From the IMG/VR virus record IMGVR_UViG_3300042923_000474, positions 62,001 through 126,000 of that record: a stretch of DNA of 64,000 nt; one strand, given 5' to 3'. Both the position numbers and the translations under genes were made by a program. Positions 1 to 64,000 of this stretch are shown in pieces (the first letter of the stretch is position 1; every line of letters starts with the position of its first letter). This DNA is from a virus. The notes beneath the pieces are model-generated. The model was not told the origin of the DNA, searched no databases, and was given only the letters and a program-made list of their open reading frames with translations.

Positions 1-2
1 CC

Positions 3-2327
3 ATGCATTACAACGGCGGAGGTCTGCCCTTCCCTGCAGATAGCCTGATCAACGGTAACTGGATCAGCGACCCGATGAATGCTCAACTACCTGTTCCCCA
101 AAAGCAGGTATTCGCCCAATATCCACAAGTTCAGTGGGTGCTGGGATTTACCGCAGCATTGTTGGTTACGGCATTGCAAGACAAATCGCGTGGCGGTCCT
201 GTGTCGACATTCGCGTACAACCTGTTCTCCAGCAACGGTTACAACAACCAGTTCTGGCTGACCATCGTGGACGAAGCTTCTGACTTCGCGCTGGCTCAGT
301 TGCAGGCATCACCTCAGCACAATGCTCAGCAGGTGGTGGCGGGTGCAGTGAACTTCTACTCTGACTACGCGGCCGCTGCTTGCGTGCTCAAGTGGCCTGA
401 TCTGCAACGCTGGCTTCAACCAGACCAGCTGGCACGCTGCCAGCAGGCAATCAACCAGTGGCATGCGGCGAACGGCCATCAGGCTGCAGCGCCCATTCCA
501 AGCAACACGGCGAACTACGCAACGGCGAACGTGGGTGCAGGTATCACAACCCCGAGCGCCAGTTCCTTTGCGTACAACGTCCAACCCCTCGAAGCTTCTT
601 CTAAGTACGGTGGTCGTCCGAAAGTAAAACCGGATGCCCGTCGCTTGCAAGGAGAACCTACTGACGATCTGAAGGATCTGGGCGTGACTGAAGTCGATAG
701 CATCGGTAAGCAGCAACAGCCAACACCTACGCAGTTGCAGCAACCCGCTATGGCCTCGGCTGGCGGTGCAGCACCTGTCGTGCGTCGTCGTCCACGTCCT
801 ACGCCGCTCGCGGCTGAAGCGATCGTGGTGACTGACAACGCCGGTCAACCTATCCAGCCGAACATTCAGCCTCAACAAGCTGAACGTCCACCGCAGGACA
901 TCCCTCGTGAAGCTCCGCAGGAATTCCTGCCGATGGATCAGGGCATTCCTTCTCTGGACGTGTTGGGCGTGGATGAAAGCGAGTGGGGCGAAATCCCTGC
1001 CTCGCACACCGGTGGCGCTGCTGCGGTAGTTGACAACGATACCCCGCCGGACGATTACGCGATTCACACCAGTGGTCGTTTCCTGATCCGTCCAAAGCAC
1101 AATGACGTGGTTCTGCCTAGCACCTTGGAAGACGCTCAGCTGGAAGAAGAAGACGACCTGGAAATCATTCAGATCTCTTCCCTGCCAGTCGAAGGCGACT
1201 ACTCGGCGCTGGAACTGGAAGATGGCAACGTTGCCGTTGTGGTTGCTCACGACGACACCGGCCGTACTTGGACGGTTGCTCAACCGCACAACTTCCCGTA
1301 CAGCCCACTCACCCACATCCGCTACCTCGTGCACGTCGACGACGATCTCAAGTACGAGGCATTCATGCCGCGAGACCCAGACGTGGAATACGAAGACCTG
1401 GAATTCGATGCGGCCAAACGCATCTCGGCGCGTCAACTGCGTCTGTCGGACAAGACCATCCTGGCTGACCTGTCGGTCATCACCGAGATCGTCCCTGCGG
1501 GTGCTCCGTACACGCTCATCGGTGCTACCGAAGATCTGGTGCGTGCATCTCAATCGGCCGACCAAGGCGCTGCACTGGAAGCTGTAGAACGTTTCCAAGG
1601 CAAGCTGACGTGGTTCGAAGGTACGCTGGAAGAAACCGCCCTGCACAAGGCGCTGTACCGTGTGGACAGTTTCTTCGATCAGGTCAAGGCGCGCAATGCG
1701 GTTATCGTGGCCTACGCCAGCGACACAGTGTCGTTCGTGGCTCACGGCATGGGTACCAAGATCAAAGAACTCAACACGGCACAACACAATCAGCGGCTGG
1801 CTAAACTGCTGCTGTTCGTTCGTGATCTGGAAACCGTGGTGCCACGAGCATTCGTGTACCTCAATGACTGGATGACGCGTGAAGTCAACCGTGTCCTGCA
1901 ATACGAAACGGGGCTCGCTGAGTACACCGTGACTGACTTCGCCCAGGATTACTTCGAACTCATCGAGATGGTTGAGGCGGAGAAGGGCGAACTGGCGGCC
2001 GAGAAGATCGGTACCGTCTTGAACGGCGTGGCACATGGCCTGACGATTGCCTACACTGGAATCGACCTCATGGTGACGCATGCCTACTCGGTAGTTGGTT
2101 TGCCGGTGGGGCTGGCTAGCTTCAAGTTGGAGACGGCGTCTGGGGAGGCGTTCGTTGTTAATTCCACTTGGGGTCCAGAGCTGAACGCTTTGCTGGATGA
2201 GGCAAAGAAAGATGAGGCGCGTCCTTTGAACATCAAAACTTACCTAAGCGGCCGCGATGGTGAGGTGTTTGAAGTGCGCGAGTCCGCTTGGGACGACGGC
2301 TACAAGATGCTCGTTCGTGTGAAGTAA
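3..2327 (+). CDS. Unidentified large phage protein, possibly 5'-truncated
   Basis: The frame is open to the left edge, so the visible ATG at base 3 may not be the true start; at least 774 residues. I do not recognise the family. About residues 1-170 look compact and helical, residues 200-350 are a low-complexity linker rich in Pro, Gln and Ala, and a second folded part (about 350-774) begins in a Glu/Asp-rich stretch. No signal peptide, membrane segment or catalytic motif is evident. It converges on the portal gene and sits next to virion genes, so a structural role is plausible but only inferred from context. Confidence 0.75.
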   Translation: MHYNGGGLPFPADSLINGNWISDPMNAQLPVPQKQVFAQYPQVQWVLGFTAALLVTALQDKSRGGPVSTFAYNLFSSNGYNNQFWLTIVDEASDFALAQLQASPQHNAQQVVAGAVNFYSDYAAAACVLKWPDLQRWLQPDQLARCQQAINQWHAANGHQAAAPIPSNTANYATANVGAGITTPSASSFAYNVQPLEASSKYGGRPKVKPDARRLQGEPTDDLKDLGVTEVDSIGKQQQPTPTQLQQPAMASAGGAAPVVRRRPRPTPLAAEAIVVTDNAGQPIQPNIQPQQAERPPQDIPREAPQEFLPMDQGIPSLDVLGVDESEWGEIPASHTGGAAAVVDNDTPPDDYAIHTSGRFLIRPKHNDVVLPSTLEDAQLEEEDDLEIIQISSLPVEGDYSALELEDGNVAVVVAHDDTGRTWTVAQPHNFPYSPLTHIRYLVHVDDDLKYEAFMPRDPDVEYEDLEFDAAKRISARQLRLSDKTILADLSVITEIVPAGAPYTLIGATEDLVRASQSADQGAALEAVERFQGKLTWFEGTLEETALHKALYRVDSFFDQVKARNAVIVAYASDTVSFVAHGMGTKIKELNTAQHNQRLAKLLLFVRDLETVVPRAFVYLNDWMTREVNRVLQYETGLAEYTVTDFAQDYFELIEMVEAEKGELAAEKIGTVLNGVAHGLTIAYTGIDLMVTHAYSVVGLPVGLASFKLETASGEAFVVNSTWGPELNALLDEAKKDEARPLNIKTYLSGRDGEVFEVRESAWDDGYKMLVRVK

Positions 2328-2393
2328 CTTCGACTAACCCTTCCATTAACTTGACAACCCCGGATTGACACCCAACGAAAGCGCCTAATAAGC

Positions 2394-2454
2394 GCATAGA
2401 CTCCAGGCCCACCGGGGGCCTGGAGTCACTTTCACCTATGCTATTTTTTTTTGT
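2394..2454. terminator. Bidirectional hairpin with GCATA/TATGC flanks, plus T-run
   Basis: A perfect 12-bp stem (2399-2410 with 2416-2427, loop ACCGG) lies between convergent genes. It is flanked by GCATAG (2394-2399) and CTATGC (2436-2441), followed by a T-run at 2443-2452. First member of the stem/TATGC family seen throughout the window; here a conventional U-tract also exists for the plus strand, but some 15 bases beyond the stem. Confidence 0.8.
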
Positions 2455-2455
2455 C

Positions 2456-5197
2456 TCAGACAGTGCTGTCGTCGTTGGAGCTGTCGTCACTGGTGCTGGA
2501 AGAATCATCCTCGGAAGAGGAATCACCCGAGTCATCACCAAAGTCGAACTCACCACCATCGCCATCGCCGTCTTCGTCGCCCATGTCGAAGTCACCGAAG
2601 TCGTCATCGCCCCCGAAGTCAGAGTCGAAGTCGTCACCACCGCTACCACCACCTGTGGTCTCTGAACCCTCACCGGCCTCAGTGCCCTCAACACGGTTAG
2701 CATCCAGACGCTCCTTGAGAGTCGCCATCTGGTTCTCACTGATGAGTGCGGCAGAGTACAGCTGTAGGCCCATGCCTTGGATGATCTTGGTAAGACGCCC
2801 TGCGTTGACCACACCGTCCATAACCAGCATGCTGCCTGGATCTTCGGCGGTGTCGTTCTTGAACAGGTTGGTAACCTCTGGCAAGATCGAGTTGCTGCGG
2901 CAGTAATCGAGCACCAGCGTAGACTTCACAGATGCCTTCAGTACAGCCACCCACTCGTTCGCACTTTCACCCGTCACGTTCGACTGCATCAGATCGTCAG
3001 GAACAATGTTGTCCAAGACTTTCTCAACAGCGGTCACGTAGTCGTCAAGATCGGTCATGCGGTTGGCAAGGCCGGTATCAGGACGAGGGAGGGTGCAGGT
3101 ATAGATCGAGAAGAAAGCTGTGATGAAATAATCTTCACCGAGCTTGGCCACAATCTTCTTGTCCATCTTGTCGACGTGGTTACCCACAGCCTTACGCATC
3201 TTATCCATGTAGCCCTTGTGGTTAAGGACCAACTTGATAAGTGTTTCGCGGATGAACAGGTTAGTGCGATCTTGCAATGCCAGTGCACGTTTGAGCGACA
3301 GTTCGTTCGAGGTCGCCATCTTGGACGAGAACTCGATCTGAGTCGACAGGTCCACAATCTCTGGTGCCAGACCAAAGCCCATGGTTTGCCGCTTACGCAG
3401 ATCTTCATCCAGATCCAGGTTGACTTCCTTGTACTCAACCGGGCGAGAGTCGATAGACACCTCGGTACCAGGGTAGTTGTCACCACCCTTCACAGATACG
3501 GCCAGACCAGAGTTCTGAGCCACTTCAACCATACGACGAGGGTTGGAGCTAGCCCATGGAATGGAGTTGCCGCGGTTACGAGCGTACTCGTGGAGAATCA
3601 TCTCCTTGGTACGAGACTTGTTAGGGTCATCCTCGTCCACTGTGATGTTGAGCGTACGGTGATCGATCGAGTTGCGGATGTGCGTTTCGATGTTCATGAA
3701 CATGGTCAGTGCACGGATAGAGGACAGGATCTTGTTGTCTTCCATCAGCGAACGGCCAGTACCGTTGTCGTTGTAGTCGTACGTCCAGTAGATCACCATG
3801 TCGGCAGGGACATAAACCACACGAGTCTGCTTACCCGCCAGCGCTCGTTCGAACATCAGGTCGTAAGCCATTTCCACACGGCTCACGGTCACGTTACCCA
3901 CCGAACCATGCAACAGACGATTCTCGATGTCACGCAGAGCCAACTCACGGAAAGCCTGCACCGCTTGCATCGTCATCAACTGTTGGGAGAAACCATCCTC
4001 CATGTTCAGCTGGTCTGCCATGTTATTCAGCATGCCAGAGACAGCGTTACGGTTGTTGAACACACCCGCTGAGATGTTACGCATGTAATCGCTACGGGCC
4101 GAACGACTGATGAAGGCGCCGAACTCATCGAGCAAGAACAGGTAACCCACAGGTTTGCTCGGACTGCCTGGACGCACTACAGGCATGCAGGATTCAGTTG
4201 GAGCACCTTTCCACAAAGGAGGACCTACCGCTTCGCGGCTGGCTTCTTCCTGACGCATCATCATGACGATGTCTTCAGGCTTGTGGTCTGGACTGTGGTA
4301 CATGGCTTCGATGTTGCCGAACATGCTGTTGCCACCAAACGACTCAATGGCCATGTTGGTTTGCGTACGCTTGATCGAGGAGACGATGTCTTCCAGCTTC
4401 ATCATCTGCGGGTTATCAAACAGCTCAGGCATCACAAAGCCTGTCAGCTTGCTGAAGTCCCACTTGTTGCCATCCATCATGGTACCCGCTACTTTGAGCG
4501 GTTCGAGCTTGTCGACAACCTCAGGCGGTCTGGACAGGCCATCCAGCATGCTCTCCAGCGTCATCTTCACGCCGGCAGCTGGAGCGGTCTTTGGACCATT
4601 GGCCATGAAGCCGCGGGGCTTGCTGATGTCGTTGTAGAGACCCTTCTCACGGAACGATTCCAACGTGATCTTGTGCGCACCCCGGCCATTGATCAAGTCG
4701 TCCAACGAGTTCTCAGGGATGACGATAGAAACGTCAGCACCTTCAGAGACTAAGGCCTTACGCAGTTTTTCCTGCAAAAGGGACTTAATCTTATAGTTCT
4801 GCTCGGCCTCCTTCAAGATTTCGAGCATCTCCTGTGCCATTTCGGCAACCAGGATATTCGGTTCAACGGCATGCTTGAGTTCGATCTTGTCGATGTCTTT
4901 GGGTGTCAGAATCAACGACAACAGAACCTGGATGCAGAGTTCAATCTCCGGCAGCATGGCCATGTGGTTTTTGTAGTCGTCGATGTTTGTAGCCATGACA
5001 TCGGCGGATTCTTGCAGGTAGCCAAAGTTACCCAAGTAAGGACTGTCGGTACGCTCGCGACTTTCGCCGTTAGGGTCGCGAATCATCTTTGACATGATGG
5101 TGTTGTTATCAACACCCGCTCGACTGTGCGGGAGTCGGGTATTGGGTGCGCCAGAACGAATGACGTTCTGAGCAGAGACTCGACCTGACGGGTTCAT
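2456..5197 (-). CDS. Portal protein (phage head-tail connector)
   Basis: Predicted portal, forming the ring through which DNA enters and leaves the capsid. The middle of the 913-residue protein has the characteristic portal order: a beta segment with VYVPADMVIYW, then YDYNDNGTGRSLME, a helical stretch on allocating subunits, then IRNSIDHRTL. The length suits the very large portals of jumbo phages. The start is ATG at 5197, preceded by AGAAGGA six bases upstream; a frame-extending ATG at 5251 lacks such a site. The last 60-70 residues are an extreme Asp/Ser/Gly/Glu tail. Family assignment is from the motif pattern, not from a search. Divergent from the next gene, convergent with the previous one. 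Confidence 0.72.
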   Translation of the reverse strand: MNPSGRVSAQNVIRSGAPNTRLPHSRAGVDNNTIMSKMIRDPNGESRERTDSPYLGNFGYLQESADVMATNIDDYKNHMAMLPEIELCIQVLLSLILTPKDIDKIELKHAVEPNILVAEMAQEMLEILKEAEQNYKIKSLLQEKLRKALVSEGADVSIVIPENSLDDLINGRGAHKITLESFREKGLYNDISKPRGFMANGPKTAPAAGVKMTLESMLDGLSRPPEVVDKLEPLKVAGTMMDGNKWDFSKLTGFVMPELFDNPQMMKLEDIVSSIKRTQTNMAIESFGGNSMFGNIEAMYHSPDHKPEDIVMMMRQEEASREAVGPPLWKGAPTESCMPVVRPGSPSKPVGYLFLLDEFGAFISRSARSDYMRNISAGVFNNRNAVSGMLNNMADQLNMEDGFSQQLMTMQAVQAFRELALRDIENRLLHGSVGNVTVSRVEMAYDLMFERALAGKQTRVVYVPADMVIYWTYDYNDNGTGRSLMEDNKILSSIRALTMFMNIETHIRNSIDHRTLNITVDEDDPNKSRTKEMILHEYARNRGNSIPWASSNPRRMVEVAQNSGLAVSVKGGDNYPGTEVSIDSRPVEYKEVNLDLDEDLRKRQTMGFGLAPEIVDLSTQIEFSSKMATSNELSLKRALALQDRTNLFIRETLIKLVLNHKGYMDKMRKAVGNHVDKMDKKIVAKLGEDYFITAFFSIYTCTLPRPDTGLANRMTDLDDYVTAVEKVLDNIVPDDLMQSNVTGESANEWVAVLKASVKSTLVLDYCRSNSILPEVTNLFKNDTAEDPGSMLVMDGVVNAGRLTKIIQGMGLQLYSAALISENQMATLKERLDANRVEGTEAGEGSETTGGGSGGDDFDSDFGGDDDFGDFDMGDEDGDGDGGEFDFGDDSGDSSSEDDSSSTSDDSSNDDSTV

Positions 5198-5243
5198 CGT
5201 ACGTCCTTCTTTTACAGGTGTCACAATTTTTGGGGTGCTGGCG

Positions 5244-7529
5244 ATGGCCAACGACTATTATCAAATCTACCGCGATAGCGTAAAGCGGATGGCCCGAACT
5301 ATGGTCATTCGTCATGACCTCAGCGCTCAGGCTACAAACCGTTACCTCATCAATGCCGGTATTCCCGTGGGCGATGATAGACGAGGCTGGCGTTACTACA
5401 TGAATATCGCCGGACTATATCATTCTACTAATGAAATGATGCAGGTCCAAAGTCTTGACACACGGGAAATGATTGACTTCACCCGCGAGAACATGGCCAT
5501 CCACCGGGCTACGGCTCGGGGCTACGCTTACGGTACTCGCTACTACAAAGAGCTGGTGGCTCAGTGGGGGCGACAAGAGCGACTGATTAAAGGCATCATT
5601 AACCCAGTGGACATTGATGTGGCTATCAATGCTCGGGAGAATGAGATCCTCTGGATTGATCCTTTGCTCATGAGTGAGAACGAGGACAACCTCAAGTTAC
5701 TCATCCAAAGTCAGATCGATGCAACAATGGATCGCTGGCATGTCGAGATGTACTCGTTGACCGAGAGCCTCTACGACTGCTCACGCTACGTGAACCTTTA
5801 TGCCCACATGCCGGCCTTCATCGAGTTCGCTCGTTGGAAGAACAGCCGTACAGAGCGGGCACACAGCTTCTACATCCGTCAGTTCCTCGCAGCCAACGGT
5901 CGATTGGACCAATGGTTCGATGCGATGAGTCTGGAACAGCGTTTGTTCTTCTACCGCAACCTGCCTTACCTGCACCGTTACCCGGGTTGGCAGGACACGT
6001 TCGACTGGCTCAAGGTCGAGGTGTTGGAAAAACGTCTGTTCCCATTGGCCGACTATCGACTGATTCAAAACGTCGAGAACATGCCGAATGACCTGACGCC
6101 GGCTGTGGAACTGATCCGTCAGGAAACCACTGCAGACTACGCTGGGATCAAGCCTACCAAGGCCTCGGTGCGGGATGTGTTGGTGAAGCAGCAACGCTTG
6201 GCACTGCGCAACGCCGAGACGCTGGAAGAGAACGAGATCGAAACAACTCAGTTGATGAGCAATGCTCAGGTCAGCGAGATGCAGACCAAGGTGTTGGAAT
6301 CGGACGTGCTGGACATGACCGATAGCCAGATCTTTAAGCTCGAAGAGTTTCTGATCAACCACTGGGCCTATCTGGCCTTAGAGGAACGTTACCTTGCCAT
6401 CGTAACCGTTGAACACCCTCGCACCGGTGAGCCTATCCAGTTGTCTGCACTGGATGCGTTCATTCTGTTCCTGTACGTGTACAACAAGTCCGTGCTGCAA
6501 GACCTGACACTGGTACCCGACATTCATGTCAGCTGCGTGTTGAAAGATCCAAAGCCTAGCGCCAAGGAAATGTTCGATGTCTGCTGCTTGGGCAAGAATG
6601 CTTCTATCAACCACGCCAATGCACTCTGGGACATGATCCCTGAGTTCACCTCCTACATCTCTACTGAATCGTTCTACAACGCTGTGAATGCTTTGTACAA
6701 CGCCGCAGTGGATCAGCACAACTTGGCAGCCTTCCAAGGCCACTTACAAACGCGTGCTGAAGTGGAGGCCATGGGCCTTTACATGTTCATGGACTACGGC
6801 GTAAGTCTAGCTGGTGAAGTGCCATACGACGATTGGATGAATGTGCGGGGTCTGTCCACGATCCGTGACCTGAACCAGACAGAGTGTGAAGGCTTGTCTT
6901 CTGCTCTGCTGCAAAGTGCTACGGGGATGGACCTCAACGTCTCGCTGTCGTTGAACGATATCCACAAGGCCATGATCGGCATCATGCAGCGCCTGTCGTC
7001 TTATTCGGTTCACTATGTGCGCCTGATGAACGACTCGCCACTGCGTCCGATCGACCTTAAGTGGATTCGTATTGGTGACACGCTCGGTACAGGTGAAGGG
7101 CATCACGAGTTCGATATCCTGAAACTCAAGGAGATCCACAGTAAGGGTCAGCTCAAGGGTAACTCGGTATTGCCGAACCTTGACAACATGCAGGTGCAGG
7201 AGTGGGAGACGGATCTGGCGGGTACATCGATGATGATGTTCGGCCTGACGTTTGAACAGCAGACCGAGAAGCATGGCCACTCGTACATTGAGATGCCACG
7301 TCTGCGGATGTTTGAACCCGTACTGCGTCCAGTGACAGACCTGTCGGTCTACAAGCTTTCCACAGACATCATCGTGGGGCCACTGGACCCAGAGGCAGAG
7401 CACGTGGGTGAGGTGATCTCTACTCGCTACTTGTCCGGCCTGAACTACCCGAACCATGCCAGTGAACTGACACCGCTGGATCGCGTGATCACCAACGTTA
7501 ACCTCAGGGGGCTTGAGTACCCTGAATAA
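5244..7529 (+). CDS. Virion structural protein, tail/baseplate block (unknown fold)
   Basis: A 761-residue protein without a motif I can name. It has no signal peptide or membrane helix and is rich in aromatic residues and Arg. It starts the plus-strand structural run just 46 bases from the divergent portal start. The ATG at 5244 was preferred over an in-frame GTG at 5235; only a weak G-rich site (GGGGTG) precedes it. It ends at a classical intrinsic terminator. Its position beside the portal and before four overlapping small virion genes suggests a tail or baseplate component; this is inference. Confidence 0.7.
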   Translation: MANDYYQIYRDSVKRMARTMVIRHDLSAQATNRYLINAGIPVGDDRRGWRYYMNIAGLYHSTNEMMQVQSLDTREMIDFTRENMAIHRATARGYAYGTRYYKELVAQWGRQERLIKGIINPVDIDVAINARENEILWIDPLLMSENEDNLKLLIQSQIDATMDRWHVEMYSLTESLYDCSRYVNLYAHMPAFIEFARWKNSRTERAHSFYIRQFLAANGRLDQWFDAMSLEQRLFFYRNLPYLHRYPGWQDTFDWLKVEVLEKRLFPLADYRLIQNVENMPNDLTPAVELIRQETTADYAGIKPTKASVRDVLVKQQRLALRNAETLEENEIETTQLMSNAQVSEMQTKVLESDVLDMTDSQIFKLEEFLINHWAYLALEERYLAIVTVEHPRTGEPIQLSALDAFILFLYVYNKSVLQDLTLVPDIHVSCVLKDPKPSAKEMFDVCCLGKNASINHANALWDMIPEFTSYISTESFYNAVNALYNAAVDQHNLAAFQGHLQTRAEVEAMGLYMFMDYGVSLAGEVPYDDWMNVRGLSTIRDLNQTECEGLSSALLQSATGMDLNVSLSLNDIHKAMIGIMQRLSSYSVHYVRLMNDSPLRPIDLKWIRIGDTLGTGEGHHEFDILKLKEIHSKGQLKGNSVLPNLDNMQVQEWETDLAGTSMMMFGLTFEQQTEKHGHSYIEMPRLRMFEPVLRPVTDLSVYKLSTDIIVGPLDPEAEHVGEVISTRYLSGLNYPNHASELTPLDRVITNVNLRGLEYPE

Positions 7530-7546
7530 GGTGACTCCCCTCTAAG

Positions 7547-7575
7547 AGACGGGCCCAGTGCCCGTCTATTTTTTT
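7547..7575 (+). terminator. Classical intrinsic terminator
   Basis: An 8-bp stem AGACGGGC/GCCCGTCT (7547-7554 with 7560-7567) is followed at once by ATTTTTTT. Unlike most hairpins in this window it has an immediate U-tract and no TATGC. It separates the 761-residue virion gene from the next structural run. Confidence 0.8.
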
Positions 7576-7593
7576 GTCAAATGGAAGAACATC

Positions 7594-8814
7594 ATGAGCG
7601 AGTTCTATGCTGCTCGGGCGGCGAGACTGCCCCCCAAAGACTTTGTGTTGTTCTTGTTCAACCATGTCTCTGGCCTGAACATCAACTCCTACGAGGCTGA
7701 AGTGTCTGCCCCGCTGGGGAAAGATGCCCAAGGCCGTACGGTGGTGAACATCCGTGGATTGGGTCAACCCGGTCCTAACGGAGACGGTGGCTACATTAAC
7801 CGTGCCGAGTTCGCCTATCGTCGTACACCGCTGGATCAGATCGATCTACCTACCGACGGTAGTTTCTTTGATGTGATTGGTTCTCGTCCGACGTTCGTTG
7901 AGATCGTGGATGAGCTGCGTCGTCGTACACAGTTGGGTTGCACAGTGGCCGACTTTATTCCCACGGAGTATCGCTCTGACCAAACCACAGGTTACGTGCT
8001 CAAGGCCGACCCCAACAGTCTGCGCTTTGAAGGCCGGGTCAACATCGGCAACCCACGTCGTGCCAACATCGATGAGTTCATCCCAGCCGACATCGGTGAA
8101 CTGACCTTCGAACAGTACGACGGCATCTTTGACCTGAACTTGAATCGCATCCCGATCAACTTCGACGTCACTGAGTACCCAGACCAGATCACCAAACTGG
8201 CGAAGGGTTACAAGATCCGTACCAATGACTTGGTCCTGTTCAGCCTGTTGCAGGTGCAAGCCGACTACAGTGGTCTGCCATTGACCAACGACACAACGCC
8301 AAATGACCTGCTCAACGTCTACCAAGCGGAAGTGACCTACCACGGTCCTCTACGTCAGGATGCCGATGACAAGCATTTGTTTGCCAGTCGTGATCGGGTG
8401 ATTGAGTTGACCCCCTCCAAGGTCTATGCCCCACGGGCTCAGGGTGTGCTCAAGCTCTACTACTCCACCGATGTTCCAGCCTCCCCGGTATTGGCCAGCC
8501 AGAACATCTACGCACTGAACCTACTGTCTACGCCCGCTTCTGGCAGTGCACAGGCAGCGTTCTGGGCGCAGTGCGTGAAAGGTAGACTGTTGGACCAAAA
8601 TGGGACAGCAGGGGTTATCTCCACGGCGTTCCAAGCCGCATTTGGGATAACATATGACCCCATCCTCAAGCAGGCGTTGAAAGTGACCTATAATGGCCCC
8701 GCTCGACCTATCGATCAGGTGCCCGCTGGCAAGACGACCTGCAACGTCTGTGAGCTTTCTGTTGTGGACAGCCCACTTGACTTCATCTACGGCCCAGGCA
8801 AGGTGTACTACTGA
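7594..8814 (+). CDS. Virion structural protein, baseplate-type
   Basis: A 406-residue protein starting at ATG 7594 behind GGAAGAA; an upstream in-frame start overlaps the terminator and is unlikely. It appears to contain two related halves, with similar strands around LRFEGRVNIGN and LKQALKVTYNG, as in a duplicated beta domain. Its stop overlaps the ATG of the next gene by one base (TGATG), and the following genes overlap by four bases, so five proteins are translationally coupled and probably assemble together. No enzymatic motif is visible. The baseplate role is inferred from position and beta-rich composition. Confidence 0.7.
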   Translation: MSEFYAARAARLPPKDFVLFLFNHVSGLNINSYEAEVSAPLGKDAQGRTVVNIRGLGQPGPNGDGGYINRAEFAYRRTPLDQIDLPTDGSFFDVIGSRPTFVEIVDELRRRTQLGCTVADFIPTEYRSDQTTGYVLKADPNSLRFEGRVNIGNPRRANIDEFIPADIGELTFEQYDGIFDLNLNRIPINFDVTEYPDQITKLAKGYKIRTNDLVLFSLLQVQADYSGLPLTNDTTPNDLLNVYQAEVTYHGPLRQDADDKHLFASRDRVIELTPSKVYAPRAQGVLKLYYSTDVPASPVLASQNIYALNLLSTPASGSAQAAFWAQCVKGRLLDQNGTAGVISTAFQAAFGITYDPILKQALKVTYNGPARPIDQVPAGKTTCNVCELSVVDSPLDFIYGPGKVYY

Positions 8815-9380
8815 TGAGCGCTATCATTGACCTTCTTGCCGTGTCGCAAGAGGAAGCCATCATGCGCAACCTCGCAGAGCGCATGGGGGTGGACTTCGAG
8901 TTGATCCATCCCAAATACTTCACGTTCACGTACAACCAATTGGATGACGTGCGCGTGGCTATTCAAATTCGTGCACGAGCACAAACTGTCAATGGTGAGA
9001 AGTCTCCATGGCAGGCTGACCGCACCGTGCAGTTCCACCGTGCCAAGTTGCGAGGCCTGGCCAGCCAACGGATGCTCAATGTCAATTGGGTATCAGGCAT
9101 GGCCATCGAACACATTCTGCGCGCCCTGAAGCTGACCCACAGCTTTAATGTGTCGGCCAGCGAACTTGAGTTCCAGCAGGCTGATGGCAGTTGGATTCAA
9201 TTGGCTGAGTCCTATCGCCCTGTGGTCAAGACTCTGTACTGCCGCTTTGCTGCATCGCAAGGTCGGTTCCTGCCCAGCTCCAGCCAGTTCACGGTGGTGC
9301 TGTCCGATACCCAGCGTAATGACTTGGGCGAATACCTGCGCATCATCTCGGCAGGTACCGTAACGGGAGCACTGCAATGA
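8814..9380 (+). CDS. Virion structural protein, unknown
   Basis: A 188-residue protein in the coupled structural run; its ATG overlaps the upstream stop and its end overlaps the next start by four bases. The N-terminal 70 residues look helical then beta; HILRALKLTHSFNVS and a Ser/Gln-rich beta C-terminus follow. It has no recognisable motif. The tight coupling implies defined stoichiometry with its neighbours in the tail or baseplate. Confidence 0.7.
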   Translation: MSAIIDLLAVSQEEAIMRNLAERMGVDFELIHPKYFTFTYNQLDDVRVAIQIRARAQTVNGEKSPWQADRTVQFHRAKLRGLASQRMLNVNWVSGMAIEHILRALKLTHSFNVSASELEFQQADGSWIQLAESYRPVVKTLYCRFAASQGRFLPSSSQFTVVLSDTQRNDLGEYLRIISAGTVTGALQ

Positions 9381-9883
9381 GTGGAATGATTACCCGTGAT
9401 GAGTTGCGGGGTATCTCGGTGAGCGGTTTGATTACACTGTACGTTAACCGTGCGGGTGATCTGAACATCGAGTCCAAGCACCTCAAGCTGGAAACCGCTA
9501 CTCGACTGGAGAACGGCGATGTGCGGTGCAAGCTGACACCAGCGCCTGAAACTGGTTGGAATAACGGTCCTATCGAAGTCGTCATCCCACCTGTGCGTGT
9601 CGGTGAGGTCTACGACGAGACCGAGATTCAGTGGGCCGACATTGGCACCCACACGTTGGAGGAGGTGTTCAAGCAAGCCAACCTGCCTCCACCAGCCCCG
9701 TCCAGTGTAGAGGTTGAGGAATACCTGATGCTTGATCCAGGCCCAGAGCTGAAACTCAAGTATCGTTTGACCTACACACACGCTTTCTTCATGGGTGACG
9801 TGATTGTCCGCATCGCTGGTGCGCCTAACAATCTTGACTCCCTCGAATTCCTTAACAACCTTTTCATCAGGGCTGAGCAATGA
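9377..9883 (+). CDS. Virion structural protein, unknown
   Basis: A 168-residue acidic, beta-rich protein with a proline-containing linker (NLPPPAPSS) near residue 110. It overlaps both neighbours by four bases (ATGA-type junctions), so it is part of the same coupled operon as the flanking genes. No family is recognised. A structural role is inferred only from the operon. Confidence 0.7.
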   Translation: MSGMITRDELRGISVSGLITLYVNRAGDLNIESKHLKLETATRLENGDVRCKLTPAPETGWNNGPIEVVIPPVRVGEVYDETEIQWADIGTHTLEEVFKQANLPPPAPSSVEVEEYLMLDPGPELKLKYRLTYTHAFFMGDVIVRIAGAPNNLDSLEFLNNLFIRAEQ

Positions 9884-10734
9884 AAACCACAGTCACCACC
9901 ATTTACGGCGCCTTTGTACAAGCGTGCCAGTTCTTCAAGCAGAAGTTCGTCTTGGTACCCAACACCACGCTGAACGAAAAGCTTGGCTTCATGGCGGGCG
10001 TTGCTCCAGCCGATAACGAGATGCCGAGCGTGCAGTGGGTGTGCATCGGTAACTGGGGTCACCGTAACGTCAATGACGCCACCGGTCGACCGTACACCGC
10101 CAGTAACCAACACTTGCCGAGCGATGCTGGTCTGTACGGCATGATCCCGTGGGTTGTGCGTCCGATCAACAATGACCTCACGGCCAATGAGAAGAAGCAG
10201 TACGGCGGTCGCGTTGTCAAGGAACACAACGGCGCACGTCTGGTGCTCTACTACCTGCGCAAGGTAGACACCACCACTGCAGTACCGGCCATGACGATCA
10301 ACGTCAAGATCAATGGTCAAGTGTCGTCCAAGCCATTCGTGCCGGATGCCTCCAACCTGTCGCCTACTCCGCCGGTCATTCAGAACGGTGAAGTGCTGGA
10401 AGCCTCCGGCGAATACCTGGCGGTCAAGTCGGTCATTGACATCATCATCACCGCTCAGGAAATCGAAGCCATCATCGAAGGCTGCCGTATCCTGGACGAC
10501 AACGAAGGTCTGGCCATCATCTCCGAGATCGGTTTGGTGTCGGGCGTTCCACGTCAGAACTCGGGTCAGGGTGCTGGTGGTAACAACATCCAGTACGACG
10601 AAGTCATCGCCGCGCAGATCGTAGGTATTCTCAACACCTACTACTCGCTGCCTGCTGCAAACAGTCAGATCCGTGAAACCATGACACTGGGTACCAGTGA
10701 CCCGATGCTGCTCAATACTGGCTTGACCAAGTAA
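9880..10734 (+). CDS. Virion structural protein, unknown
   Basis: A 284-residue protein, last of the coupled structural run (four-base overlap with the previous gene). The sequence alternates beta strands with Gly/Pro turns. A helix-rich region around residues 185-225 includes IIITAQEIEAIIEGCRIL. No catalytic or membrane motif is visible. Baseplate or tail-tip membership is likely from context but not demonstrated. Confidence 0.7.
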   Translation: MKTTVTTIYGAFVQACQFFKQKFVLVPNTTLNEKLGFMAGVAPADNEMPSVQWVCIGNWGHRNVNDATGRPYTASNQHLPSDAGLYGMIPWVVRPINNDLTANEKKQYGGRVVKEHNGARLVLYYLRKVDTTTAVPAMTINVKINGQVSSKPFVPDASNLSPTPPVIQNGEVLEASGEYLAVKSVIDIIITAQEIEAIIEGCRILDDNEGLAIISEIGLVSGVPRQNSGQGAGGNNIQYDEVIAAQIVGILNTYYSLPAANSQIRETMTLGTSDPMLLNTGLTK

Positions 10735-10744
10735 GGGGCAACTC

Positions 10745-11332
10745 ATGGAAGTCAGACACGATCGAGACTGTGTTCGTGTCATGGGCATAGACCCAGGGTC
10801 CCGGACCCTGGGCATTGCTATCACCACGGTGTTCCCGTATGAACAGGAATGGACGTTGGATGAAGCATGGACACTGAACACTGAGTTAGCTTTAAGACTC
10901 AAGCGTTATCGTGCTGAACGAGTGGGCGACCATCAAGTCAGGATTGAGGCGATTGAGGAAGAGGTGTTTGACGCTCTTTGCGAATACCATCCCGATGCAG
11001 TGATCATGGAGACGCCTTACCTAGGCCGGCTCCCACAACCTTTCTTTGTGCTTACTCAAGTCATGGTGGCCATTGGCCGAGCCGTTCAACGGTATTCCGC
11101 AGCCATGCACTTGGAGAAGATTGATCCTTCAACTGCGAAGAAGGCCATAGGAGTCCCTGGTAACTCCTCTGACAAGTCTCTGGTGCGCAAAGCGGTCCTT
11201 GGGTTGAAGAACCTGGAGAACGTCTCTGACACACCTCTGACGAGCCTGGACGAGCACAGCATTGATGCCATTGCTGTTGCACACTACTACTGTGTCACTG
11301 AACTCGGGTTGGAGTTTAAGAAGCCATGTTAG
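10745..11332 (+). CDS. RuvC-like Holliday-junction resolvase
   Basis: A 195-residue RNase H-fold nuclease of the RuvC type, expected to cut branched DNA before packaging or during recombination-dependent replication. Visible catalytic set: D16 in GIDPGSRTLGIAI, E89 in AVIMETP, and H171/D174 in DEHSIDAIAVAHYY. The third position is His rather than Asp, as also occurs in some bacterial RuvC proteins (Thermus), so activity is plausible. It starts at ATG 10745 behind AAGGGG and overlaps the spanin gene by seven bases. Its placement between virion and lysis genes suggests late expression. Confidence 0.85.
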   Translation: MEVRHDRDCVRVMGIDPGSRTLGIAITTVFPYEQEWTLDEAWTLNTELALRLKRYRAERVGDHQVRIEAIEEEVFDALCEYHPDAVIMETPYLGRLPQPFFVLTQVMVAIGRAVQRYSAAMHLEKIDPSTAKKAIGVPGNSSDKSLVRKAVLGLKNLENVSDTPLTSLDEHSIDAIAVAHYYCVTELGLEFKKPC

Positions 11333-11847
11333 ACAAACTCAAGAGTTACCTACTCCTGGGCTGTGGCTTGCTGTTGATATCACTCATCGTGGTGAATCTG
11401 TACGGCGTTCGCAAAGTCTGGAACCGCCTCGATGAAGTGGCCAACATGCGGGTCGAAGTTGCAGGGGAAAAGGTAGTGGCTCAACTTGCTGACAAACAGA
11501 AGGAAGCCATTACAAAAATTAATCAGGCTGGTGAAGATTCCACCGCTAGACTACAGGAAATTCTCAGTGATGCGCAGAACGAGAATACTGAGCGGAGCCA
11601 GCCGGCCCCGTCCACCAACGTTATTCAAGTGGTCAATGTTCCGTCAGCCCCTGTGGTTGCGAAAGCTACGCCACGTCCTACTCCTCAAGCGAAAGTCGAA
11701 GCTGTCCCTAAGGGTCCTTCTGCTACCACCACTCGCACTATTGATGAGTTGTGGAACAACTACTGTACAACCTTCCCCACCGAAAGTAGCTGTGATCGAC
11801 AAACGGCTACAACACGGGGAGTGTCGCCCAGTACCGCCACCCGCTAA
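11326..11847 (+). CDS. Inner-membrane spanin (Rz-like) candidate
   Basis: The 173-residue product has an N-terminal membrane anchor (about residues 8-27, SYLLLGCGLLLISLIVVNLY), then a periplasmic segment predicted as coiled coil (residues 30-90), then a Pro/Ala/Thr-rich linker. This is the i-spanin plan, used with an outer-membrane partner to fuse membranes at the end of lysis. A lipoprotein reading frame is embedded in its 3' half, the hallmark of Rz/Rz1 pairs. Assignment is from architecture, since spanins share little sequence. Confidence 0.6.
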   Translation: MLDKLKSYLLLGCGLLLISLIVVNLYGVRKVWNRLDEVANMRVEVAGEKVVAQLADKQKEAITKINQAGEDSTARLQEILSDAQNENTERSQPAPSTNVIQVVNVPSAPVVAKATPRPTPQAKVEAVPKGPSATTTRTIDELWNNYCTTFPTESSCDRQTATTRGVSPSTATR

Positions 11848-12001
11848 GGAATCCGTGGCGGGTCGTACTGATCAGGAGATGGTTCCCATCCTCGGTCAGG
11901 TCATCGTAAAGCAGAACGGGGTGATCGCCAAATGTATCGAGCAGATCGATACCGGCAACGTTTACCTCGAAAAGATCAATGAGGAGCTGAAAAAGAAATG
12001 A
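11636..12001 (+). CDS. Outer-membrane spanin (Rz1-like lipoprotein) candidate, embedded gene
   Basis: In the +1 frame relative to the i-spanin candidate, this frame encodes a basic N-terminus, a hydrophobic stretch VLLLPPLALLMSC and a lipobox (LMSC), giving a mature lipoprotein of about 84 residues starting CGTTTVQPSPP. The mature part is Pro-rich and has a helical C-terminus. ATG 11636 is the best start; it precedes the lipobox Cys by 38 residues. The frame overlaps the i-spanin 3' half, continues 150 bases past it and overlaps the next ATG (ATGA). The start is the uncertain point. Confidence 0.6.
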   Translation: MFRQPLWLRKLRHVLLLKRKSKLSLRVLLLPPLALLMSCGTTTVQPSPPKVAVIDKRLQHGECRPVPPPAKESVAGRTDQEMVPILGQVIVKQNGVIAKCIEQIDTGNVYLEKINEELKKK

Positions 12002-12432
12002 ACCTCTTTACCGCGACTACGCTGAACGAGAATGCACCCATCGGCACCCAGTCGTGGTATTCGATGGTCCCTCTGATTCAGTTGAGCTTTCCCTCGGGCA
12101 CCAACTTCGATCCTACCATGACGTGTAAGGATTTCCTCGCACAGATCATGGGTTTGGAAGTTGAGATCCGTTCCCGTATCCTGAACATGGATATCCCTGT
12201 CGTGGCTGAACAAGTCGAAGAAGCAAAGCGTGAAGGGCACAAGTCATTGCTCGTGGGCGTCATTGCCTGTGTGGTGGTGGCCAGTGTGTTGATTACCGGC
12301 GGCTACATTGTGGCAACCAGTCATCTGACCGGGGCGGCTGATGCGGGGCTGTTTGAAAAGTTCACCACCTTCATCCTGGAGATTCTCAAGATGTTGGTGT
12401 CTATGTTGAGTGGGTCCACCCCAGCAGCATAA
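11998..12432 (+). CDS. Membrane protein, holin candidate
   Basis: A 144-residue protein with a soluble first half and a strong membrane helix at about residues 82-107 (LLVGVIACVVVASVLITGGYIVA). A second amphipathic or hydrophobic helix follows near the C-terminus (FTTFILEILKMLVSML). Coupled by ATGA overlap to the o-spanin candidate, so a holin-like role in the same lysis cassette is a reasonable guess; holins have no conserved motif and this could be another envelope protein. Its stop codon is part of the flanking GCATAA of the hairpin. Confidence 0.45.
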   Translation: MNLFTATTLNENAPIGTQSWYSMVPLIQLSFPSGTNFDPTMTCKDFLAQIMGLEVEIRSRILNMDIPVVAEQVEEAKREGHKSLLVGVIACVVVASVLITGGYIVATSHLTGAADAGLFEKFTTFILEILKMLVSMLSGSTPAA

Positions 12433-12467
12433 AGCCTGCCTGCCCCCAAAGGGGCAGGCAGTTATGC
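12427..12467. terminator. Bidirectional hairpin with GCATAA/TTATGC flanks
   Basis: A perfect 11-bp stem CTGCCTGCCCC (12436-12446 with 12451-12461, loop CAAA) is enclosed by GCATAA (12427-12432) and TTATGC (12462-12467), which could extend the stem. Lies between convergent genes. No U-tract on either strand. Confidence 0.75.
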
Positions 12468-12469
12468 CG

Positions 12470-13738
12470 TCATTCGAAAATGTCACACTTGATCTCAAGG
12501 ATCTCAGGGTTAGCCACTCGTAAACGATCACGGTTGGACCTGACAGCGTCTACCGCGTTGACATTGCGCCAACGGATGTCGTGCATGCGCATGTGATCGT
12601 GTGTGCCCTCTGGAGCCAGCAGGGCCCACTTAGGCCATTGGTCGAGCAACAAGTAGTTCATCAGTCGACCATCGTGATGTACAACCGGTGCCTTAACAGC
12701 TTCGTGGTGGAAGAACGCACAAGGGTGACCACCCACTTCCAGAGGAATACGATTGACGTACACATCAGGGCTGTTGATCACCACAATGAACGACTGACTG
12801 ATGGTCAACAACTCACGCAGGAAGTCACGTTGCAACACTTCTTGCGTACTGGTTACCGACGGGGAGTCTTTCTTCTTGGAGAGTACGGAGCGGATCTGCG
12901 AGAGGTCCATGTACTTCTCAGCCGTCAAGAAGCGTTCCAGATACGGATACTGCAACAGGTTGATTTCAAACAACCCATCACCCGTGGCACGGAACACACT
13001 GCCCAATGGGATCAGATGGCCGAGGAGCACCAACATAGCAGAAGAACGGCTCCAGTCGATACCAGGGACAGAGACGTAAATTGGAGTGTCCAGTGTAGCT
13101 CCTGGTTCAGGTAACCCTCCAAGCATTGATTCAACAATCGGGACAACTTTACACCCCCCAAGTTTACTGAAGCTAATGAGTCCCAAGCTGTTGATATTGG
13201 AGACCGCTACCGTGCGGCCACCTTGCATGACGTACATCCCGCGGCTAGAACTGTAGGTGCGGTGCAGAAAGCCTGCCACGCTGGCCAGACAGTTCGCCTC
13301 TACCATACCGCCTTCCATTCCTTTTTTAGTGACGAGCAGGTCAGTCTTGGCAGAATGCACCAACATGTCACTGGGCCCACCGCCGGGTGTGACCATCTCC
13401 ACTTGAAACTTTGCATGGATCGCGTCGGAGTAAACCGCTTGCACGGTACGGGTGTCTTTAAACTCCGTGGTGGGTAGCGCCGTGTTGCCCAACGCTGTGA
13501 ACCACTCACCCAATGTCATCTGCTCTTCAAAGCTATTGACGAAGGGGAGGGAATCCATAAAGAAGTCGAACAGGAACAACTTGTCCTTGTCCGCGCTGTG
13601 GGTGAGGACCATGCGGGTTTGTCCCAACACTTGTCCTACAGAGTGCACCTCAACTGCGAGGGCGGTTGCCAGATCCTGTTCGATCCAGCGCAGGCCATTT
13701 AGATTGACCTTGGCGAAGATTTTCTGTGGGGTATACAT
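12470..13738 (-). CDS. Unidentified phage protein, probably structural
   Basis: A 422-residue protein on its own minus-strand unit between convergent and divergent neighbours. The start ATG follows GAGAGG. The sequence is mixed alpha/beta with several Gly-rich turns, for example MVTPGGGPSDM and MYVMQGGRTV, and no signal peptide. I do not recognise the family. Its location inside the virion block favours a tail or head role, but a late non-structural function is equally possible. Confidence 0.65.
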   Translation of the reverse strand: MYTPQKIFAKVNLNGLRWIEQDLATALAVEVHSVGQVLGQTRMVLTHSADKDKLFLFDFFMDSLPFVNSFEEQMTLGEWFTALGNTALPTTEFKDTRTVQAVYSDAIHAKFQVEMVTPGGGPSDMLVHSAKTDLLVTKKGMEGGMVEANCLASVAGFLHRTYSSSRGMYVMQGGRTVAVSNINSLGLISFSKLGGCKVVPIVESMLGGLPEPGATLDTPIYVSVPGIDWSRSSAMLVLLGHLIPLGSVFRATGDGLFEINLLQYPYLERFLTAEKYMDLSQIRSVLSKKKDSPSVTSTQEVLQRDFLRELLTISQSFIVVINSPDVYVNRIPLEVGGHPCAFFHHEAVKAPVVHHDGRLMNYLLLDQWPKWALLAPEGTHDHMRMHDIRWRNVNAVDAVRSNRDRLRVANPEILEIKCDIFE

Positions 13739-13782
13739 AGGGCCGCCTCTCGGCTGAAGAAGTATGTTATGGACGATGCATC

Positions 13783-13807
13783 GGCTATAAAATAGCCGCC
13801 CCTATAA
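13783..13807. promoter_or_regulatory. Divergent promoter-like region with palindrome
   Basis: The 100-base gap between divergent starts holds the palindrome GGCTATAAAATAGCC (13783-13797) and two copies of CTATAA (13785-13790, 13802-13807), both oriented toward the fibre gene. The CTATAA motif recurs in other divergent gaps. Promoter function is inferred from placement. Confidence 0.45.
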
Positions 13808-13838
13808 ACCCCGGAGACGGATTCGGAGTACCCGAGAC

Positions 13839-16040
13839 ATGTCAATTGATCTCAACACCGTCAGTCTCCCCTTCGACCGTTGGGGCACAGCAGCTACCAA
13901 CAAGATCGTGGGGGAACGACAAACTCTCACCAGCGTCGCCTGGACAGAGTTCAATATCCTGATTCCGAAGTACGCTCCGTACTACTCGGAGAGTATCCCG
14001 AACGACGGCATTACTCACTTGCCAAGTGGGCGCAAGCTGGTTCGTGGTAAGGACTGGATCGAGGGCTGGTACTTCCAATCCGCTTCTGGCGAACTGGGCC
14101 TGGACCTGCACTGCTGCATTTATTTCTACGACCCAACCTTGGCGGGTGAAGTCGAGATCCCATCCTACCAAGCGATGGGTGGTGAATGGCAACTCAATGC
14201 GGCGTTGCTCACCAAGATCCTCGCAGAGAAACTGCTCAACCCACTGCGTTACTACTGGGAGCAGATTGCAGAGCTGCCAGAAATCTTCAACCCGCTGGAC
14301 CACGACCAAGACATCGAAGACTTTACTCGTCTCGGCAGCTTGATCGACGTCCTGCGTGAGATCGCTCAGGCGATCGGCAAAGATGACCCGGCTATCCTGG
14401 CTCACATTGCCAACAAGAACAACCCACACGGCACCAACAAAGGCCACGTGGGGCTGCCGCTGGTAGAGAACTGGCGTCCGGCTGATCTGAATGACTTGGT
14501 TGTCGGTAACTTGACGTACCAGGCGTACATGAACCCGCCGATGACGTACCAGTTGATCCAGCGTACGGCCATCCCTGCGATCAATGCGCACATTGCGCGG
14601 GTGGACAACCCTCACAATACCCGTGCAGACAAAACCGGTGCCTACTTCAGAGAAGAAGTTGATGCCCTGTTGGAATCGCTGGCTCGTGGTCTGATCCACA
14701 ACGTCTATGCTTATCGCCTTGAAGGTAAGAGCGTGGCCGACATTGTGGCACTGGCTCGTGGTGATGCCTCCGGCAGCCTGGACGAACTGCGCAACCTGAT
14801 CACCGGCGTTTCGAATGCGGCGAATGCTCACGCCCAACGTACTGACAATCCGCACAACACGCGGGCTGACAAGACGGGCGCCTACTTCACGACTGAAGTG
14901 GATGCGTTGCTCGATGCACTGGCTACAGGTAACCTGCACAACCTCTACGCCTACCGTTTGGAAGGCAAGAGCGTACAGGATATCATCAGTGCCTCCATCG
15001 CCGGTGTGGTTGACCGGATGGATGAGATCAAGCAGGACGTACTGGACACCCTGACCGCCACGCTGAACAACTACAAGGCTGTCGACACCACCAAGTTTGC
15101 CGGTAAAACGGAAGACCAGTGGGTGGACATCATTGATGGCAAAATCGTTGAGGCGGTGAACCATTGGAACATCTGGCCACCGGGCGACGTCATCGGTAGC
15201 GAGACTGAGGCAAGCGTTATCCTCATTGCGGAAATGTCCGACTCTGAAGATTCAGGCGGCACCGACGCCTCGCACCGTGGTAGCTTTGGCTTCCGTGTTC
15301 TGATGGGTGGTCCTAACACCACTTCTGCAACCAACTATGCCGACATCTTTGTATCGCAGAGTACGGGTCAGGCGTGGGGTATCGCCTCTGCTGCATTGCC
15401 AACCGGCGTCTCGTTCTTCTTGGAAAACAAGTTCGGTGACGATGGTTCGCTGTGGGATGGTACCAAGCGTCTGTACATGCGTGCTCCGGCAGGCTTTGGC
15501 GCTGTGGGCGTTACTGCGTTCTCCATGACCGGTATCACAGTTCCGGGCGAGCAGGACATCTGGAAGCAGTCGACGTGGAATGGTTTGGGTTCCCCTACCA
15601 ACACCGTCAACATCCAGCTGACCACCAACGGCACCAAGGAAATGACGGACGCCGTGGCTACCAACGTAGGTCTGCTGACTACAGCACTGACCAACTTGGG
15701 CACCACTGTCGGCACCCAAGGCGGCAAGATCCTCGCACTGGAGAACAGCAACAAAGTTCGCTATGCGCAGAGTCGTCAAATCCCAGCCGGTCTCAAGATC
15801 ACCATCGACCTGCAAACGTTGGTGACCGATCCTGCAGACTACGCCAAGTACGATTACCTGGGCGCTCGTGTCAACGTATTGCTCCTGGACGAGGTGGCCG
15901 AATCCAACTCCAAGGATTCGTACATTGAAGCCTCGACCACTGTGGTCAAAGCTCTCCGTGGCAACCGCTATCTGGATCTGTGGAACTACGATACGGTTCC
16001 GGTTACGGTCGCCGTGCGAATCGAGCTGCCATTGCTCTAA
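13839..16040 (+). CDS. Tail fibre/baseplate protein with duplicated NPHNTRADKTGAY module
   Basis: A 733-residue fibre-type protein. The N-terminal 170 residues probably attach to the baseplate. Then come an NPHGTNK motif and two nearly identical 60-residue blocks (from residues 249 and 329, 80 residues apart), each with DNPHNTRADKTGAYF and LEGKS. NPHN motifs of this type are common in trimeric phage fibres. The C-terminal 250 residues are Gly/Thr/Ser-rich beta structure (knob or receptor-binding part). Related modules occur in the next gene and in the 1159-residue protein. First gene of the fibre run, behind the divergent promoter region. Confidence 0.75.
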   Translation: MSIDLNTVSLPFDRWGTAATNKIVGERQTLTSVAWTEFNILIPKYAPYYSESIPNDGITHLPSGRKLVRGKDWIEGWYFQSASGELGLDLHCCIYFYDPTLAGEVEIPSYQAMGGEWQLNAALLTKILAEKLLNPLRYYWEQIAELPEIFNPLDHDQDIEDFTRLGSLIDVLREIAQAIGKDDPAILAHIANKNNPHGTNKGHVGLPLVENWRPADLNDLVVGNLTYQAYMNPPMTYQLIQRTAIPAINAHIARVDNPHNTRADKTGAYFREEVDALLESLARGLIHNVYAYRLEGKSVADIVALARGDASGSLDELRNLITGVSNAANAHAQRTDNPHNTRADKTGAYFTTEVDALLDALATGNLHNLYAYRLEGKSVQDIISASIAGVVDRMDEIKQDVLDTLTATLNNYKAVDTTKFAGKTEDQWVDIIDGKIVEAVNHWNIWPPGDVIGSETEASVILIAEMSDSEDSGGTDASHRGSFGFRVLMGGPNTTSATNYADIFVSQSTGQAWGIASAALPTGVSFFLENKFGDDGSLWDGTKRLYMRAPAGFGAVGVTAFSMTGITVPGEQDIWKQSTWNGLGSPTNTVNIQLTTNGTKEMTDAVATNVGLLTTALTNLGTTVGTQGGKILALENSNKVRYAQSRQIPAGLKITIDLQTLVTDPADYAKYDYLGARVNVLLLDEVAESNSKDSYIEASTTVVKALRGNRYLDLWNYDTVPVTVAVRIELPLL
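14583..14751 (+). repeat. Fibre module, copy 1
   Basis: First copy of the in-frame block beginning NAH and ending near LEGKSVADIV, inside the 733-residue fibre gene. It matches the copy 240 bases downstream at most residues. Confidence 0.8.
14823..14991 (+). repeat. Fibre module, copy 2
   Basis: Second copy (NAH to LEGKSVQDII). The peptides are more alike than the DNA, indicating an old duplication kept by selection. Confidence 0.8.
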
Positions 16041-16053
16041 ACCTTCATTGGGC

Positions 16054-16070
16054 GCCCCGCTCGTCGGGGC
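16054..16070 (+). terminator. Short hairpin between fibre genes
   Basis: GCCCCG/CGGGGC (16054-16059 with 16065-16070), loop CTCGT, followed by TAG. No TATGC and no U-tract; could be a weak terminator or an RNA-processing/attenuation hairpin. Confidence 0.4.
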
Positions 16071-16100
16071 TAGTCCACGTTCGATTCAGGAGCATTCTTT

Positions 16101-17564
16101 ATGTCCCTTCGCCCGTTTAAGTTCGAGGTTGATAACACGGGTGTCAACCCGAACAACCTCGTACCGGCAGAGGCGCACACCCTACAAGCGTCGGGTAAGC
16201 GCTTCATCGTTACGGATCATGGCCCGTTCTATACGGACTCGTTGATCCTGATTGATCTGGCAACAGGTCAACAGTTGGCACCCCGTACACAGTTCACCGC
16301 TATCCAGCTGGAAGAAGATGCAACCGTTGAGTCCGGTAAGGAAGTCTGCTCGATTGTTATCATCGACGACCCCAAGGTCTCCAACCGTGTAGCGATCACT
16401 TACCAAGCCTACGGCGGCTGGATGTCCTATTCGGTTACGGCCATCATCGAGATGATCGAGAACCTGGACTTGGACAACCGAGTCATTCACTGGGCAGACA
16501 TTGTGGGCAAGCCGGATCGCTATCCGCCTGCTCCGCACCAACACCCATTGTCCGACGTTTATGGTTGGCACAAACTGTTCCCATCGCTTAATGCCATCCG
16601 TGAGGCTATCCTCGCCGGTGACCAGGCGGTGTTCGACCAGATCCGTGCATCGTTCGCTGCTGAGATTGCAAGGCTTGAGGCTAAGGATGCTGACATCCTG
16701 AACAAGCTGAACTCTCACATCAGTAACCTTGCCAACCCGCACAACGTTACCATCCATCAAATCGACGGTCTGTCCTCTAGCGAGATCTACGCGCTGTTGG
16801 CTCAGAAGCTCGGCAAGACGGAGACCGCGGTTAACTCGATGAAACTGGAAGGGCGTAGCTTCCTGCAAACTCGTGATGAGATTGTAGGCTCTATCCAGAA
16901 CCCAGAGCTGAGCCGTGGCCTGTTCAACAAGCCCAACTTGGGTGAGAACTGGAACACCAGCGATGCGTCGTTGCTGTTGACCCGCGATGGTTGGAAGAAC
17001 TTCAAGCAACACGAAACTCAGTTCGGTCGCAGCATTACTGAGCTGGGCGGCTACACCACGTCTGAAACAAACAACCTGCTCAACCAGCGTCTGCCTGTAG
17101 GCGGTACCGCCGTCAATGCCAACGCGTTGGAAGGCCGCTCGTTTGGTCAGACCCGTGCCGAGATCGTGGGCAGCATCCAGAACCCTGAACTGGTTCGTGG
17201 TTATTTCAACAAGAATAACCTCGGTGAAAACTGGAACCCTGTCAACAACAAGTTGGTCCTGACCGCAACTGGCTGGCGTGAGTTTGCCACCATGGCGGGT
17301 GAGAACGGCTTGGACGGCGGCTCTCTGATCTGGTCGGGTGGCATGCGTTGGGCTCAGGTGCAAGTGGCGTACGCTGACAACACCCGTTACAAGCCCGGCA
17401 CTGCTGTGATCTTCGTGTACACCAACTACAACGTTTGGGGTACCGGTAACGGTACGGCTTCGACCTCCGTTGACACCTACGGCATCATGGTCAAGATTGC
17501 CGCTGGTCAATGGATCTTGGTAGCAACCTCTGGCCCAGCCACTAACCAGGCCAACAATCTGTAA
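16101..17564 (+). CDS. Tail fibre/baseplate protein with duplicated LEGRSF module
   Basis: A 487-residue protein. The N-terminus (PFKFEVDNTGVNPNNLVPAE) resembles attachment domains of phage fibre or wedge proteins, followed by a helical region with APHQHPLSDVYGWHKL, an NPHNVT motif, and two copies of LEGRSF-QTR-EIVGSIQNPEL (from residues 249 and 343). The C-terminal 120 residues are Gly/Thr-rich beta structure. It follows the 733-residue fibre gene by 60 bases behind CAGGAG and shares the LEG(K/R)S module with it. Function: host recognition or its adaptor, inferred. Confidence 0.72.
   Translation: MSLRPFKFEVDNTGVNPNNLVPAEAHTLQASGKRFIVTDHGPFYTDSLILIDLATGQQLAPRTQFTAIQLEEDATVESGKEVCSIVIIDDPKVSNRVAITYQAYGGWMSYSVTAIIEMIENLDLDNRVIHWADIVGKPDRYPPAPHQHPLSDVYGWHKLFPSLNAIREAILAGDQAVFDQIRASFAAEIARLEAKDADILNKLNSHISNLANPHNVTIHQIDGLSSSEIYALLAQKLGKTETAVNSMKLEGRSFLQTRDEIVGSIQNPELSRGLFNKPNLGENWNTSDASLLLTRDGWKNFKQHETQFGRSITELGGYTTSETNNLLNQRLPVGGTAVNANALEGRSFGQTRAEIVGSIQNPELVRGYFNKNNLGENWNPVNNKLVLTATGWREFATMAGENGLDGGSLIWSGGMRWAQVQVAYADNTRYKPGTAVIFVYTNYNVWGTGNGTASTSVDTYGIMVKIAAGQWILVATSGPATNQANNL
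16845..16931 (+). repeat. LEGRSF module, copy 1
   Basis: In-frame block LEGRSF...EIVGSIQNPEL...LFNK within the 487-residue fibre gene; its partner lies 282 bases downstream. Confidence 0.7.
17127..17213 (+). repeat. LEGRSF module, copy 2
   Basis: Second block LEGRSF...EIVGSIQNPEL...YFNK, 94 residues after the first. Confidence 0.7.
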
Positions 17565-17573
17565 GGAGGCGTC

Positions 17574-18146
17574 ATGAACATTGCTGCATTGTCTGGTGCC
17601 TTCGCGCAGGCGCCGAGTATTGTGGGGGGTACCGCCAAAGTTTGGTTGATCTTCAACCGAGCCAACGGCGTGTATTGGGGTTTCGCTCAGTACGATGAAG
17701 ACCATGCGTTTGATGAAGACTACTTCGTCTTGGTCGAAGCTGAGATGGATGCCACCTATGAAGGCGTGGTTGGGACTTATCCCGATTACAAGATCATGGC
17801 CAAGGCAGACATGCCTCAGGAAATCGACGAGGCCATGCTCAATGCAATGACCTCCGAGAACATCGAAACCCGCTACCCTGTGACCAAGCAGATCAATAAC
17901 CTGGCTGCCGTGGTTATGTTGTTGGCCAAAACCGCTGGTCTACAAGACAACGAGTTGGTCGTCGCGCTACAGGAACAGGTGGATGAAATCGCCGACATCC
18001 TGCGCAACAACTCTCTGCGTAAGCAGGGTTACGCGGGTAACGATGCGTTCAAGTTCGTCACCACCGACGACCGTGCACGTGCCGAGAACTCCAAGTACGA
18101 AGGTGGTCTGCATGAGCGAATGGGTCCAAGAACAGTTGTATCCTGA
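17574..18146 (+). CDS. Fibre-associated protein of unknown function
   Basis: A 190-residue acidic protein directly behind the 487-residue fibre gene (9-base gap, strong TAAGGAGG site). The first half is beta-like with aromatic residues (KVWLIFNRANGVYWGF); the second half is helical and could form a coiled coil (residues 105-150). Such size and position fit a fibre-assembly chaperone or a fibre adaptor, but no motif proves it. Its last 35 bases overlap the first oxygenase gene. Confidence 0.65.
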   Translation: MNIAALSGAFAQAPSIVGGTAKVWLIFNRANGVYWGFAQYDEDHAFDEDYFVLVEAEMDATYEGVVGTYPDYKIMAKADMPQEIDEAMLNAMTSENIETRYPVTKQINNLAAVVMLLAKTAGLQDNELVVALQEQVDEIADILRNNSLRKQGYAGNDAFKFVTTDDRARAENSKYEGGLHERMGPRTVVS

Positions 18147-18618
18147 CGTTCTTAGTCCTGTTGTCTGTACGGAAATGCTGGAGCGGTGTAAAGCCCTCCA
18201 GCCGTTCCACTGGGTCAAAGTCGATCGAGCCATGGGAAAGCAGGGGTATGCCGGGGCGTGGTCCCGGTATGCCTATGTTACGCAAGATTCCGTACCTAAG
18301 GAATTGGCCGACTGGATCTGGGCACAGGCACCTAAGAACCCGGCGTGGGAGTTGGGGCGGTTTGTTGTGAACCGCTATCGGGTCGGGGAATTCATTGGTC
18401 TACATAAGGACCGTGGCACCCACGATCTGAATTTAATCATCCCTCTGCAGACTGGTGAAGACGGCGTGTCCATCGAAGACGTGCTGTATCCCGATGTGGT
18501 GGGTAATGGGCGACTCCATATCTACAACGGCAAACCTCATTGCGTGCCCCCTGTTAAGACAGAGCGCTACGTGGTGATTTACCTGTACAAAGAGGTAGGT
18601 ATCCATGATCAAGGATAA
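18112..18618 (+). CDS. 2OG-Fe(II) oxygenase, first of two paralogues
   Basis: The 168-residue double-stranded beta-helix protein carries an iron-binding HxD (H98-K-D100 in GLHKDRG), a distal H143 (KPHCVPPVKTERY) and R152 as likely 2-oxoglutarate ligand. This is the prolyl-hydroxylase-like family; the substrate could be a fibre protein, another protein or a nucleic-acid base. Start ATG 18112 follows GAAGGTGG and lies within the end of the previous gene. It resembles the gene at 19275, e.g. shared VNRY, YPDV and H-x-VPP. Its position between fibre genes suggests modification of virion proteins, an inference. Confidence 0.78.
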   Translation: MSEWVQEQLYPDVLSPVVCTEMLERCKALQPFHWVKVDRAMGKQGYAGAWSRYAYVTQDSVPKELADWIWAQAPKNPAWELGRFVVNRYRVGEFIGLHKDRGTHDLNLIIPLQTGEDGVSIEDVLYPDVVGNGRLHIYNGKPHCVPPVKTERYVVIYLYKEVGIHDQG

Positions 18619-19270
18619 TTTGGGTCCAGACATCAAACGTCTGTCCCCGCTTACAGACGAGCAGCTTAAAGGCCTTATCGCCTACGCTGACTCGCACACG
18701 ATGTTCCCTGGCAACTTTCCACACATGGGCATCAATGGCCGCGACAATGTCTCGGTCTATCTGCAACACTCGATGTACAAGCAACCGATCCGTGACCGTA
18801 AGGCGCTGCGTGAATTCATGCCGAGCCTGCATGAGAAGGCGATCTTGGAATACTTCTTGGAGTATCCAGCCAAGCGTGGTCACCTTGACCTGCAGACGTA
18901 CTGGATCGGTAAGCGTCCGGCCATGCGCATTGCAGCCTGGTGCCTGTCTGAAGAGGCCACCTTCTACAACTGCCGCAACATTACCAACCCAGCTTTCTCC
19001 ATGGATGAAACCATTCCAGTGGGTGACGTGGTGGCCGATGCCGACCGCATTGAGTTGGTGACGCTGGAGAATGCTGAGTATTGGGCGAACCGTGATGACA
19101 TCATTCGTCAGAACGCGCCGACTGAACATGTCTTCAAGCAAGGCGAAGGTTTCGTTTTCAACTTGAACAACGCGCACGCCGTGCTCAAGCAATCCACCAC
19201 TCAACGCTGGTTCTGCTTGGGGCTGATGATGGCTCCCGACAGTGTCCACGCACCCAAGTCATGGATCTAA
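18605..19270 (+). CDS. Possible oxygenase-fold protein between the two 2OG enzymes
   Basis: A 221-residue protein overlapping the first oxygenase by 14 bases. The C-terminal part, with FNLNNAHAVLKQ and TTQRWFCLGLMM, resembles the distal His...Arg strand pair (H191, R201) of aspartyl/asparaginyl-hydroxylase-like cupins, but no HxD or HxE motif is present upstream. It may be an inactive or divergent member, or a partner subunit for the flanking enzymes. Function is uncertain. Confidence 0.6.
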   Translation: MIKDNLGPDIKRLSPLTDEQLKGLIAYADSHTMFPGNFPHMGINGRDNVSVYLQHSMYKQPIRDRKALREFMPSLHEKAILEYFLEYPAKRGHLDLQTYWIGKRPAMRIAAWCLSEEATFYNCRNITNPAFSMDETIPVGDVVADADRIELVTLENAEYWANRDDIIRQNAPTEHVFKQGEGFVFNLNNAHAVLKQSTTQRWFCLGLMMAPDSVHAPKSWI

Positions 19271-19274
19271 ACAA

Positions 19275-19799
19275 ATGGACTTCGACAAGACATTGGGGTT
19301 TCAATCCATCCCAGGGTTGATCACTCCGGTACTGTGCGACTTGGTTAAGGAAGCCCTCGAACGGTTGCCTGCCCAATACTGGGCCCTGCGCGATGTACTG
19401 GCTCCCGGTCGTGGTTACCCAGGTGAGTCCTGCCGCTACCACTGGGCAGGGCCTAATACGCTCCCTAAAGAGCTTTACCGGTCTTTGCTGGACATTGCCC
19501 CTAAGCATCCAGAACTCGACCTGTACGAGGCCTGTGTGAACCGCTATGAGCCAGGAGACTACATCGGCAGACACCGTGATCGAGACGGCTGCATTCTCAA
19601 CGTCACAGTACCTCTGCAAGCGGATGGCGATGGCCTGCTCGTGGACGATGTGTTTTACCCCGATGTCATTGGCCAAGGCAATCTGTTATACAAGTCTGGT
19701 CCTGCCCATTCAGTGCCGCCTGCCAAGCGCAGTCGTTACGTTTTGATCTTCCTCTATACGGAGAAGCCCCATGATCACCGTTTCCCGCCTGGGCAATAG
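19275..19799 (+). CDS. 2OG-Fe(II) oxygenase, second paralogue
   Basis: A 174-residue protein with the same core as the gene at 18112: HxD at H100-R-D102 (GRHRDRDG), distal H145 (PAHSVPPAKRSRY) and R154. ATG 19275 lies four bases after the previous stop; the site upstream is weak, so translational coupling is likely, although an in-frame GTG at 19242 cannot be excluded. The paralogues differ throughout, so the duplication is old. It overlaps the next gene by 29 bases. Confidence 0.78.
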   Translation: MDFDKTLGFQSIPGLITPVLCDLVKEALERLPAQYWALRDVLAPGRGYPGESCRYHWAGPNTLPKELYRSLLDIAPKHPELDLYEACVNRYEPGDYIGRHRDRDGCILNVTVPLQADGDGLLVDDVFYPDVIGQGNLLYKSGPAHSVPPAKRSRYVLIFLYTEKPHDHRFPPGQ

Positions 19800-20466
19800 C
19801 TGGGCATCTGCCACTGACCCCAAGACAGGTGAGTTGGTATTGATTCATTTGGATAGTCTGCGCCAAGAGGTGAGTGATCCCCTCGAATCGTCCGCTATCG
19901 TTTCGACCTTCAGCTTCTATCGTCGCCCTCAACCGGGTGAAGGTGAAGTGGTCAAGCCTACCGCCGATAACCTCAAGCAGGCCAAGCGCTTCCCTAACGA
20001 AGTGGTTCTGCTGATGGGAATGGCTGACGGCGAGAACCCTGCTCGTTTGTTCGATCAGGTGGTCTACGTGTTGTTTGCGGTGTTGTTCGAAACCCATCCT
20101 CCGATGACGTACGAAGAATATCAGCTGTACCTCAAGCAGACTCCGCGTTACGGTCGCAATTACCTGGCCCTGCCAAACCCATCGAGCCCTACTGGGCGCT
20201 TTGCGGTGTGGAACATCCTCTTCACTCGTACCTACGGCTTGAATGCCGAAGGCGTGTTCACCAAGCTCTCGGCGAAAGCCAAGTATCGCTTTGGTTACAT
20301 GGGCGGTGTGGAAGTGTTCCCAGGCACGATCTACAACTTCCCTCAAGGCTTCATGCTGGAGCGTAGCGTGGAAGGTCATGACTTTATTGAACTCATGGCT
20401 AACCTGCTGACTCTCGCCAGTCAGAGTGAAGACGTGGCCAAGGTTGAGCCGTACTGGGTCAAGTAA
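19771..20466 (+). CDS. Unidentified protein of the fibre run
   Basis: A 231-residue protein starting at ATG 19771 behind GGAG, within the end of the second oxygenase gene. It contains a helical region (FDQVVYVLFAVLFETHPP) that is hydrophobic but not a clear membrane helix, and a Gly/aromatic-rich C-terminus. No motif is recognised. The overlaps link it to the oxygenase genes and the large fibre downstream. Confidence 0.65.
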   Translation: MITVSRLGNSWASATDPKTGELVLIHLDSLRQEVSDPLESSAIVSTFSFYRRPQPGEGEVVKPTADNLKQAKRFPNEVVLLMGMADGENPARLFDQVVYVLFAVLFETHPPMTYEEYQLYLKQTPRYGRNYLALPNPSSPTGRFAVWNILFTRTYGLNAEGVFTKLSAKAKYRFGYMGGVEVFPGTIYNFPQGFMLERSVEGHDFIELMANLLTLASQSEDVAKVEPYWVK

Positions 20467-20470
20467 TGCT

Positions 20471-20505
20471 GCCCCGCTCTCCCCACGGGGAGGGCGGGCG
20501 TATGC
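20471..20505 (+). terminator. Plus-strand hairpin followed by TATGC
   Basis: Stem CCCGCTCTCCCC with GGGGAGGGCGGG (20473-20484 with 20487-20498). The single non-Watson-Crick pair is U.G on the plus strand and would be A.C on the minus strand, so it is built for plus-strand RNA. TATGC follows at 20501-20505. No U-tract. Confidence 0.65.
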
Positions 20506-20534
20506 TATGATTCTCAATCCACAGGAGCAGTCCA

Positions 20535-23500
20535 ATGGCCGCTTACAACGTCTGGTTCGATAAAGAACCTGGCCGCTATACCAGTCCCCAGACCATTGGC
20601 TGGACTGTGTCTGATCAGGTTGACTTCTTTGCCATCTCGCAAGGTGACCTCCCGGCTGCTATTTCCGAGTACATCGCTTACGACACCCTGACCCCACCGA
20701 ACCCTTTCATCGCGGTAACGCAGGACGGTACAGGTAACGTCGTTTATGATGGCGGCTTCCCCAAGTTCATGAATGCGTCAGCTCCACCGGCTGGGATCAA
20801 TGCTTCGATCACTATGGAGTTCCGGGCTACCTGTACGGGCGTAGCTGCTGGTGTCAATGCCTTCTACTACAACGCATTCACCGATCTGGCATGTCTGATT
20901 GCAGCGGGTGACAAGCTCGTGTACGACATGTGGCAGAACAACAGCCTTGCCCGAGCAGGTATTGACGGGGTTACCTCCCTGACCCCACCGGACCCACACT
21001 ACTCATTGCGAGATTGGGAAGGCGGATACATCGTTGACCAGAACGGACTGGCCTCCCATCCTGCAACAGATCTGGGTGGTCGAGCCACTAACCAGTGGTA
21101 TCACCGTGAGTTCGACCTGACTCGCTGTGCAGGCTTCACGTTCAATCGTTGGTCGATGGCCTTCGAAGGCGAGTCTGCGGGCGACTTTGCTTGCCGCTTC
21201 CGTGACGTCTATATCTTGGACAGCGCCGGTCGTATTAAGTACACGTTGTTTAAGGATTCCATGCGTCTGCCGGGGAATTCCTCAACTGAAGTAGGGGCGA
21301 GTGGCTACACCAATCTGGTCAAGCAGCTTTACGACCCACGGGCTCAGTTAGCAGGTTCCTACAAGTACCTGTTCAACGCCGTGCATTTTTGCTCCAACAC
21401 CAAGAAGAACGCGGCGGGTAACAAGAAGATTCTGATCTTGGGTGACCACACCAATGCATCTTCTACCTATGCGGTTAAGAGCACTGACCCTAGTGGCTTC
21501 TTTACCAGCATGACCAACCTGTGTGCGGCGCTCGGCTACACGCCAACGTTCAAGGACTTGGGTGATTATGGTGGCACCCAACTGAATCCAACACTGGCTG
21601 AGTTGGAGCAGTACAGTCTGGTGTTGATGTTCTCTACGGCCTACCACCAGCAGAACGCTCCACTGATTACTCCGGCAGCTGTGGATGCGTTTGTGGCGTA
21701 TCGTTCGGCGGGTAGCGGCATTATCCTGATCACCGACCATGGCAGTGCCGTGATTACCGACATCGCCCAAGTCAACCAACAGGTGGCTACATCGGCGGGC
21801 TTCTACGGTACCTGTAACCGGATTGCCACGCGTTTCGGTGCATGGTTCACTGGTAACTTTGACCGCTCTCCGGTTAACGTAGGTTTCCTGCGTTCGACGT
21901 ATGGCGAGCATCCTCTCTGGGCGGGGCTGGCCAACGATGAAAGTATCATTGCCGGGGGCTCTGAATCCAAGGTAATGATCAGTCCCTTCACCAAGTACAC
22001 CAAGACCTCCCTGCCTCCGGCGATCTCACTGCAGACGCCGCAGCGTAAAGTGGTTCAGGTAACGGCCAAGCTGAAGAACGGTGAGGCTGAAACCTTCCGA
22101 GTGGTGTTCATCTACGGTGACGGTTCGCTGATTAAGTGGACGGCTGACGGCAGCACCGAAGTGACCAGCGTCGACATCAAGTGGGCATGGACCATGTTCC
22201 TCGATCTGAAGTTCGACACGGCAGGATTAGGTACGCTGACAGGTTCCATTTACAAGAACACCACCAAGATCGGCGAGATCCTTTCGTCCGACGACGGCGA
22301 TGTTAAGGTAACCTGGTATTCGGGTGCCGTCTCCAACCACACCTTCTTGAATGGGGATGTGTTGCGGGCGGCTCTGGAAAACCCAATCAGTGCTTCTGCC
22401 AGTGTGGCGATCAGTCGCTGGAACTTGGAACAACTCAAGGGGCGTTCCAAAGCAGAGATTGCTCAGCTGATCAGTCACAAGTACGGGGCTGACACCGTAG
22501 CGGGTCCAGAAGCCAAGTTCCCACAGCGAGCCATTCGTGCTGCGGGGCGTGGTGTTCGTTCCATCTTGCCGAAGGATGCCATCATTGATGGTTACGGTAA
22601 GGTGCTGGACTGGGTGAGTGCAGGTCAGATCATCCGCATGCTCAAGGAGTTCGCCAAGGGTAACTTCCCACGGGTTCCGCTGAACGTTCTACTGTACGAG
22701 GACCAAGCGAAAGCCAACGTGGCCATGGCCAACTTCACCCCACCCACGCCTAAGCAGATCTTCGACACATGGGGTCGCTTCTCGAATCAGGAATGGTACG
22801 AGCCTGGGGTTGTTCCGCCTGCTGGTTCTGAGGCGGCTGGCTGGTCGTGGGATGCAGCTTCCAACAGTGCCAAGTCCACGGTCAACTCTGCGAGCACGAT
22901 TGGTTTTGTGTCCAAAGAGAAGGTAGAGGAATACATCCACGATGTGACCTTCACCTCCAGCAATGCTGACGACGATTCCATCTGCGTGGTGATTGCTGCT
23001 GCGAAGACGGGTAATCTGGTTGAGCACTTGACGTTGGTGGCAAGCCCTGGTGGTTACGGCACTGCACCGATCATGTTGGTGTACAACCTCGCTACAACGG
23101 GTGCCAAAACACTGGTAGAGCGTAACGTCATTGCGTTCGGTACACCTAACAGTGGGCTGACGCCATGGAGCGGTCGATCCATCCGGGTTAACATCAACCG
23201 TCGTGGGTCAAGCGTTACCATCGGCTACACGAACTGGAACGACCCATTGGGCCCGATCGTGGATACCTTCACGTTCGACATGACCAGCGAACCTTTACTG
23301 CACAACCTCTTGGGGCCACAGCAGTACGGCTACGGTGCCATGTCTCAACCTGATGTGACGTTCAAGAACATCCAGTTCTATGGCGGGGTGATGCTGCAGA
23401 CACTGACCGTAGCTTCGACGGGTGCGGTGTATCGTTGGAACGGTTCGGCTTGGGCTCCGGTAAACGGGGTTAAGTTGAAGGATGTGTACGGGACGCAGCG

Positions 23501-24014
23501 TAAGTTGATCTCGTACCTGACAACGCAAGAGTTCTACATCGACAAGAATGGGGTGGTGACTAAACTGACCGACCCTGCTCCCATGTTGTTGTCCCCTCTG
23601 GTGAACTCCGCCTTCAAGAACCCTGTAACCAATGCGGTGTTGTCGCCACAGTACAAGGTTTACTCGGCCAGCTACGGGTGGCAATCTCTGCCGGCTAACC
23701 TGACGATGTATTACTACGCGGACATGTACTTCCCAGCGGGAGACTACTGGTTCATCGGTGCTGCGGATGATCAGTTGACTGTCGAGATTGATGGGGTGGT
23801 GTATGGAAATCTGGGTGGTGGTTATGTAGAAGGAGCCGCTGTTCAGAAATTCAAAGTCACACTCACTGCAGGTACACACAAGTTGAAACTGACTAACGTG
23901 AACGTCCCTGCTGGTACGCCTGGGTATTGGTACATGTTGATCCTCAACAGTGCAGGTGCCATATTCCACGAGCCTACTCCGGGCACTTGGAAAACACTCG
24001 ACGCAATCGGGTAA
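20535..24014 (+). CDS. Giant tail fibre/adhesin with amidotransferase-like and PA14-like domains
   Basis: A 1159-residue protein behind CAGGAG. N-terminal beta-rich part (1-280). Residues about 290-475 form an alpha/beta domain (KKILILGDHTN, YSLVLMFSTAYHQ, SGIILITDHG) like ThuA/class I amidotransferase-like folds; the usual nucleophile Cys is not evident, so it may be a binding domain. A short LKGRSKAEIAQLI module near 635 matches the other fibres. Lectin-like beta domains follow. Residues about 1040-1150 resemble a PA14/GLEYA sugar-binding domain (AGDYWFIGAADDQLTVEIDG). Probably a receptor-binding tail protein. Confidence 0.68.
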   Translation: MAAYNVWFDKEPGRYTSPQTIGWTVSDQVDFFAISQGDLPAAISEYIAYDTLTPPNPFIAVTQDGTGNVVYDGGFPKFMNASAPPAGINASITMEFRATCTGVAAGVNAFYYNAFTDLACLIAAGDKLVYDMWQNNSLARAGIDGVTSLTPPDPHYSLRDWEGGYIVDQNGLASHPATDLGGRATNQWYHREFDLTRCAGFTFNRWSMAFEGESAGDFACRFRDVYILDSAGRIKYTLFKDSMRLPGNSSTEVGASGYTNLVKQLYDPRAQLAGSYKYLFNAVHFCSNTKKNAAGNKKILILGDHTNASSTYAVKSTDPSGFFTSMTNLCAALGYTPTFKDLGDYGGTQLNPTLAELEQYSLVLMFSTAYHQQNAPLITPAAVDAFVAYRSAGSGIILITDHGSAVITDIAQVNQQVATSAGFYGTCNRIATRFGAWFTGNFDRSPVNVGFLRSTYGEHPLWAGLANDESIIAGGSESKVMISPFTKYTKTSLPPAISLQTPQRKVVQVTAKLKNGEAETFRVVFIYGDGSLIKWTADGSTEVTSVDIKWAWTMFLDLKFDTAGLGTLTGSIYKNTTKIGEILSSDDGDVKVTWYSGAVSNHTFLNGDVLRAALENPISASASVAISRWNLEQLKGRSKAEIAQLISHKYGADTVAGPEAKFPQRAIRAAGRGVRSILPKDAIIDGYGKVLDWVSAGQIIRMLKEFAKGNFPRVPLNVLLYEDQAKANVAMANFTPPTPKQIFDTWGRFSNQEWYEPGVVPPAGSEAAGWSWDAASNSAKSTVNSASTIGFVSKEKVEEYIHDVTFTSSNADDDSICVVIAAAKTGNLVEHLTLVASPGGYGTAPIMLVYNLATTGAKTLVERNVIAFGTPNSGLTPWSGRSIRVNINRRGSSVTIGYTNWNDPLGPIVDTFTFDMTSEPLLHNLLGPQQYGYGAMSQPDVTFKNIQFYGGVMLQTLTVASTGAVYRWNGSAWAPVNGVKLKDVYGTQRKLISYLTTQEFYIDKNGVVTKLTDPAPMLLSPLVNSAFKNPVTNAVLSPQYKVYSASYGWQSLPANLTMYYYADMYFPAGDYWFIGAADDQLTVEIDGVVYGNLGGGYVEGAAVQKFKVTLTAGTHKLKLTNVNVPAGTPGYWYMLILNSAGAIFHEPTPGTWKTLDAIG

Positions 24015-24016
24015 CA

Positions 24017-24063
24017 GCATAGACCCCCTGCCCGCAATGGGCAGGGGGCTTGTGCCTTTATGC
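24017..24063. terminator. Bidirectional hairpin with GCATAG/TATGC flanks
   Basis: A perfect 10-bp stem CCCCCTGCCC (24024-24033 with 24039-24048), loop GCAAT, lies between the convergent fibre and endolysin genes. TATGC (24059-24063) overlaps the endolysin stop codon. No U-tract. Confidence 0.75.
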
Positions 24064-24798
24064 TGCTTCCAGAACGTTGCCTGGTTTCAAGCCTTCGGCC
24101 ATCATGGCTTTCAGTTTGACCAGACATTCACCGCGAGTGATCGCGCCGTCTTTGTTCACGTCCAGACCCGAGTTCTGACGGTAGGTGGTAGGACGGCTGT
24201 TCTGATCCCAGAGGATGTAGTCGTCCGACTGACCCACGCCACGCGGCCAGAGAATAGCCATGTACAGGTCACCCAGGTTCTTCAACTTGCCAGTGTACGG
24301 CATGAAGTATTTGAGCACGTAATCCAGCTGCTCCTCTGCCGACATCTTGGCCAGTTTGGCACAGGCTTCGATACCCGCTGCTTTCTTCTGGGCATCAGAC
24401 ATCTTGGCGATGGCCGCTGGCGTGTTGAAGTAGGCAATCGCGGTAGCCGGCATGAACTGAATCAAACCAGTAGCGCCAGAGCCTGCCTTGTTCACTACGG
24501 AAGCCGAGAAGGTACGACCCGACTCCCACGCGATACAGGTCATGAGATCGGACAGGCCAGCAGGTGGCATGTTCAATGCGGCGACAATGTTACGGGCCTT
24601 GTCGAGGAAGGGTTTGGAAACCTTCGCACCCCATGCAATTTGCATTGGTTTAGTTCCTGTTTGAGTTTGTTGAACAATCCCGATTGCCCGATCAAAGGCG
24701 CCTTGGGACCCACTACCCCACAGCCCGTCAATGTCGCCCGTATAAAGGCCAACAGTCGCCAGACCACGTTGCAATTCTTTGAATGTTTCTTTAGACAT
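24058..24798 (-). CDS. Modular endolysin: peptidoglycan-binding plus lytic transglycosylase
   Basis: A 246-residue soluble endolysin of the phiKZ gp144 type. The N-terminal peptidoglycan-binding repeat (LQRGLATVGLYTGDIDGLWG, about 8-40) precedes an SLT transglycosylase-like domain with its catalytic Glu in AWESGRTF and the GATGLIQFMPATA signature. A C-terminal DVNKDGAI segment looks like an EF-hand loop. ATG 24798 follows GGAG at ideal spacing; a GTG five codons upstream is inside the ribosome site. No signal peptide, so export needs a holin. It cleaves the glycan backbone. Transcribed alone on the minus strand. Confidence 0.85.
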   Translation of the reverse strand: MSKETFKELQRGLATVGLYTGDIDGLWGSGSQGAFDRAIGIVQQTQTGTKPMQIAWGAKVSKPFLDKARNIVAALNMPPAGLSDLMTCIAWESGRTFSASVVNKAGSGATGLIQFMPATAIAYFNTPAAIAKMSDAQKKAAGIEACAKLAKMSAEEQLDYVLKYFMPYTGKLKNLGDLYMAILWPRGVGQSDDYILWDQNSRPTTYRQNSGLDVNKDGAITRGECLVKLKAMMAEGLKPGNVLEAA

Positions 24799-24833
24799 GT
24801 AAGTCTCCTTCACCAGTCACAGAATAGCCCTAG

Positions 24834-24839
24834 CTATAA
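24834..24839 (+). promoter_or_regulatory. CTATAA motif in divergent gap
   Basis: CTATAA lies in the 58-base gap between the endolysin (minus) and the next gene (plus), 18 bases before the plus-strand ATG. It matches the motif found in three other divergent gaps. Confidence 0.35.
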
Positions 24840-24856
24840 GAAACTAGGAGCAAACC

Positions 24857-25339
24857 ATGAAGAATGACCTTACTATCTTCCACGACGCATCTGGCAACCC
24901 TACTCAGGTATTGATGTCGTGGGTGGAATATCAGAAGCTTTTATCCGGCAAACCCAAACTGGATGGAGCGGCACTGCAGACTAACCCTAACGAGATTCGT
25001 CTACCGGGTGCTGGTAACTATGCACTTAATGTTGTTGACTTGGTTGCTCGGTTAAAGACTTGGGGGTTTTCCATCATCCCCATCTGTGCCAGAGCCAAGA
25101 AGCTTACCGAGTTTGAGGGTTATGAAAAGAACTCTCTGGAGTACGTCATTCGTGCCGACATCCTTGGCCCAGAATCACCTTACCACAACACCATGCAATG
25201 TACGACGTTGGTCATAGAGGCCTTGGTACACAGCGGGTGGTTTGAGCGATGTAAGGACAAGGGCCCACGGTATTCCGATGGTCGACCTTTTGTTGAAACG
25301 TACTACCGCGCAGTAATGTGTCTAAAAATTAAAGACTAG
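24857..25339 (+). CDS. Unknown protein with Phd/YefM-antitoxin-like N-terminus
   Basis: A 160-residue protein that opens the small-gene run, divergent from the endolysin. Residues 5-30 (FHDASGNPTQVLMSWVEYQKLL) resemble the dimerising beta-hairpin and helix of Phd/YefM-family antitoxins, but the remaining 130 residues do not fit an antitoxin and no toxin gene is adjacent. The C-terminal part has several conserved-looking Cys and aromatic residues. ATG 24857 follows CTAGGAG. Likely an early or middle gene of unknown role. Confidence 0.65.
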   Translation: MKNDLTIFHDASGNPTQVLMSWVEYQKLLSGKPKLDGAALQTNPNEIRLPGAGNYALNVVDLVARLKTWGFSIIPICARAKKLTEFEGYEKNSLEYVIRADILGPESPYHNTMQCTTLVIEALVHSGWFERCKDKGPRYSDGRPFVETYYRAVMCLKIKD

Positions 25340-25349
25340 GGAGATGGCA

Positions 25350-25658
25350 ATGAGTAACATGTTTTGGATGGCGGCTGGTGGTTTGGTTCTGGCGATGGTC
25401 CTGTTGTTTGGCGCACTGCTGGTGGTGCAGTTGTCGGCTCGGGTGCGATACATCCCGTATTCGATTCCAGAAGGAGACTACGCCATCAGTGGAATAACGG
25501 CCAATCATTTCCGATTCTCTGGCTCTGTAAAAACTGACGACGTACATGATCACAAAGGAGCCGAATGGGCTATCCGTGCGTGGGCGTTCAGGCGTGGTGT
25601 TAAGGTTAAAGTAATCACGCACATTGCAAGTGGAAAGCTTATCTACGAACGTAAGTAA
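25350..25658 (+). CDS. Small membrane-anchored protein (family shared with 27642, 30540, 30911)
   Basis: A 102-residue protein with an N-terminal membrane helix (about residues 5-27) and a basic C-terminal domain ending WAIRAWAFRRGVKVKV...GKLIYE. The ATG at 25350 has GGGAG six bases upstream; the ATG six bases earlier overlaps this site. Three other genes in the next 6 kb share this plan (one N-terminal helix, about 70-residue tail domain ending with an I/W-rich helix, basic residues, then two strands), so it appears to be a local paralogue family. Confidence 0.65.
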   Translation: MSNMFWMAAGGLVLAMVLLFGALLVVQLSARVRYIPYSIPEGDYAISGITANHFRFSGSVKTDDVHDHKGAEWAIRAWAFRRGVKVKVITHIASGKLIYERK

Positions 25659-25768
25659 CAAAGGCTCAGCTGTATGTATTGAGGAACACGGCGTTAAATC
25701 CATTGGCGTGGCTCAGTCGACACCTCGCAACATCTCCTACTACAGCAGCACCTATCGAGACAACCACC

Positions 25769-27337
25769 ATGCAAAAGATTGCAGCTTTCGTAAGCAAGAC
25801 CAACCAGGATTGGCTAATCCCAATCAATGAGTTGAAGACACTGGACACGGGTATTTGCGATATCCTCAACTTCCAGCGTATGACACAAGACGATGAGTTC
25901 GCAGGCGACATCCTGTACGGTTGGTCCGAAGGCATTGCCGACAACCGTAAACACTGCGTAGCGCCATTGGTGCACGTACTGGTTAGCGAACGTCTGTCTC
26001 ACGCTGTCATGAGCAACTACGGCGAAGACAAGCAGCTGCCAGCCGTGTTCATCATGCCGAGCACTCCTCGCAGCATGGATTGGGTCATTGTACTGCATTT
26101 GTTCGCGTACAAGCGTCCGCAAGAATTCGCATTCACCGAGAGCCGTGGTCTGCTTAAGGTGAATCAAGAGAGTCCGGTCTACAGGCACTGGGCTGCCGAG
26201 CGTGTATCCCATGAGTGGCTAGGTGATACCGCTGCCCCTAACTTCTGCTATGGCCTGTTCCCGACCATGCCCCGACCTGCACCCCTCGGCGTCGATAAAG
26301 ACCTGACGGTGGAAGTGGCTCACGGTGGCATGATCTGTCGCGAATACTGGGCAGACTGGGTGTTCAACTACCATCATGGCAAAACCGCTGCCATCACGGT
26401 CGACTCTGTGGTTTCCCAAGTGCAGGAAGTCGAAGAGCGCATCCGCAAGATTGGTGGAACAGAGCGCCTTCTTAAGGTCATGCCATCGGACAGCGACGAG
26501 TTCCGTCTGGACATTCTTCGTGCTACTGGCCGCGATCTACTGGAAGCCATGCGCAGAGCTAAGCTGTCTGACCTGATTGTGTTCTTCTCCCAGGCAGGCG
26601 AACTGCGCTACGTGGCCGACCCAGAAGGTCATCTGATCGATACCGACTCCGGCGCTGGTGCAGAGATTGCTGCTGCTGTACTTGCAGCGGGTAGCCGAAC
26701 GACTGGTGATGGCATTGATACCGTGTCTGATAAACTAATGGTGGTCAGGCCAGCAGACACTGCACATTACAAGGAACAGGTCCAGCGGGTATTGGGCTCT
26801 CCAAAGTATCTGTCGGTGTTTACCACGGCCAAACAGTACGGCTTAACCCTGGAGTTCAGTCAGTCCGGTAAACTGGTTAGTCTGCGTGATGGGGCAGGTA
26901 ATCTGGCTGACATGCGCGGTGGTTGGGGGTTGCACTTGGTTGAGTTGTGTACCCAGGCAGCAGCGTCCAAGCGCGTCGTTGAGGTCGTCCCGGTCGGGAC
27001 CAAACTTAAGGCCGAGTTCTACGACCTGGCACAGTTCATCGGCAAGAACCGTCCCCTTAAAGGCATGGCCGACATTCCAACTCAGACTCGTCTGGGCAAT
27101 AAAGAGGCGTACCACTACCCTCCATACTGCTCACCGATTCAGGGCATTCTGGAAAAGTCACAGACCCTGCAATACGCTCAGGAAGCTGGGTTGGTGATCG
27201 TCACCTTGAACGACGACTTCCAGCAGCTGGTCACAATCTGTGATTCGTCAGGCCATGAGATCTGTATCTCTCGCGGGATGGGCAATGACATTGCTCGTGC
27301 CTTCGGTGGGGTCGTCGGACGCACCGCTCAGAAGTAA
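25769..27337 (+). CDS. Unidentified 522-residue protein
   Basis: Start ATG 25769 is chosen because the extra 30 residues from a start at 25679 look unlike coding sequence; the ribosome site is weak either way. The protein is soluble and alpha/beta. It begins with a 200-residue part rich in aromatic residues, then a helical linker (residues 215-240), then a Gly-rich half. No catalytic signature is recognised. It is the only large gene in the small-gene run and is followed by a hairpin. The 110 bases before it hold no convincing gene. Confidence 0.68.
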   Translation: MQKIAAFVSKTNQDWLIPINELKTLDTGICDILNFQRMTQDDEFAGDILYGWSEGIADNRKHCVAPLVHVLVSERLSHAVMSNYGEDKQLPAVFIMPSTPRSMDWVIVLHLFAYKRPQEFAFTESRGLLKVNQESPVYRHWAAERVSHEWLGDTAAPNFCYGLFPTMPRPAPLGVDKDLTVEVAHGGMICREYWADWVFNYHHGKTAAITVDSVVSQVQEVEERIRKIGGTERLLKVMPSDSDEFRLDILRATGRDLLEAMRRAKLSDLIVFFSQAGELRYVADPEGHLIDTDSGAGAEIAAAVLAAGSRTTGDGIDTVSDKLMVVRPADTAHYKEQVQRVLGSPKYLSVFTTAKQYGLTLEFSQSGKLVSLRDGAGNLADMRGGWGLHLVELCTQAAASKRVVEVVPVGTKLKAEFYDLAQFIGKNRPLKGMADIPTQTRLGNKEAYHYPPYCSPIQGILEKSQTLQYAQEAGLVIVTLNDDFQQLVTICDSSGHEICISRGMGNDIARAFGGVVGRTAQK

Positions 27338-27357
27338 GTAATACCACGCCAATGGCG

Positions 27358-27395
27358 CCCCCTAGTCTCCTAATTGGGGGCTAGGGGGTGTATGC
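27358..27395 (+). terminator. Plus-strand hairpin followed by TATGC
   Basis: CCCCCTAG/CTAGGGGG (27358-27365 with 27381-27388) with an imperfect inner stem, followed by TATGCC at 27391. Co-directional gap. No U-tract. Confidence 0.6.
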
Positions 27396-27405
27396 CGTTA
27401 TGTGC

Positions 27406-27435
27406 GATTTAACTGATTTTCAAACCTACATTACC
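27406..27435 (+). promoter_or_regulatory. Promoter-like element, copy 1
   Basis: A 30-base stretch with GATTTAACT at its start, AACCTA in the middle and TACC at its end, matching a second copy at 30446-30475 at 23 of 30 positions with no gap. It lies 53 bases upstream of the 47-residue gene. The rest of the 150-base gap holds only the hairpin and leader. Confidence 0.5.
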
Positions 27436-27488
27436 AACATGAAGCGCGTCAATAAGCTTCTTCATTATCCACAGAAAGGAGTCTAGTT

Positions 27489-27632
27489 ATGTTGAAACAT
27501 ATCGCTGTACCTGCCATCTTCTTGGCAGTCGCTGTCGGTGTCTGCGGCCTGTTCGCTACACTTGAATCTGGTCGACAGGATGCATCGACTTATGCCACAC
27601 CCCAAGCTGCAATCGCGGCTAACTTCAAATAA
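27489..27632 (+). CDS. 47-residue membrane or secreted peptide
   Basis: ATG behind GAAAGGAG. The peptide MLKHIAVPAIFLAVAVGVCG begins with a single basic residue group and a 16-residue hydrophobic segment, then a short Ala/Gln-rich polar tail, so it is a small membrane or exported protein. It is 9 bases from the next gene and follows the promoter-like element and hairpin, so it probably begins a transcription unit. Function unknown. Confidence 0.65.
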   Translation: MLKHIAVPAIFLAVAVGVCGLFATLESGRQDASTYATPQAAIAANFK

Positions 27633-27641
27633 GGATGTTGT

Positions 27642-27965
27642 ATGTTTGACAATGATGTTACGGTTCTCTGCATCAGCGGTACTGCCTACTTGCTGTTGCT
27701 GATTGTGTTCTATTACAAGATCAAGCGTATGTACGCCAAGGTCTTGTCCAGGAAGGTTTCTCAAACAGAGGGAGGTAATCTGGATATCGTGGTATGGAAT
27801 GACACGCACGGCAGGACTGAGTACCTGAGTGTGGATACTTGCATACCGCTGGAAAAGTCTGCATCCGTAATTCGGGCTGTACGGATGTGGGGGATTGTAC
27901 GGAGAAAGTCCATCATCGAGATCAAGGATGTCAATGCATCCAAGATCCTGTATCGAACCTACTGA
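27642..27965 (+). CDS. Small membrane-anchored protein (paralogue family)
   Basis: A 107-residue protein with an N-terminal helix (about residues 8-26, ISGTAYLLLLIVFYY) followed by a basic linker. Its cytoplasmic domain ends SVIRAVRMWGIVRR...ILYRTY, matching the C-terminal pattern of genes 25350, 30540 and 30911. AAGGATG-type site upstream. Function unknown; the family may act at the host inner membrane. Confidence 0.65.
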   Translation: MFDNDVTVLCISGTAYLLLLIVFYYKIKRMYAKVLSRKVSQTEGGNLDIVVWNDTHGRTEYLSVDTCIPLEKSASVIRAVRMWGIVRRKSIIEIKDVNASKILYRTY

Positions 27966-27975
27966 GGGGTTTTAC

Positions 27976-28818
27976 ATGAATCGTCGTATCTTACCTGCGG
28001 TGCTTATCATTGCGGGGGTTGTGGGGTTGGTCACTGTCTGGTTGGAGGTGATGTCTTCTGGCGTCGTGCCACGCTGGTCGGCCTTTACCTTCCCCATCGG
28101 CTGGGTGTTGTTTGCCATTCTGCTCATTTCGATCAACCGCACCATGACCGTCAAGGACGATCTGATCGCCCGGAAACAGGCGACCAATGATCGACTGACT
28201 GAACAGTGCCGACTGACGCAGACGAATGTCGAGAATCTGGAACGTCAGGTTAGCGGCATACAGGACCAACTGCGTTCGGCGCAACATGCCCACTCCATGG
28301 TGTCGCTGGATCTGGCTACTCAGAAGTTGTTTGTTCGTCGCCTGAACGGCATCTGTGCGGACAACGGCATTGACACCCGTGCAGCCAACGTCCCACCTGC
28401 TGAAGCTGGACGTGAACTGAACAGCAGTCGTGTGGCCCGCGAGAACCCAGTAGCACCACCACCGGTGCCGCAATCTTTGCGTGGCCAAGTGGTCTCTCAG
28501 CGTCGTTCCATGTCTTCGCCTAATCCATCCAGTTCGCCTGTCATCCGTGACACCGACAATGGTGGTTTCGACGGTCTCATGGCCGGTGTGCTGATCGGGT
28601 CGATGCTGAGTGACGATTCTTCGGCGTCGCCACGTCGTGAGCCTGAACCAACCCGTTGCGAACCAGCCCCGACTTATTCGGAGCCTGTCCGTAGCGAACC
28701 GTCTTATTGTGAACCCACCCGCAGTTCAGGTGGCGACAGTTGGGGCGGTAACAGTTCCTCGTCCGAGTCGTCTTCCTCATCGGGTGATTCCGGTGGCGGT
28801 AGTGGCGGCGGCGATTAA
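27976..28818 (+). CDS. Two-helix membrane protein with coiled coil and Ser/Gly-rich tail
   Basis: A 280-residue protein. ATG 27976 follows GAGGGG; longer in-frame starts overlap the previous gene and lack a site. Two membrane helices (about residues 4-26 and 35-56) form a hairpin, followed by a coiled coil (residues 65-115), a Pro/Arg linker, a Glu-Pro-Cys-rich degenerate repeat (SEPVRSEP, CEPTRSS) and a terminal Ser/Gly stretch. Topology suggests the long tail stays in the cytoplasm. No family is recognised. Confidence 0.68.
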   Translation: MNRRILPAVLIIAGVVGLVTVWLEVMSSGVVPRWSAFTFPIGWVLFAILLISINRTMTVKDDLIARKQATNDRLTEQCRLTQTNVENLERQVSGIQDQLRSAQHAHSMVSLDLATQKLFVRRLNGICADNGIDTRAANVPPAEAGRELNSSRVARENPVAPPPVPQSLRGQVVSQRRSMSSPNPSSSPVIRDTDNGGFDGLMAGVLIGSMLSDDSSASPRREPEPTRCEPAPTYSEPVRSEPSYCEPTRSSGGDSWGGNSSSSESSSSSGDSGGGSGGGD

Positions 28819-28825
28819 CCCTCTT

Positions 28826-28856
28826 GCCCCCGGCCAAGTGCCGGGGGCTTTATACC
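28826..28856 (+). terminator. Hairpin between small genes
   Basis: Perfect 9-bp stem GCCCCCGGC/GCCGGGGGC (28826-28834 with 28840-28848), loop CAAGT, followed by TTTATACC. A short T-run but no TATGC; close to the family yet diverged. Confidence 0.6.
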
Positions 28857-28859
28857 CAC

Positions 28860-28873
28860 GTTCTAAGGAGAAC
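28860..28873 (+). promoter_or_regulatory. Shine-Dalgarno hairpin, GTTCT/AGAAC type
   Basis: GTTCTAAGGAGAAC folds with a 5-bp stem and AAGG in the loop, three bases before ATG 28877. The ribosome-binding site lies in loop plus 3' stem. Three more copies occur at 30523, 30891 and 31773. Confidence 0.6.
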
Positions 28874-28876
28874 ACA

Positions 28877-29638
28877 ATGTCCTCAACTTTTCCAGGTGCA
28901 ACTCGTCCTAGTCGTGAAGCAGACGATTGCCCATGTCAATACGACGACTGCACTGAAGTGGCCACGCAGGAATACTGCACTGAAGTGGACAGCATGGGCG
29001 GTGAGTGGCTGCCCCTGTGCGATGAGCACATCGTGCAGTTCAAAGAAGATGTAGCCAATGCCAATGCCATCTCTGACGGTGAGTGTGATTGGTGTAAAGC
29101 AAGAGATGTGCAGGTAGCCCCCTTCCGTGACTGGCAGGAAGGCACTCAGGGACCCGTGTACGAGGTTTGCGAGACTTGCCGCGGCAAGAGTATAGATGAG
29201 GCCAACAAGCTGGCAGACAACGTCCCAGAGGACGAGGAGGATATCAATGGCGACGTTGATACTTTCGCGCAGATGCCAGAGCTGGACGATGACGCCATCG
29301 GTGAGATGTTCTTTGCCCCAGGCGTTGGACGCAGTGCTGATTACGACTGTGATGAACTGAACCTGTTCAAGCATTCGAACATTGGTGAACCCATTCGGTC
29401 TGACCACCACTTCAACCTCAATGGTCCGATGCTGGTAGATGGTCAACTGGGTTTCTCTGCACACTTCCAGGACGGCATCCACTTTGTGATTGCGCTGGAT
29501 CTGGATCTGGGGATGATGTTCTGGGGGGTTAGTTTTGATAACCCGCTTTACTTCATCGCCATCGGCCCTCGTGTTAATCGCATTCGTCTTCGCCTAGCCG
29601 CCCTTGGCTACCGCGTACTTGACACTGAAGAACTTTAA
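28877..29638 (+). CDS. Protein with two cysteine (zinc-finger-like) clusters
   Basis: A 253-residue acidic protein. The N-terminal 100 residues hold two likely zinc sites: CPCQYDDC...C...LCDEH (residues about 18-55) and CDWC...CETC (about 73-100), the latter a zinc-ribbon pattern. Residues 110-160 are strongly acidic and probably disordered; the last 90 residues are a beta-rich domain. Zinc-ribbon plus acidic linker suggests interaction with a nucleic acid or host transcription/translation protein, but this is a guess. Starts at ATG 28877 behind the hairpin ribosome site. Confidence 0.7.
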   Translation: MSSTFPGATRPSREADDCPCQYDDCTEVATQEYCTEVDSMGGEWLPLCDEHIVQFKEDVANANAISDGECDWCKARDVQVAPFRDWQEGTQGPVYEVCETCRGKSIDEANKLADNVPEDEEDINGDVDTFAQMPELDDDAIGEMFFAPGVGRSADYDCDELNLFKHSNIGEPIRSDHHFNLNGPMLVDGQLGFSAHFQDGIHFVIALDLDLGMMFWGVSFDNPLYFIAIGPRVNRIRLRLAALGYRVLDTEEL

Positions 29639-29648
29639 GGATAGTCCC

Positions 29649-30452
29649 ATGACTACTGCAAACCCGCTCCAAGACAAACTGCGTTCGTTGTTCCTGCTGT
29701 GCGACTATGCCAACATCAGTTCTAACGATCACCGTGACTGCTACAGTACGGCTGAGGAGGAGATCAAGAAACGCAATCCTAAAGTCAGCGAAGACATCCT
29801 GGCTGGGATGATCGAAAGCAACGTGTGGCACGAGATCACCATCCACCCAGTGGGCGCTCGTAGCCGCATGTCCTTCATCGGCCATGACTTCATCTCTACG
29901 TTGAACGATGCGTTCGCCATGGCGGTGATGTTCTCCAAGGAAGCCTGTCCTGAAGGGGATGACATTATCCTTACTGATGAAGAGGATAACGCCACCCTCA
30001 ACTACGTCAAGCTGAGCAATACTTGCCGTGCGTCTGTTGGACTTACCTTCAACGGCTGGCGGGATGATCAGGTGAGCACGCAGGACGGTCCCCAAGAGGC
30101 GACTGCCGAGAACCACCTGCGTAACCACATCGAGTGGGAAGACGATGAGGAGTGCACCGAGTACCTGACCGAGGAGTTGATTGCTGCAATGTGTGAGCCA
30201 GGCTCTGAGTCTGTCTTCTACATCCACGCTTACCCCAACACCCCTGTCGGCAGCTACAGCTTCTATGGTCTGAACTCTCATCAGGTCATCAAGGCCATGC
30301 TGCAGATCTGCACAGAAGCCACCCAGTTCGATGCTCCCCAGCCAGCCGGCATGAACATTGAGTTGTCTCGTGTGGCAGCAGAGCTGCGTCGTCAAGGCGC
30401 TGAACCGTCCGAATTCTGGACTAGCCGTGAAAAGCCAAACGATTCGATTTAA
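29649..30452 (+). CDS. Unidentified acidic protein, 267 residues
   Basis: The ATG at 29649 follows AAGGATAG and lies 10 bases after the previous stop; a start 15 codons earlier would overlap that gene without a site. The protein is acidic and soluble, with helical N-terminus and mixed C-terminal half. No motif is recognised. Co-transcribed with the zinc-cluster gene. Its stop codon is inside the second promoter-like element. Confidence 0.65.
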   Translation: MTTANPLQDKLRSLFLLCDYANISSNDHRDCYSTAEEEIKKRNPKVSEDILAGMIESNVWHEITIHPVGARSRMSFIGHDFISTLNDAFAMAVMFSKEACPEGDDIILTDEEDNATLNYVKLSNTCRASVGLTFNGWRDDQVSTQDGPQEATAENHLRNHIEWEDDEECTEYLTEELIAAMCEPGSESVFYIHAYPNTPVGSYSFYGLNSHQVIKAMLQICTEATQFDAPQPAGMNIELSRVAAELRRQGAEPSEFWTSREKPNDSI

Positions 30453-30475
30453 CTAAAAATCGAACCTATAATACC
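30446..30475 (+). promoter_or_regulatory. Promoter-like element, copy 2
   Basis: Second copy of the 30-base element (GATTTAACT...AACCTATAATACC), 23 of 30 positions equal to 27406-27435. Contains CTATAA/TATAAT. It lies 64 bases before ATG 30540 and overlaps the end of the previous gene, which argues that the DNA signal itself is selected. Confidence 0.5.
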
Positions 30476-30522
30476 CACGTGAATAAGGTTGAATAAACTT
30501 CCTTGTTCACATCAATCCCCAT

Positions 30523-30536
30523 GTTCTAAGGAGAAC
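30523..30536 (+). promoter_or_regulatory. Shine-Dalgarno hairpin, GTTCT/AGAAC type
   Basis: Same 14-base sequence as at 28860, three bases before ATG 30540, with the shared CCCA/CCCC leader upstream. Confidence 0.6.
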
Positions 30537-30539
30537 AAA

Positions 30540-30875
30540 ATGGAAACTTACTTCATCGTTTCTGGCGTTATCGCCAATGCTGTTGTTATCGCTGCTGCCC
30601 TGCTGTGGATCGTCTACTGGGTGATCCTGCGTAAAGGTGTGGATGTACGAGAGGTAGGCGTTATGAACGCCGAAGTGAAGGAAGGCGATGACTGGGTTGA
30701 GGTGGTTGAAGAGGGCGGAGTGGTTAAGCACTATATCCTGACCTTCACGGCTATCCGTCACCGTTACTACTCCATCTGGTCCATGCGCCGTCAGATCTGG
30801 AAGTCTGTAAAGCGCATGCATCCAAACGTCAGAGCTGTTAGCGTGGAAGGCTTCGCTTACGGTTTCGACGACTAA
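30540..30875 (+). CDS. Small membrane-anchored protein (paralogue family)
   Basis: A 111-residue protein starting at ATG 30540 behind the hairpin ribosome site. N-terminal membrane helix (residues 4-30), an acidic middle (NAEVKEGDDWVEVVEE) and a C-terminal basic part IWKSVKRMHPNVRAV...AYGF that closely matches the next gene (IWRSVKRYDDRVSAV...TYSF). The two genes also share the same kind of leader, so they arose by tandem duplication. Function unknown. Confidence 0.68.
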   Translation: METYFIVSGVIANAVVIAAALLWIVYWVILRKGVDVREVGVMNAEVKEGDDWVEVVEEGGVVKHYILTFTAIRHRYYSIWSMRRQIWKSVKRMHPNVRAVSVEGFAYGFDD

Positions 30876-30890
30876 TCAACCTATCCCCAA

Positions 30891-30904
30891 GTCCTAAGGA
30901 GGAC
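30891..30904 (+). promoter_or_regulatory. Shine-Dalgarno hairpin, GTCCT/AGGAC type
   Basis: GTCCTAAGGAGGAC: the stem differs from the GTTCT/AGAAC version by a compensatory T-A to C-G change. Six bases before ATG 30911. Confidence 0.6.
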
Positions 30905-30910
30905 ACTGTA

Positions 30911-31222
30911 ATGACCGCTATCATCGTTATCGCTGTACTGGCTGCAATCGTACTGACTGTTGTTGTAGCACGTCGTATGCGTCACCATGGCTTCACCTTG
31001 CAAGAGGTATCCATCTATCAAGAAGCTGCCTCTCAAAAGGCTGACAACTTCGTAGAGATCACTGTTGCTGGCTGCCGTCTGCGCAAGCCACTGGCTGTAG
31101 AGGTTGAACTGGAACGCCGGTTCAATCCAGAGAAACTGCGTGAAGCCATCTGGCGGAGCGTTAAGCGTTACGATGATCGTGTGAGCGCTGTGCGTTTCCA
31201 AGGTCACACCTACTCGTTCTAA
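30911..31222 (+). CDS. Small membrane-anchored protein (paralogue family)
   Basis: A 103-residue paralogue of the preceding gene: N-terminal helix (residues 3-19, AIIVIAVLAAIVLTVVV), basic stop-transfer segment, and C-terminal IWRSVKRYDDRVSAV. Followed by a TATGC hairpin, so the pair and their promoter-like element form one short unit. Function unknown. Confidence 0.68.
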   Translation: MTAIIVIAVLAAIVLTVVVARRMRHHGFTLQEVSIYQEAASQKADNFVEITVAGCRLRKPLAVEVELERRFNPEKLREAIWRSVKRYDDRVSAVRFQGHTYSF

Positions 31223-31230
31223 AACTAAAC

Positions 31231-31264
31231 GGTCCGGCTCTCAGGTGAGGGTCGGACCTTATGC
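31231..31264 (+). terminator. Plus-strand hairpin followed by TTATGC
   Basis: 12-bp stem (31231-31242 with 31247-31258, loop AGGT) containing two G.U pairs that are legal only on plus-strand RNA. TTATGC at 31259-31264. No U-tract. The next ATG is 20 bases downstream. Confidence 0.68.
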
Positions 31265-31283
31265 CGACTAAAGGAGCAAGATA

Positions 31284-31556
31284 ATGGCATCTGTAAAAGT
31301 AATGGTAAACCGCGTAAACATCCTCGTCCTCCCTGACTTCCGTAAGGTGCTCAAGGAGTGGGAGAAGTTTGGCAACACCACCGGCGAACGTCTGGTGGGC
31401 ATCGTCGTCACCCCTTGGGATGGCGAGTACAACCTGGAAGAGGTCATGACTTCTTCTCGCTTCTCAATCCCCGGCTTGCAAGATGCAAAACGGGACCTCA
31501 TGGCGACTATCGCCGAATACGACAAGGTCACTATCAATGAACGTCGAATTGCTTGA
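31284..31556 (+). CDS. Unidentified small protein, 90 residues
   Basis: ATG behind AAAGGAG. A soluble, mixed-charge protein with a strand-helix start (KVMVNRVNILVLPDFRKVLKEW) and a helical end (LQDAKRDLMATIAEYDKV). No family recognised. Overlaps the next small frame by 20 bases. Confidence 0.62.
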   Translation: MASVKVMVNRVNILVLPDFRKVLKEWEKFGNTTGERLVGIVVTPWDGEYNLEEVMTSSRFSIPGLQDAKRDLMATIAEYDKVTINERRIA

Positions 31557-31719
31557 AATGAATAACCTGATCCTCTCCATCGGTGCACGCCTGCGTCAAG
31601 TCTCCCTGAGTCTTGCACAGGCTACCGGCCACTGCCGTGAACTGCTTTCCGTTGAACGAGACGTCCTGCTTAACCAGTACACTTCACTCTGCAGCCGTAC
31701 CTCCACCCTGACCGCCTAA
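31537..31719 (+). CDS. Unidentified small helical protein, 60 residues
   Basis: Best start ATG 31537, inside the end of the previous gene; an ATG at 31558 is also possible. The product is a single long helix-rich chain (ILSIGARLRQVSLSLAQATG). No motif. Ribosome site is weak (AAGG at long spacing), suggesting coupling to the upstream gene. The 74-base gap that follows holds only a leader. Confidence 0.5.
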   Translation: MNVELLEMNNLILSIGARLRQVSLSLAQATGHCRELLSVERDVLLNQYTSLCSRTSTLTA

Positions 31720-31772
31720 GCTTAGTCTTAAGCGCATTGGGTGGCAGTGCATTTAAGAGTGAACTTCCCCAC

Positions 31773-31786
31773 GTCCTTAGGAGGAC
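31773..31786 (+). promoter_or_regulatory. Shine-Dalgarno hairpin, GTCCT/AGGAC type, loop variant
   Basis: GTCCTTAGGAGGAC: the stem is as at 30891 but the loop is TAGG instead of AAGG. Six bases before ATG 31793. Confidence 0.58.
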
Positions 31787-31792
31787 AACCCC

Positions 31793-32053
31793 ATGAGCGA
31801 ACAAAATGATCCACTCGATCAACTAACCCCTGAGAATCGCATCAAGTATGAAAACTACAAACGCGAAGATCAGTTAACCGCAGACCTGCTCCACGGCATT
31901 GTCGCCATGGCAAAGATGTTGCGTGGTCGTGACATCTTCGGCTTGGAAGGCAAGGGTGCTCTGGACTCTTTCCAACAGAGTGAAGACATTCAATGGCTGA
32001 TGGACCACACTGGCGTAGCCGGTTGGGATGACCCCATTGACCCAGCAGACTGA
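31793..32053 (+). CDS. Unidentified small acidic protein, 86 residues
   Basis: Last gene of the plus-strand small-gene run, behind a hairpin ribosome site. Acidic, soluble, with a central helix (LLHGIVAMAKMLRGRDIFGL) and an acidic aromatic C-terminus (WDDPIDPAD). No motif recognised. Ends at a convergent hairpin. Confidence 0.65.
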   Translation: MSEQNDPLDQLTPENRIKYENYKREDQLTADLLHGIVAMAKMLRGRDIFGLEGKGALDSFQQSEDIQWLMDHTGVAGWDDPIDPAD

Positions 32054-32055
32054 CA

Positions 32056-32094
32056 GCATAACCGCCCTCCCATTACGGGAGGGCGGCTACCTGC
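32056..32094. terminator. Bidirectional hairpin with GCATAA flank
   Basis: Perfect 10-bp stem CCGCCCTCCC/GGGAGGGCGG (32062-32071 with 32077-32086), loop ATTAC, between convergent genes. GCATAA on the left; the right flank reads CTACCTGC, the only one of 16 convergent flanks lacking TATGC. Confidence 0.72.
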
Positions 32095-32097
32095 TTG

Positions 32098-32235
32098 CTA
32101 TTTATTTTTTTGTTTCTGAACACGATCACTGATCTTGCTCAAGGCGATCCCCGCAACAATTTCACGGATAGCCTGACGACCCTGGCACATTTGCTGACTG
32201 GTCATGATGGGTACGCGCTCTGCCACTGCTTGCAT
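32098..32235 (-). CDS. Small basic protein, 45 residues
   Basis: Minus-strand frame starting at ATG 32235 behind AAGGA (six-base spacing), directly after the SUKH-like gene. Peptide has a hydrophilic N-terminus and a helical REIVAGIALSKISD segment, ending in the basic KQKNK. The T-rich run near 32100-32112 is therefore coding. Function unknown. Confidence 0.6.
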   Translation of the reverse strand: MQAVAERVPIMTSQQMCQGRQAIREIVAGIALSKISDRVQKQKNK

Positions 32236-32244
32236 GTTCGATCC

Positions 32245-32718
32245 TTACTTGATCTTGGAAAGCACCATGGAGATGAATTCCTCTAGGGATTTGGCGATGA
32301 TCTGCCGTTTAGGTTTACCGGTGCGGAAAAGGATGATCTGACCCCGTCGCCCACCGGCTGCTGGCGCTTGGTCAATGCAGTAATAGTCTGCCCCATTGAT
32401 TTTGGCAAACGGAATCCACGCAGGGTTCCACCAGGTAGCTGCGACCCCAGAGTCCGGCACAGCTTTCTTGTCGTCGGTCTTGCCATCGGTGTAGGTCTCG
32501 TTGAAACCTTTCCAGAGGGTCAACACCTTCTGATGAGGCAGGAATACAATCTTGCCCCCTTCAGTCTTGATGGACATCCCGTTGGATTGTTCCAGCGCAG
32601 AGCGCAGGTCCTTGGGCATGTCGATCTTTGCTTTCTGTTCGTTCGCATCGGCCTTGGCCTTATCGAGTTCAGGTCCCTTTTTTACACCTTCCGGCAGGGA
32701 TGACAAGTTAACGGCCAT
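32245..32718 (-). CDS. SUKH/SMI1-KNR4-like protein
   Basis: A 157-residue protein whose residues 35-155 follow the SMI1/KNR4 (SUKH) pattern: MPKDLRSALEQSNG at the start, then WWNPAWIPFAKINGADYYCID, a Gly-rich turn GGRRGQIILF, and the terminal helix AKSLEEFISMVL. Bacterial SUKH proteins are mainly immunity proteins to polymorphic toxins. In a phage it may bind and neutralise a host toxin or effector, but this is inference. The first 30 residues are charged and likely flexible. Starts behind AGGAG, overlapping the upstream stop by 11 bases. Confidence 0.7.
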   Translation of the reverse strand: MAVNLSSLPEGVKKGPELDKAKADANEQKAKIDMPKDLRSALEQSNGMSIKTEGGKIVFLPHQKVLTLWKGFNETYTDGKTDDKKAVPDSGVAATWWNPAWIPFAKINGADYYCIDQAPAAGGRRGQIILFRTGKPKRQIIAKSLEEFISMVLSKIK

Positions 32719-33154
32719 TGCGAGGCTCCTGATTGATTTGCTCTATATAGTTCAACCAGTTGGTGAGGAAGTCACGAGCCTTATCGTGATTGCCCACTGT
32801 CTTACCGGTCTGACGACCCGCTACAAAAGCTGCACGAGACAGTTCACGAATGCCATGGTAGGCTTGCTCTTTACGACGCAGGCTTTCCCAGTCCAGACGT
32901 TTGTCGATGCCGTGCAGATGGGAACGGATGTGGAAGGTGATCATGTTTGCACGGTGGCCACCAATGGGTTCCGGCAACTCTACAGCTTCCAGCTTTTCCA
33001 ACTCCTGACCCGCCACGTGATCGGCGTAGATCTCCTTGTGCATCTGTTCATGCATGTCCATGCCGCGTTGCTCTTCTGGAGTCAGCGGCTTCTGAAGATC
33101 TGACTGATAAGTGAAATCAGACATCAGACCTGCATTGAAGGGTGACGATCGCAT
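32708..33154 (-). CDS. Unidentified helical protein, 148 residues
   Basis: Start ATG 33154 follows GGAG at seven bases; an internal ATG at 33124 has a weaker site. The product is helical and charged, with a His/Met-rich segment (MDMHEQMHKEIYADHVAGQE) and a basic C-terminal half. No motif is recognised. It overlaps both neighbours in the minus-strand run. Confidence 0.65.
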   Translation of the reverse strand: MRSSPFNAGLMSDFTYQSDLQKPLTPEEQRGMDMHEQMHKEIYADHVAGQELEKLEAVELPEPIGGHRANMITFHIRSHLHGIDKRLDWESLRRKEQAYHGIRELSRAAFVAGRQTGKTVGNHDKARDFLTNWLNYIEQINQEPRNGR

Positions 33155-33363
33155 ATGAAACTCCGTAGTCTTTCAGGGAACCCTCGCATGCTCACGTACT
33201 GATTCCGAGCGTGCTGCTGGCCACACAGATAAATAAAGTCACGACGCTGTTGGGCATCGAAAGTGATTGCACCCAACTGCATGCAGTAGGGCAGGGGCTT
33301 AAGAATCCCGCCCACTCGGTTCGCCATCATCTCCAGCATCGGAGTCGGTAACGTCAGGTTCAT
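33124..33363 (-). CDS. Unidentified small protein, 79 residues
   Basis: ATG 33363 behind GGAGTCG. Overlaps the downstream gene by 31 bases and the upstream one by 65. The product has a hydrophobic N-terminal half without a clear membrane helix and a basic Cys-containing tail (QQRRDFIYLCGQQHARNQ). No family recognised. Long overlaps make this one less certain. Confidence 0.55.
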   Translation of the reverse strand: MNLTLPTPMLEMMANRVGGILKPLPYCMQLGAITFDAQQRRDFIYLCGQQHARNQYVSMRGFPERLRSFICDRHPSMQV

Positions 33364-33913
33364 TGAGCGACTCCATTAGCATGCGATCGATGGGGTCCAT
33401 GGGACCGTACTCGGTAGGGGGCACCATCAGGAAATCAATGTCACTTGACGGCGTGGGTTCGGAATGATCAACAGTGCCCGTAGGGACTATCCGGCCCAAG
33501 TAAGGGACACCATCCTTACTGACATCAATACGGGAGACGGGGTCTGGCATGAAATCGCAATTGCCAATGCTCAATGAGTCAATGGACAATGGATGAGGAT
33601 ACTCGGTCACCATCTGACGAATGCCACCGTCCTCTACGGCCGTCGGGCGAGTGGCGAAGAACTGCCGTTCGAATTCCCGCTCCCGATGACGCAACTTGAT
33701 CCATTCCAACTGGGCCCTGAAGTTGATGTCTTTCTCAAAGCCAGACACATGACTCGTGACACAAAAGCTCAGCGCCTTGATGTACGAGGGAGGCTGGCTA
33801 AGGGCGTAGCGAGGAACGCCCTCTTCAACCAGACTGGTGGCCAAAGCGTCCAGCTGTTCCTGTTCACGTTTCCTGTCTGCTTGACGCTGGAGGCGCTTTC
33901 TACGGTTGGCCAT
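33299..33913 (-). CDS. Unidentified protein with SIGNCDFM motif
   Basis: A 204-residue protein: very basic N-terminus (ANRRKRLQRQADRKRE), central helical region, acidic disordered C-terminus. Residues about 112-122 (SIDSLSIGNCDFM) resemble IVNVGTIGHCDYM in the gene at 34609, suggesting a shared segment. AAGG site before ATG 33913. Function unknown. Confidence 0.62.
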   Translation of the reverse strand: MANRRKRLQRQADRKREQEQLDALATSLVEEGVPRYALSQPPSYIKALSFCVTSHVSGFEKDINFRAQLEWIKLRHREREFERQFFATRPTAVEDGGIRQMVTEYPHPLSIDSLSIGNCDFMPDPVSRIDVSKDGVPYLGRIVPTGTVDHSEPTPSSDIDFLMVPPTEYGPMDPIDRMLMESLNEPDVTDSDAGDDGEPSGRDS

Positions 33914-33926
33914 TTTCTTACCTTGA

Positions 33927-34625
33927 TTAACGTGGTTGCCTGAAAGATTGCTTGGATCTGTGGCGTATTACTGAGCCCCGCATCTTCTTGGTACGGTTCT
34001 GCCGCTTACGGTTGCGCAGGATGTCCAGCGTGACCATTTGCAACAGTACATCACAGATGAGGTTGTGTGCAGCATCCGCGCGCTCTGGAGACATCCCTAC
34101 GACGTACTGTTGCATGGTGTCTGCATCCATCACAATGTCGCCCGGCAGTGGACCATCAGGACGACCCAACGCATCACCACCGTGCCACATCGGAGGAACC
34201 TTGACGTTGCGCAGGGGTTCTGGGATGTCGACAACGACGGGGCCAAAGGCATTTAAGAAGGTGGGTTCAAAGTCCGGCGTAGATTTTCTTTCACCACGCA
34301 ACATTGTTTGAACACTGGGTTGCAGGTGACTGTCGCACAGGCCGAAGCTTAAAACGTCTTCGCCTTTACCTAGGCCATTGACCAAACCGACCTCGGAGAT
34401 AACTGCGTAGGCTTGACCTTTGTGCTGGGTCATGTTCACCTCGTAGACCTTACCGTTAGACAACTCCAACGGTGCCTGGATGATGTCTAACAGCTCCTTT
34501 GGGAACTCGTAGAGGTGCCGGGCAATACCTGTCTTCTCCTCGACAGGTTCAGCAACCTTCGGAGCGTCACCTATCCGGGTGATCTCCATGGCGGTTATGT
34601 CGCACAGCTTATTGCCTTTTTCCAT
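33927..34625 (-). CDS. Unidentified protein, 232 residues
   Basis: ATG 34625 overlaps the upstream gene by 17 bases and follows GAGATATC. The body is mixed alpha/beta with Pro-rich turns (VVVDIPEPLRNVKVPPMW); the last 30 residues are very basic (RNRKRQNRTKK, IRHRSKQ), which would suit nucleic-acid binding. No family recognised. Confidence 0.6.
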   Translation of the reverse strand: MEKGNKLCDITAMEITRIGDAPKVAEPVEEKTGIARHLYEFPKELLDIIQAPLELSNGKVYEVNMTQHKGQAYAVISEVGLVNGLGKGEDVLSFGLCDSHLQPSVQTMLRGERKSTPDFEPTFLNAFGPVVVDIPEPLRNVKVPPMWHGGDALGRPDGPLPGDIVMDADTMQQYVVGMSPERADAAHNLICDVLLQMVTLDILRNRKRQNRTKKMRGSVIRHRSKQSFRQPR

Positions 34626-35220
34626 GATTGATATCTCGAATGGCTTGTTGTAAAGGTGGGAGGATCTCTTGTTGAGGTCCCATGTAATCGCAATGGCCGA
34701 TAGTTCCCACATTGACAATGGGTTTCTTCAGCCCGGCCAGAGGATCTTCGTACATACCACCCCACGCCTTGTACGAGACGGTGTAGCGATCACGCCATGG
34801 CTCGATAGCGATCACGTTGGCAGCGATCATGTAGCGAGTCATGGCCTCTGCATCACGCAGGTGCACGATGTGGTCATGGAGAGGATCTGCCAGCGGCCCA
34901 CCGAACATGGGTTCCATGCTGCACTTGGTGTGCCCGGTGTAATACAAGATGCGCTCATTGGGATCACGCTCGTCTACGACCCGCCTGGTCCTTAGGTCGT
35001 AACCACGCGCACGATAAACCGAGTGACGGTGTGCATTGGGTTCAACGACCGATTGGAGTGGAGAGTTCTCCAACATCTCCACATGGGCTGCATGGATTTT
35101 GGATTGGTAGAATTCATTGCGGGCTTTATGCCACTCGTCCATGGCTTGCTCGTGGGCCAATTCCCCTTTCTCAAAGAGGCGATGCCAGCTGCTCTTCTTG
35201 AAGCTTACAAAGGTATCCAT
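34609..35220 (-). CDS. Unidentified protein with EF-Tu-like VNVGTIGH motif
   Basis: A 203-residue protein, basic and His-rich. Near the C-terminus (about residue 170) it reads KKPIVNVGTIGHCDYM, strikingly like the first residues of bacterial EF-Tu (KPHVNVGTIGHVDHGKTT), but the phosphate-binding GKT is absent, so it is not a GTPase. It may mimic or have captured this segment, or the match may be chance. Starts behind AGAAGA and overlaps the upstream gene by 16 bases. Confidence 0.62.
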   Translation of the reverse strand: MDTFVSFKKSSWHRLFEKGELAHEQAMDEWHKARNEFYQSKIHAAHVEMLENSPLQSVVEPNAHRHSVYRARGYDLRTRRVVDERDPNERILYYTGHTKCSMEPMFGGPLADPLHDHIVHLRDAEAMTRYMIAANVIAIEPWRDRYTVSYKAWGGMYEDPLAGLKKPIVNVGTIGHCDYMGPQQEILPPLQQAIRDINHGKRQ

Positions 35221-36353
35221 TGATCTTCTACCCGATAAGAGAAGGAAGGTTCGCCAGCTCTAACCTTAACCTGCACGCGGTTTGGGCCGACAGCCTTAAT
35301 GACCTCACGATCAAAGAGGCATTCCAATTGACCCTCAGTTACGAGGGGGTGATTGCCATGTTCCTTAACCACCTCATTCCATGCAGTGATCGCTGCAAAC
35401 TTCAGCTCTTCGGTACTCATAGGCGCCTTGACCGACGGCATGATTATCGAGGAACCTGTGTCGATGCGACGGAAGTGGTGACCTTCACGAGGCCTGATGC
35501 CCGGCAGGCTGTATACCCACTCGCCATCGCCAGCCTTGAACTTGAAGCTGACCTTGTCGTACTTCTCATCCTTCCAGATGGCCTCAGCGGAAACCATCTC
35601 TGGTCCAACTTCACGCCAGAAGTCTTGGAACTTGGTTGCCACGACGGTGTGAGGTGGGCTTTGGTGATGGGCGAAGTACACCATGGTGAAGCTCCACGCT
35701 TTCTGAGCCAGTTCTTCATACGTGGCCAATGAGCTGGGTGTGGGATATCGTGAGGAAGGCTCTACCGTGACCGTAGGGAAGTAGATCTCAGCGAACTGTG
35801 CCGGCTTCCCGCCCAGATATTCATCCAGCGAGATCGGACGCTCAATCTCTTTCCACTCACCCCAGACCAGTTGCTCGTAACGCACACCCATGCCGACGAA
35901 ACGAACACGAGCCAGCTCGGAGCCAAACTTCTCACGAGCAGCCCGTGCAAATTCAGCCTGCATGTGCTCGCCGTAGCGGTCGCGGTTAGCGGAGTAAATG
36001 CGGCTCCATGTTTCATCGCACCATTCCCACGTTGGGCCGTCTACCATCTCTTCCCTGTAGTAGTCGCCGATGGAGAGGGCCGGTGGGAACAGAGGAGGGG
36101 TGCCGATCGCCTTTTTCTCAATCTCTGACCACGTCAGCATGTCGCCGTCCATATCGCCCGGTGTCTTGTCAGGATACTGAGGCAGTGTACGGATGGCATC
36201 CCATGCGTAACGTTCAGCTTTCGCGCCGAGGATACGTGTGAAGAAGTATTCTGGATTAACCCTGACTTCTTCCAGAATGAGTTCCTTCTGCTCCTGAGTC
36301 AGGTTCGGCGAGAAAGGGTCAAGCGCCTTTACGTTCTTGTTAATCAGTTCCAT
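35205..36353 (-). CDS. Unidentified protein with LDPFSP-domain N-terminus
   Basis: A 382-residue protein. ATG 36353 follows GGGGGA; the longer open frame upstream is antisense-like filler. Its first 45 residues (NVKALDPFSPNLTQEQ, then a helix with EEVRVNPEYFFTRIL) match the C-terminal half of the small gene at 38121. The rest is aromatic-rich alpha/beta without a motif I can name. Overlaps neighbours on both sides, in the minus-strand run. Confidence 0.62.
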   Translation of the reverse strand: MELINKNVKALDPFSPNLTQEQKELILEEVRVNPEYFFTRILGAKAERYAWDAIRTLPQYPDKTPGDMDGDMLTWSEIEKKAIGTPPLFPPALSIGDYYREEMVDGPTWEWCDETWSRIYSANRDRYGEHMQAEFARAAREKFGSELARVRFVGMGVRYEQLVWGEWKEIERPISLDEYLGGKPAQFAEIYFPTVTVEPSSRYPTPSSLATYEELAQKAWSFTMVYFAHHQSPPHTVVATKFQDFWREVGPEMVSAEAIWKDEKYDKVSFKFKAGDGEWVYSLPGIRPREGHHFRRIDTGSSIIMPSVKAPMSTEELKFAAITAWNEVVKEHGNHPLVTEGQLECLFDREVIKAVGPNRVQVKVRAGEPSFSYRVEDQWIPL

Positions 36354-36729
36354 GCTGTTCCCCCACAGTTGTAATGTCAGTAAGTTGGTAAGCTTCTTTC
36401 CCGTCGACGCAGACCGAGATAGCATTGAACGGTTCGCCCACAGGGATCGCAGTGATGCGCCCATGGATCTCCACCGGCAGCTTAACGGAGTTAGCCTTCT
36501 CCACAATTGCTCGGGCCAGTGTGACGTGAATGTCTTCGCCTTCCAGTTGGACATTGGTTTCATCGTCCAATGCCAAGTCAACTACCTGACAGGCAATCCA
36601 CAAGCGTTGACTGGTCGCCAAGGCCTCTGGGTTGCTGTCGTACATGGTGGACAGAGTCGGGTACTGCATTGCGCGCAGCATCTCGGTGGCTTGATCTGCT
36701 TCAACCTGAGGGATGAATTGCTTTACCAT
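36340..36729 (-). CDS. Unidentified protein, 129 residues
   Basis: ATG 36729 behind TTTTGGAG, directly downstream of a TATGC hairpin, so probably first gene of its RNA. Mixed alpha/beta: helical N-terminus, then EDIHVTLARAIVEKA and a beta C-terminal half. The HVTLA string recalls one of the two motifs of 2H phosphoesterases, but the second is missing. Overlaps the next gene by 14 bases. Confidence 0.6.
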   Translation of the reverse strand: MVKQFIPQVEADQATEMLRAMQYPTLSTMYDSNPEALATSQRLWIACQVVDLALDDETNVQLEGEDIHVTLARAIVEKANSVKLPVEIHGRITAIPVGEPFNAISVCVDGKEAYQLTDITTVGEQHGTD

Positions 36730-36746
36730 GATTTACTCCAAAATTA

Positions 36747-36774
36747 GCATAAAGGCCCACCCCGAAGGATGGGC
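36747..36774 (-). terminator. Minus-strand hairpin followed by TATGC
   Basis: On the minus strand GCCCATCC-TTCG-GGGTGGGC folds with one G.U pair (A.C if read on the plus strand), then CTTTATGC. UUCG tetraloop. Lies between two minus-strand genes. Confidence 0.65.
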
Positions 36775-36785
36775 ACAATGGGGGC

Positions 36786-36944
36786 TTATGCCCGAGGCAG
36801 GCTGGTAGCCAAGGCTACCCAGAAGTCACGCCAAACTTTCTGCACGTCCAGAAGCGCTTTCGCATTTCCATACGGGCAGACGAGAGGGATAGACTGCTGT
36901 GGGATTACAACAGGAAGCTTTCGGTTCATGACGCCCCCAGACAT
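36786..36944 (-). CDS. Small protein, up to 52 residues
   Basis: The frame starts at ATG 36944, which overlaps the upstream stop (TAATG). An internal ATG at 36929 with GGGGGCGTC before it would give 47 residues. Peptide: basic N-terminus, VVIPQQSIPLVCPYG, then an amphipathic helix (LLDVQKVWRDFWVALATS). Its stop lies inside a GCATAA, as at several hairpin elements. Function unknown. Confidence 0.5.
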   Translation of the reverse strand: MSGGVMNRKLPVVIPQQSIPLVCPYGNAKALLDVQKVWRDFWVALATSLPRA

Positions 36945-37774
36945 TACTTCTGCTCAGCCTGATCTTTCTTGGCCTGCTCTTCAGCAGCCAGATCTTCAGC
37001 CGACTTTTCTACAGGCGCCGGAGCGTCGGTATTTGGTTTGTCGGTATTGACCTGTTCCAGGCCGGCAGCAGAGCTGGCAGCAGGTGGAACCTGTTCAGGG
37101 TTTGGCGCAGAGGGCAGATCGTTGCTTGCAGGCACAGCGCCTTCAAGTACGGTCTTTTCTTCTGGCAGTTTCATGTCGGTTGGAGCAGAGCCAGTTTGTG
37201 CTTCAGCGGCCACTTCCGAAGTGGTCACAACCACTGCAGAGTCAGGCTGCCCTTCAACTGGTGCTGCACCCGCTTGACGACCAGCGTCAGAGATGGTCAG
37301 ACCGTTGTCAGCCGACGGAGCGACGTATTCAACGCCGTTCTGTTCGTTCAGAGAGGCATTGCCCTCGTGCAGAACATTGTCGACCACAGGGGCTTGCAGG
37401 TCTTCACCAGCGCCATTGCGGTGACTGCCCGGAGCCCAGGTGCCCACCACTTCGCTTTCGTGCAGGACGTTGGCTTTACGCTCGCCTTGGCTACCGTCAG
37501 AGACGGACACTGCCAGAAGGGCCAGACGCGGGTGGTGGTTGGTGGCCAACTGGTTGAATCGACGGACGAAGGTCGACGTTTCCAGATGTTCCTTGTTGGC
37601 CTCGGCCACACCGACAACCTCATTGATGAGGACGCCAACTTTCGACTTGATGACATCGGTCGAAGGTTCCGGGGTGTTGTCGCGTTTCGGTTCAGTTGCC
37701 TGAGCCTTCACTTGAGCGTCTGCAGCTTGGGTGCGCTGCTGCTCTTGCTGGCGACGTTGGTTCTTCTTGGACAT
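36944..37774 (-). CDS. Protein with small folded core and long disordered tail
   Basis: A 276-residue protein. N-terminal 35 residues are Gln/Arg-rich; residues 40-135 look folded (strand-helix, SKVGVLINEVVGVAEANKEH); residues 150-276 are Ala/Pro/Glu/Ser-rich and disordered. No motif recognised. The tail suggests a scaffold or multi-partner binding protein. Preceded by GGAGAAATC before ATG. Confidence 0.62.
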   Translation of the reverse strand: MSKKNQRRQQEQQRTQAADAQVKAQATEPKRDNTPEPSTDVIKSKVGVLINEVVGVAEANKEHLETSTFVRRFNQLATNHHPRLALLAVSVSDGSQGERKANVLHESEVVGTWAPGSHRNGAGEDLQAPVVDNVLHEGNASLNEQNGVEYVAPSADNGLTISDAGRQAGAAPVEGQPDSAVVVTTSEVAAEAQTGSAPTDMKLPEEKTVLEGAVPASNDLPSAPNPEQVPPAASSAAGLEQVNTDKPNTDAPAPVEKSAEDLAAEEQAKKDQAEQK

Positions 37775-37827
37775 GTGATTTCTCCATGTTTCAGTTGAAT
37801 GTGGAGTGGGGTCCCCACATAAGAATG

Positions 37828-38121
37828 TCAGGAGTGCAGGATTTCCAGCACGTGATCCACCAGATCCTGGCCCTCTTTCAGCTCAGGTGTCATGGGGTAC
37901 AAATTCTCAGCCTTGGTACGGTTCAGGCGGAACTGCTTGAACACAGGAGGACCCTCGCCGTACCACTGACCTTTATCGGCTACCATGACCGAGTAGCGTC
38001 CTTGCTTGGCGCCGAGGTGATGTACACGCTTATCACCGATCATGACTTTGTTGGCGTTGAAGAAGCAAAGACGCAGGTGGTCTGTGGGTACCGAAGTACC
38101 CATCACGTTAAGCCCACTCAT
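37828..38121 (-). CDS. Unidentified small protein, 97 residues
   Basis: ATG 38121 overlaps the previous stop (TAATG), implying coupling; a longer in-frame start would lie inside the upstream gene. Basic, compact, with strand-like segments (HLRLCFFNANKVMIGDK, RYSVMVADKGQWYG) and a C-terminal helix. No family recognised. Confidence 0.6.
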   Translation of the reverse strand: MSGLNVMGTSVPTDHLRLCFFNANKVMIGDKRVHHLGAKQGRYSVMVADKGQWYGEGPPVFKQFRLNRTKAENLYPMTPELKEGQDLVDHVLEILHS

Positions 38122-38411
38122 TACGAAATCTCGACGTCGGCCAGTTTCAGGAAGCGGTGGTACCAGTACGACCAGTTGTGACGGCATTCCAGACGAATGG
38201 CTTCACGCTGCTCTTCGGTAACATCCGGGCTGAAGGGGTCCAGCTCTTTCAGGGCAGGGTTGACGTAGTACAGGCCTTCCGGTACCTGGATGAGTTTAGA
38301 AGCAGCTGCACGCTGCTCCTGAGTCATCTCCTCGTAACGGCGAGCCAACTTGATGCTCTCATCGTTTTCGAGGAAGGTGGCGTCAAACTTAAATTCACTA
38401 TCGGTATTCAT
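38121..38411 (-). CDS. Small LDPFSP-domain protein, 96 residues
   Basis: Coupled to the SbcC-like gene by TAATG and followed by another TAATG. Residues 50-92 (ALKELDPFSPDVTEEQ, then IRLECRHNWSYWYHRFL) closely resemble the N-terminus of the gene at 35205. The N-terminal half is acidic and helical. The LDPFSP-xx-T-x-EQ segment followed by a helix with E-R-N-Y resembles short segments I recall in phage DNA-handling proteins, but I cannot name the domain. Confidence 0.62.
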   Translation of the reverse strand: MNTDSEFKFDATFLENDESIKLARRYEEMTQEQRAAASKLIQVPEGLYYVNPALKELDPFSPDVTEEQREAIRLECRHNWSYWYHRFLKLADVEIS

Positions 38412-40891
38412 TAACTAATCTCCACATGCAGATTGGCGTCGGCTGGACGCGTGATATTTCGGTCATCCAATACCACGAACTCGGCTTGGTTAAATGAACC
38501 ATAGACCGACGAATAGTGACTGACCATGAACAACTGACTGAACCGACCCTGCTCCATCAGCGACTGAATGTAATTGACCAGACGCTCGCGGTGCTCATCG
38601 TCAAAGTCCTTACCGAACTCATCGGCCAGCAATGGGAAGTCGTGTAAACCTGTCAACTCCATCACCACCAACTTGAACACCCAGTCAATCATCGAGACCT
38701 GACCGGTAGACCCATCGGCAATATCGCCATCGGGGTTCGGTTGGTTGTTGACAATGATCGGGAGTTTCACGTTGAGGGTAGCGCCTTCCTCCAAGACCGC
38801 ATCAATCTCCATCGGGTACGTCCACACCATCGCAATGTGTTCGTTGATCATCCCAGTGAAGTGACGAATGAAGTTCTTGGTGATGTCTGCCACAATGCCA
38901 TGAGTAGGTGACAGGGCGCGAGCCAGTAACTTGTACGACGTGAAGCGAGACTCCACATCAATCAGCTCACTGCGAGAGTTCTCGTAACGGGCTTGTAGGT
39001 CACGGTAACGCTGGGTGGATTGGTGCAGGGTAGCCAGACGGGTCATCACCTTGCCACGCACCTGATCCAGATGCTCATCACGCAGTGCATCTTCCACTTG
39101 CTTACGCAGGGAGTTGAACGATTCAATGGCGTTGGACATCTCCATCATCAGAGTATCCAACTTCTCCAAGTGATAGAGTTCCTCACTGAGTTGGGCCATT
39201 GCGATCGTTGCCTGGTTCACCGCCTCGTACTTGTCGTGCAGCTCACCTTCGAGCAGGTCAGCACGCTGCAGCAGGAACTTAGGATCACCACTGTTCTTGA
39301 TCAGCTCCAGACGCGATGTGAGGTCCTTTAGCTCTGCAGTGATACGCTTGGCGTAAGCAGTGTCCAAAAGCTTTCTAATCGTGTCTGAGAGCGCCACAGA
39401 GATCATGGCAGGGTTAGTGCGTACATAACCTCGTTCACTCACCATCTCCCAGAAAGCAGACAACACTTTGGAGCCTTCACGAATACGAGCCAACTCACCG
39501 AGCTTACGGCTGTAGTCATCAAAGTCTGAGATGTGGACAGACAACTCCTCCATCTCCCGCTGAGCCTGCTCCACCTTTTGACGACGACTGTCCAACCGCG
39601 CCTGAGTTTGCTCAACCAACCCAGCAGGCCAGCCCGGCTTGAAGGTGTGTTCACACTTAGGGCAGTTGGTATCAGCGGTGTGGGTCGCATGTTCCAGCGT
39701 CGCCTCCATCTTGGAGATGACGTTGTTGGATTCAATGCACCACTGACTGAGTTTGGTGTAGCGCTCCATCCTTTCAGAGTGAGTACCACGAGCGTACAGT
39801 CCTTCGGTGTTGGCAGGGATCGTGACGCACAGTTCAGTCAGTTGCTGCTGGATACCTTCCGCTACGGCCAGCAACGCTTCAGGAGACTCGCTACCGCATT
39901 CGTAGAGACTGCCTTGAGCTTGGATACCCGCCAGCTCTTCTTCGATCTGTGCAACGCGTGTAGTGAGCTGAGAAGGATCGTCCAAAGACTCACGACCTAC
40001 GTGACGGATCAGCGACTGGATACCTTCCAGTGCTTTCTCATGGGTGTCACACTCCCCACGGGTCTTCATCATCCGATCACGCAGCGAGGAGATCTCGCCA
40101 TCCACCTGCTCTTTGGTCTTGCCACCGTACTTGGAGTTGTCACGAATGACCGTCTCCGCCACGATGGTTTGAGAGCGCTGGTGAATGGTCTTGTACGCGT
40201 CCTGCATGCGCTTGATCAGACCACTGGAATCGGCTACCGACATTCGGCCATTCAAAGCGTGGTTGAGTTCAATGCCCAACTGCTTGAGTTGAGTGACCTC
40301 ATCATCCGTGTCCTTGAAGTCATCCTCCATAGAACGGATCTCATCGGACATGTCATGTGTCAGGTCCAGCAGGTACTTCATCGTACCCTGCATGTCACGG
40401 GCTTTGACACGAAACTGTTCGAACAGACCCAACACGTAATCAAAGTCAGTCCCTGAGATACGCATCATCCACTCACGGCGTTTGGAGGGACTCATCTGAG
40501 ACAGGCGTGCTCGTCCTGTCAGAATGTCACTCACCTCTTGGGTCAACCCCACGTAACGCTCTACCAACTCTTTCTGAGTGGCCTGAGTGTTGCCGTCGTT
40601 CAGCTGAACACCGTTCATGTTAAAGGTGTGGTGACCGGCCTTAACGTTATAGACGCTGATCAGGTTGAAGTTTGAATCGTTGTGTTCGAAGAAGTATTCG
40701 ACACCACCACCTTTGTGGAAACGGCTACCGTTAGGCACAAGGTTCAGAATCGCTTGTAGCAAAGAACTTTTACCTGCCCCGTTACTGCCCAGCACAATTT
40801 GTTCCTGTGACTGCGGCGTATATTCGAAGCGCCAAATACCCGCTAGGTCAAAAGACTTGTAGCCGGTTAGGATGATTTTGAGAAGACGCAT
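38411..40891 (-). CDS. SbcC/Rad50/gp46-like recombination ATPase
   Basis: The 826-residue protein has the SMC-type plan: Walker A GSNGAGKSS (residues 35-43), two coiled-coil arms, a zinc-hook CPKC near residue 410, an ABC signature-like STGQVSMIDWVF and a Walker B-like FPLLADEFGKDFDD near 750. With an SbcD/gp47 nuclease it would process DNA ends for recombination-dependent replication. ATG 40891 (MRLLKIILTGYKSF) matches the usual start of the family; an ATG nine codons upstream has no good site. No nuclease subunit gene is next to it. Confidence 0.85.
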   Translation of the reverse strand: MRLLKIILTGYKSFDLAGIWRFEYTPQSQEQIVLGSNGAGKSSLLQAILNLVPNGSRFHKGGGVEYFFEHNDSNFNLISVYNVKAGHHTFNMNGVQLNDGNTQATQKELVERYVGLTQEVSDILTGRARLSQMSPSKRREWMMRISGTDFDYVLGLFEQFRVKARDMQGTMKYLLDLTHDMSDEIRSMEDDFKDTDDEVTQLKQLGIELNHALNGRMSVADSSGLIKRMQDAYKTIHQRSQTIVAETVIRDNSKYGGKTKEQVDGEISSLRDRMMKTRGECDTHEKALEGIQSLIRHVGRESLDDPSQLTTRVAQIEEELAGIQAQGSLYECGSESPEALLAVAEGIQQQLTELCVTIPANTEGLYARGTHSERMERYTKLSQWCIESNNVISKMEATLEHATHTADTNCPKCEHTFKPGWPAGLVEQTQARLDSRRQKVEQAQREMEELSVHISDFDDYSRKLGELARIREGSKVLSAFWEMVSERGYVRTNPAMISVALSDTIRKLLDTAYAKRITAELKDLTSRLELIKNSGDPKFLLQRADLLEGELHDKYEAVNQATIAMAQLSEELYHLEKLDTLMMEMSNAIESFNSLRKQVEDALRDEHLDQVRGKVMTRLATLHQSTQRYRDLQARYENSRSELIDVESRFTSYKLLARALSPTHGIVADITKNFIRHFTGMINEHIAMVWTYPMEIDAVLEEGATLNVKLPIIVNNQPNPDGDIADGSTGQVSMIDWVFKLVVMELTGLHDFPLLADEFGKDFDDEHRERLVNYIQSLMEQGRFSQLFMVSHYSSVYGSFNQAEFVVLDDRNITRPADANLHVEIS

Positions 40892-40956
40892 GGGTAGGCT
40901 TTCCGTATTCGTAGGCATTCGCTAATAAGTGCCCCCAATCTGTTAGGAGATACACG

Positions 40957-41823
40957 GTGGATAACTCCAAATACCGCCTCTACGCATTAGGCCATGCAGC
41001 CGAACGTAAAGTGGACTGTTACAACTGGGAACTGGAGTGCACCCCTACCGAACGGGTTCAGTATTCTGACGGTGCTTTGACCAACCGAGGGGAGGCCATT
41101 GAGACCGAAGGTACTGACGGGGGTGAGAAACAGTACGCCAGTAAAGAACTGGTGTCCGGTACCGTCAATGCCGAATGGCTCTGTCGTGAAGCCAACCGTT
41201 TGACCTGCCCCAACGTTGAAGCCGGTGAAGAACTCTTCATCTGGACGTACGAGAAGACCGGTAAGTTCTTCTGGGAGACCCGCAACAACGGCAAGGTATC
41301 CCGTCGAGAGGAAACCGTGTGCATTGGTGTAGCAGCAGACCCTGCTGGTAATGAGGGTACCCAGCGCTCTCAGGACAACAGTTACATCCTGGACATCTCA
41401 GCCCACAAGAAGATCGTGACCATCTCAACCTCTGACAAGAATGATGAGTTGGCTCGCTTCACGTTGCAGTTGAATGGTGGTGAGGGCTTTGCTTCGTTGC
41501 AGGACAGTGAAGGGCAAGAGGTCACACTCGACCCTACAAGCAACCGTATCTCAGTGATCAACGCTGAGGATGTAGAAGTGCATCTGCAAGGCAAGAACCT
41601 CACGGTCAATGTCCCAGCCGATGAAACCCACAACGTGCAAGGTAACTTCACCATCACGGTTAACGGTGCGGCCTACATCAAGGCAGAGACTGCCACGATT
41701 GAATCCACGCTGAACACTATCGTGGGTCCTACCAAGATCGATGGTCCGCTGGAGGTAACAGGGCCTAGCAAGTTGAATGGTGCAGATTCACCACTCCCCA
41801 TTACAGCCCCCAACATCAAGTGA
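40957..41823 (+). CDS. Probable baseplate central spike (gp5/VgrG/gpV-like beta-helix)
   Basis: A 288-residue protein starting with GTG 40957 behind TTAGGAG. It begins with an OB-like part (YRLYALGHAAERKVDCYNWEL). Later residues (140-280) give the repeated short-strand pattern of spike beta-helices (ILDISAHKKIVTIST, VHLQGKNLTVNV, HNVQGNFTITVNG). The protein would form the trimeric membrane-piercing tip at the tail end. Assigned on pattern, not search. The leader carries ATCT/AGAT around TTAGG, similar in kind to the hairpin ribosome sites. Confidence 0.55.
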   Translation: MDNSKYRLYALGHAAERKVDCYNWELECTPTERVQYSDGALTNRGEAIETEGTDGGEKQYASKELVSGTVNAEWLCREANRLTCPNVEAGEELFIWTYEKTGKFFWETRNNGKVSRREETVCIGVAADPAGNEGTQRSQDNSYILDISAHKKIVTISTSDKNDELARFTLQLNGGEGFASLQDSEGQEVTLDPTSNRISVINAEDVEVHLQGKNLTVNVPADETHNVQGNFTITVNGAAYIKAETATIESTLNTIVGPTKIDGPLEVTGPSKLNGADSPLPITAPNIK

Positions 41824-41825
41824 CG

Positions 41826-41869
41826 GCATAGCCTCCCTCTCCCTACGGGGAGAGGGAGTGCGCTTATGC
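41826..41869. terminator. Bidirectional hairpin with GCATA/TATGC flanks
   Basis: Perfect 11-bp stem CTCCCTCTCCC/GGGAGAGGGAG (41833-41843 with 41848-41858) between convergent genes; GCATA 41826-41830, TATGC 41865-41869, the latter overlapping the minus-strand stop. No U-tract. Confidence 0.75.
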
Positions 41870-42568
41870 GCCGATGGACTTCAGCGTGCGGGACAGACGG
41901 CCCGAAGCGTTGAACAGGTGGTACAGAGCACCGATGCAGATACGGGTCCAGTTTTCGTACGGACGATCTTCACCGCGCAACAGTTGCAACAGTGGAACCG
42001 GCTTGTGCATGATCTGGTTCGGCTCGTTCGACACGATCTTGCTGCCGGCAGGCAACAGAGCGATGAACACTGCAGCGAAGTGAACCTGGCCGATGGCGTT
42101 GGAGTTGTCGTTGATCCAGCCGATGTGCTTGTAGGTCGGCTTGATGACGGTGCCGTCTTTGTCGGTGATGGTGATTTCTTCGCCGTCTTCGCGCTCTTGG
42201 CTGGCGAGCAGGGAGGCTACGAAGTCGGTGTACTCGTACTTGTCTTCGCGGTAGTCGGTCTTCTTGTCAACGTGGCCACCGTAGCCGATGGAGAAATCGC
42301 CATGTAGCAGTTCTTCACCCACGGTCTTGGCACGCTGGTACAGGCTGATCTCGTCGGCGACGATACTGGTCTCGTCTTCGATGACGTAGATGTTGTACGC
42401 AATCGCCTGAGCGTCTTTGGCCGCAGCTTTGAGTTCTTTGCGATCACCCCAGACGATGTGTCCACGGATCTCTTCAGCGAAACGGTTCAGCGGGATGGAG
42501 TTGCTGAAACCTTCTGGCAGGATTTGGTCAATGACCTGACGCGGTACAGCCAATACTACTTCGCCCAT
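41864..42568 (-). CDS. Unknown protein, loosely NUDIX-like glycine loop
   Basis: A 234-residue protein. ATG 42568 follows AAAAGGA. Residues about 107-125 (HGDFSIGYGGHVDKKTDY) resemble the GGH loop of a phage family sometimes annotated as NUDIX or phosphoesterase, but the canonical Nudix box is not visible. The rest is mixed alpha/beta with charged surface. Last gene of a minus-strand run with two virion genes, so it could also be structural. Confidence 0.55.
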   Translation of the reverse strand: MGEVVLAVPRQVIDQILPEGFSNSIPLNRFAEEIRGHIVWGDRKELKAAAKDAQAIAYNIYVIEDETSIVADEISLYQRAKTVGEELLHGDFSIGYGGHVDKKTDYREDKYEYTDFVASLLASQEREDGEEITITDKDGTVIKPTYKHIGWINDNSNAIGQVHFAAVFIALLPAGSKIVSNEPNQIMHKPVPLLQLLRGEDRPYENWTRICIGALYHLFNASGRLSRTLKSIGA

Positions 42569-42627
42569 GGGGATAGTCCTTTTAATGGATTGAGGGAATT
42601 GCACAAACAATCCAACGAGCCTGTTCG

Positions 42628-42654
42628 GCATAAAGACCAGCCCGAAGGCTGGCC
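42628..42654 (-). terminator. Minus-strand hairpin followed by TATGC
   Basis: On the minus strand GGCCAGCC-TTCG-GGCTGGTC with one G.U pair (A.C on the other strand), then TTTATGCC (GCATA at 42628-42632 on the plus strand). UUCG tetraloop; co-directional minus-strand gap. Confidence 0.66.
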
Positions 42655-42659
42655 TCTAC

Positions 42660-43274
42660 TTACACAGGGATGCCGGCTTGGATAATCAACTGCTCGTAGC
42701 GCTGACGAATCGACTTCTCAGTGTTGAGTTGTCGTTGCAGATCTTCCACTTTGGCAAAGAACGTTTGACGGTTCTCGACAGCTGCCAAGCGGTTCGCTTC
42801 GAAAGACGCGGCCTGTTCAGGCGTCAGGATACCGGTCATGGGAGCGGTGTACATGGTGACAGTGATGTCAGTCAAACCTGTCAACGCTGTAAACAACTCC
42901 TTGACTTCTTCCTGCACGTAGGTCAAATCCAACGTATCAGGAATGACCCCCACATCCAGACCCATCACCATGCGACTGAAACCAGACGTCACGGTAGTCG
43001 GTGCAACCTTGATGTAGGTGGTCGGTACCAGAACGTCTGCGTAGTCATCAGACTTCAGCGTCACCAGCGAGGTGCCATTGACCCGGTCACTGTTGTACTG
43101 CTCAAGCGTCAGTCCGTAAGGCTTGTAGTAAGCCTCAAAGATGTTGATGCCCTCAGCCAACACTTTACCGAAGTCGTTGATGCCGTTACAGGTGTAGCTT
43201 ACATCGTCTTTGATCAACGTGCGGTACGGGTCGAGCAACTCCCATTTACCGCGTGCGTGCATGATCGGTGTCAT
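42660..43274 (-). CDS. Virion-type protein with C-terminal coiled coil
   Basis: A 204-residue protein behind GAGGGG. The first 150 residues are beta-rich; the last 50 (AASFEANRLAAVENRQTFF, LQRQLNTEKSIRQRY) form a predicted coiled coil. Follows the 455-residue gene by 11 bases, so the two are one unit. No family recognised; a tail or baseplate role is inferred. Confidence 0.65.
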   Translation of the reverse strand: MTPIMHARGKWELLDPYRTLIKDDVSYTCNGINDFGKVLAEGINIFEAYYKPYGLTLEQYNSDRVNGTSLVTLKSDDYADVLVPTTYIKVAPTTVTSGFSRMVMGLDVGVIPDTLDLTYVQEEVKELFTALTGLTDITVTMYTAPMTGILTPEQAASFEANRLAAVENRQTFFAKVEDLQRQLNTEKSIRQRYEQLIIQAGIPV

Positions 43275-43285
43275 GAACTAACCCC

Positions 43286-44653
43286 TCAGTCAGTAACAGG
43301 CACCATGGTGGAGCCTTGAGAAACTTGATACAGCTCCAACACAGAGGCACGGGACACAACGATCAAGCTGGTACGCTCAAAGGTAGCGGTCACGTAGAGA
43401 ACGCCTTCACGGATCAAACGCATGTAGCCACGCGGCACTGCCGAGATAGCGGTCATGGTTTCAGCGATTTCCAGCATCTTACTCAGCGCCATGGCGAACT
43501 TGATGGTCGAGTCGCTCATACGCTTGAAGTCGATGCCGGCAGTGGAGACTGCGATGTAGTCCTTGAAGCGGTCACCGATCTGGTTAACGCCGTCACGGTT
43601 ACGGTAGCCGCCGATCACCGACATCTGCACCGACTTGTAGGTCGACTGCATCGTGTTGATGTTCGCATTGATGTAGGCTTCCGTGTAGCCTGCACCGCGG
43701 ATGAACTTCTTTGCCATGACCAAACGCTGGGCATCGTTGTTGATCGGCGAGTACACACCACTGTTTACCGCGTCGTCTGGAATGGCGATGTGGTTGAAGG
43801 TGGGGATGAAGATGAACTCGGTGCTGCCGAAGATGTCGGGAAACAACTTCTGCCATTCGCTTTCCGGGTACTTGCTGTGCTCGATGATCCACTTGCCAAT
43901 GGCGTCACGGATGGCATCGATATTGCGCCCGGCTTCACCGTAGATCACGCAGGTCCACGGCACCACGATCTTGCGTTGAGCGTTGGTGGGGTCAACCCAT
44001 TCAAACTCAGTCGGCTCGATGATGGTGGGCAGTTTGTCACCGACGATCACATTGGCACGGCTGAACTGATCCATCAGGGTCATCTCTTCAGAGACGATCT
44101 TTTGAACAGTAGTCGCGTCATCGAAGAAGCGGTCGATGTCATCGATCGGACCTACCACCTTGATGGTGTACAGGTCGTACTCGTTGCGGAAGCTCTGGTC
44201 GCTGAACCAGATCTGTACCTGGAACGGACTGGTGGTGCTCGTGCCTTCAAAGATGATCGAGGATGGCAACCACAACGTACCGTCAGACACCATGGTGTTA
44301 ACGATGACGTTCTGTACCTGGCCCTGCCACTGCGACAAGATGAACTCTTTGACCGGGATTTCCTGGTCATCGAAGTCACCGGCCACCGAGCGGGTGAACA
44401 ACGTCTCCATCATGTCCAGAACCAGCGAGGACACACCAGGCGGTACGTCGGCATACACCGATTCAACAGAGGAGATCTCGTTCAGGGACGAGAAGGTAAT
44501 GAGGAGGCTGGAAGGACGGGTGGTGTCTTTGAAGATACCACGGTCGAGGGCAAACGACTCCGAATAAGGAGTTAACTCACCCAGCCGGTTTACTTCGTCC
44601 TTGCTGTTGTTACTGATGGGCGGAAAGGCGCCAAATGCCTTTAGACGATACAT
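43286..44653 (-). CDS. Virion structural protein, unknown
   Basis: A 455-residue protein starting behind TAGGAG. Mixed alpha/beta; a run near residues 145-180 (PFQVQIWFSDQSFRNEYD) and a central EWVDPTNAQRKIVVPW strand pair are the most conserved-looking parts. No membrane helix or catalytic motif. First gene of the minus-strand run, divergent from the spanin-like pair. Structural role inferred from neighbours and size. Confidence 0.65.
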   Translation of the reverse strand: MYRLKAFGAFPPISNNSKDEVNRLGELTPYSESFALDRGIFKDTTRPSSLLITFSSLNEISSVESVYADVPPGVSSLVLDMMETLFTRSVAGDFDDQEIPVKEFILSQWQGQVQNVIVNTMVSDGTLWLPSSIIFEGTSTTSPFQVQIWFSDQSFRNEYDLYTIKVVGPIDDIDRFFDDATTVQKIVSEEMTLMDQFSRANVIVGDKLPTIIEPTEFEWVDPTNAQRKIVVPWTCVIYGEAGRNIDAIRDAIGKWIIEHSKYPESEWQKLFPDIFGSTEFIFIPTFNHIAIPDDAVNSGVYSPINNDAQRLVMAKKFIRGAGYTEAYINANINTMQSTYKSVQMSVIGGYRNRDGVNQIGDRFKDYIAVSTAGIDFKRMSDSTIKFAMALSKMLEIAETMTAISAVPRGYMRLIREGVLYVTATFERTSLIVVSRASVLELYQVSQGSTMVPVTD

Positions 44654-44714
44654 GCTCGCTCCTAAGATTCAACAGAACTACTTTATGATAGCCTTGTTGG
44701 ATGAGTACCCGAAA

Positions 44715-45149
44715 ATGACAGCACTAGCCCAGGCGATTCTACGCTTACTGCTGCCTCTTATCCGGGATTGGTGGAAGAAAAAGAACTGGTCGGCTCATAG
44801 CATCAAGAACCTGAAAGAGATCCACTACATCTTCTTTGGTGGACTCTTTCAATTTGCTTTGCTCTTGGTAGTTGTGGATCACGGCCTTGGTTTGTATATC
44901 GCGTACACGGATGTCGTCCATGACAACGCGATAGAATCCAGCCGGGTGGAGCACACAAAGCTTGAGAATACGCGATTGATCTCGCAGAACCAAACCTTGA
45001 CGGAACAAGTAGACGCTGCAAACAGACTCATCCGTCAACTTATCGAAAACAACCCAAGTCTTGCTCCCAAGAAGACTGTAACCAATAACCCCTCGGTACC
45101 CCTGAGTGACAAGCTCAACGGGTTGAAGAAAAAGTACGGTGAACCGTGA
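44715..45149 (+). CDS. Membrane protein with periplasmic coiled coil, spanin-like
   Basis: A 144-residue product from ATG 44715 (weak GGATGAG site; ATG 44685 would add 10 residues). Basic N-terminus, membrane helix at about residues 38-60 (GGLFQFALLLVVVDHGLGLYI), then a coiled coil (EHTKLENTRLISQNQTLTEQ) and a basic C-terminus. This is the i-spanin plan, though the cytoplasmic N-terminal part is long. Coupled to the next gene by TGATG. Alternative: a structural membrane protein. Confidence 0.5.
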   Translation: MTALAQAILRLLLPLIRDWWKKKNWSAHSIKNLKEIHYIFFGGLFQFALLLVVVDHGLGLYIAYTDVVHDNAIESSRVEHTKLENTRLISQNQTLTEQVDAANRLIRQLIENNPSLAPKKTVTNNPSVPLSDKLNGLKKKYGEP

Positions 45150-45613
45150 TGCTTAAACGACTCACAAACGTGATCTTGGGGGTGCTGCTGGTGCTGTTAA
45201 TAGGTGGGGTCTTCTTGCTAACCACAAAGGTTAACAACCTGGCCAGCCTCCTTACCGCAACACCACCCGCCACCACCTCGACCAAGTCCCCCACCACCTC
45301 TCTGTCGATTGGTGAATGTTCTGGCTCGGGTTATTGCTTGCGCTTTAAGCATGAGGCTGAACTGGCTTTGCCGGCTGTGTCTTCAACAGGATGCGCGCCG
45401 TACAAGTTGCCAGAGATGCCTGCCCTGCCCAACGTGAAGGAACTGGACATCAGTGCCACGACTTCCTCGGAGCAGGCAAGCGATACCCTACTCAAATATG
45501 TCGAGAAAGTGTTGGATGCAGACAAAGCGAACCAAGCTCTGCTGCTCAAGCATTATCAAGACTATCTGGCGGGTTGCTCTGAAGCTGCCAAGCCTTCGAC
45601 TCCTACCAACTAG
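45149..45613 (+). CDS. Membrane-anchored Cys-containing protein, possible spanin partner
   Basis: A 154-residue protein coupled by TGATG to the previous gene. N-terminal helix (residues 7-27, NVILGVLLVLLIGGVFLL) with no lipobox, a Thr/Ser/Pro linker, then a Cys-rich domain with GCAPYKLPEMPALPNVKEL and a C-terminal helix ending YQDYLAGC. The Pro-rich strand followed by paired helices recalls phage Rz1-type or lysis-accessory proteins. Assignment tentative. Confidence 0.5.
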   Translation: MLKRLTNVILGVLLVLLIGGVFLLTTKVNNLASLLTATPPATTSTKSPTTSLSIGECSGSGYCLRFKHEAELALPAVSSTGCAPYKLPEMPALPNVKELDISATTSSEQASDTLLKYVEKVLDADKANQALLLKHYQDYLAGCSEAAKPSTPTN

Positions 45614-45646
45614 CGGTATCTGGTAGCCGAGTATAAGGACAGCATC

Positions 45647-47302
45647 ATGACTGATCTCCCATTTGACGTTGACGAAGTTAAGGTTCCTCCCGTTCCACCA
45701 GTCGTTGAGGCTGAGGTCAAAGTCGAACCCAAGCCTGTAAAGGCAGGTAAGGCCAAGGCCGTTGTGGAAGTGGAAGAACCTGTCAACCAGTTTGCCGCTT
45801 TCTACATTGTGGAAAGCTCGATGCCGGACCGTGGTTTCTTCGGCGTCGGTGTACATGGGTACGTGACCACCCAGGTGAAGGCCAAGCGGGGCTACGGCCT
45901 CAAGAAGGTTGTGCCGACACCCAAAGGTTACAAGGACGATGGGAAGATGGAGTTGCAGATCATCCGTGAGGTGGTCGACATCCGTGCCCCATTGTCCAAA
46001 CCCGAACATACAGCCACTGTAGCCAACTGCATTTTGCAAGGCTGCGTGCTAGCGCTCGAATACGTGGCGCAGATGGAAGAGACACCCAAGACACTTTGCT
46101 TACTGGTCCCGCGCAAGAACCTTGCGTCGTTCATGACCAAAGGCTACCCCAAAGCAATTGAGGCGGGGTATGTGGATGGCAAGGGTAATCCCCTGGCGTT
46201 CCGTGAGGTCTTGGATGCGTACATTCGTGTTCTGGAAGTGCTCGCCTCAAAAGGGTGCAAGACTTCTATCGAGTACGTGTCTCTGGAGGACAAGCGTGGA
46301 CTGCCCGTCGCCAAGGCCAATGCCAATGACGCGGTGCTGTCTGCTCAGAAGTCCAAGGGTGCAGAGGTGGATGCCCATTGTATCGTGTCGCCGCCTGAAG
46401 GTTACTGGAACCACGATCATGGACGCCACCCACTCTTGGGTAAGTCTCGCATGGTCTTCAAGATGGCCAATAAGGAAGTCGTGGCTCAGGAACACGTCTA
46501 CCTGATGGACTTTGAGAAGTCTAGCAAAAAGAAAGAACACTTGCACAAGCTGGAAATCGAAGTTGGGCAGCTGTTGCCTTCGGCCTCGTACTGCGTGGCT
46601 CGAATCAACACACTAGATCCAATCATCCAGTCGATCCAAAAGCAGCATACGAACTATCTGGACACGAAAGTGGAACGGATGGCGGTGTTGTTTCTGGATG
46701 CGGTCTTCAAACCAGGTGCACACTCGGTCATGGAAAAGGTGGGCGCAGATTATCTGCACTCGACGACCTTTGTGACTGACTTGGCGGACAGCTACGGGGC
46801 GATGTACACCCACGAACTGAACCCGGCTCGTCAAGCACACAGAGCATGGAACGTGTACCTGGACATGGAGTCGCTGGTCCTGAGGTTTCTGGACCACAAG
46901 AAAGATAAAGGTGGTGCCGGTCAGTTCCATGGGGCGGACGGTATCTACATGGCCACCAATATCACCGAGCACTTCATTACCGTCACGGAAGACGCCAAAG
47001 GCAAACCTGTCTTTAAGGCATCGAAGCGGGTGGAAACGCCCAACACCAGCCTTCTAGTTCCAGCTGCTTACTGGGATGACAACGAGGAAAAGGTTAAGGA
47101 AGCTAAAATTAACCTGGCCATCGGACTCGACATGCCTAAACGTAACGCGATCGCTGCAATGGCGGGTGCGGAATACGAAGCCTACGTTTTGGTTCACCAG
47201 GACACGGCCTTCACGGTTAGACACTTTGTCGTAGTCACAAACGGGGATGAATACGGTATCTGGGCGGCGCCCTTTGCCAATCGAACCTTTGTCAAGAAAT
47301 AG
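45647..47302 (+). CDS. Possible RNase H-fold protein with degenerate active site
   Basis: A 551-residue protein behind AAGGA. After a Pro/Val/Lys linker, residues 50-225 follow the RNase H order: strands FYIVESS and FFGVGVHGYV, helix ANCILQGCVLALEYV, strand LCLLVPRK, helix with FREVLDAYIRVLEVL, and a late NANDAVLSA. The normal Asp-Glu-Asp residues are replaced by Glu, Gln and Pro, with only the last Asp kept, so it is inactive or uses other residues, or the fold call is wrong. The C-terminal 300 residues look like one further large domain. phiKZ-type phages carry an RNase H-like gene near their UvsX-like gene. Confidence 0.55.
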   Translation: MTDLPFDVDEVKVPPVPPVVEAEVKVEPKPVKAGKAKAVVEVEEPVNQFAAFYIVESSMPDRGFFGVGVHGYVTTQVKAKRGYGLKKVVPTPKGYKDDGKMELQIIREVVDIRAPLSKPEHTATVANCILQGCVLALEYVAQMEETPKTLCLLVPRKNLASFMTKGYPKAIEAGYVDGKGNPLAFREVLDAYIRVLEVLASKGCKTSIEYVSLEDKRGLPVAKANANDAVLSAQKSKGAEVDAHCIVSPPEGYWNHDHGRHPLLGKSRMVFKMANKEVVAQEHVYLMDFEKSSKKKEHLHKLEIEVGQLLPSASYCVARINTLDPIIQSIQKQHTNYLDTKVERMAVLFLDAVFKPGAHSVMEKVGADYLHSTTFVTDLADSYGAMYTHELNPARQAHRAWNVYLDMESLVLRFLDHKKDKGGAGQFHGADGIYMATNITEHFITVTEDAKGKPVFKASKRVETPNTSLLVPAAYWDDNEEKVKEAKINLAIGLDMPKRNAIAAMAGAEYEAYVLVHQDTAFTVRHFVVVTNGDEYGIWAAPFANRTFVKK

Positions 47303-47314
47303 CGGGTAATCACA

Positions 47315-47671
47315 ATGAGAACAGAAAGCCTCTGGAGTAAGTTTTTAGGACAGGTAGTTCCACAAGGTGTGAAGCGCAAACTGGTATTGGTGACAGTCTT
47401 CGTGGAATTGGAACGTGAGCGTGGTCATGACGAACCGCGCTTGTCTGACCTGAATGAGCAAATGCATTTGGTGGAAGACATTGATGTTCTCAACCGACTG
47501 GCTGACTTAGCCAAGGTGTTGTTTGGTGGGCGACACTGCCCGGTGGATAAGGACTCGATTACCGAGAACTGTTCCAAGGTGATGAGCTGGCTTCCCCAGT
47601 GGCTCAAATATGGCGAGCGTGACAAGATCTTCAATGATCTGGCCGAGCTGAACGTCAGTCATATCCGTTGA
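47315..47671 (+). CDS. Unidentified helical protein, 118 residues
   Basis: A small soluble, mostly helical protein 12 bases after the 551-residue gene, with a weak GGG site, so probably coupled. Contains a VLVTVFVELERERG strand and several Leu-rich helices. No motif recognised. Ends at a convergent hairpin. Confidence 0.62.
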   Translation: MRTESLWSKFLGQVVPQGVKRKLVLVTVFVELERERGHDEPRLSDLNEQMHLVEDIDVLNRLADLAKVLFGGRHCPVDKDSITENCSKVMSWLPQWLKYGERDKIFNDLAELNVSHIR

Positions 47672-47673
47672 CA

Positions 47674-47711
47674 GCATACTCCCCGCTCCCTAGGGAGCGG
47701 GGAGCCTATGC
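47674..47711. terminator. Bidirectional hairpin with GCATA/TATGC flanks
   Basis: Perfect 12-bp stem CTCCCCGCTCCC/GGGAGCGGGGAG (47679-47690 with 47693-47704) between convergent genes; GCATA 47674-47678 and TATGC 47707-47711. No U-tract. Confidence 0.75.
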
Positions 47712-47713
47712 CC

Positions 47714-48937
47714 TTACCAGCCGCCTGGAGAAGCGTCTTGCGAGGATTGCCCTTGGTTGGTCCATGCAGAGATCAACTGCTCAGTGGTGGCTTCTACCAA
47801 ACGAATGGTGGTTGCACCCGACTGCACGTTAGCTGCCAGAACGTCCAAGTTCATGACCGGGTACAGACGACCACCCATGCGGATAGCGCCTACCAGATCA
47901 CCTGCCCAATCACGCTCTTCGTTGCCGAGCAGCGGATCACGGTCCAGCACTTCGAACACCCACGACACTTCATTGATGTCGACGTCCTGCTCCTGCTGCC
48001 ATTTGAGCGTGTCGTAGACGAATGTATGCGGGATATGCACACCACCCAATACCAACTCAGGTTCAGTGACGACGACCATCGACTCGGTCTTCATGGCGAT
48101 CTTGCGCGATTCAGCCAGAGGCTTCTTCAACTCGCCCACTTGGTGATCGCACGCCACTACCAACTCACGCACCAGGATACCGATCTGGCCGTACAGGTCG
48201 ATAGCCTGAGACATGTTGGCACAGATACCCGAGAGGATGACTGCAGTGTTCGCCGACAGTTTGGCGTTGCCTTCGTCGCTACCGTCTTCGATCTTGGTGA
48301 TGATGCGATCGATCTTGTCTGCAATCTCAATGGTCATCTTGACGATGCGCTGAGGATTGGTTTCCAGATAGCGGGTAGCCAGTGCGTTGGCATTGTCCCA
48401 CGTTGGTTTGACCTGAGAAAGGTTCTCGTAGATCGAAGACATGGGAAGGTGATCGACACGACCGGTTGGGTCAACGAACTTGGCCAGCGCAGCACGAGTG
48501 CCTTCGATGTCCTGCTCTTTGAAGTTCTTGAGGTCGGTGAGGGTGGCAGCCGAGGCCAGCGTATCAGGAGAAGCAATGCGCAGGGACAGCCAGATGCTGA
48601 ACGGCTTGAGCACTTCTTCTTCGATGTTCTCAACTTTCACCAGACCGTCGAACAACGATTCGGTGTAGGCCATCAGCGGACCCTTAAGGCCACGTGGCAC
48701 GCTGAGTTTGTTCGAAGAGATGTCAGAGTAGCGGCTACCCGCCAAGTCTTTCAGTACGCCGTTGTACGCCACCAGAGGGATCTTCACTTCTGGACGGATC
48801 TTGCCACGGGCCCAATCACCAATGGCACCAGCGATACCTTTGAGCTTGGCAGTCACAGAACCTGTGATGCTACCAGTCATGCCGTGGCCCAAAGCTTCCT
48901 GGACGATCATTTGGTGTTTCAGTTCAATCTCGTTCAT
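47714..48937 (-). CDS. Unidentified helical virion-type protein, 407 residues
   Basis: ATG 48937 (MNEIELKHQ) follows GAGGAAA. The first 40 residues carry an amphipathic Gly/Thr segment, the middle is helical and Leu/Ala-rich (possible coiled coils near residues 200-270), and the C-terminal 100 residues are beta-rich. No family recognised. Overlaps the small gene upstream by four bases (ATGA). Likely structural, by context. Confidence 0.65.
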   Translation of the reverse strand: MNEIELKHQMIVQEALGHGMTGSITGSVTAKLKGIAGAIGDWARGKIRPEVKIPLVAYNGVLKDLAGSRYSDISSNKLSVPRGLKGPLMAYTESLFDGLVKVENIEEEVLKPFSIWLSLRIASPDTLASAATLTDLKNFKEQDIEGTRAALAKFVDPTGRVDHLPMSSIYENLSQVKPTWDNANALATRYLETNPQRIVKMTIEIADKIDRIITKIEDGSDEGNAKLSANTAVILSGICANMSQAIDLYGQIGILVRELVVACDHQVGELKKPLAESRKIAMKTESMVVVTEPELVLGGVHIPHTFVYDTLKWQQEQDVDINEVSWVFEVLDRDPLLGNEERDWAGDLVGAIRMGGRLYPVMNLDVLAANVQSGATTIRLVEATTEQLISAWTNQGQSSQDASPGGW

Positions 48938-49044
48938 TTCATTTCCTCGGACTTGGGCCGGGTGTGAACCGCAATAACGGCAATTTGGTTGTTGAGCGCC
49001 CATGCACGAATCTGAGCAGCGAGGCGTTTGCGTACTTCGGCCAT
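48934..49044 (-). CDS. 36-residue leader protein
   Basis: An excellent ribosome site (AAGGAG, seven bases) precedes ATG 49044, and the stop overlaps the next ATG (ATGA), so this tiny frame is very likely translated. The peptide is basic and helical (MAEVRKRLAAQIRAWA...), with a hydrophobic IAVIAV strand. It may couple or regulate translation of the 407-residue protein. Confidence 0.6.
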   Translation of the reverse strand: MAEVRKRLAAQIRAWALNNQIAVIAVHTRPKSEEMK

Positions 49045-49066
49045 GATGGGCTCCTTCTAGTGACGG

Positions 49067-49072
49067 CTATAG
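49067..49072 (+). promoter_or_regulatory. CTATAG motif in divergent gap
   Basis: CTATAG (self-palindromic) in the 98-base gap between the minus-strand 36-residue gene and the UvsX-like gene. Similar in placement to the CTATAA motifs. Confidence 0.3.
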
Positions 49073-49142
49073 TATTCCTTAAGGTGCCACGAGTCTGGGA
49101 AACCTATTGATTAGGATATTCCGTTAACTGGGGAAACACTCA

Positions 49143-50612
49143 ATGGCTCGTCGTGGAAACTTTGTATCGTCACCAGTGGTGATGCCGATCCTTAACACGG
49201 GTCGATTTTGGGACATTATCACCGGTAACCTCATACAGGGGAAACACGGTGACACTATCTGCATTGGTGGCTTGGCTTATCAAACAGGTATTGCGGGCCC
49301 CGGCAACACCTTCAAGTCGTTGTTCATGTGGGACATGCTGCTCGCCATCCTGAACAACTATATTTGCTCTCAGGGTAACATGTACGACACCGAGCTGTCG
49401 CAACAGCGCAGTCGTCCGCGTAACCTGTCGAAAATGTACGCACGTCTTAAAGAGATTGTGGACATCATCTTCGACGAGCAGATGAACGAGTCTGGTCAAC
49501 TGCAAATGACCAACGCTGCACAATACCTCGGTGACCAGTGGTACAACCTGTTCGCCGAATCCATGGACGAGAAGTTCGCCAAGGGCAAGAAAGAGATCGG
49601 CAAGAAGAATCCAGAGTACCTGCTGGAAACGCCGTTCATCAATCCAGACGGCACTCCAATGTTCGCCATGGTGCCAGACGTCTACGGCGTCGACTCCTTC
49701 TCCAACTTCCTCACGTCGTCCGTAGAGAAGCTGCAGAACGAGCATGACATCGGTGACGGTGGCCGTAACATGGAAGTGTTCCGCGGTGGTATGGCCAAGA
49801 CGCAGATGATGATGGAGCTGCCGGTCAAGACTGCACGCGGTGGTGGTTACATCCTGCTCTCTGCCCACATCGGTAAAGAGTTCGCCATGGACCCACGGAC
49901 TCCGCCTGCCAAGCAATTGGCGTTCATGAAACAAGGCGTGAAGTTCAAGAACGTGCCTGAGAAGTTCACTTTCCTTGTGAACAACTGCTGGCTGTCGATG
50001 AGTGCGTCGTCGTACTTCAACAGCTCCAGTGACCGTACACCGGCCTATCCTCGCAACAGCGACGACAAGATCGTGGGTGACACTGACCTCATGACCGTAC
50101 TGATTGCCAACCTGCGTGGTAAGTCGGGTGGTTCGGGTACGCCGTTTGAAGTGGTGGTGCGCCAGTCGGAAGGTGTGATGCACAGTCTGACCGAGTTGGA
50201 CTTCTGCAAGAAGTATGGTCGTTTCGGTTTGGACCCTAACGTCCAGAACTACTTCCTGCACCTGCGCCCTGATGTGAAGCTGTCGCGTACCACCGTGGAC
50301 AAGAAGTTCCGCGAAGACGCCAAGCTTGCTCGCGCCATGTTCATCACCTTCGAGATGTGCTACGCGCGTTACCTGCACCAGGACTGGCCAGAGCAGTACC
50401 GCAACATCACGCCTGAGGAGCTGTACAAGGGCTTGATCGAGAAAGGCTACGACTGGGACGTTCTGCTCGACACCGTGCCAAACTGGGACTTCGTGGACTT
50501 CGAGAAGGTTGCACCGAAGCCTCGTCTGACTACATGGGATTTGATGAACATGTACCACGGTACCTACCATCCTTACTGGATGAAGGACAAACCCAAAGCG
50601 GCTGCTAAGTAG
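49143..50612 (+). CDS. UvsX/RecA-like recombinase
   Basis: A 489-residue P-loop ATPase. Walker A is GPGNTFKS (residues 52-59), matching the unusual -FKS ending of T4 UvsX (GPSKSFKS) rather than the normal GKS/T. Later: SKMYARLKEIVDIIFDEQ helices, a hydrophobic Walker B-like FTFLVNN and an SSRAY-like stretch. It would form filaments on single-stranded DNA for recombination-dependent replication. Longer than UvsX (about 390), so extra domains are present. Start behind GGGGAAA. phiKZ phages have a UvsX-like gene of this kind. Confidence 0.66.
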   Translation: MARRGNFVSSPVVMPILNTGRFWDIITGNLIQGKHGDTICIGGLAYQTGIAGPGNTFKSLFMWDMLLAILNNYICSQGNMYDTELSQQRSRPRNLSKMYARLKEIVDIIFDEQMNESGQLQMTNAAQYLGDQWYNLFAESMDEKFAKGKKEIGKKNPEYLLETPFINPDGTPMFAMVPDVYGVDSFSNFLTSSVEKLQNEHDIGDGGRNMEVFRGGMAKTQMMMELPVKTARGGGYILLSAHIGKEFAMDPRTPPAKQLAFMKQGVKFKNVPEKFTFLVNNCWLSMSASSYFNSSSDRTPAYPRNSDDKIVGDTDLMTVLIANLRGKSGGSGTPFEVVVRQSEGVMHSLTELDFCKKYGRFGLDPNVQNYFLHLRPDVKLSRTTVDKKFREDAKLARAMFITFEMCYARYLHQDWPEQYRNITPEELYKGLIEKGYDWDVLLDTVPNWDFVDFEKVAPKPRLTTWDLMNMYHGTYHPYWMKDKPKAAAK

Positions 50613-50624
50613 CCGTATTACCGG

Positions 50625-50644
50625 GGGCAGCCTTCGGGCTGCTC
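50625..50644 (+). terminator. Plus-strand hairpin between genes
   Basis: GGGCAGCC-TTCG-GGCTGCTC (50625-50632 with 50637-50644) with one G.U pair valid on the plus strand. No TATGC after it. May be a weak terminator or processing hairpin. Confidence 0.5.
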
Positions 50645-50660
50645 TCAAGGATTATTGCCG

Positions 50661-51005
50661 ATGAAAACCCTTCGAGATAATATTTATGATGTCCTCTCGG
50701 AGCATTGCAAAGTAACTGCGCGCCGCTGGCGCCAGAACTATGTTCCGTGTGCGGCCTTCGCCAGCCCTGAACAAGAACTTCAGGGTGTGGTTTCCTATTT
50801 CTTTCAGGCGTTCTCTCTCCTGCAAGGCAACTTCACACACGAACTCAGCTGCATTGTTTGCAACAGTCACGATAAGGATCTGTGGCTGGAAGATTTCCGT
50901 CGTGTGTTAGCCCCCGCATTTGTACAGAACGCCCGACACATCTTCTCCCCAGCACCGAAGCTTGACGACAACGTTAACTGGTTGAGTCAGTTGCTGAGCG
51001 GATAA
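50661..51005 (+). CDS. Unidentified protein, 114 residues
   Basis: ATG 50661 behind AAGGA. Soluble helical protein with Trp, Cys and aromatic clusters (ELSCIVCNSHDKDLWLEDF). No motif recognised. Eighteen bases before the next gene, so probably the same unit as the beta-like gene. Confidence 0.62.
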   Translation: MKTLRDNIYDVLSEHCKVTARRWRQNYVPCAAFASPEQELQGVVSYFFQAFSLLQGNFTHELSCIVCNSHDKDLWLEDFRRVLAPAFVQNARHIFSPAPKLDDNVNWLSQLLSG

Positions 51006-51022
51006 CACCTAAGGGGTGCCTC

Positions 51023-51703
51023 GTGGCCGGTAATCGTAAAGCTGCTGAAAAGATCATACTGAGCGACTTGGCTCTCTACGACAAGTCCCCCGGTAAGGAC
51101 AACGTCAAAAACTATGCCGCGTATTTCGCCGCAATGAATGATGCGCAATTCGATGGTTGGGTAGATCGGGTTGACAAACAGGAAGAATACATCCAGTTCA
51201 AAGTCCCTAACTTCCAGGGCAAAGACCTTACCTTCGAAGAGATCCTCGATATTGGGGATCGGGTAGGTTACAAGTTCTTCGAACGCATCTGGATCACCGA
51301 CCGGGCAACCGGCATCACCATGCTGTCGCCGCACGAGTACATGATTATCGTGCAGCCATTGCGACGCCAGTCTCAGTCGCTCATGGGCAAAATGTCCACG
51401 GCTGAAGATAACAGCCACATCGATACTTTGACCGATCAGCCAACTGGCGAGTCAAAGACCAGTAGCCTCTCGTTCGTAGAGACTCAGGTGGTGAGTAACC
51501 AAGGCATCCGTAAGCCCTTGGAAGAACTACTGCGGGTGCGTGGGGGTAACCTCAAGGCATTGGCACGGTTCGAACAGCAGTTCCTTGAATACGGGGAGGG
51601 GTCATTGGATGCGCCGGGCATGGAACAGGGTAAAGTAAAGTCTGTGCAAAACACGGCCATCTATCTGCGTGCAATGCACCTGGATAACAACTTCGATAAG
51701 TAA
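51023..51703 (+). CDS. Possible RNA polymerase beta C-terminal-like protein
   Basis: A 226-residue protein starting with GTG 51023 behind AAGGGG. Residues 91-177 (ITDRATG..., DQPTGESKTSSLSFVETQVV, LEELLRVRGGN) align in order and spacing with the end of bacterial RpoB (ydGrTGe...STG.yslvTqQP...gGqrfGemEvwal...tLqEml), although identities are few. phiKZ-type phages encode split beta subunits of this kind, but theirs are larger. It may be a fragment subunit or a coincidental fold. If real, this phage carries its own multi-subunit polymerase. Confidence 0.5.
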   Translation: MAGNRKAAEKIILSDLALYDKSPGKDNVKNYAAYFAAMNDAQFDGWVDRVDKQEEYIQFKVPNFQGKDLTFEEILDIGDRVGYKFFERIWITDRATGITMLSPHEYMIIVQPLRRQSQSLMGKMSTAEDNSHIDTLTDQPTGESKTSSLSFVETQVVSNQGIRKPLEELLRVRGGNLKALARFEQQFLEYGEGSLDAPGMEQGKVKSVQNTAIYLRAMHLDNNFDK

Positions 51704-51714
51704 TGGTGAAATTC

Positions 51715-52311
51715 ATGGATCGTCAACAAGCCGCAATCCATTACATCTCCCAGGCAGAGATTGCCTTGAAGACGTGTTTGGAATGGTGTAAAGCCACGTA
51801 TGGAACTCCGGCTGCTGACCAGTTGTCTCGTTTGTTAACGAACACGCTGTTCAGTGAGAACTTGGCTGCCTACACTGAGCCAGGCGAGGTCCTTTCACTG
51901 TGGGGTGCCATCAGCCGTAGCCCGATCACTGAGAAGGTGTACGGTGGCGAATTCATCATGATGCTGTACAATCAGTTCAGCATGTATGTTGAACCTGCGG
52001 TGGTGGACAAGTCGGAAAGCCCTACCAACGTCAACAACCTGACCACTCTGGGTAAGCACCTGGTATCCTCAATTGCCCGTGCTCACCCGTTGGTCAAATA
52101 CCCTGAGACAGAAATGCACGTTGAGTTGGCGAACTTCAATTCGTTCCTCACCGACCTGCCCACCCCTGAGCAGGTGATTTCCATTCTGTCGTACTTCCCT
52201 TGGATCGCTCCACTGTACCTGCTGATGTTCTCCCAGCCTGCAACGCTGAAGAGCGTCTTGCACGAGTTCCAGATCAACAGTGGTTCGACCCCTAACGGCA
52301 CGGGTGCATAA
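51715..52311 (+). CDS. Unidentified protein, 198 residues
   Basis: The best start is ATG 51715 behind GGTGA; an ATG at 51703 overlapping the upstream stop is possible. The protein is helical and acidic, with LVKYPETEMHVELANFNSF and hydrophobic helices SILSYFPWIAPLYLLMF near the C-terminus. No family recognised. Overlaps the next gene by one base. Confidence 0.6.
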   Translation: MDRQQAAIHYISQAEIALKTCLEWCKATYGTPAADQLSRLLTNTLFSENLAAYTEPGEVLSLWGAISRSPITEKVYGGEFIMMLYNQFSMYVEPAVVDKSESPTNVNNLTTLGKHLVSSIARAHPLVKYPETEMHVELANFNSFLTDLPTPEQVISILSYFPWIAPLYLLMFSQPATLKSVLHEFQINSGSTPNGTGA

Positions 52312-53114
52312 TGCGCAGCACTATCTTGATTGAACTGGATGCTTTGCTCGATACGCGCTTGGGTGCCATGCGTGTGTTCAGTGAAAGTCTCTGGACCAAC
52401 ACCTGGAACGATCCGGCGTATTACAATCGGTTGGTGGATGACTTCGACCATTACGGTGCGGGGACCACTCTGATGTGGCGCGGGATTTACGAACAGCGTG
52501 GTTCTCTGCGAGATGCGGAGAGTGGTCAACTCTTGGTGCTCAAGAACTCCATCATGACATGCATGGTGGGTAAGATCGGCATGCACCTACGTCAACTGTA
52601 CTCAACCAAAACCACCTCGCCTAACTTCATCGGTGCCGACGTGAAGGTTAACGTCTGGCCGTACGAGTTGGAACAGGTAGACATGGATGAGATCGTTTTG
52701 GCCCTGGAACAAATGATGGTCCCGGACGAAAGCGGGTCTGACGTTGAGATCGTTGATACCCAAATCAGTTGCGTGCGTTTGTCGCCTGCTGAATTGACGT
52801 TAGACGAGATCCGAGAGAAGTTCAGTCGGGTGGTGATGTACAACTTCAACGAGTGGTGGGACATTCAGGCTAAAGCAATCTACGAGGCGGAGCGCGGTGC
52901 TACGCTAACCGAGTTTGTGGTGCCTGAACTTCTGCGTTTGGACAAGACCCGCAAGATCGACAAGAAGGTCTTTGTCGATGACACAGGCAACATGTACAAC
53001 CCATTCACCGAGACTAAGCGCACGCTGTCTGTTTCGATGAACCTGAACTTCATGTCTCCGCTGTACTTCTCTGTCCCTAACCCCCAAGAGCTTATCAAGG
53101 ACTTGAAGGCATAA
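52311..53114 (+). CDS. Unidentified protein, 267 residues
   Basis: Starts in a TAATG overlap with the previous gene. Mixed alpha/beta, soluble, aromatic-rich; a strand-rich N-terminal third and a C-terminal half with KVFVDDTGNMYNPFTETKRT. No catalytic motif recognised. Ends at a convergent hairpin whose GCATAA contains its stop. Confidence 0.62.
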   Translation: MRSTILIELDALLDTRLGAMRVFSESLWTNTWNDPAYYNRLVDDFDHYGAGTTLMWRGIYEQRGSLRDAESGQLLVLKNSIMTCMVGKIGMHLRQLYSTKTTSPNFIGADVKVNVWPYELEQVDMDEIVLALEQMMVPDESGSDVEIVDTQISCVRLSPAELTLDEIREKFSRVVMYNFNEWWDIQAKAIYEAERGATLTEFVVPELLRLDKTRKIDKKVFVDDTGNMYNPFTETKRTLSVSMNLNFMSPLYFSVPNPQELIKDLKA

Positions 53115-53150
53115 ACCCTCCCCCTCCCTGCAAGGGGAGGGGGAGTATGC
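53109..53150. terminator. Bidirectional hairpin with GCATAA/TATGC flanks
   Basis: Perfect 11-bp stem CTCCCCCTCCC/GGGAGGGGGAG (53118-53128 with 53135-53145) between convergent genes; GCATA 53109-53113 and TATGC 53146-53150. No U-tract. Confidence 0.75.
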
Positions 53151-53153
53151 TCG

Positions 53154-53663
53154 TCACTTATCGTTTTCGAGCAAGTTGGTTCTGTCACGGGAGAAGCGGC
53201 TCTGCATGGCGCTGTACGTTATTGTGTGGCTGCCGGTATCCATTTCACCGGGTACCACTTCAATGTCGGGCAATTCGCTGTCCAGAGGGATAGCTGCACG
53301 CTGTACGGGTGCGCCTTCGACACGCATGACCGAACCGCTGCCTTGGCGGTTGGCCAACTCCAACAGAGCCTGTGCCACGATCTGGTCTTTCTTGGCATTG
53401 TTGTCGTCGGTCTTCTGACGCATGACACCCAGCTCTTGGGCGTCAAAGTCTTTCATCGTGTCGAGCAACATCTTCACACCGTCTTTATCGGTGGGGACTT
53501 TACCACCCGGTGCGAGTTCATCCATCATCTTCAAACGCACTTGTTGCGTAAGGCGAAGACGTTCTTCGTGGGTGGCGGGCATCACCGCGGGAACGATGGG
53601 GGTTACGTTCTCCAAGTGGGTTCCGTCTTCAACCACGCCTAAGTCTTTCAGTGCCTGATCCAT
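53154..53663 (-). CDS. Unidentified helical protein, 169 residues
   Basis: ATG 53663 follows GAGGG; longer starts have none. Charged helical N-terminal two thirds (HEERLRLTQQVRLKMMDEL) and a more extended C-terminus. The size and charge would suit a small terminase or a head-associated protein, but no motif supports it. Transcribed alone, divergent from the next gene. Confidence 0.58.
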   Translation of the reverse strand: MDQALKDLGVVEDGTHLENVTPIVPAVMPATHEERLRLTQQVRLKMMDELAPGGKVPTDKDGVKMLLDTMKDFDAQELGVMRQKTDDNNAKKDQIVAQALLELANRQGSGSVMRVEGAPVQRAAIPLDSELPDIEVVPGEMDTGSHTITYSAMQSRFSRDRTNLLENDK

Positions 53664-53719
53664 TGTAATGCCCTCTAATAACTCTTTCTCAAACCTAAAA
53701 CATCTATTTGAATACCTAC

Positions 53720-53725
53720 CTATAA
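53720..53725 (+). promoter_or_regulatory. CTATAA motif in divergent gap
   Basis: CTATAA in the 103-base gap between divergent genes, 42 bases before ATG 53767. Fourth divergent gap with this motif. Confidence 0.35.
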
Positions 53726-53766
53726 GGTTTTGGTTATTCACCTAGGATGGATATGTGAGGCGTAAC

Positions 53767-54318
53767 ATGCTCGCACAATCATTTAGCTTTCCGGCTACTG
53801 GACGCCAATCCATGTTTCATCGATTGCTACGCTGGCTAGGATTTGGACAGGGGGACGCTCCTGCTCCAGATGAACGATTGGACAAGATGAATGCTATGCT
53901 TGTACAGGTAGACCGACTTCGACGTCTGATCGGTCAACACACTTGGAAAGGTCGCAGGGGAACCTGGCGTACCTCCAAGTTGGAAAGTGTTCATCCGAAC
54001 ATTTTCTACCTCATCAACACCGTACGGAGTACCACAGATGCAGTCATATCGAAATCGCCACCCCCGCGTGAAGCAATCCTGTCACGCAAGTTCATGGACA
54101 ACTTGTATCCCGTAACACTTGATGGCTATCTAACCGATGAGCAGGGACTGACCTGTCCACCGGAAACGATCATGCGGGAGCTGATAAAGGCCATCGAAGA
54201 TTTGGTCAACAACATCCGCATGTACGACCAAACGGACTCGACGTACTACGATTACTATCTTCGTCAGTGCTCGACTCTATTTGGCGAGTTGGAGATCATA
54301 ACAAAAACATACCTCTAA
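53767..54318 (+). CDS. Unidentified protein, 183 residues
   Basis: ATG 53767 follows GAGG at six bases; a GTG at 53755 is in frame upstream. Basic N-terminus with an amphipathic MFHRLLRWLGFGQGD segment, then helical and rich in Arg/Tyr. No motif recognised. Followed 29 bases later by the duplicated-domain gene. Confidence 0.6.
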   Translation: MLAQSFSFPATGRQSMFHRLLRWLGFGQGDAPAPDERLDKMNAMLVQVDRLRRLIGQHTWKGRRGTWRTSKLESVHPNIFYLINTVRSTTDAVISKSPPPREAILSRKFMDNLYPVTLDGYLTDEQGLTCPPETIMRELIKAIEDLVNNIRMYDQTDSTYYDYYLRQCSTLFGELEIITKTYL

Positions 54319-54347
54319 CTCAGCCAAGGTTACGAAGGACTTTTTGG

Positions 54348-55040
54348 ATGAGTGCTAAAGGTAATGACATCTACACGATGTTGGCTACCCCCGACAAACG
54401 GATTCGAGAAGCCCATGGCATTCTGTCACGGATGTATCGTCTCATTTTGTGGGAGTTGCAGATTACCCCTTACAAGTGGAATCTTTTCCTGATCAACTAT
54501 TTGGACAAGTTGACTGACCAACTCAATCTGTCCCAAGACCGGGTAACCAATGAGCGGAACAATCTGCGCAAAGGCCTATCCGATCCTGACATGACTTTCG
54601 AGATGCTTACTCGTGGTCTGTCTGTGTTGGCCCCCAGGGGGATGATCTTTAAGGTGGAACTGTTTTACGACAACGACGTTACCGTTCATTCCAGCGTTGA
54701 CATGCTGGCACCTGATACCGGTGACGTGGGCAAGTTGTCTGGGCTGTATCAGAACCTCTGCGCGATTATGGGTAAGGACGTCAATCATCTGGAACCTGAG
54801 ATTGAAGCCTACCTATGTAACAGTCTCGTACGCGAAGATACAAAGGGGCGCAAGAAGGGCAACGACAAGGGCAACCTGCGTCGGGAGTTGCCTGGGATGC
54901 AGATGACATGGGACGTGTTCAAGAAGGGCTTGCGGGTCTTGGCACCGAACATGACGTGCATCAGTGTAGAGCTTAAGTGGAACCGTAACCGGACCACTCG
55001 GCACATGTTGCGAATTGCAACGCCGAAGAAAGCTGCGTAA
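54348..55040 (+). CDS. Protein with internal domain duplication, 230 residues
   Basis: ATG 54348 follows GAAGGA. Two related blocks: residues 71-120 (NLRKGL...MTFEMLTRGLSVLAP...VELFYDND) and 176-220 (NLRREL...MTWDVFKKGLRVLAP...VELKWNRN). Each is a helix followed by a beta hairpin. The repeated NLR-x-x-L/GL-VLAP pattern probably arose by duplication in this gene. Function unknown. Ends at a TATGC hairpin. Confidence 0.65.
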   Translation: MSAKGNDIYTMLATPDKRIREAHGILSRMYRLILWELQITPYKWNLFLINYLDKLTDQLNLSQDRVTNERNNLRKGLSDPDMTFEMLTRGLSVLAPRGMIFKVELFYDNDVTVHSSVDMLAPDTGDVGKLSGLYQNLCAIMGKDVNHLEPEIEAYLCNSLVREDTKGRKKGNDKGNLRRELPGMQMTWDVFKKGLRVLAPNMTCISVELKWNRNRTTRHMLRIATPKKAA

Positions 55041-55044
55041 CATG

Positions 55045-55093
55045 CTCCCCCACCTTCGGGTGGGGGAGTTTATGCTGCCTGTTTATTTTTTTT
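55045..55093 (+). terminator. Plus-strand hairpin, TTTATGC and T-run
   Basis: Perfect 10-bp stem CTCCCCCACC-TTCG-GGTGGGGGAG (55045-55054 with 55059-55068), then TTTATGC (55069-55075) and a T-run 55086-55093. Co-directional gap. Confidence 0.7.
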
Positions 55094-55131
55094 GTCCAAT
55101 TCTATGAATCTTTTCCTACGAGTCCGATGCC

Positions 55132-56145
55132 ATGCGTACTACCCTAGCTCCTACCACGTTGAGCATCGGCTCAACGGACAAGGTTCTTGAGAAGAGTGCT
55201 TCTGAAGTTACCAGCGCTGCAGACAACACGTCCATCAAGGACATGCTGGTTGGTTTAAAGGATGAAACGGTTGATGCCCTGCGTAAGACACCCAAGCTTG
55301 CCTCGCAGCTCACCAAGCTCGTTGTAGACGCCAAGACAGGCAAGCTCAATGCAACCAATGCGTTGTCTCGTCTGAGTTCGGTGTTTGGCAACAAAGGTGG
55401 CATCATTGACAAGCTGTCGACTAAGACAGTCTCTCTGATGTCTGACACACTCGGGATGGACCCCAAACTGTCCAAGCGTGTCATGATGACGGTCAAGGAT
55501 GTGGCCACAGGTCGCAACACCAGCATCCTTGGTTACTCTGCCAACGTGTCGTCTTCTCAGGGGCTGGTAAACACCATACAGCGTCTGCTGGGCGACAAAG
55601 ATGTAATCGGCTACGTTGACCTCGATGCTGAGGCTTCGTTGCTCTCAGGCCTGCTCAAGGAAGCTGTGAAGGCAGGTATCCCTCAATCGGTTGACATCCT
55701 GCTCAAGGAAGCCACGAGCGAGGAAACAAAAAGAAGAGTCATCAGTGAAAACGTCTACGCAGTTGTGTTCAGCGGTAACCTGAACACAGTAGAGAAATTG
55801 ACCACGCACATGACACCTGAACAAATCAGGGCGCAGTACCCACACTTTGCCAGGGATTTCTTGGCACAATTCGCTCTCACCCCAGCAGACACTGTGGCCG
55901 AGTATGCGAACATCAAAACCCGAATCATCACTCTGTTCAACCAGATTGATGTCCATTGGGATAAGTCCTTGCGTGACGGGGCTTGGGTTCCTGCACTTGC
56001 TCCTTTCAGCAAGGCATCTGAAGACGCTACGATCATCTTCAATACGTCCCCAGCGTATCGTAGTGCTTTGGTCCTGGCCAAGAACTTCCCCTCCATTGAG
56101 ATCAAATCCTGGATCAAAAAGCACTACGCCTTTTTCCCCGGTTAA
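55132..56145 (+). CDS. Unidentified helical protein, 337 residues
   Basis: ATG 55132 with a weak GAG site. Almost entirely helical, Ser/Thr/Lys/Leu-rich, with no membrane helix. It precedes the DUF1353-like gene by 15 bases and the two virion genes, so a tail-associated or internal virion role is possible, but no motif is visible. Confidence 0.62.
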   Translation: MRTTLAPTTLSIGSTDKVLEKSASEVTSAADNTSIKDMLVGLKDETVDALRKTPKLASQLTKLVVDAKTGKLNATNALSRLSSVFGNKGGIIDKLSTKTVSLMSDTLGMDPKLSKRVMMTVKDVATGRNTSILGYSANVSSSQGLVNTIQRLLGDKDVIGYVDLDAEASLLSGLLKEAVKAGIPQSVDILLKEATSEETKRRVISENVYAVVFSGNLNTVEKLTTHMTPEQIRAQYPHFARDFLAQFALTPADTVAEYANIKTRIITLFNQIDVHWDKSLRDGAWVPALAPFSKASEDATIIFNTSPAYRSALVLAKNFPSIEIKSWIKKHYAFFPG

Positions 56146-56160
56146 TAAAGGCGAGCCGAC

Positions 56161-56739
56161 ATGGAAGATAAAATCCTGATTGTGCCAATCAGAAAGTTTG
56201 ACCAGTACAGTGTGTCCTTCAATCAGGAGTTCACGAAAGCGTTGGGCAAACAGCATTGGCTCACTAACGAAAACTACGTCTACTACTTGGGAGAGAAGTA
56301 TTCCAATGAGTGGGTTGTGGTTCCTCGCGGATACGCCACTGATGGCGCCACTGTTCCACCTGCGTTTCAAAGTATCCTGCCTGTGTTTGGCAAACATGGC
56401 TCTGCCGTCATTCTCCATGACTGGCTGTGTGAGTACGGCTTTGTGTGGCATCGCAACCTCATGTCGGGAGAAGTCACAAAACGTGTACTGACCCGTGAGG
56501 AGATCGACAATGTCTTCTTAGAAGCGTTGGCGGTTATCGAGATGGACCCCGGTACCATTCACTGGGTGAAGTTAGGCTTTGCTACCCACCGTGCACTTTC
56601 GCGTCCTAAAGTTCCCAACATGGACCACGCCAAACAACTCCTGGAGTTTAACTACGCGCAATCGAAGGGCTACCACCCTTTCGACGGCAGTTTGTTATAC
56701 GACGTGATTGATCACCCCCCGCTCTGGGCAATCGCATAA
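56161..56739 (+). CDS. DUF1353-like phage protein
   Basis: A 192-residue protein with the DUF1353 pattern: VPRGYATDGATVPP (residues about 53-67), then GSAVILHDWLCEYG (about 79-93), and a helix with ...TREEIDNVFLEAL... Members occur in tailed phages and prophages, function unknown, often near tail or lysis genes. Start behind AAAGGCGAG. Ends at a convergent hairpin. Confidence 0.68.
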   Translation: MEDKILIVPIRKFDQYSVSFNQEFTKALGKQHWLTNENYVYYLGEKYSNEWVVVPRGYATDGATVPPAFQSILPVFGKHGSAVILHDWLCEYGFVWHRNLMSGEVTKRVLTREEIDNVFLEALAVIEMDPGTIHWVKLGFATHRALSRPKVPNMDHAKQLLEFNYAQSKGYHPFDGSLLYDVIDHPPLWAIA

Positions 56740-56777
56740 AGGTCACTGCCTCTCCCTTGCGGGAGAGGCAGCTATGC
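56734..56777. terminator. Bidirectional hairpin with GCATAA/TATGC flanks
   Basis: Perfect 11-bp stem CTGCCTCTCCC/GGGAGAGGCAG (56746-56756 with 56761-56771) between convergent genes; GCATAA 56734-56739 and TATGC 56773-56777. No U-tract. Confidence 0.75.
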
Positions 56778-56779
56778 CG

Positions 56780-58912
56780 TCAGTTGTTAGAGACGGTACC
56801 TTTGGTGAAGAGGTTCAACATTCGAACAGGCATCCACCCACCCACCTTGTTCTGGAAGGCAGAGGTTGTTGTCCACGACTCGTAACTGGAGATCATCTTC
56901 GTCATGGCGATCTTAAGCTTCTGCGTGGTGTAGATCTGCTCTTGCAGCGTCAGACCACCGAAGACTGCCATCAACTCGGAATACTTGTTCGAGTCATCCC
57001 ACGTGGTTGGGTCAGTGAGCGTAGCCGCCCCTTGGAAGAAACGGTTTTCACCCACCACAGCGCCAGTAGCACCGTCAGCCATCTTGCCCACAGTCTGCTT
57101 CACACCGCTCCAGAAGCCCGCCTCGGTAGAGATCGGCATGGTAACAATGCTAGACAGGTCCACAATCGAAAACGTCACAGTGACGCCCAGAGGGTCACCG
57201 TCCTGGTTACGACCCATGGTACCCACACCGGTAGTGATGGTGAGGTCACGGATCATGCCCAGTTTGATCGTGTGCCGGCTACGCGAGTAGGCTTCACAGA
57301 TGAACGGAGACGTGTACGACTGCTTACCTGTGGCCAGAGGCAGAACACCAGCGAGCAACATCGAGACCGGAATCCAGATGTTCTTGAAGCGACTGATAGG
57401 GTCACCCGACCAGCTACGCAACTCGATGGTGTACGACGGAGCAGGCAGCGATGCTGCAGCGCTCTGCCATGTCTGCGGAATGTCAACGAAGGCGTTACCC
57501 ATCAGGGCTGTCAGGTTGGACACACCAATCATGTCCAGACCGCCAGCCATCATCCCCTTAACAGCGCCTGCCACCTCATCGATCACGCCGATACCCGTTT
57601 GGAACTGGGCAGCGTTAAACATCACCGAACGAGCCCGAGCAGTCATGCCGTTAGCGTTCTGAGAGATCTCAGATTCACCGACGGTGTTACTGAACGAGGT
57701 GGTGGTAGGGCCTGTGGAATCCACGCGGAAGGTTACGAATTCAGAGCCATCGTTCATCGAGGCCTTTTCGTGTTCTTCCATGGCATCAGTGAAGCTCCAC
57801 TTCGCCATCGTACTCGGGTCGGCAATCTTCTTACCCGTGGAGTCCACCTGTACGTTGGTTTCGTTCTCCACCTTAAAGGAGTTGACCTGCCGCTCCAATG
57901 CCTCGGTTGAGATGTTCTCGAACTGACTGCCCTGCGCATTGAGATAACGACTGACGTAGTCTCGCACGTTACCCACGTTGGTGTCCGTCAGGGCACTTAA
58001 GTAGGCAGCATTGGTCCAGTTACGGAACGCATCGACAAAGGCTCCCTTGGAGGTTGCCTGAATCGCCAGTTCGTTCACCGACTCTTGGAACTTGAGTGCC
58101 AGTCGGTTGTAACGGTTGGCCACACCGAACAAGTCAATACCACCGTCCTTACGGAAGATGTCAGGGAGCTGTTCGTTGTAGTGCTTGATCTCCTCCATCC
58201 GCGCTTGGGCTTCTTCCTTGGTCTCATCGCGGCCACCGACACGGGGAATGATCCCCATGTTGACAGCAATGGAGTTGGCAATGTTGTTAGCTGCCGACCA
58301 GTAGTTGTGCATGGTAGGGTCGAGGTAGTAGAACCGCGACACCGACGAACCCAACAGGAAGCTGATTGCCTTACCCGCAAACATCACAGGAGCGTAGGCA
58401 AAACCTACCACCCAACCGAGTGCCTGACCCATCCGGTAGAACAAGCCAGGACCTTTACCTGTACGCGCAATGACCGAAGCCTCTGGGTCGTAGAAGGTAA
58501 AGAAGAACGAGAGCAGGGAGTTGAACTTGGGGACACCGAAACGCATGGTGATATACTCACCGGTGTCATCGTACATCTCCGAGTAGGCCCTGCCCATACC
58601 CCTCGAAGCAGTTGCCCCCGATCGAATGTCATCCGCCATGTCGTTGGCCGCAATAAGCGGCTTCATGACCGGGTTGTCAATCGAGTAGGAGAACATGGTG
58701 TTCAGGCCAGCGACTGTCATGTCAGCATAAACAGTGAACTGGGGTGGTGGGTTGATGCAGCGTGCACCGCCCAGAGTGGTGTCGGCGAATTTGATACGTG
58801 CGCCAGACTCCAAACGCGCTCGTCTATCGTTACTCGACCTGCCCGCTCGGGCGATCAGAAAGCTGGAGCGCACCCAGCTGTCGTTGCGAATACCCGCAAG
58901 AGCTGTTGCCAT
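56780..58912 (-). CDS. Large virion protein, tail-hub type
   Basis: A 710-residue protein behind AAAGGAC. N-terminal part has two long hydrophobic stretches (LGWVVGFAYAPVMFAGKAISF) that could cross a membrane or pack inside the virion. A central disordered region is rich in Ser/Thr. The C-terminal 200 residues contain SWSGDPISRFKNIW, LPLATGKQSYTSPF, CEAYSRSRHTIKLGMI and TTGVGTMGRNQDG, a pattern typical of phage baseplate/tail-hub beta domains. Directly downstream of the giant tail gene, so probably in the same assembly. Confidence 0.65.
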   Translation of the reverse strand: MATALAGIRNDSWVRSSFLIARAGRSSNDRRARLESGARIKFADTTLGGARCINPPPQFTVYADMTVAGLNTMFSYSIDNPVMKPLIAANDMADDIRSGATASRGMGRAYSEMYDDTGEYITMRFGVPKFNSLLSFFFTFYDPEASVIARTGKGPGLFYRMGQALGWVVGFAYAPVMFAGKAISFLLGSSVSRFYYLDPTMHNYWSAANNIANSIAVNMGIIPRVGGRDETKEEAQARMEEIKHYNEQLPDIFRKDGGIDLFGVANRYNRLALKFQESVNELAIQATSKGAFVDAFRNWTNAAYLSALTDTNVGNVRDYVSRYLNAQGSQFENISTEALERQVNSFKVENETNVQVDSTGKKIADPSTMAKWSFTDAMEEHEKASMNDGSEFVTFRVDSTGPTTTSFSNTVGESEISQNANGMTARARSVMFNAAQFQTGIGVIDEVAGAVKGMMAGGLDMIGVSNLTALMGNAFVDIPQTWQSAAASLPAPSYTIELRSWSGDPISRFKNIWIPVSMLLAGVLPLATGKQSYTSPFICEAYSRSRHTIKLGMIRDLTITTGVGTMGRNQDGDPLGVTVTFSIVDLSSIVTMPISTEAGFWSGVKQTVGKMADGATGAVVGENRFFQGAATLTDPTTWDDSNKYSELMAVFGGLTLQEQIYTTQKLKIAMTKMISSYESWTTTSAFQNKVGGWMPVRMLNLFTKGTVSNN

Positions 58913-58941
58913 GGTAGAGTCCTTTAATAAAGGGGGTTAGG

Positions 58942-58979
58942 TCATAAAGTAGACAGGGCGCCCCCGAAGGAGCACCCTG
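58942..58979 (-). terminator. Minus-strand hairpin followed by TTTATGA
   Basis: On the minus strand CAGGGTGCTCC-TTCG-GGGGCGCCCTG pairs with two G.U wobbles that would be A.C on the plus strand, then TTTATGA (TCATA on the plus strand at 58942-58946). UUCG tetraloop. Confidence 0.6.
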
Positions 58980-58986
58980 ACTAAAC

Positions 58987-61900
58987 TCACACGGACGTTG
59001 GAGCTTTGACACTCATTGGACCACCTGCCCCAGTAGCTGGAGCACGTTGACTTTGTGCTGCAATGATCTGCAACAGCTGCACTTGTTGTTGCTGCAACTG
59101 TAGAGACTTCGAACCAATGTCGATCAGCTTGTCAATGCCTGCACCAGAAGTGTTAGCCGCTGATGTAGTATTGGCTGCTGCTTGCGCTGCACGCTGTTCC
59201 GCCTGTACCTGGGCTTGGCTTGGGGATGGAGCAGATGTACCCGGAGCCGAAGCACCCGTGTCGCCACCGCCGCCACCCGAAGAACCGCCACCAGAACTGG
59301 TAGGAGCCAACGAGGTTTTGAGCAACTCTGGAGGAGCGCCCGGTGCTGCTGCAATGTCGGCACCACCCGAGTTAGCATCACGCGCCATGGAGGCCACGGA
59401 TGGTTTACCCTGTTCACCAACTGGACCACCTGTCGTCGGAGCATTGCCAGCAGCCGAGGCATCAGGGTTAGGACCCGTATCCTTAGGCTGACCTGCAACA
59501 GTCTGCTCTGTACTGCTCAGTGGGTTCACACCTTCGCCAGCACGCAACATGCTGTCGTCAACCTTCTCACCCTTGGACTTCATGTAGGAGTACATCAGCG
59601 AACCGAACTTGTTCCGGTTGCCCACCTGCTTAGCAGCCATGAGATCGATGATCTGACGGAACGTACGCGGCTTGGATTTGTCGCCACCCACGTAGAAGAT
59701 CGGTTTGTTATAACCTGCCTCCTTCGGCATGACATCCGCACCGTACTTGTCCAGATTCTTGAGCGCGGTTTTGTAACCACCGGAACCCAAGAAGTGAGCC
59801 ATGTACGCATCCACATCCGTCAGTGGACGGTTGAGAGTACCTTTGAGCGACTCCATGTTGTCCTTCATGTACATTACTGTCATGAGGGCGTTAGCACGTG
59901 GATCGTTCGGGTCGGTACCTTCCTTGATACCAAACTTCGCACCGTGCTTTTTGATCATCGCTTTCCAGGTACCCGTGATGAACTGACCCAGACCAGTCGC
60001 AGAGCCACCCATAGAAGATTTAACCGAGGAGTCAAACCCAGACTCAGTGGCCATGAGGCCAGCAAGTACACCTGGATCTACGCCGGTCATCTTCGCTACA
60101 GCCGCAATCAGCTCTTTGTGAGCGTCAAAACCTTTGCGGGATGTAGGCATTGGCAAGTCATTGACATTGCCGGCACTGCCACCATTCGGGTCAAACGTCA
60201 GACCGACGCCACCACCATTCTGAGCATTGTACTCACCCGGCTTACCACCTACCCCTTGGTTGTAGAGATCCGTCTTGTTCTGGTTGTAGGTATCGGAAAG
60301 GTTGCCGCCCGCGGTACGTTCACCGGAGCTTGGACCTTTGAACATGTTGGTGAACCAGTTGCCGCCTTCCGAAGAAGGAGTAGCGCCCTTATCACCGCCT
60401 GCACCGAAGAAGTTCTTGACGCTATCCACAGCGCCAGAGAAGAAGTCTTTGGTCTTAGACATCAGACCGGACTTCACCTTACCAGACTCACCCGCCACCT
60501 CATCGAGTTGTTGCTTCTCGATGTCTTTGATGAGCGCCTTCATGTTATCCGCCGCAGTCGACGAATCCATGTTAGGTGCATCACCGTAGTACGGAGACAG
60601 GGGGACCTTCCAGATGGCTACAAAGTTGTCTTTGTAGTACGAACCCGCAGAGATCACCGCCTCAGCCAACTTGTATTGCTCAGTTGGTTTGCAGTGAACG
60701 TGAGCCAGCAATGGATCGGTGTTACCCGACACCGCCTTGAGAGCACCCACGTAGGCTTTGTACACGGGCAAGAAGCGATAGTTCAACCAGTCCTTGAAGG
60801 TGTTGAAGCTTTCCGACCCAGGTTGCCCCACGCCGAACTTCGCACCCGCCAGACCAATCAAGTCTTCCAGCGTGCCGGTGTAATCAGCCGAGCCGTCCGA
60901 ACTTGCCCGCATCTTCTGCTGAGCAGCCCACTCCAGATACAGCAAGGCATGAACCTTCTGCACATCCAAAGTGATCAGGCCATACGCACGCATACGGATC
61001 GTACGCAGTGGGTCCAATGGACCTTTAGGCAACAGCGATGTTGGGAACTCATTCGCAGCAGAGCCAGACGTTGGACGCGTACCACCACTCATGGCCAGCG
61101 CACCCGCCATGACAGGCGTCACAGAACCCACTGCCATAACCGCAGCAGCAGAGCCCATGGTTTGCTGGGTGGTCATCACCTTGGACGGTGCAGCGACTTC
61201 AGCCACCACGGCAGCCCCAGCCACACCTGTACCCAATGCAGCAGCCTCAGCCGCCAGTTGCCGCGCCTTGTCGTTCCCACCCTCTGGCAGCGGTAGGTCA
61301 GTCTTGGCGTTGGCTTTACCGAACTTCTCCACAGCAGCGTCAGCCAGTGCTTTGATAGCTGATGGATCGGTGAGCATGTTCATGTCTTCACCGGGAGCCG
61401 AACCAATGGTCCAACCCGCGCTACCCGCCGTCTTCACCAATTCGAGCAAGGTCTTCTTGGTTTCGTCGTTGAGCTTGTCATCCACCTCAGGTAGTTTGGC
61501 AGAAGCATCTACCTTGTTCAGGGCCATGACCCAAGTGTCGAACACCAAACGGAATCGCTTGTCGTACCACTCTTGGAAGCTTCTGAACTTAAGGTCACGT
61601 GGCTTCTCTGGATCGATGTCAAACTCTTTCAGAGCTGCGATTGCATCATCGCCACCTGCGCCCACGTCGATCTTGCCGTCGGTGACTTTGGTGTGTTTGA
61701 GAATCTTCTCCTCAAAGGCCAACATCTTCTTGGCCACATCGCTATCCTTACCATCCCACCCGTACTGAGCCAACCTGAGTCTTTGCAGCGGACGATCTTT
61801 CGATGCGTCGTACCACTTGTACGCAAGCCATGCCACAGTACCCACAGCCATCGCAATACCCACAGCCGCCATAACAGGAGCCGACACAATACCTGCTGCC

Positions 61901-64000
61901 ACAGCGCCTGCACCCAGAGCCCCACGCAATGCCCAACCACCGGCAGTGCGCAGACCCAACCCAATGGCACCCCGAGCACCCAAACCGCTTACAGCACCGC
62001 GTAGGGCACCTACACCGGGGATTCGACTAAGCATGCCACCAAGGCGACCAACACCAGGGATACGGCCCAGTTTGCCACGCAGCCAACGACCAGCTCCCTT
62101 GGTCTTGTTCCAGAGCTTACCCAGTCCTTTCTTACCATGCTCTGCCAAATCAGCAGCATTAGCAGCGTCCTGCAGATCCAACCCACCTTCTTCATCCTCC
62201 TCTTTCTTCTTGCCCCCGAACAAACCTTTGAGCTTATCACCCAAAGCGGCCAGTAGCCCACCGCCAGCAGCGGCCTTACCAGCACCCCCAGCACCCATGG
62301 CCTCACGATCCTTATCCTTCTCGGACTTGGCGTTGCGCTTGGCTAGGATGTCCTGCCAGCTACCTTCCACGACACCGTCACCATCTCGGTCACCGGTCTT
62401 ACGCTTCTTGTTCGCTGGGTTCATCTGGGCGATCTGTTCAAGGATCGCAGTTTGCACCTCAAGTTGAGCCGACAGGATTCCGTTTGCGCCCGAGTCTTCA
62501 CTCAGCCAACGGTTGATCTTGCCACCCAATCCAGACAGGGAACTCAACGCCCAGTTGCCGAAGCCCTTGGCACGTTTCAGTACGCCCTTACCGAAGTTCT
62601 TGAGACCTGTGTAAAGCTTCTTGCCATTTTCCCACGCAGCATTGCCCATCGCTTTAACGCGACTGACTGCCGTGAGCCAGTTGGCCTTGACCTTTTCGCC
62701 GTACTGGTCGACCAAGCCCTTACGCATGTCATCCAATGACAGTACGAGGTTACCCTGCAAGTCCACCACGTCGCCCTTGATGTCGCTGAGCTTGGTGATG
62801 ACCTTGTTAGTGGCCTTGTCGATGTACCCGCCGTTCTGCAACACGAACTTGAGCAGACGAGGTGTGTCCTCACCCGCCACGTAGACGTCGTGCAGCTCGG
62901 TCATCTTGCCCCAGGCCCAGTCTTTAGCAGACTTGAACGCGCCAGTGATCTTGCCGGCCAAATTACCCCAAGCCCCAGATACCCGCTCAAACAGGTTCTT
63001 GCCCAAGTCCTTGACGTTCTTGATACCGGCCATCACAACACGGCGACCCAGTCGGTCATGCAGACCCTTCTTGATGTCGTCGATGGTCAGGACAATGCGA
63101 GTGGTACCGTCGTCCATCAACTCTTCCACTTCCCCGGTGATATCGGAAAGCTTCTTGATGATTTTGCCGGTGACCTTGTCGCGGTACATGCCCAGTTCAA
63201 TCTTGCGGGCTTCCAGTGCAGCGCGTTCCCAACCCTTGACATAGACGTCAACGATCTGACCTTTCCAGTTGTCGGCAAAGGTAGCGAGCTGCCCCATCTT
63301 GTCCTTACCGAAGGACAACGCCTTGCCTGCTGTTTGACGAGCAGAGGTCAGACGATTGCCGACTGCTTTACGGGCTTTACCGAACATGTCACGAGCGCCT
63401 GTGAGCGCGCGCTTGCCACGGTTCTTCCACACGGCACCTTCGGTACCCAGTTGCTTGCCATTCACGATGAACAGATCGTCAGACACCACCACGTTGGCTT
63501 GTTGACGGCCGTCCGTGAGAATGTCCATGATCTCTTCCAACACCAGCGTTTGATAGCCTGAGTTGTAAGTGTCGTTCATGCTTTGCAGCGCTTCAATGAT
63601 CTTGTCCATACGGGACATGTATTCATCGATTGGACCACAGCATGCATCATCGTCGTTCTTAGCCTTGGTGTCTTGCAGAGCCTTGGCCATGGCTTCGCCC
63701 ATCAGGTTGTAATTGATGGTGCCACCGGTTGGGAGCAGGGGTTGCTTACTGCGGTTCTGTTGAGCCAGCAGCTGTTGGTTGGTGAACTGTTGCAACGAGG
63801 TGGACAGATTGTTGATGGCCTTGTTACCAGCACCTTTACCGCCGCCGCCCCACTGACGACCTTTAGGTGAGTAGGCCCGTGGACCGAAGTCCTGACCCGC
63901 CTGCCCTTCACCCAAACGCAGATCATTGATCGCATCAAGGTTCAGTGTAACGTGGCCGTCCTTCTCATTCAGCAGACCAGCAGCAATCAGTTCTTCCTTG
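58987..64000 (-). CDS. Giant tail protein with lytic transglycosylase domain (5' end beyond window)
   Basis: The frame is open to base 64000, so at least 1670 residues. Two copies of a DVYV...G.Y.D..T.K.I..LSDI module lie near 63.25-63.04 and 62.89-62.69 kb. A membrane-like stretch is at 61.96-61.80 kb. An SLT transglycosylase domain is near 60.15-59.65 kb with catalytic Glu codon 60043-60045 (MATESGFDSS) and ATGLGQF. The C-terminal 160 residues are Gly/Ser/Ala/Gln-rich. It acts as a tail-associated muralytic or tape-measure-type protein, digesting peptidoglycan during entry, as phiKZ gp181 does. Confidence 0.78.
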   Translation of the reverse strand, partial: KEELIAAGLLNEKDGHVTLNLDAINDLRLGEGQAGQDFGPRAYSPKGRQWGGGGKGAGNKAINNLSTSLQQFTNQQLLAQQNRSKQPLLPTGGTINYNLMGEAMAKALQDTKAKNDDDACCGPIDEYMSRMDKIIEALQSMNDTYNSGYQTLVLEEIMDILTDGRQQANVVVSDDLFIVNGKQLGTEGAVWKNRGKRALTGARDMFGKARKAVGNRLTSARQTAGKALSFGKDKMGQLATFADNWKGQIVDVYVKGWERAALEARKIELGMYRDKVTGKIIKKLSDITGEVEELMDDGTTRIVLTIDDIKKGLHDRLGRRVVMAGIKNVKDLGKNLFERVSGAWGNLAGKITGAFKSAKDWAWGKMTELHDVYVAGEDTPRLLKFVLQNGGYIDKATNKVITKLSDIKGDVVDLQGNLVLSLDDMRKGLVDQYGEKVKANWLTAVSRVKAMGNAAWENGKKLYTGLKNFGKGVLKRAKGFGNWALSSLSGLGGKINRWLSEDSGANGILSAQLEVQTAILEQIAQMNPANKKRKTGDRDGDGVVEGSWQDILAKRNAKSEKDKDREAMGAGGAGKAAAGGGLLAALGDKLKGLFGGKKKEEDEEGGLDLQDAANAADLAEHGKKGLGKLWNKTKGAGRWLRGKLGRIPGVGRLGGMLSRIPGVGALRGAVSGLGARGAIGLGLRTAGGWALRGALGAGAVAAGIVSAPVMAAVGIAMAVGTVAWLAYKWYDASKDRPLQRLRLAQYGWDGKDSDVAKKMLAFEEKILKHTKVTDGKIDVGAGGDDAIAALKEFDIDPEKPRDLKFRSFQEWYDKRFRLVFDTWVMALNKVDASAKLPEVDDKLNDETKKTLLELVKTAGSAGWTIGSAPGEDMNMLTDPSAIKALADAAVEKFGKANAKTDLPLPEGGNDKARQLAAEAAALGTGVAGAAVVAEVAAPSKVMTTQQTMGSAAAVMAVGSVTPVMAGALAMSGGTRPTSGSAANEFPTSLLPKGPLDPLRTIRMRAYGLITLDVQKVHALLYLEWAAQQKMRASSDGSADYTGTLEDLIGLAGAKFGVGQPGSESFNTFKDWLNYRFLPVYKAYVGALKAVSGNTDPLLAHVHCKPTEQYKLAEAVISAGSYYKDNFVAIWKVPLSPYYGDAPNMDSSTAADNMKALIKDIEKQQLDEVAGESGKVKSGLMSKTKDFFSGAVDSVKNFFGAGGDKGATPSSEGGNWFTNMFKGPSSGERTAGGNLSDTYNQNKTDLYNQGVGGKPGEYNAQNGGGVGLTFDPNGGSAGNVNDLPMPTSRKGFDAHKELIAAVAKMTGVDPGVLAGLMATESGFDSSVKSSMGGSATGLGQFITGTWKAMIKKHGAKFGIKEGTDPNDPRANALMTVMYMKDNMESLKGTLNRPLTDVDAYMAHFLGSGGYKTALKNLDKYGADVMPKEAGYNKPIFYVGGDKSKPRTFRQIIDLMAAKQVGNRNKFGSLMYSYMKSKGEKVDDSMLRAGEGVNPLSSTEQTVAGQPKDTGPNPDASAAGNAPTTGGPVGEQGKPSVASMARDANSGGADIAAAPGAPPELLKTSLAPTSSGGGSSGGGGGDTGASAPGTSAPSPSQAQVQAEQRAAQAAANTTSAANTSGAGIDKLIDIGSKSLQLQQQQVQLLQIIAAQSQRAPATGAGGPMSVKAPTSV

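Follow-up and report, generated by a model that had tools for sequence, protein, structure and literature searches.

The locus and its gene-end stems

The window analyzed here, a stretch of 64,000 nucleotides, comprises bases 62001-126000 of the 231,724-bp IMG/VR record IMGVR_UViG_3300042923_000474 (G000), and its proteins have matches among the virion families of phiKZ-like jumbo phages. G000 contains homologues of the phiKZ nvRNAP subunits (gp123, gp74 and gp71-73) and of the virion RNAP subunits gp80 and gp149, together with a major capsid protein and a DNA polymerase; judged by these homologies, it is a phiKZ-related jumbo phage with genes for both phage RNA polymerases. One uninterrupted ORF of G000 (15816-17921, outside the window) corresponds to the nvRNAP subunit that in phiKZ is split (around gp72). 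Genes in G000 were called, without curation, by a simple caller trained on the genome itself (239 genes, 90% coverage). Two relatives were available for comparison, the close IMGVR_UViG_3300011774_000001 (G001) and the fragmentary IMGVR_UViG_3300028597_000020 (G002), while a search of a phage collection for near DNA matches to the window returned none and an Rfam search of the window gave no family at the gathering score.

An earlier note on this DNA had claimed that every convergent gene pair is separated by a perfect stem flanked by GCATA on the left and TATGC on the right, and reading of the sequence bears this out, with perfect GC stems in all eight convergent gaps and the motif at 15 of 16 flanks. 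Both flanks are present around the stems at 12436-12461 (whole element 12427-12467), 24024-24048 (24017-24063), 41833-41858 (41826-41869), 47679-47704 (47674-47711), 53118-53145 (53109-53150) and 56746-56771 (56734-56777), of which those at 47679 and 56746 covary in two relatives. In the element at 2394-2441 the stem (2399-2427) lies between GCATA at 2394-2398 and TATGC at 2437-2441, the latter being followed by a T9 run (2444-2452). Only the stem at 32062-32086 (element 32056-32111) lacks a flank, on its right at 32087; it has GCATA at 32056-32060 on the left and, instead of TATGC, a T7 run at 32105-32111 on the right.

Between codirectional genes, the motif was said to lie on the downstream side of the stem, and TATGC is indeed found there in six gaps, with TATG lacking the C in the seventh. 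On the plus strand these are the stem at 20473-20498 (element 20473-20505), which has one U-G pair and TATGC at 20501-20505; that at 27355-27391 (27355-27395; TATGC 27391-27395); that at 31231-31258 (31231-31264), with G-U pairs on the transcribed strand and TATGC at 31260-31264; and that at 55045-55068 (55045-55093), with TATGC at 55071-55075 and a distal T8 run at 55086-55093. On the minus strand, the stem at 36755-36774 (36747-36791) has TATGC on its downstream side at 36747-36751 and another on the far side at 36787-36791, the stem at about 42636-42653 (42628-42653) has TATGC at 42628-42632, and the stem at 58954-58979 (58943-58979) has TATG at 58943-58946. By contrast, the plus-strand element at 7547-7575 is a classical terminator, with a stem at 7547-7567 that is followed by a T7 run and no TATG; its near-immediate T-run is kept in G001. 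Ten window elements were folded and gave z-scores of -4.0 to -6.5, so that a stable GC-rich RNA hairpin, as expected of an intrinsic terminator, is found just downstream of genes. A further gene-end stem, at 28826-28848, has TTTATACCC (TATA), whereas the corresponding stem in G001 is followed by TTATGCCC (TATG).

Enrichment of TATG beside gene-end stems

TATGC is underrepresented in the window overall (50 sites vs 77 expected from shuffles), and 20 of the 50 sites fall in the roughly 1.9 kb that flank strong stems. In 20,000 random placements of eight segments of equal length, the best gave four matching flanks, compared with 14 scored automatically for the real convergent gaps, where a halving rule overlooked one flank of the first gap, which is long. 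In the 20 convergent gaps of the entire G000 genome, TATGC occurs 32 times vs 1.56 expected. Genome-wide, for strict Watson-Crick stems and a distance of -4 to +12 nt, no 4-mer is more enriched at gene-end stem flanks than TATG (48/64 vs 1.1 expected). It occurs at 33/38 convergent flanks, at 15/26 sense and 7/26 antisense codirectional flanks, and at a near-background 2/32 flanks of stems inside genes. The flank enrichment and the random placements speak against chance or base composition as the source of TATG. The distance from stem to TATG varies, being 0-4 nt in most cases and about 9 nt at most.

A scan of the rest of the genome and of relatives, as had been proposed, found the pattern to be genome-wide and family-wide, extending to phiKZ, 201phi2-1 and relatives infecting Xanthomonas, Burkholderia, Erwinia and Klebsiella. 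TATG was found at gene-end stem flanks in phiKZ (59/138), 201phi2-1 (48/100), LucasX (89/147), FLC9 (53/94), FLC6 (44/87) and Ea35-70 (53/75), more weakly in PhiEaH1 (22/81) and EL (14/78), and little in the Vibrio phage pVp-JHP1101 (6/37); at those of SPN3US (1/76) and AR9 (5/86) it is not enriched. It is the top flank 4-mer in G000, G001, G002, LucasX, FLC9, FLC6 and Ea35-70 and the second in phiKZ and 201phi2-1, and the signal is also seen in partial regions of Noxifer, Eowyn, phiHQ, KpLz-2_45, pAEv1810 and PhiPA3. A count of CATA-N10-40-TATG made with no stem requirement was uninformative in other genomes. In phiKZ, TATG accompanies 31 of the 39 stem-bearing convergent ends, in 27 cases at a distance of 0-2 nt from the stem. 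Downstream of the stem the consensus reads approximately T-TATG-Y-Y-G-T, or about (U)UAUGYYGUY in RNA. The carriers of TATG terminators do not group as one clade when a gp123 tree is rooted with AR9, and the simplest history would be presence near the base of the group that excludes AR9, with loss in the SPN3US/phiEaH2 lineage.

An RNA-level signal

The imperfections of the codirectional stems had been described as G-U on the transcribed strand, and this was examined by detecting stems with no distinction made between G-T and A-C pairs and orienting those of codirectional gaps with transcription. In codirectional gaps the G-U:A-C ratio is 46:11 in G000 and 561:121 in 14 genomes, while in convergent gaps the two are balanced (55:67), which is what would be expected if it is the transcribed RNA that folds and if the DNA between convergent genes is transcribed in both directions. 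Among 15 orthologous G000/G001 stems, which were selected because they differ, 38 pairs changed on both sides, four on one side and two were broken, and the TATGC flanks are kept in most of these stem pairs, also against G002. Both the strand-specific G-U pairs and the compensatory changes thus indicate conservation of structure at the RNA level, as in intrinsic terminators.

In the codirectional gaps of nine genomes, TATG is sense-only at 132 sites and antisense-only at 56, and since the 132 stems with a sense TATG have no CATA opposite, the motif does not look like the mere base of an extended stem. The view that the stems mark an RNA 3' end and not a promoter is well supported by the outward polarity at convergent ends, the sense-only excess, the G-U pairs, the covariation and the want of a clear TATG excess at the divergent promoters of G000, but the codirectional polarity does not extend to phiKZ (11:13) and 201phi2-1 (6:12). 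Thirteen phiKZ codirectional stems (e.g., at record positions 199169, 233278 and 243975) have antisense-only TATG and mostly a U-rich sense side, as though the two sides were meant for different polymerases. Overall, the comparisons point to a genuine, conserved RNA-level 3'-end signal.

T-runs, strands and the two polymerases

The statement that these stems have no immediate U-tract, and that classical terminators are rare, holds with a correction. A U-tract starting no more than about 2 nt past the stem is absent except at 7547, but T7+ runs do lie 7-20 nt downstream of it at several plus-strand ends. Where both are present (2444 and 55086) the distal run comes after TATGC, and the run at 32105 occurs without it; the majority of TATG ends have no T-run. 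At minus-strand gene ends no T7+ run was found. The intergenic T7+ runs of G000 (in the window at 2444, 7569, 32105 and 55086) are all on the plus strand, the sole two minus-strand runs being intragenic, and several of the G000 runs follow TATGC and are in turn followed by GTC or GTT.

At convergent ends T6 runs favor the major coding strand (80/213 vs 17/213 on the minor strand, 14 genomes), while TATG in the ten TATG-bearing genomes favors the minor strand (153/188 vs 118/188, p=8e-5); it has to be noted that this strand contrast is a mere stand-in for early vs late genes. In phiKZ, all 20 occurrences of the early-promoter 8-mer TATATTAC upstream of genes lie on the major strand, and units that have the early-promoter motif are depleted in TATG ends (6/33 vs 24/55, p=0.02). 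T-runs as a mark of early units were not significant in phiKZ (9/22 vs 21/66, p=0.45), although they favor the major strand nonetheless. We read the TATG ends as chiefly serving the nvRNAP, and there is a weak indication that T-runs might add to or substitute for them where the virion RNAP must stop; at those TATG ends that have a distal T-run as well, TATG may not be sufficient.

The promoter motif and the gp123 pocket

The TATG beside the gene-end stems is the same four bases as the start motif of phiKZ late promoters. These promoters require T-3ATG+1, at which the phiKZ nvRNAP starts, and every substitution in the motif cripples the enzyme (PMC4666361); the four non-template TATG bases are bound by gp123 in a pocket (PMC12809450). 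Every phage with strong TATG terminators retains residues S144, F151, K/R158, H331 and Q466 of the gp123 pocket, and all but Noxifer also S334, whereas one or more pocket residues differ in SPN3US, phiEaH2, pVp and AR9. EL and EaH1 are both altered at S144 and retain some TATG enrichment.

The divergent gaps of G000 show no clear enrichment of TATG directed into the gene, as late promoters would have it (5 vs 2.7 expected), while TATA occurs there 17 times vs 1.0 expected. This TATA, often as CTATAG and about 16-fold enriched upstream of divergent genes (e.g., at 24799-24856 and 13739-13838 of the window), is a candidate for a G000 promoter motif that differs from the TATG of phiKZ. In SPN3US, the terminators are without TATG and the motif is enriched upstream of genes (18 vs 3.4 expected), where it sits 30-39 nt upstream despite the differing gp123 pocket residues. 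A one-to-one link of promoter and terminator motif is thus broken both by G000, with its TATA promoters, and by SPN3US.

Proposed mechanism and alternatives

The location of the stems at gene ends, their TATG enrichment, the RNA strandedness, the covariation of the stems and the conservation in the family emerge from the computational analysis, and in our estimation (with a probability of about 70%) they reflect non-canonical intrinsic terminators, in which TATG(Y) replaces the U-tract and which would be used mainly by the nvRNAP. In this model, the nascent RNA would present a GC-rich hairpin followed, usually within 0-4 nt, by UAUG(C/U) instead of a U run, with a single hairpin serving both directions between convergent genes, where TATG is mirrored on each side. 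The nvRNAP would hesitate on the short TATG sequence, during which time the hairpin would form behind the enzyme, and would then release the RNA, TATG acting as a pause or release element. RNA 3' ends are thereby predicted to form at the stems with no need of a protein factor, and with the nvRNAP as main reader.

A more specific version, which we regard as possible if doubtful, is that the pocket in the beta-like subunit that receives the promoter TATG also grips TATG during elongation and so pauses the enzyme for release by the hairpin. The requirement of the phiKZ nvRNAP for TATG (PMC4666361), its binding by gp123 (PMC12809450) and the retention of the pocket residues alongside strong TATG terminators, with alterations in SPN3US, phiEaH2, pVp and AR9, are in keeping with this, as is AR9, which has a different promoter mode and no TATG terminators. 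Yet the residue conservation is confounded by phylogeny, S144 is changed in EL and EaH1 with some enrichment retained, and the two motifs are decoupled, given the preference of G000 divergent promoters for TATA and the upstream TATG of SPN3US beside terminators at 1/76. Moreover, with TATG 0-2 nt from the stem and G at +1, about 3-5 nt of RNA would extend from the stem to the 3' end. Should this version hold, which we consider improbable, a multisubunit RNAP would use one 4-base sequence and one protein pocket both as a start site and, after a hairpin, as a stop site.

It is unlikely that the stems are instead elements of 3'-end stability or processing, with termination further on, trimming back to the hairpin and TATG as a nuclease or protein site. 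T-runs do lie 7-20 nt past the stem at several ends, and phiKZ is known to have a processed 3'-UTR RNA with a stem-loop at its end (PMC8545117), but most TATG ends lack a T-run, and in many convergent gaps TATG ends a few nucleotides from the opposite stop codon, which leaves little room for a separate signal. The identity of TATG with the phiKZ late start motif, and its position upstream of the next gene in codirectional gaps, might suggest late promoters of the next unit that follow terminator hairpins by happenstance. This we hold to be very unlikely, since convergent TATG would on both sides drive antisense RNA into the opposite gene, the divergent gaps of G000, bound to hold promoters, have little sense TATG, and no obvious hairpin directly precedes TATG, by eye, in the phiKZ P119L region. 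Scarcely credible is a palindrome acting on the DNA level, as a cruciform or protein site with no relation to RNA ends; the mirrored CATA-stem-TATG of convergent gaps would fit it, but the strand-specific G-U wobble of the codirectional gaps and their sense-only TATG (132 vs 56) do not.

Relation to known systems and implications

Like bacterial Rho-independent terminators, the terminators proposed here have a GC-rich RNA hairpin at gene ends that can be bidirectional between convergent genes; unlike bacterial intrinsic terminators, they would have TATG(Y) in place of the U-tract. A standard stem-plus-T-run scan of 41-59 kb found no more hits than in shuffles and picked up just two of the TATG sites. 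The motif is identical in its four bases to that of the phiKZ nvRNAP late promoter, and G000 has homologues of gp123 and gp74, but its TATG follows a hairpin, points away from it and lies at gene ends. AR9 and SPN3US, likewise jumbo phages with multisubunit RNAPs, also have gene-end hairpins, which differ in having T/A-rich tails in place of an enriched TATG, and AR9 RNA-seq has placed termination at predicted terminators (PMC5312081). A search of the open literature found no report of a hairpin-TATG signal, with an earlier mention in the main phiKZ transcriptome paper being possible, and two recent jumbo-phage reviews leave terminators unmentioned.

How the multisubunit RNAPs of nucleus-forming jumbo phages stop has barely been studied. 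The signal described here is family-wide and defined by sequence, so that it can be tested directly with the phiKZ nvRNAP, which has already been purified, and it offers an annotation of operon ends that U-tract finders miss. The signal also provides a clue to the division of labor between the two phage polymerases.

Follow-up and report, generated by a model that had tools for sequence, protein, structure and literature searches.

What is conserved ahead of four genes that start behind nearly the same 14 nucleotides, and at which step could it act? The genes lie in a window of 64,000 nucleotides (the whole stretch of DNA analysed here, bases 62001–126000 of a virus record of 231,724 bases, labelled G000), and an initial annotation had proposed that each is preceded by a hairpin holding its Shine-Dalgarno (SD) sequence, conserved as a stem and perhaps bound by a shared repressor.

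The 14-mers and their early operons

All four 14-mers were recovered exactly, as GTTCTAAGGAGAAC at 28860 and 30523, GTCCTAAGGAGGAC at 30891 and GTCCTTAGGAGGAC at 31773, and the ATGs at 28877, 30540, 30911 and 31793 lie 3–6 nt past them, as annotated. The hairpins of the set measure 13–14 nt, with a stem of 5 bp and a loop of 3–4 nt, the GG of the SD being placed in the loop and its AG in the 3' strand.

The whole locus is on the + strand. The operon leading to 28877 is headed by a putative early promoter core of the virion RNA polymerase type, AACCTACATTA (27423–27433), an exact match to the EL-type motif. A terminator-like stem-loop, as read from the sequence, GCCCCCGGC-CAAGT-GCCGGGGGC (28826–28848), stands just 5' of the first hairpin, GTTCT-AAGG-AGAAC (28860–28873), which precedes a gene (28877–29638, 253 aa) whose product has a cysteine-rich N-terminal half and falls into phrog_15864 (unknown function). 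After an interleaved gene without hairpin (29649–30452), a second predicted early promoter core, AACCTATAATA (30463–30473; consensus taken from phage EL), is followed, where the early transcript is predicted to begin, by a 5' stem-loop, GTGAATAAGG...CCTTGTTCAC (30479–30510; fold z = -4.4), by a C-rich, G-free linker, AATCCCCAT (30514–30522), and by the second hairpin, GTTCT-AAGG-AGAAC (30523–30536), with its gene at 30540–30875 (111 aa). The third hairpin, GTCCT-AAGG-AGGAC (30891–30904), leads to the gene at 30911–31222 (103 aa); the products of these two genes are similar to each other, and both carry a hydrophobic N-terminal stretch, probably a membrane helix. A further gene without hairpin (31284–31556) separates them from the fourth hairpin, GTCCT-TAGG-AGGAC (31773–31786), where the loop is altered and the stem kept, and from its gene (31793–32053, 86 aa), which resembles part of the orthologues, in the related contigs G004 and G008, of the hairpin gene located at 159847 of the record. 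Both interleaved genes lack the hairpin in G004 too. An Rfam search of 27800–32300 gave no match to a curated RNA family at E ≤ 1.

When the 14-mer class was searched for in the whole record, ten exact matches were obtained, all on the + strand and each 3–6 nt upstream of an ATG, six of them forming a second cluster (record positions 159828–164847). The gaps upstream of the hairpin genes range from 27 to 138 nt, against a median of 10 for the other + strand genes. Repetition of the GTY stem within one genome may in part reflect cassette duplication. The annotation had also assigned the genes to one functional set; this holds insofar as all ten belong to three operons, each preceded by an EL-type early promoter (window 27423, window 30463 and record 159769), while their products are mostly ORFans with no known function, and used as queries for relatives they returned nothing or a single domain only.

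Homologues of EL proteins encoded by the record comprise virion and non-virion RNA polymerase subunits as well as the large terminase, which has matches in 305 phage records, every one below 60% identity. The EL-type early promoter AACCTANATTA is also present; the motif is annotated as a putative phage promoter in EL's own record, and motifs of the phiKZ/EL early type have been described as virion RNA polymerase promoters (review PMC7598289). A search for cultured relatives close at the DNA level found none. Judged by its RNA polymerases, large terminase and early promoter motif, the phage is a phiKZ-like jumbo phage and a distant relative of phiKZ.

In the window, five matches to the 14-mer were counted when up to two mismatches were allowed, against 1.99 expected, a number reached in 2 of 100 shuffles. 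Over the record there are 22 SD hairpins where 15 are expected; the excess is accounted for in full by this 14-mer class, with no general excess outside it. Of the 25 CTNNGGAG sites followed by an ATG at a distance of 2–8 nt, 10 form all three outer pairs; among the 77 with no ATG there, a single one does.

Base pairing over the SD is maintained across jumbo phages

Relatives were gathered by a pattern scan of IMG/VR, which retrieved three close contigs (G004, G014 and G008) and four distant phiKZ-like ones (G016, G018, G013 and G010), and sites were then picked solely by CTNNGGAG and an ATG 2–8 nt downstream. All three outer pairs form at 11 of 25 such sites in G004, 4 of 16 in G014, 7 of 24 in G008, 9 of 16 in G016 and 15 of 23 in G018; the corresponding figures for sites without an ATG are 3/63, 2/39, 3/76, 1/28 and 4/76. 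The same selection in EL gave 0 of 8. The stem arms found include GTC, GTT, GAT, ATC, GCT, GAC, AAT, ATT, TTT, TCC, ACT, AGT and GTA, the loops start with TA, TT, AG, CA, GG or GA, and one hairpin, in G014, is followed by a GTG start; the consensus of the jumbo-phage set is GTYCTWAGGAGRAC. IMG/VR contigs with a single copy are mostly chance matches.

When orthologues were picked by protein similarity, the hairpin was found to be kept gene by gene wherever G004, G014 and G008 have a full-length orthologue, and five interleaved genes had no hairpin in any relative found. Compensatory changes were observed at pair 3 of the first window gene (28877), where U-A becomes C-G (GTT..AAC to GTC..GAC in G004, with GTCCT-AAGG-AGGAC in both G004 and G008), at pair 2 of the gene at 160802, where U-A becomes A-U (GTT to GAT..ATC in G004), and at pair 1 of the gene at 162956, where G-C becomes A-U (ATC..GAT in G014), so that double changes between orthologues cover three of the five pairs. 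In G014, the 160802 leader holds a triloop, GTTCT-AGG-AGAAC, with the stem kept despite the shorter loop. The initial annotation had placed the covariation at the fifth pair; it is actually the third that changes within the window (T3-A12 to C3-G12), and the fifth, the loop-closing T-A pair, is invariant.

In a permutation test on 106 unique sites, selected for CTNNGGAG, an ATG and an upstream CC, the outer pairs were Watson-Crick in 77, 74 and 76 cases, compared with 38, 43 and 36 after permutation and with maxima of 53, 59 and 51 in 5000 shuffles, which places the covariation 7–9 standard deviations above permutation. A 27-row leader alignment has 100% of its cells paired, 21 of them doubly changed, a level reached in 0 of 500 shuffles, and its slid registers pair at 37–77%; its rows were chosen among paired sites, a bias of which the CTNNGGAG-site, orthologue and permutation tests are free. 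Several jumbo phages preserve base pairing over the SD at particular early genes, and the annotated view that the stem is conserved, and not the SD alone, is firmly upheld by double changes at pairs 1–3, by triloop variants that keep the stem and by permutation controls that are far exceeded.

These tests bear on two simpler accounts. Weak hairpins around purine-rich SDs are common, and the record-wide count could likewise be laid to chance, strong SD selection and recent duplication; yet the excess is confined to one 14-mer class, the sixteen cultured phiKZ-like phages carry that class merely at chance level (3/65), and the orthologue and permutation tests refute such an origin, to which we give practically no credence. 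The other account places the function in the DNA, as an inverted repeat recognised by a DNA-binding protein or as a linker for recombination by which early gene cassettes could move, and it can draw on the inverted-repeat form of the 14-mer, on the mosaic early ORFan clusters and on the two hairpin genes that look paralogous. It is nevertheless very improbable, as the asymmetric AAGG loop is always in coding orientation 3–8 nt before an ATG, and arms that covary between orthologues, together with a loop length that shifts while the stem is kept, are predicted neither by a fixed operator nor by a homology linker.

Kindred hairpins in actinophages and start-associated sequences

The design is not confined to phiKZ-like phages. 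Contig G001, a relative of Arthrobacter phages with a portal 65% identical to that of Racecar, contains small genes in a row with SD hairpins ahead of them, mainly with the triloop form GTCCTAGGAGGAC, and the cultured Arthrobacter phages Racecar and Atuin share the arrangement, with linkers of the ACCAACC type and different stems (GATC, AGCC, GTCC). Across IMG/VR, GTCCTAGGAGGAC is enriched 12–25-fold over unpaired arms, the arm GT standing before CCTAGGAGGACANNATG 75 times and CT, CA and GA 6, 4 and 3 times, respectively. For the tetraloop form in viruses at large, GT was counted at least 25 times, CA at least 23, CT at least 12 and GA at least 2, with no virus-wide preference among the matches listed.

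None of the papers searched contains these sequences. The closest described features are the Start-Associated Sequences (SAS) of actinophages, namely the SAS (5'-GGGATAGGAGCCC) and Extended SAS (ESAS) of cluster K mycobacteriophages and the SAS-like 5'-GGGAAAGGACCCC of cluster EF Microbacterium phages, whose function was left open by their authors (PMC3203893, PMC7302621). Both sets are repeats of 13–14 nt with an AGGA core at the position of the ribosome binding site, 3–7 nt before mostly ATG starts; both comprise about 10–20 copies in essentially a single orientation, at non-structural genes only, often with larger upstream gaps, with largely gene-by-gene conservation and often behind a promoter-associated repeat; and in both the outer parts are self-complementary (GGG...CCC in SAS). 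In the present record, position and orientation agree in ten of ten copies (3–6 nt before ATG), and the genes are likewise non-structural with larger upstream gaps. The two sets differ in the stem, of 3 bp (GGG/CCC) in SAS and of 5 bp with a 3–4 nt loop here; in the compensatory changes seen here, none being reported in the SAS papers; in the phages and early promoters involved, here phiKZ-like and of the virion RNA polymerase type; and, it seems, in the upstream flank, a YCCA linker here and 17 bp inverted repeats ahead of about half of the copies in SAS (ESAS). Stem-loops do precede many of our copies, with no shared consensus seen among them. Since the SAS consensus GGGATAGGAGCCC has no match in the window with up to two mismatches, the present set was not filed as SAS, though it works like one.

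Early promoters of the phiKZ/EL type, which start the hairpin operons, are a separate known element (PMC7598289), and the cultured phages that have them are without the hairpin set. Hairpins also lie behind early promoters in G004, in G014 and in the main cluster of G008, and several G018 clusters follow one directly, the full order of the G018 leaders being early promoter, 5' stem-loop, C-rich linker, SD hairpin and ATG. A strong 5' hairpin as a rule at early transcript starts was considered and rejected: several 5' stem-loops are present there, on average no stronger than in control leaders.

Linker, hairpin energy and the step at which the element may act

The four window stems were annotated as preceded by CCCA or CCCC. 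CCCA is indeed there, but one variable base intervenes before the stem (CCCAC, CCCAT, CCCAA and CCCAC). Over 73 sites, the eight bases 5' of the stem contain 6% G, against 20% in controls, and form a C/A-rich YCCA linker (C-4 70%, C-3 67%, A-2 68%; the control is flat); part of the first contig set had been found with a pattern requiring CCA, and most of the counted sites came from those records without CCA being required. Such conservation of the linker C in sequence exceeds what single-strandedness needs and hints at a recognising factor. A pseudoknot between the CC of the linker and the GG of the loop was rejected, as the linker-to-stem spacing varies in G018.

The hairpin alone amounts to -2.5 kcal/mol with GTT and to -4.6 to -4.9 kcal/mol with GTC stems, and pairing of the SD with the ribosome, at -9 to -12 kcal/mol, goes far beyond this. 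A hairpin so weak against so strong an SD duplex can tune initiation and is unlikely to repress it tightly by itself. Upon folding in local context, seven of the ten leaders probably form the hairpin (0.73–1.0), one is evenly balanced, and the two at 28860 and 31773 favour other structures (hairpin probability 0.18 and 0.11).

For the shared RNA-binding repressor of the initial annotation, nothing found gives support: stems differ within the genome, RegA (PF01818) and RegB (PF10715) were each detected in 0 of 8 records, no phage CsrA homologue was found, and unrelated actinophages have the same design, which points to something sensed by the ribosome or by host RNA machinery. In CsrA/RsmA sites, the loop of a hairpin at the SD shows ANGGA. 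The present hairpins share with them the SD GGA at the loop, but TAGG, TTGG, CAGG and GAGG loops are tolerated, the GGA is off-centre, and ANGGA does not occupy the loop at every site. With the RegB/S1 sites of T4 they share early phage genes, a GGAG in a defined structural setting and a downstream RACANAA that resembles the T4 consensus GGAGRAYARAA (PMC3014915); variant stems, however, break the RegB consensus while pairing stays, and the RegB homologue is missing.

More broadly, the element could be an operator for a trans-acting protein, a phage repressor or activator that reads the CCA linker and the SD hairpin and switches the early set together. The sequence conservation of C-4, C-3 and A-2 (about 70% each), which keeps such a factor possible, the sharing of the element by a defined early gene set and T4 precedents such as the gp43 operator hairpin (PMC3014915) would suit it. 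Stem sequences that differ freely inside one genome, the variable spacing in G018, the lack of RegA, RegB and CsrA homologues and the independent factors that unrelated actinophages would need leave it a possible but distinctly less probable reading. The genes common to hairpin phages and absent from EL yielded forty candidates for a trans-acting factor, none of which was singled out.

It is rather unlikely that the element serves RNA stability or processing, with structured 5' ends, C-rich linkers poorly suited to RNase E and a structured SD protecting early messages, or with the linker being cut to release single-gene messages. Many copies do lie right behind a terminator-like or 5' stem-loop, and T4 RegB shows that structure at the SD can control GGAG cleavage (PMC3014915). 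Stability would not, though, call for a strict register to SD and ATG; several copies sit directly 3' of a coding region, the 5' stem-loops at early transcripts do not on average surpass controls in strength, and no RegB homologue was found.

We infer that the hairpin acts at translation initiation, and we lean, with some reserve, towards a cis-acting RNA element of early messages that would be a self-contained, context-independent gate at this step. The design recurs in phages that are not related, among them a group infecting Actinobacteria, which shifts the odds from one repressor common to all towards a gate sensed by the ribosome. In the proposed sequence of events, a weak, fast-folding hairpin would half-cover an unusually strong SD, and the ribosome would wait on the unstructured C/A-rich linker and then open the hairpin. 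Initiation on early genes would thereby be tuned and insulated from neighbouring sequence, and a phage or host factor may additionally read the linker. A speculative extension, which we regard as improbable on balance, would unite the SD hairpins of phiKZ-like and Arthrobacter phages with the SAS of clusters K and EF as a single convergent class of phage RNA devices; after infection, these would place a chosen set of early genes under a translation regime of their own, by way of the state of the ribosome or of an infection-only factor.

Start-associated sequences of no known function have been recorded from phages since 2011 (PMC3203893, PMC7302621), and the SAS consensus alone could not tell whether DNA, RNA sequence or RNA structure matters. 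The variation among the jumbo phages shows that selection keeps an RNA stem, gene by gene, in early operons; the set adds covariation evidence that an SAS-like element is an RNA stem. By analogy, this suggests that the start-associated sequences of actinophages may also be RNA hairpins acting at translation start. An old puzzle is in this way turned into a testable statement on translation initiation, for which Racecar and Atuin provide a cultured test system on a soil bacterium.

Genes behind Shine-Dalgarno hairpins and their relatives

Two adjoining genes at window 30540-30875 and 30911-31222, each preceded by a Shine-Dalgarno (SD) hairpin, look like paralogues as judged from their sequences. 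Both products carry a hydrophobic N-terminal stretch, are alike in their C-terminal part and match one and the same protein of G008, a close relative of the phage; the leader of that G008 gene holds the triloop hairpin ATTCT-AGG-AGAAT.

The cysteine-rich early protein encoded at window 28877-29638 belongs to phrog_15864, with homologues in G004, G008, the distant phiKZ-like relative G018 and Klebsiella phage Eowyn. An SD hairpin precedes the gene in the uncultivated phages G000 (the present record), G004, G008 and G018; the Eowyn homologue is without one. Another hairpin gene, at record position 159847 (13847-14731 of L014, a stretch of the same record), encodes a large protein that has a domain of about 66 residues in common with gp162 of phage EL; the EL gene lacks an SD hairpin.

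Elsewhere in the window, 51023-51703 (plus strand) encodes part of a beta-type subunit of phage RNA polymerase, homologous to EL gp175, and 58987-63915 (minus strand) a tail-associated lysozyme-like protein (phrog_3201).

Stem-loops at predicted early transcript starts

A TGAAT-type stem-loop, right at the presumed start site, is a frequent 5' end of predicted early transcripts (window 30463-30510; L014 13769-13830; several G018 loci). Fold z was -4.4 and -2.1 at the two G000 promoters immediately preceding hairpin genes, and -5.0 in G004; the mean strength of these stem-loops was no greater than that of control leaders.

Hairpin arrays in Arthrobacter phages

Arrays of small early-region genes whose SD hairpins have a triloop or a tetraloop, and whose linkers are rich in CCAACC, occur in the Arthrobacter phages Racecar (8.4-14.2 kb) and Atuin (7.5-10.5 kb) and in the related contig G001 (L090). 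IMG/VR contigs 3300013102_000003, 3300018429_000011 and 3300025728_000145 hold 4-9 hairpin copies each.
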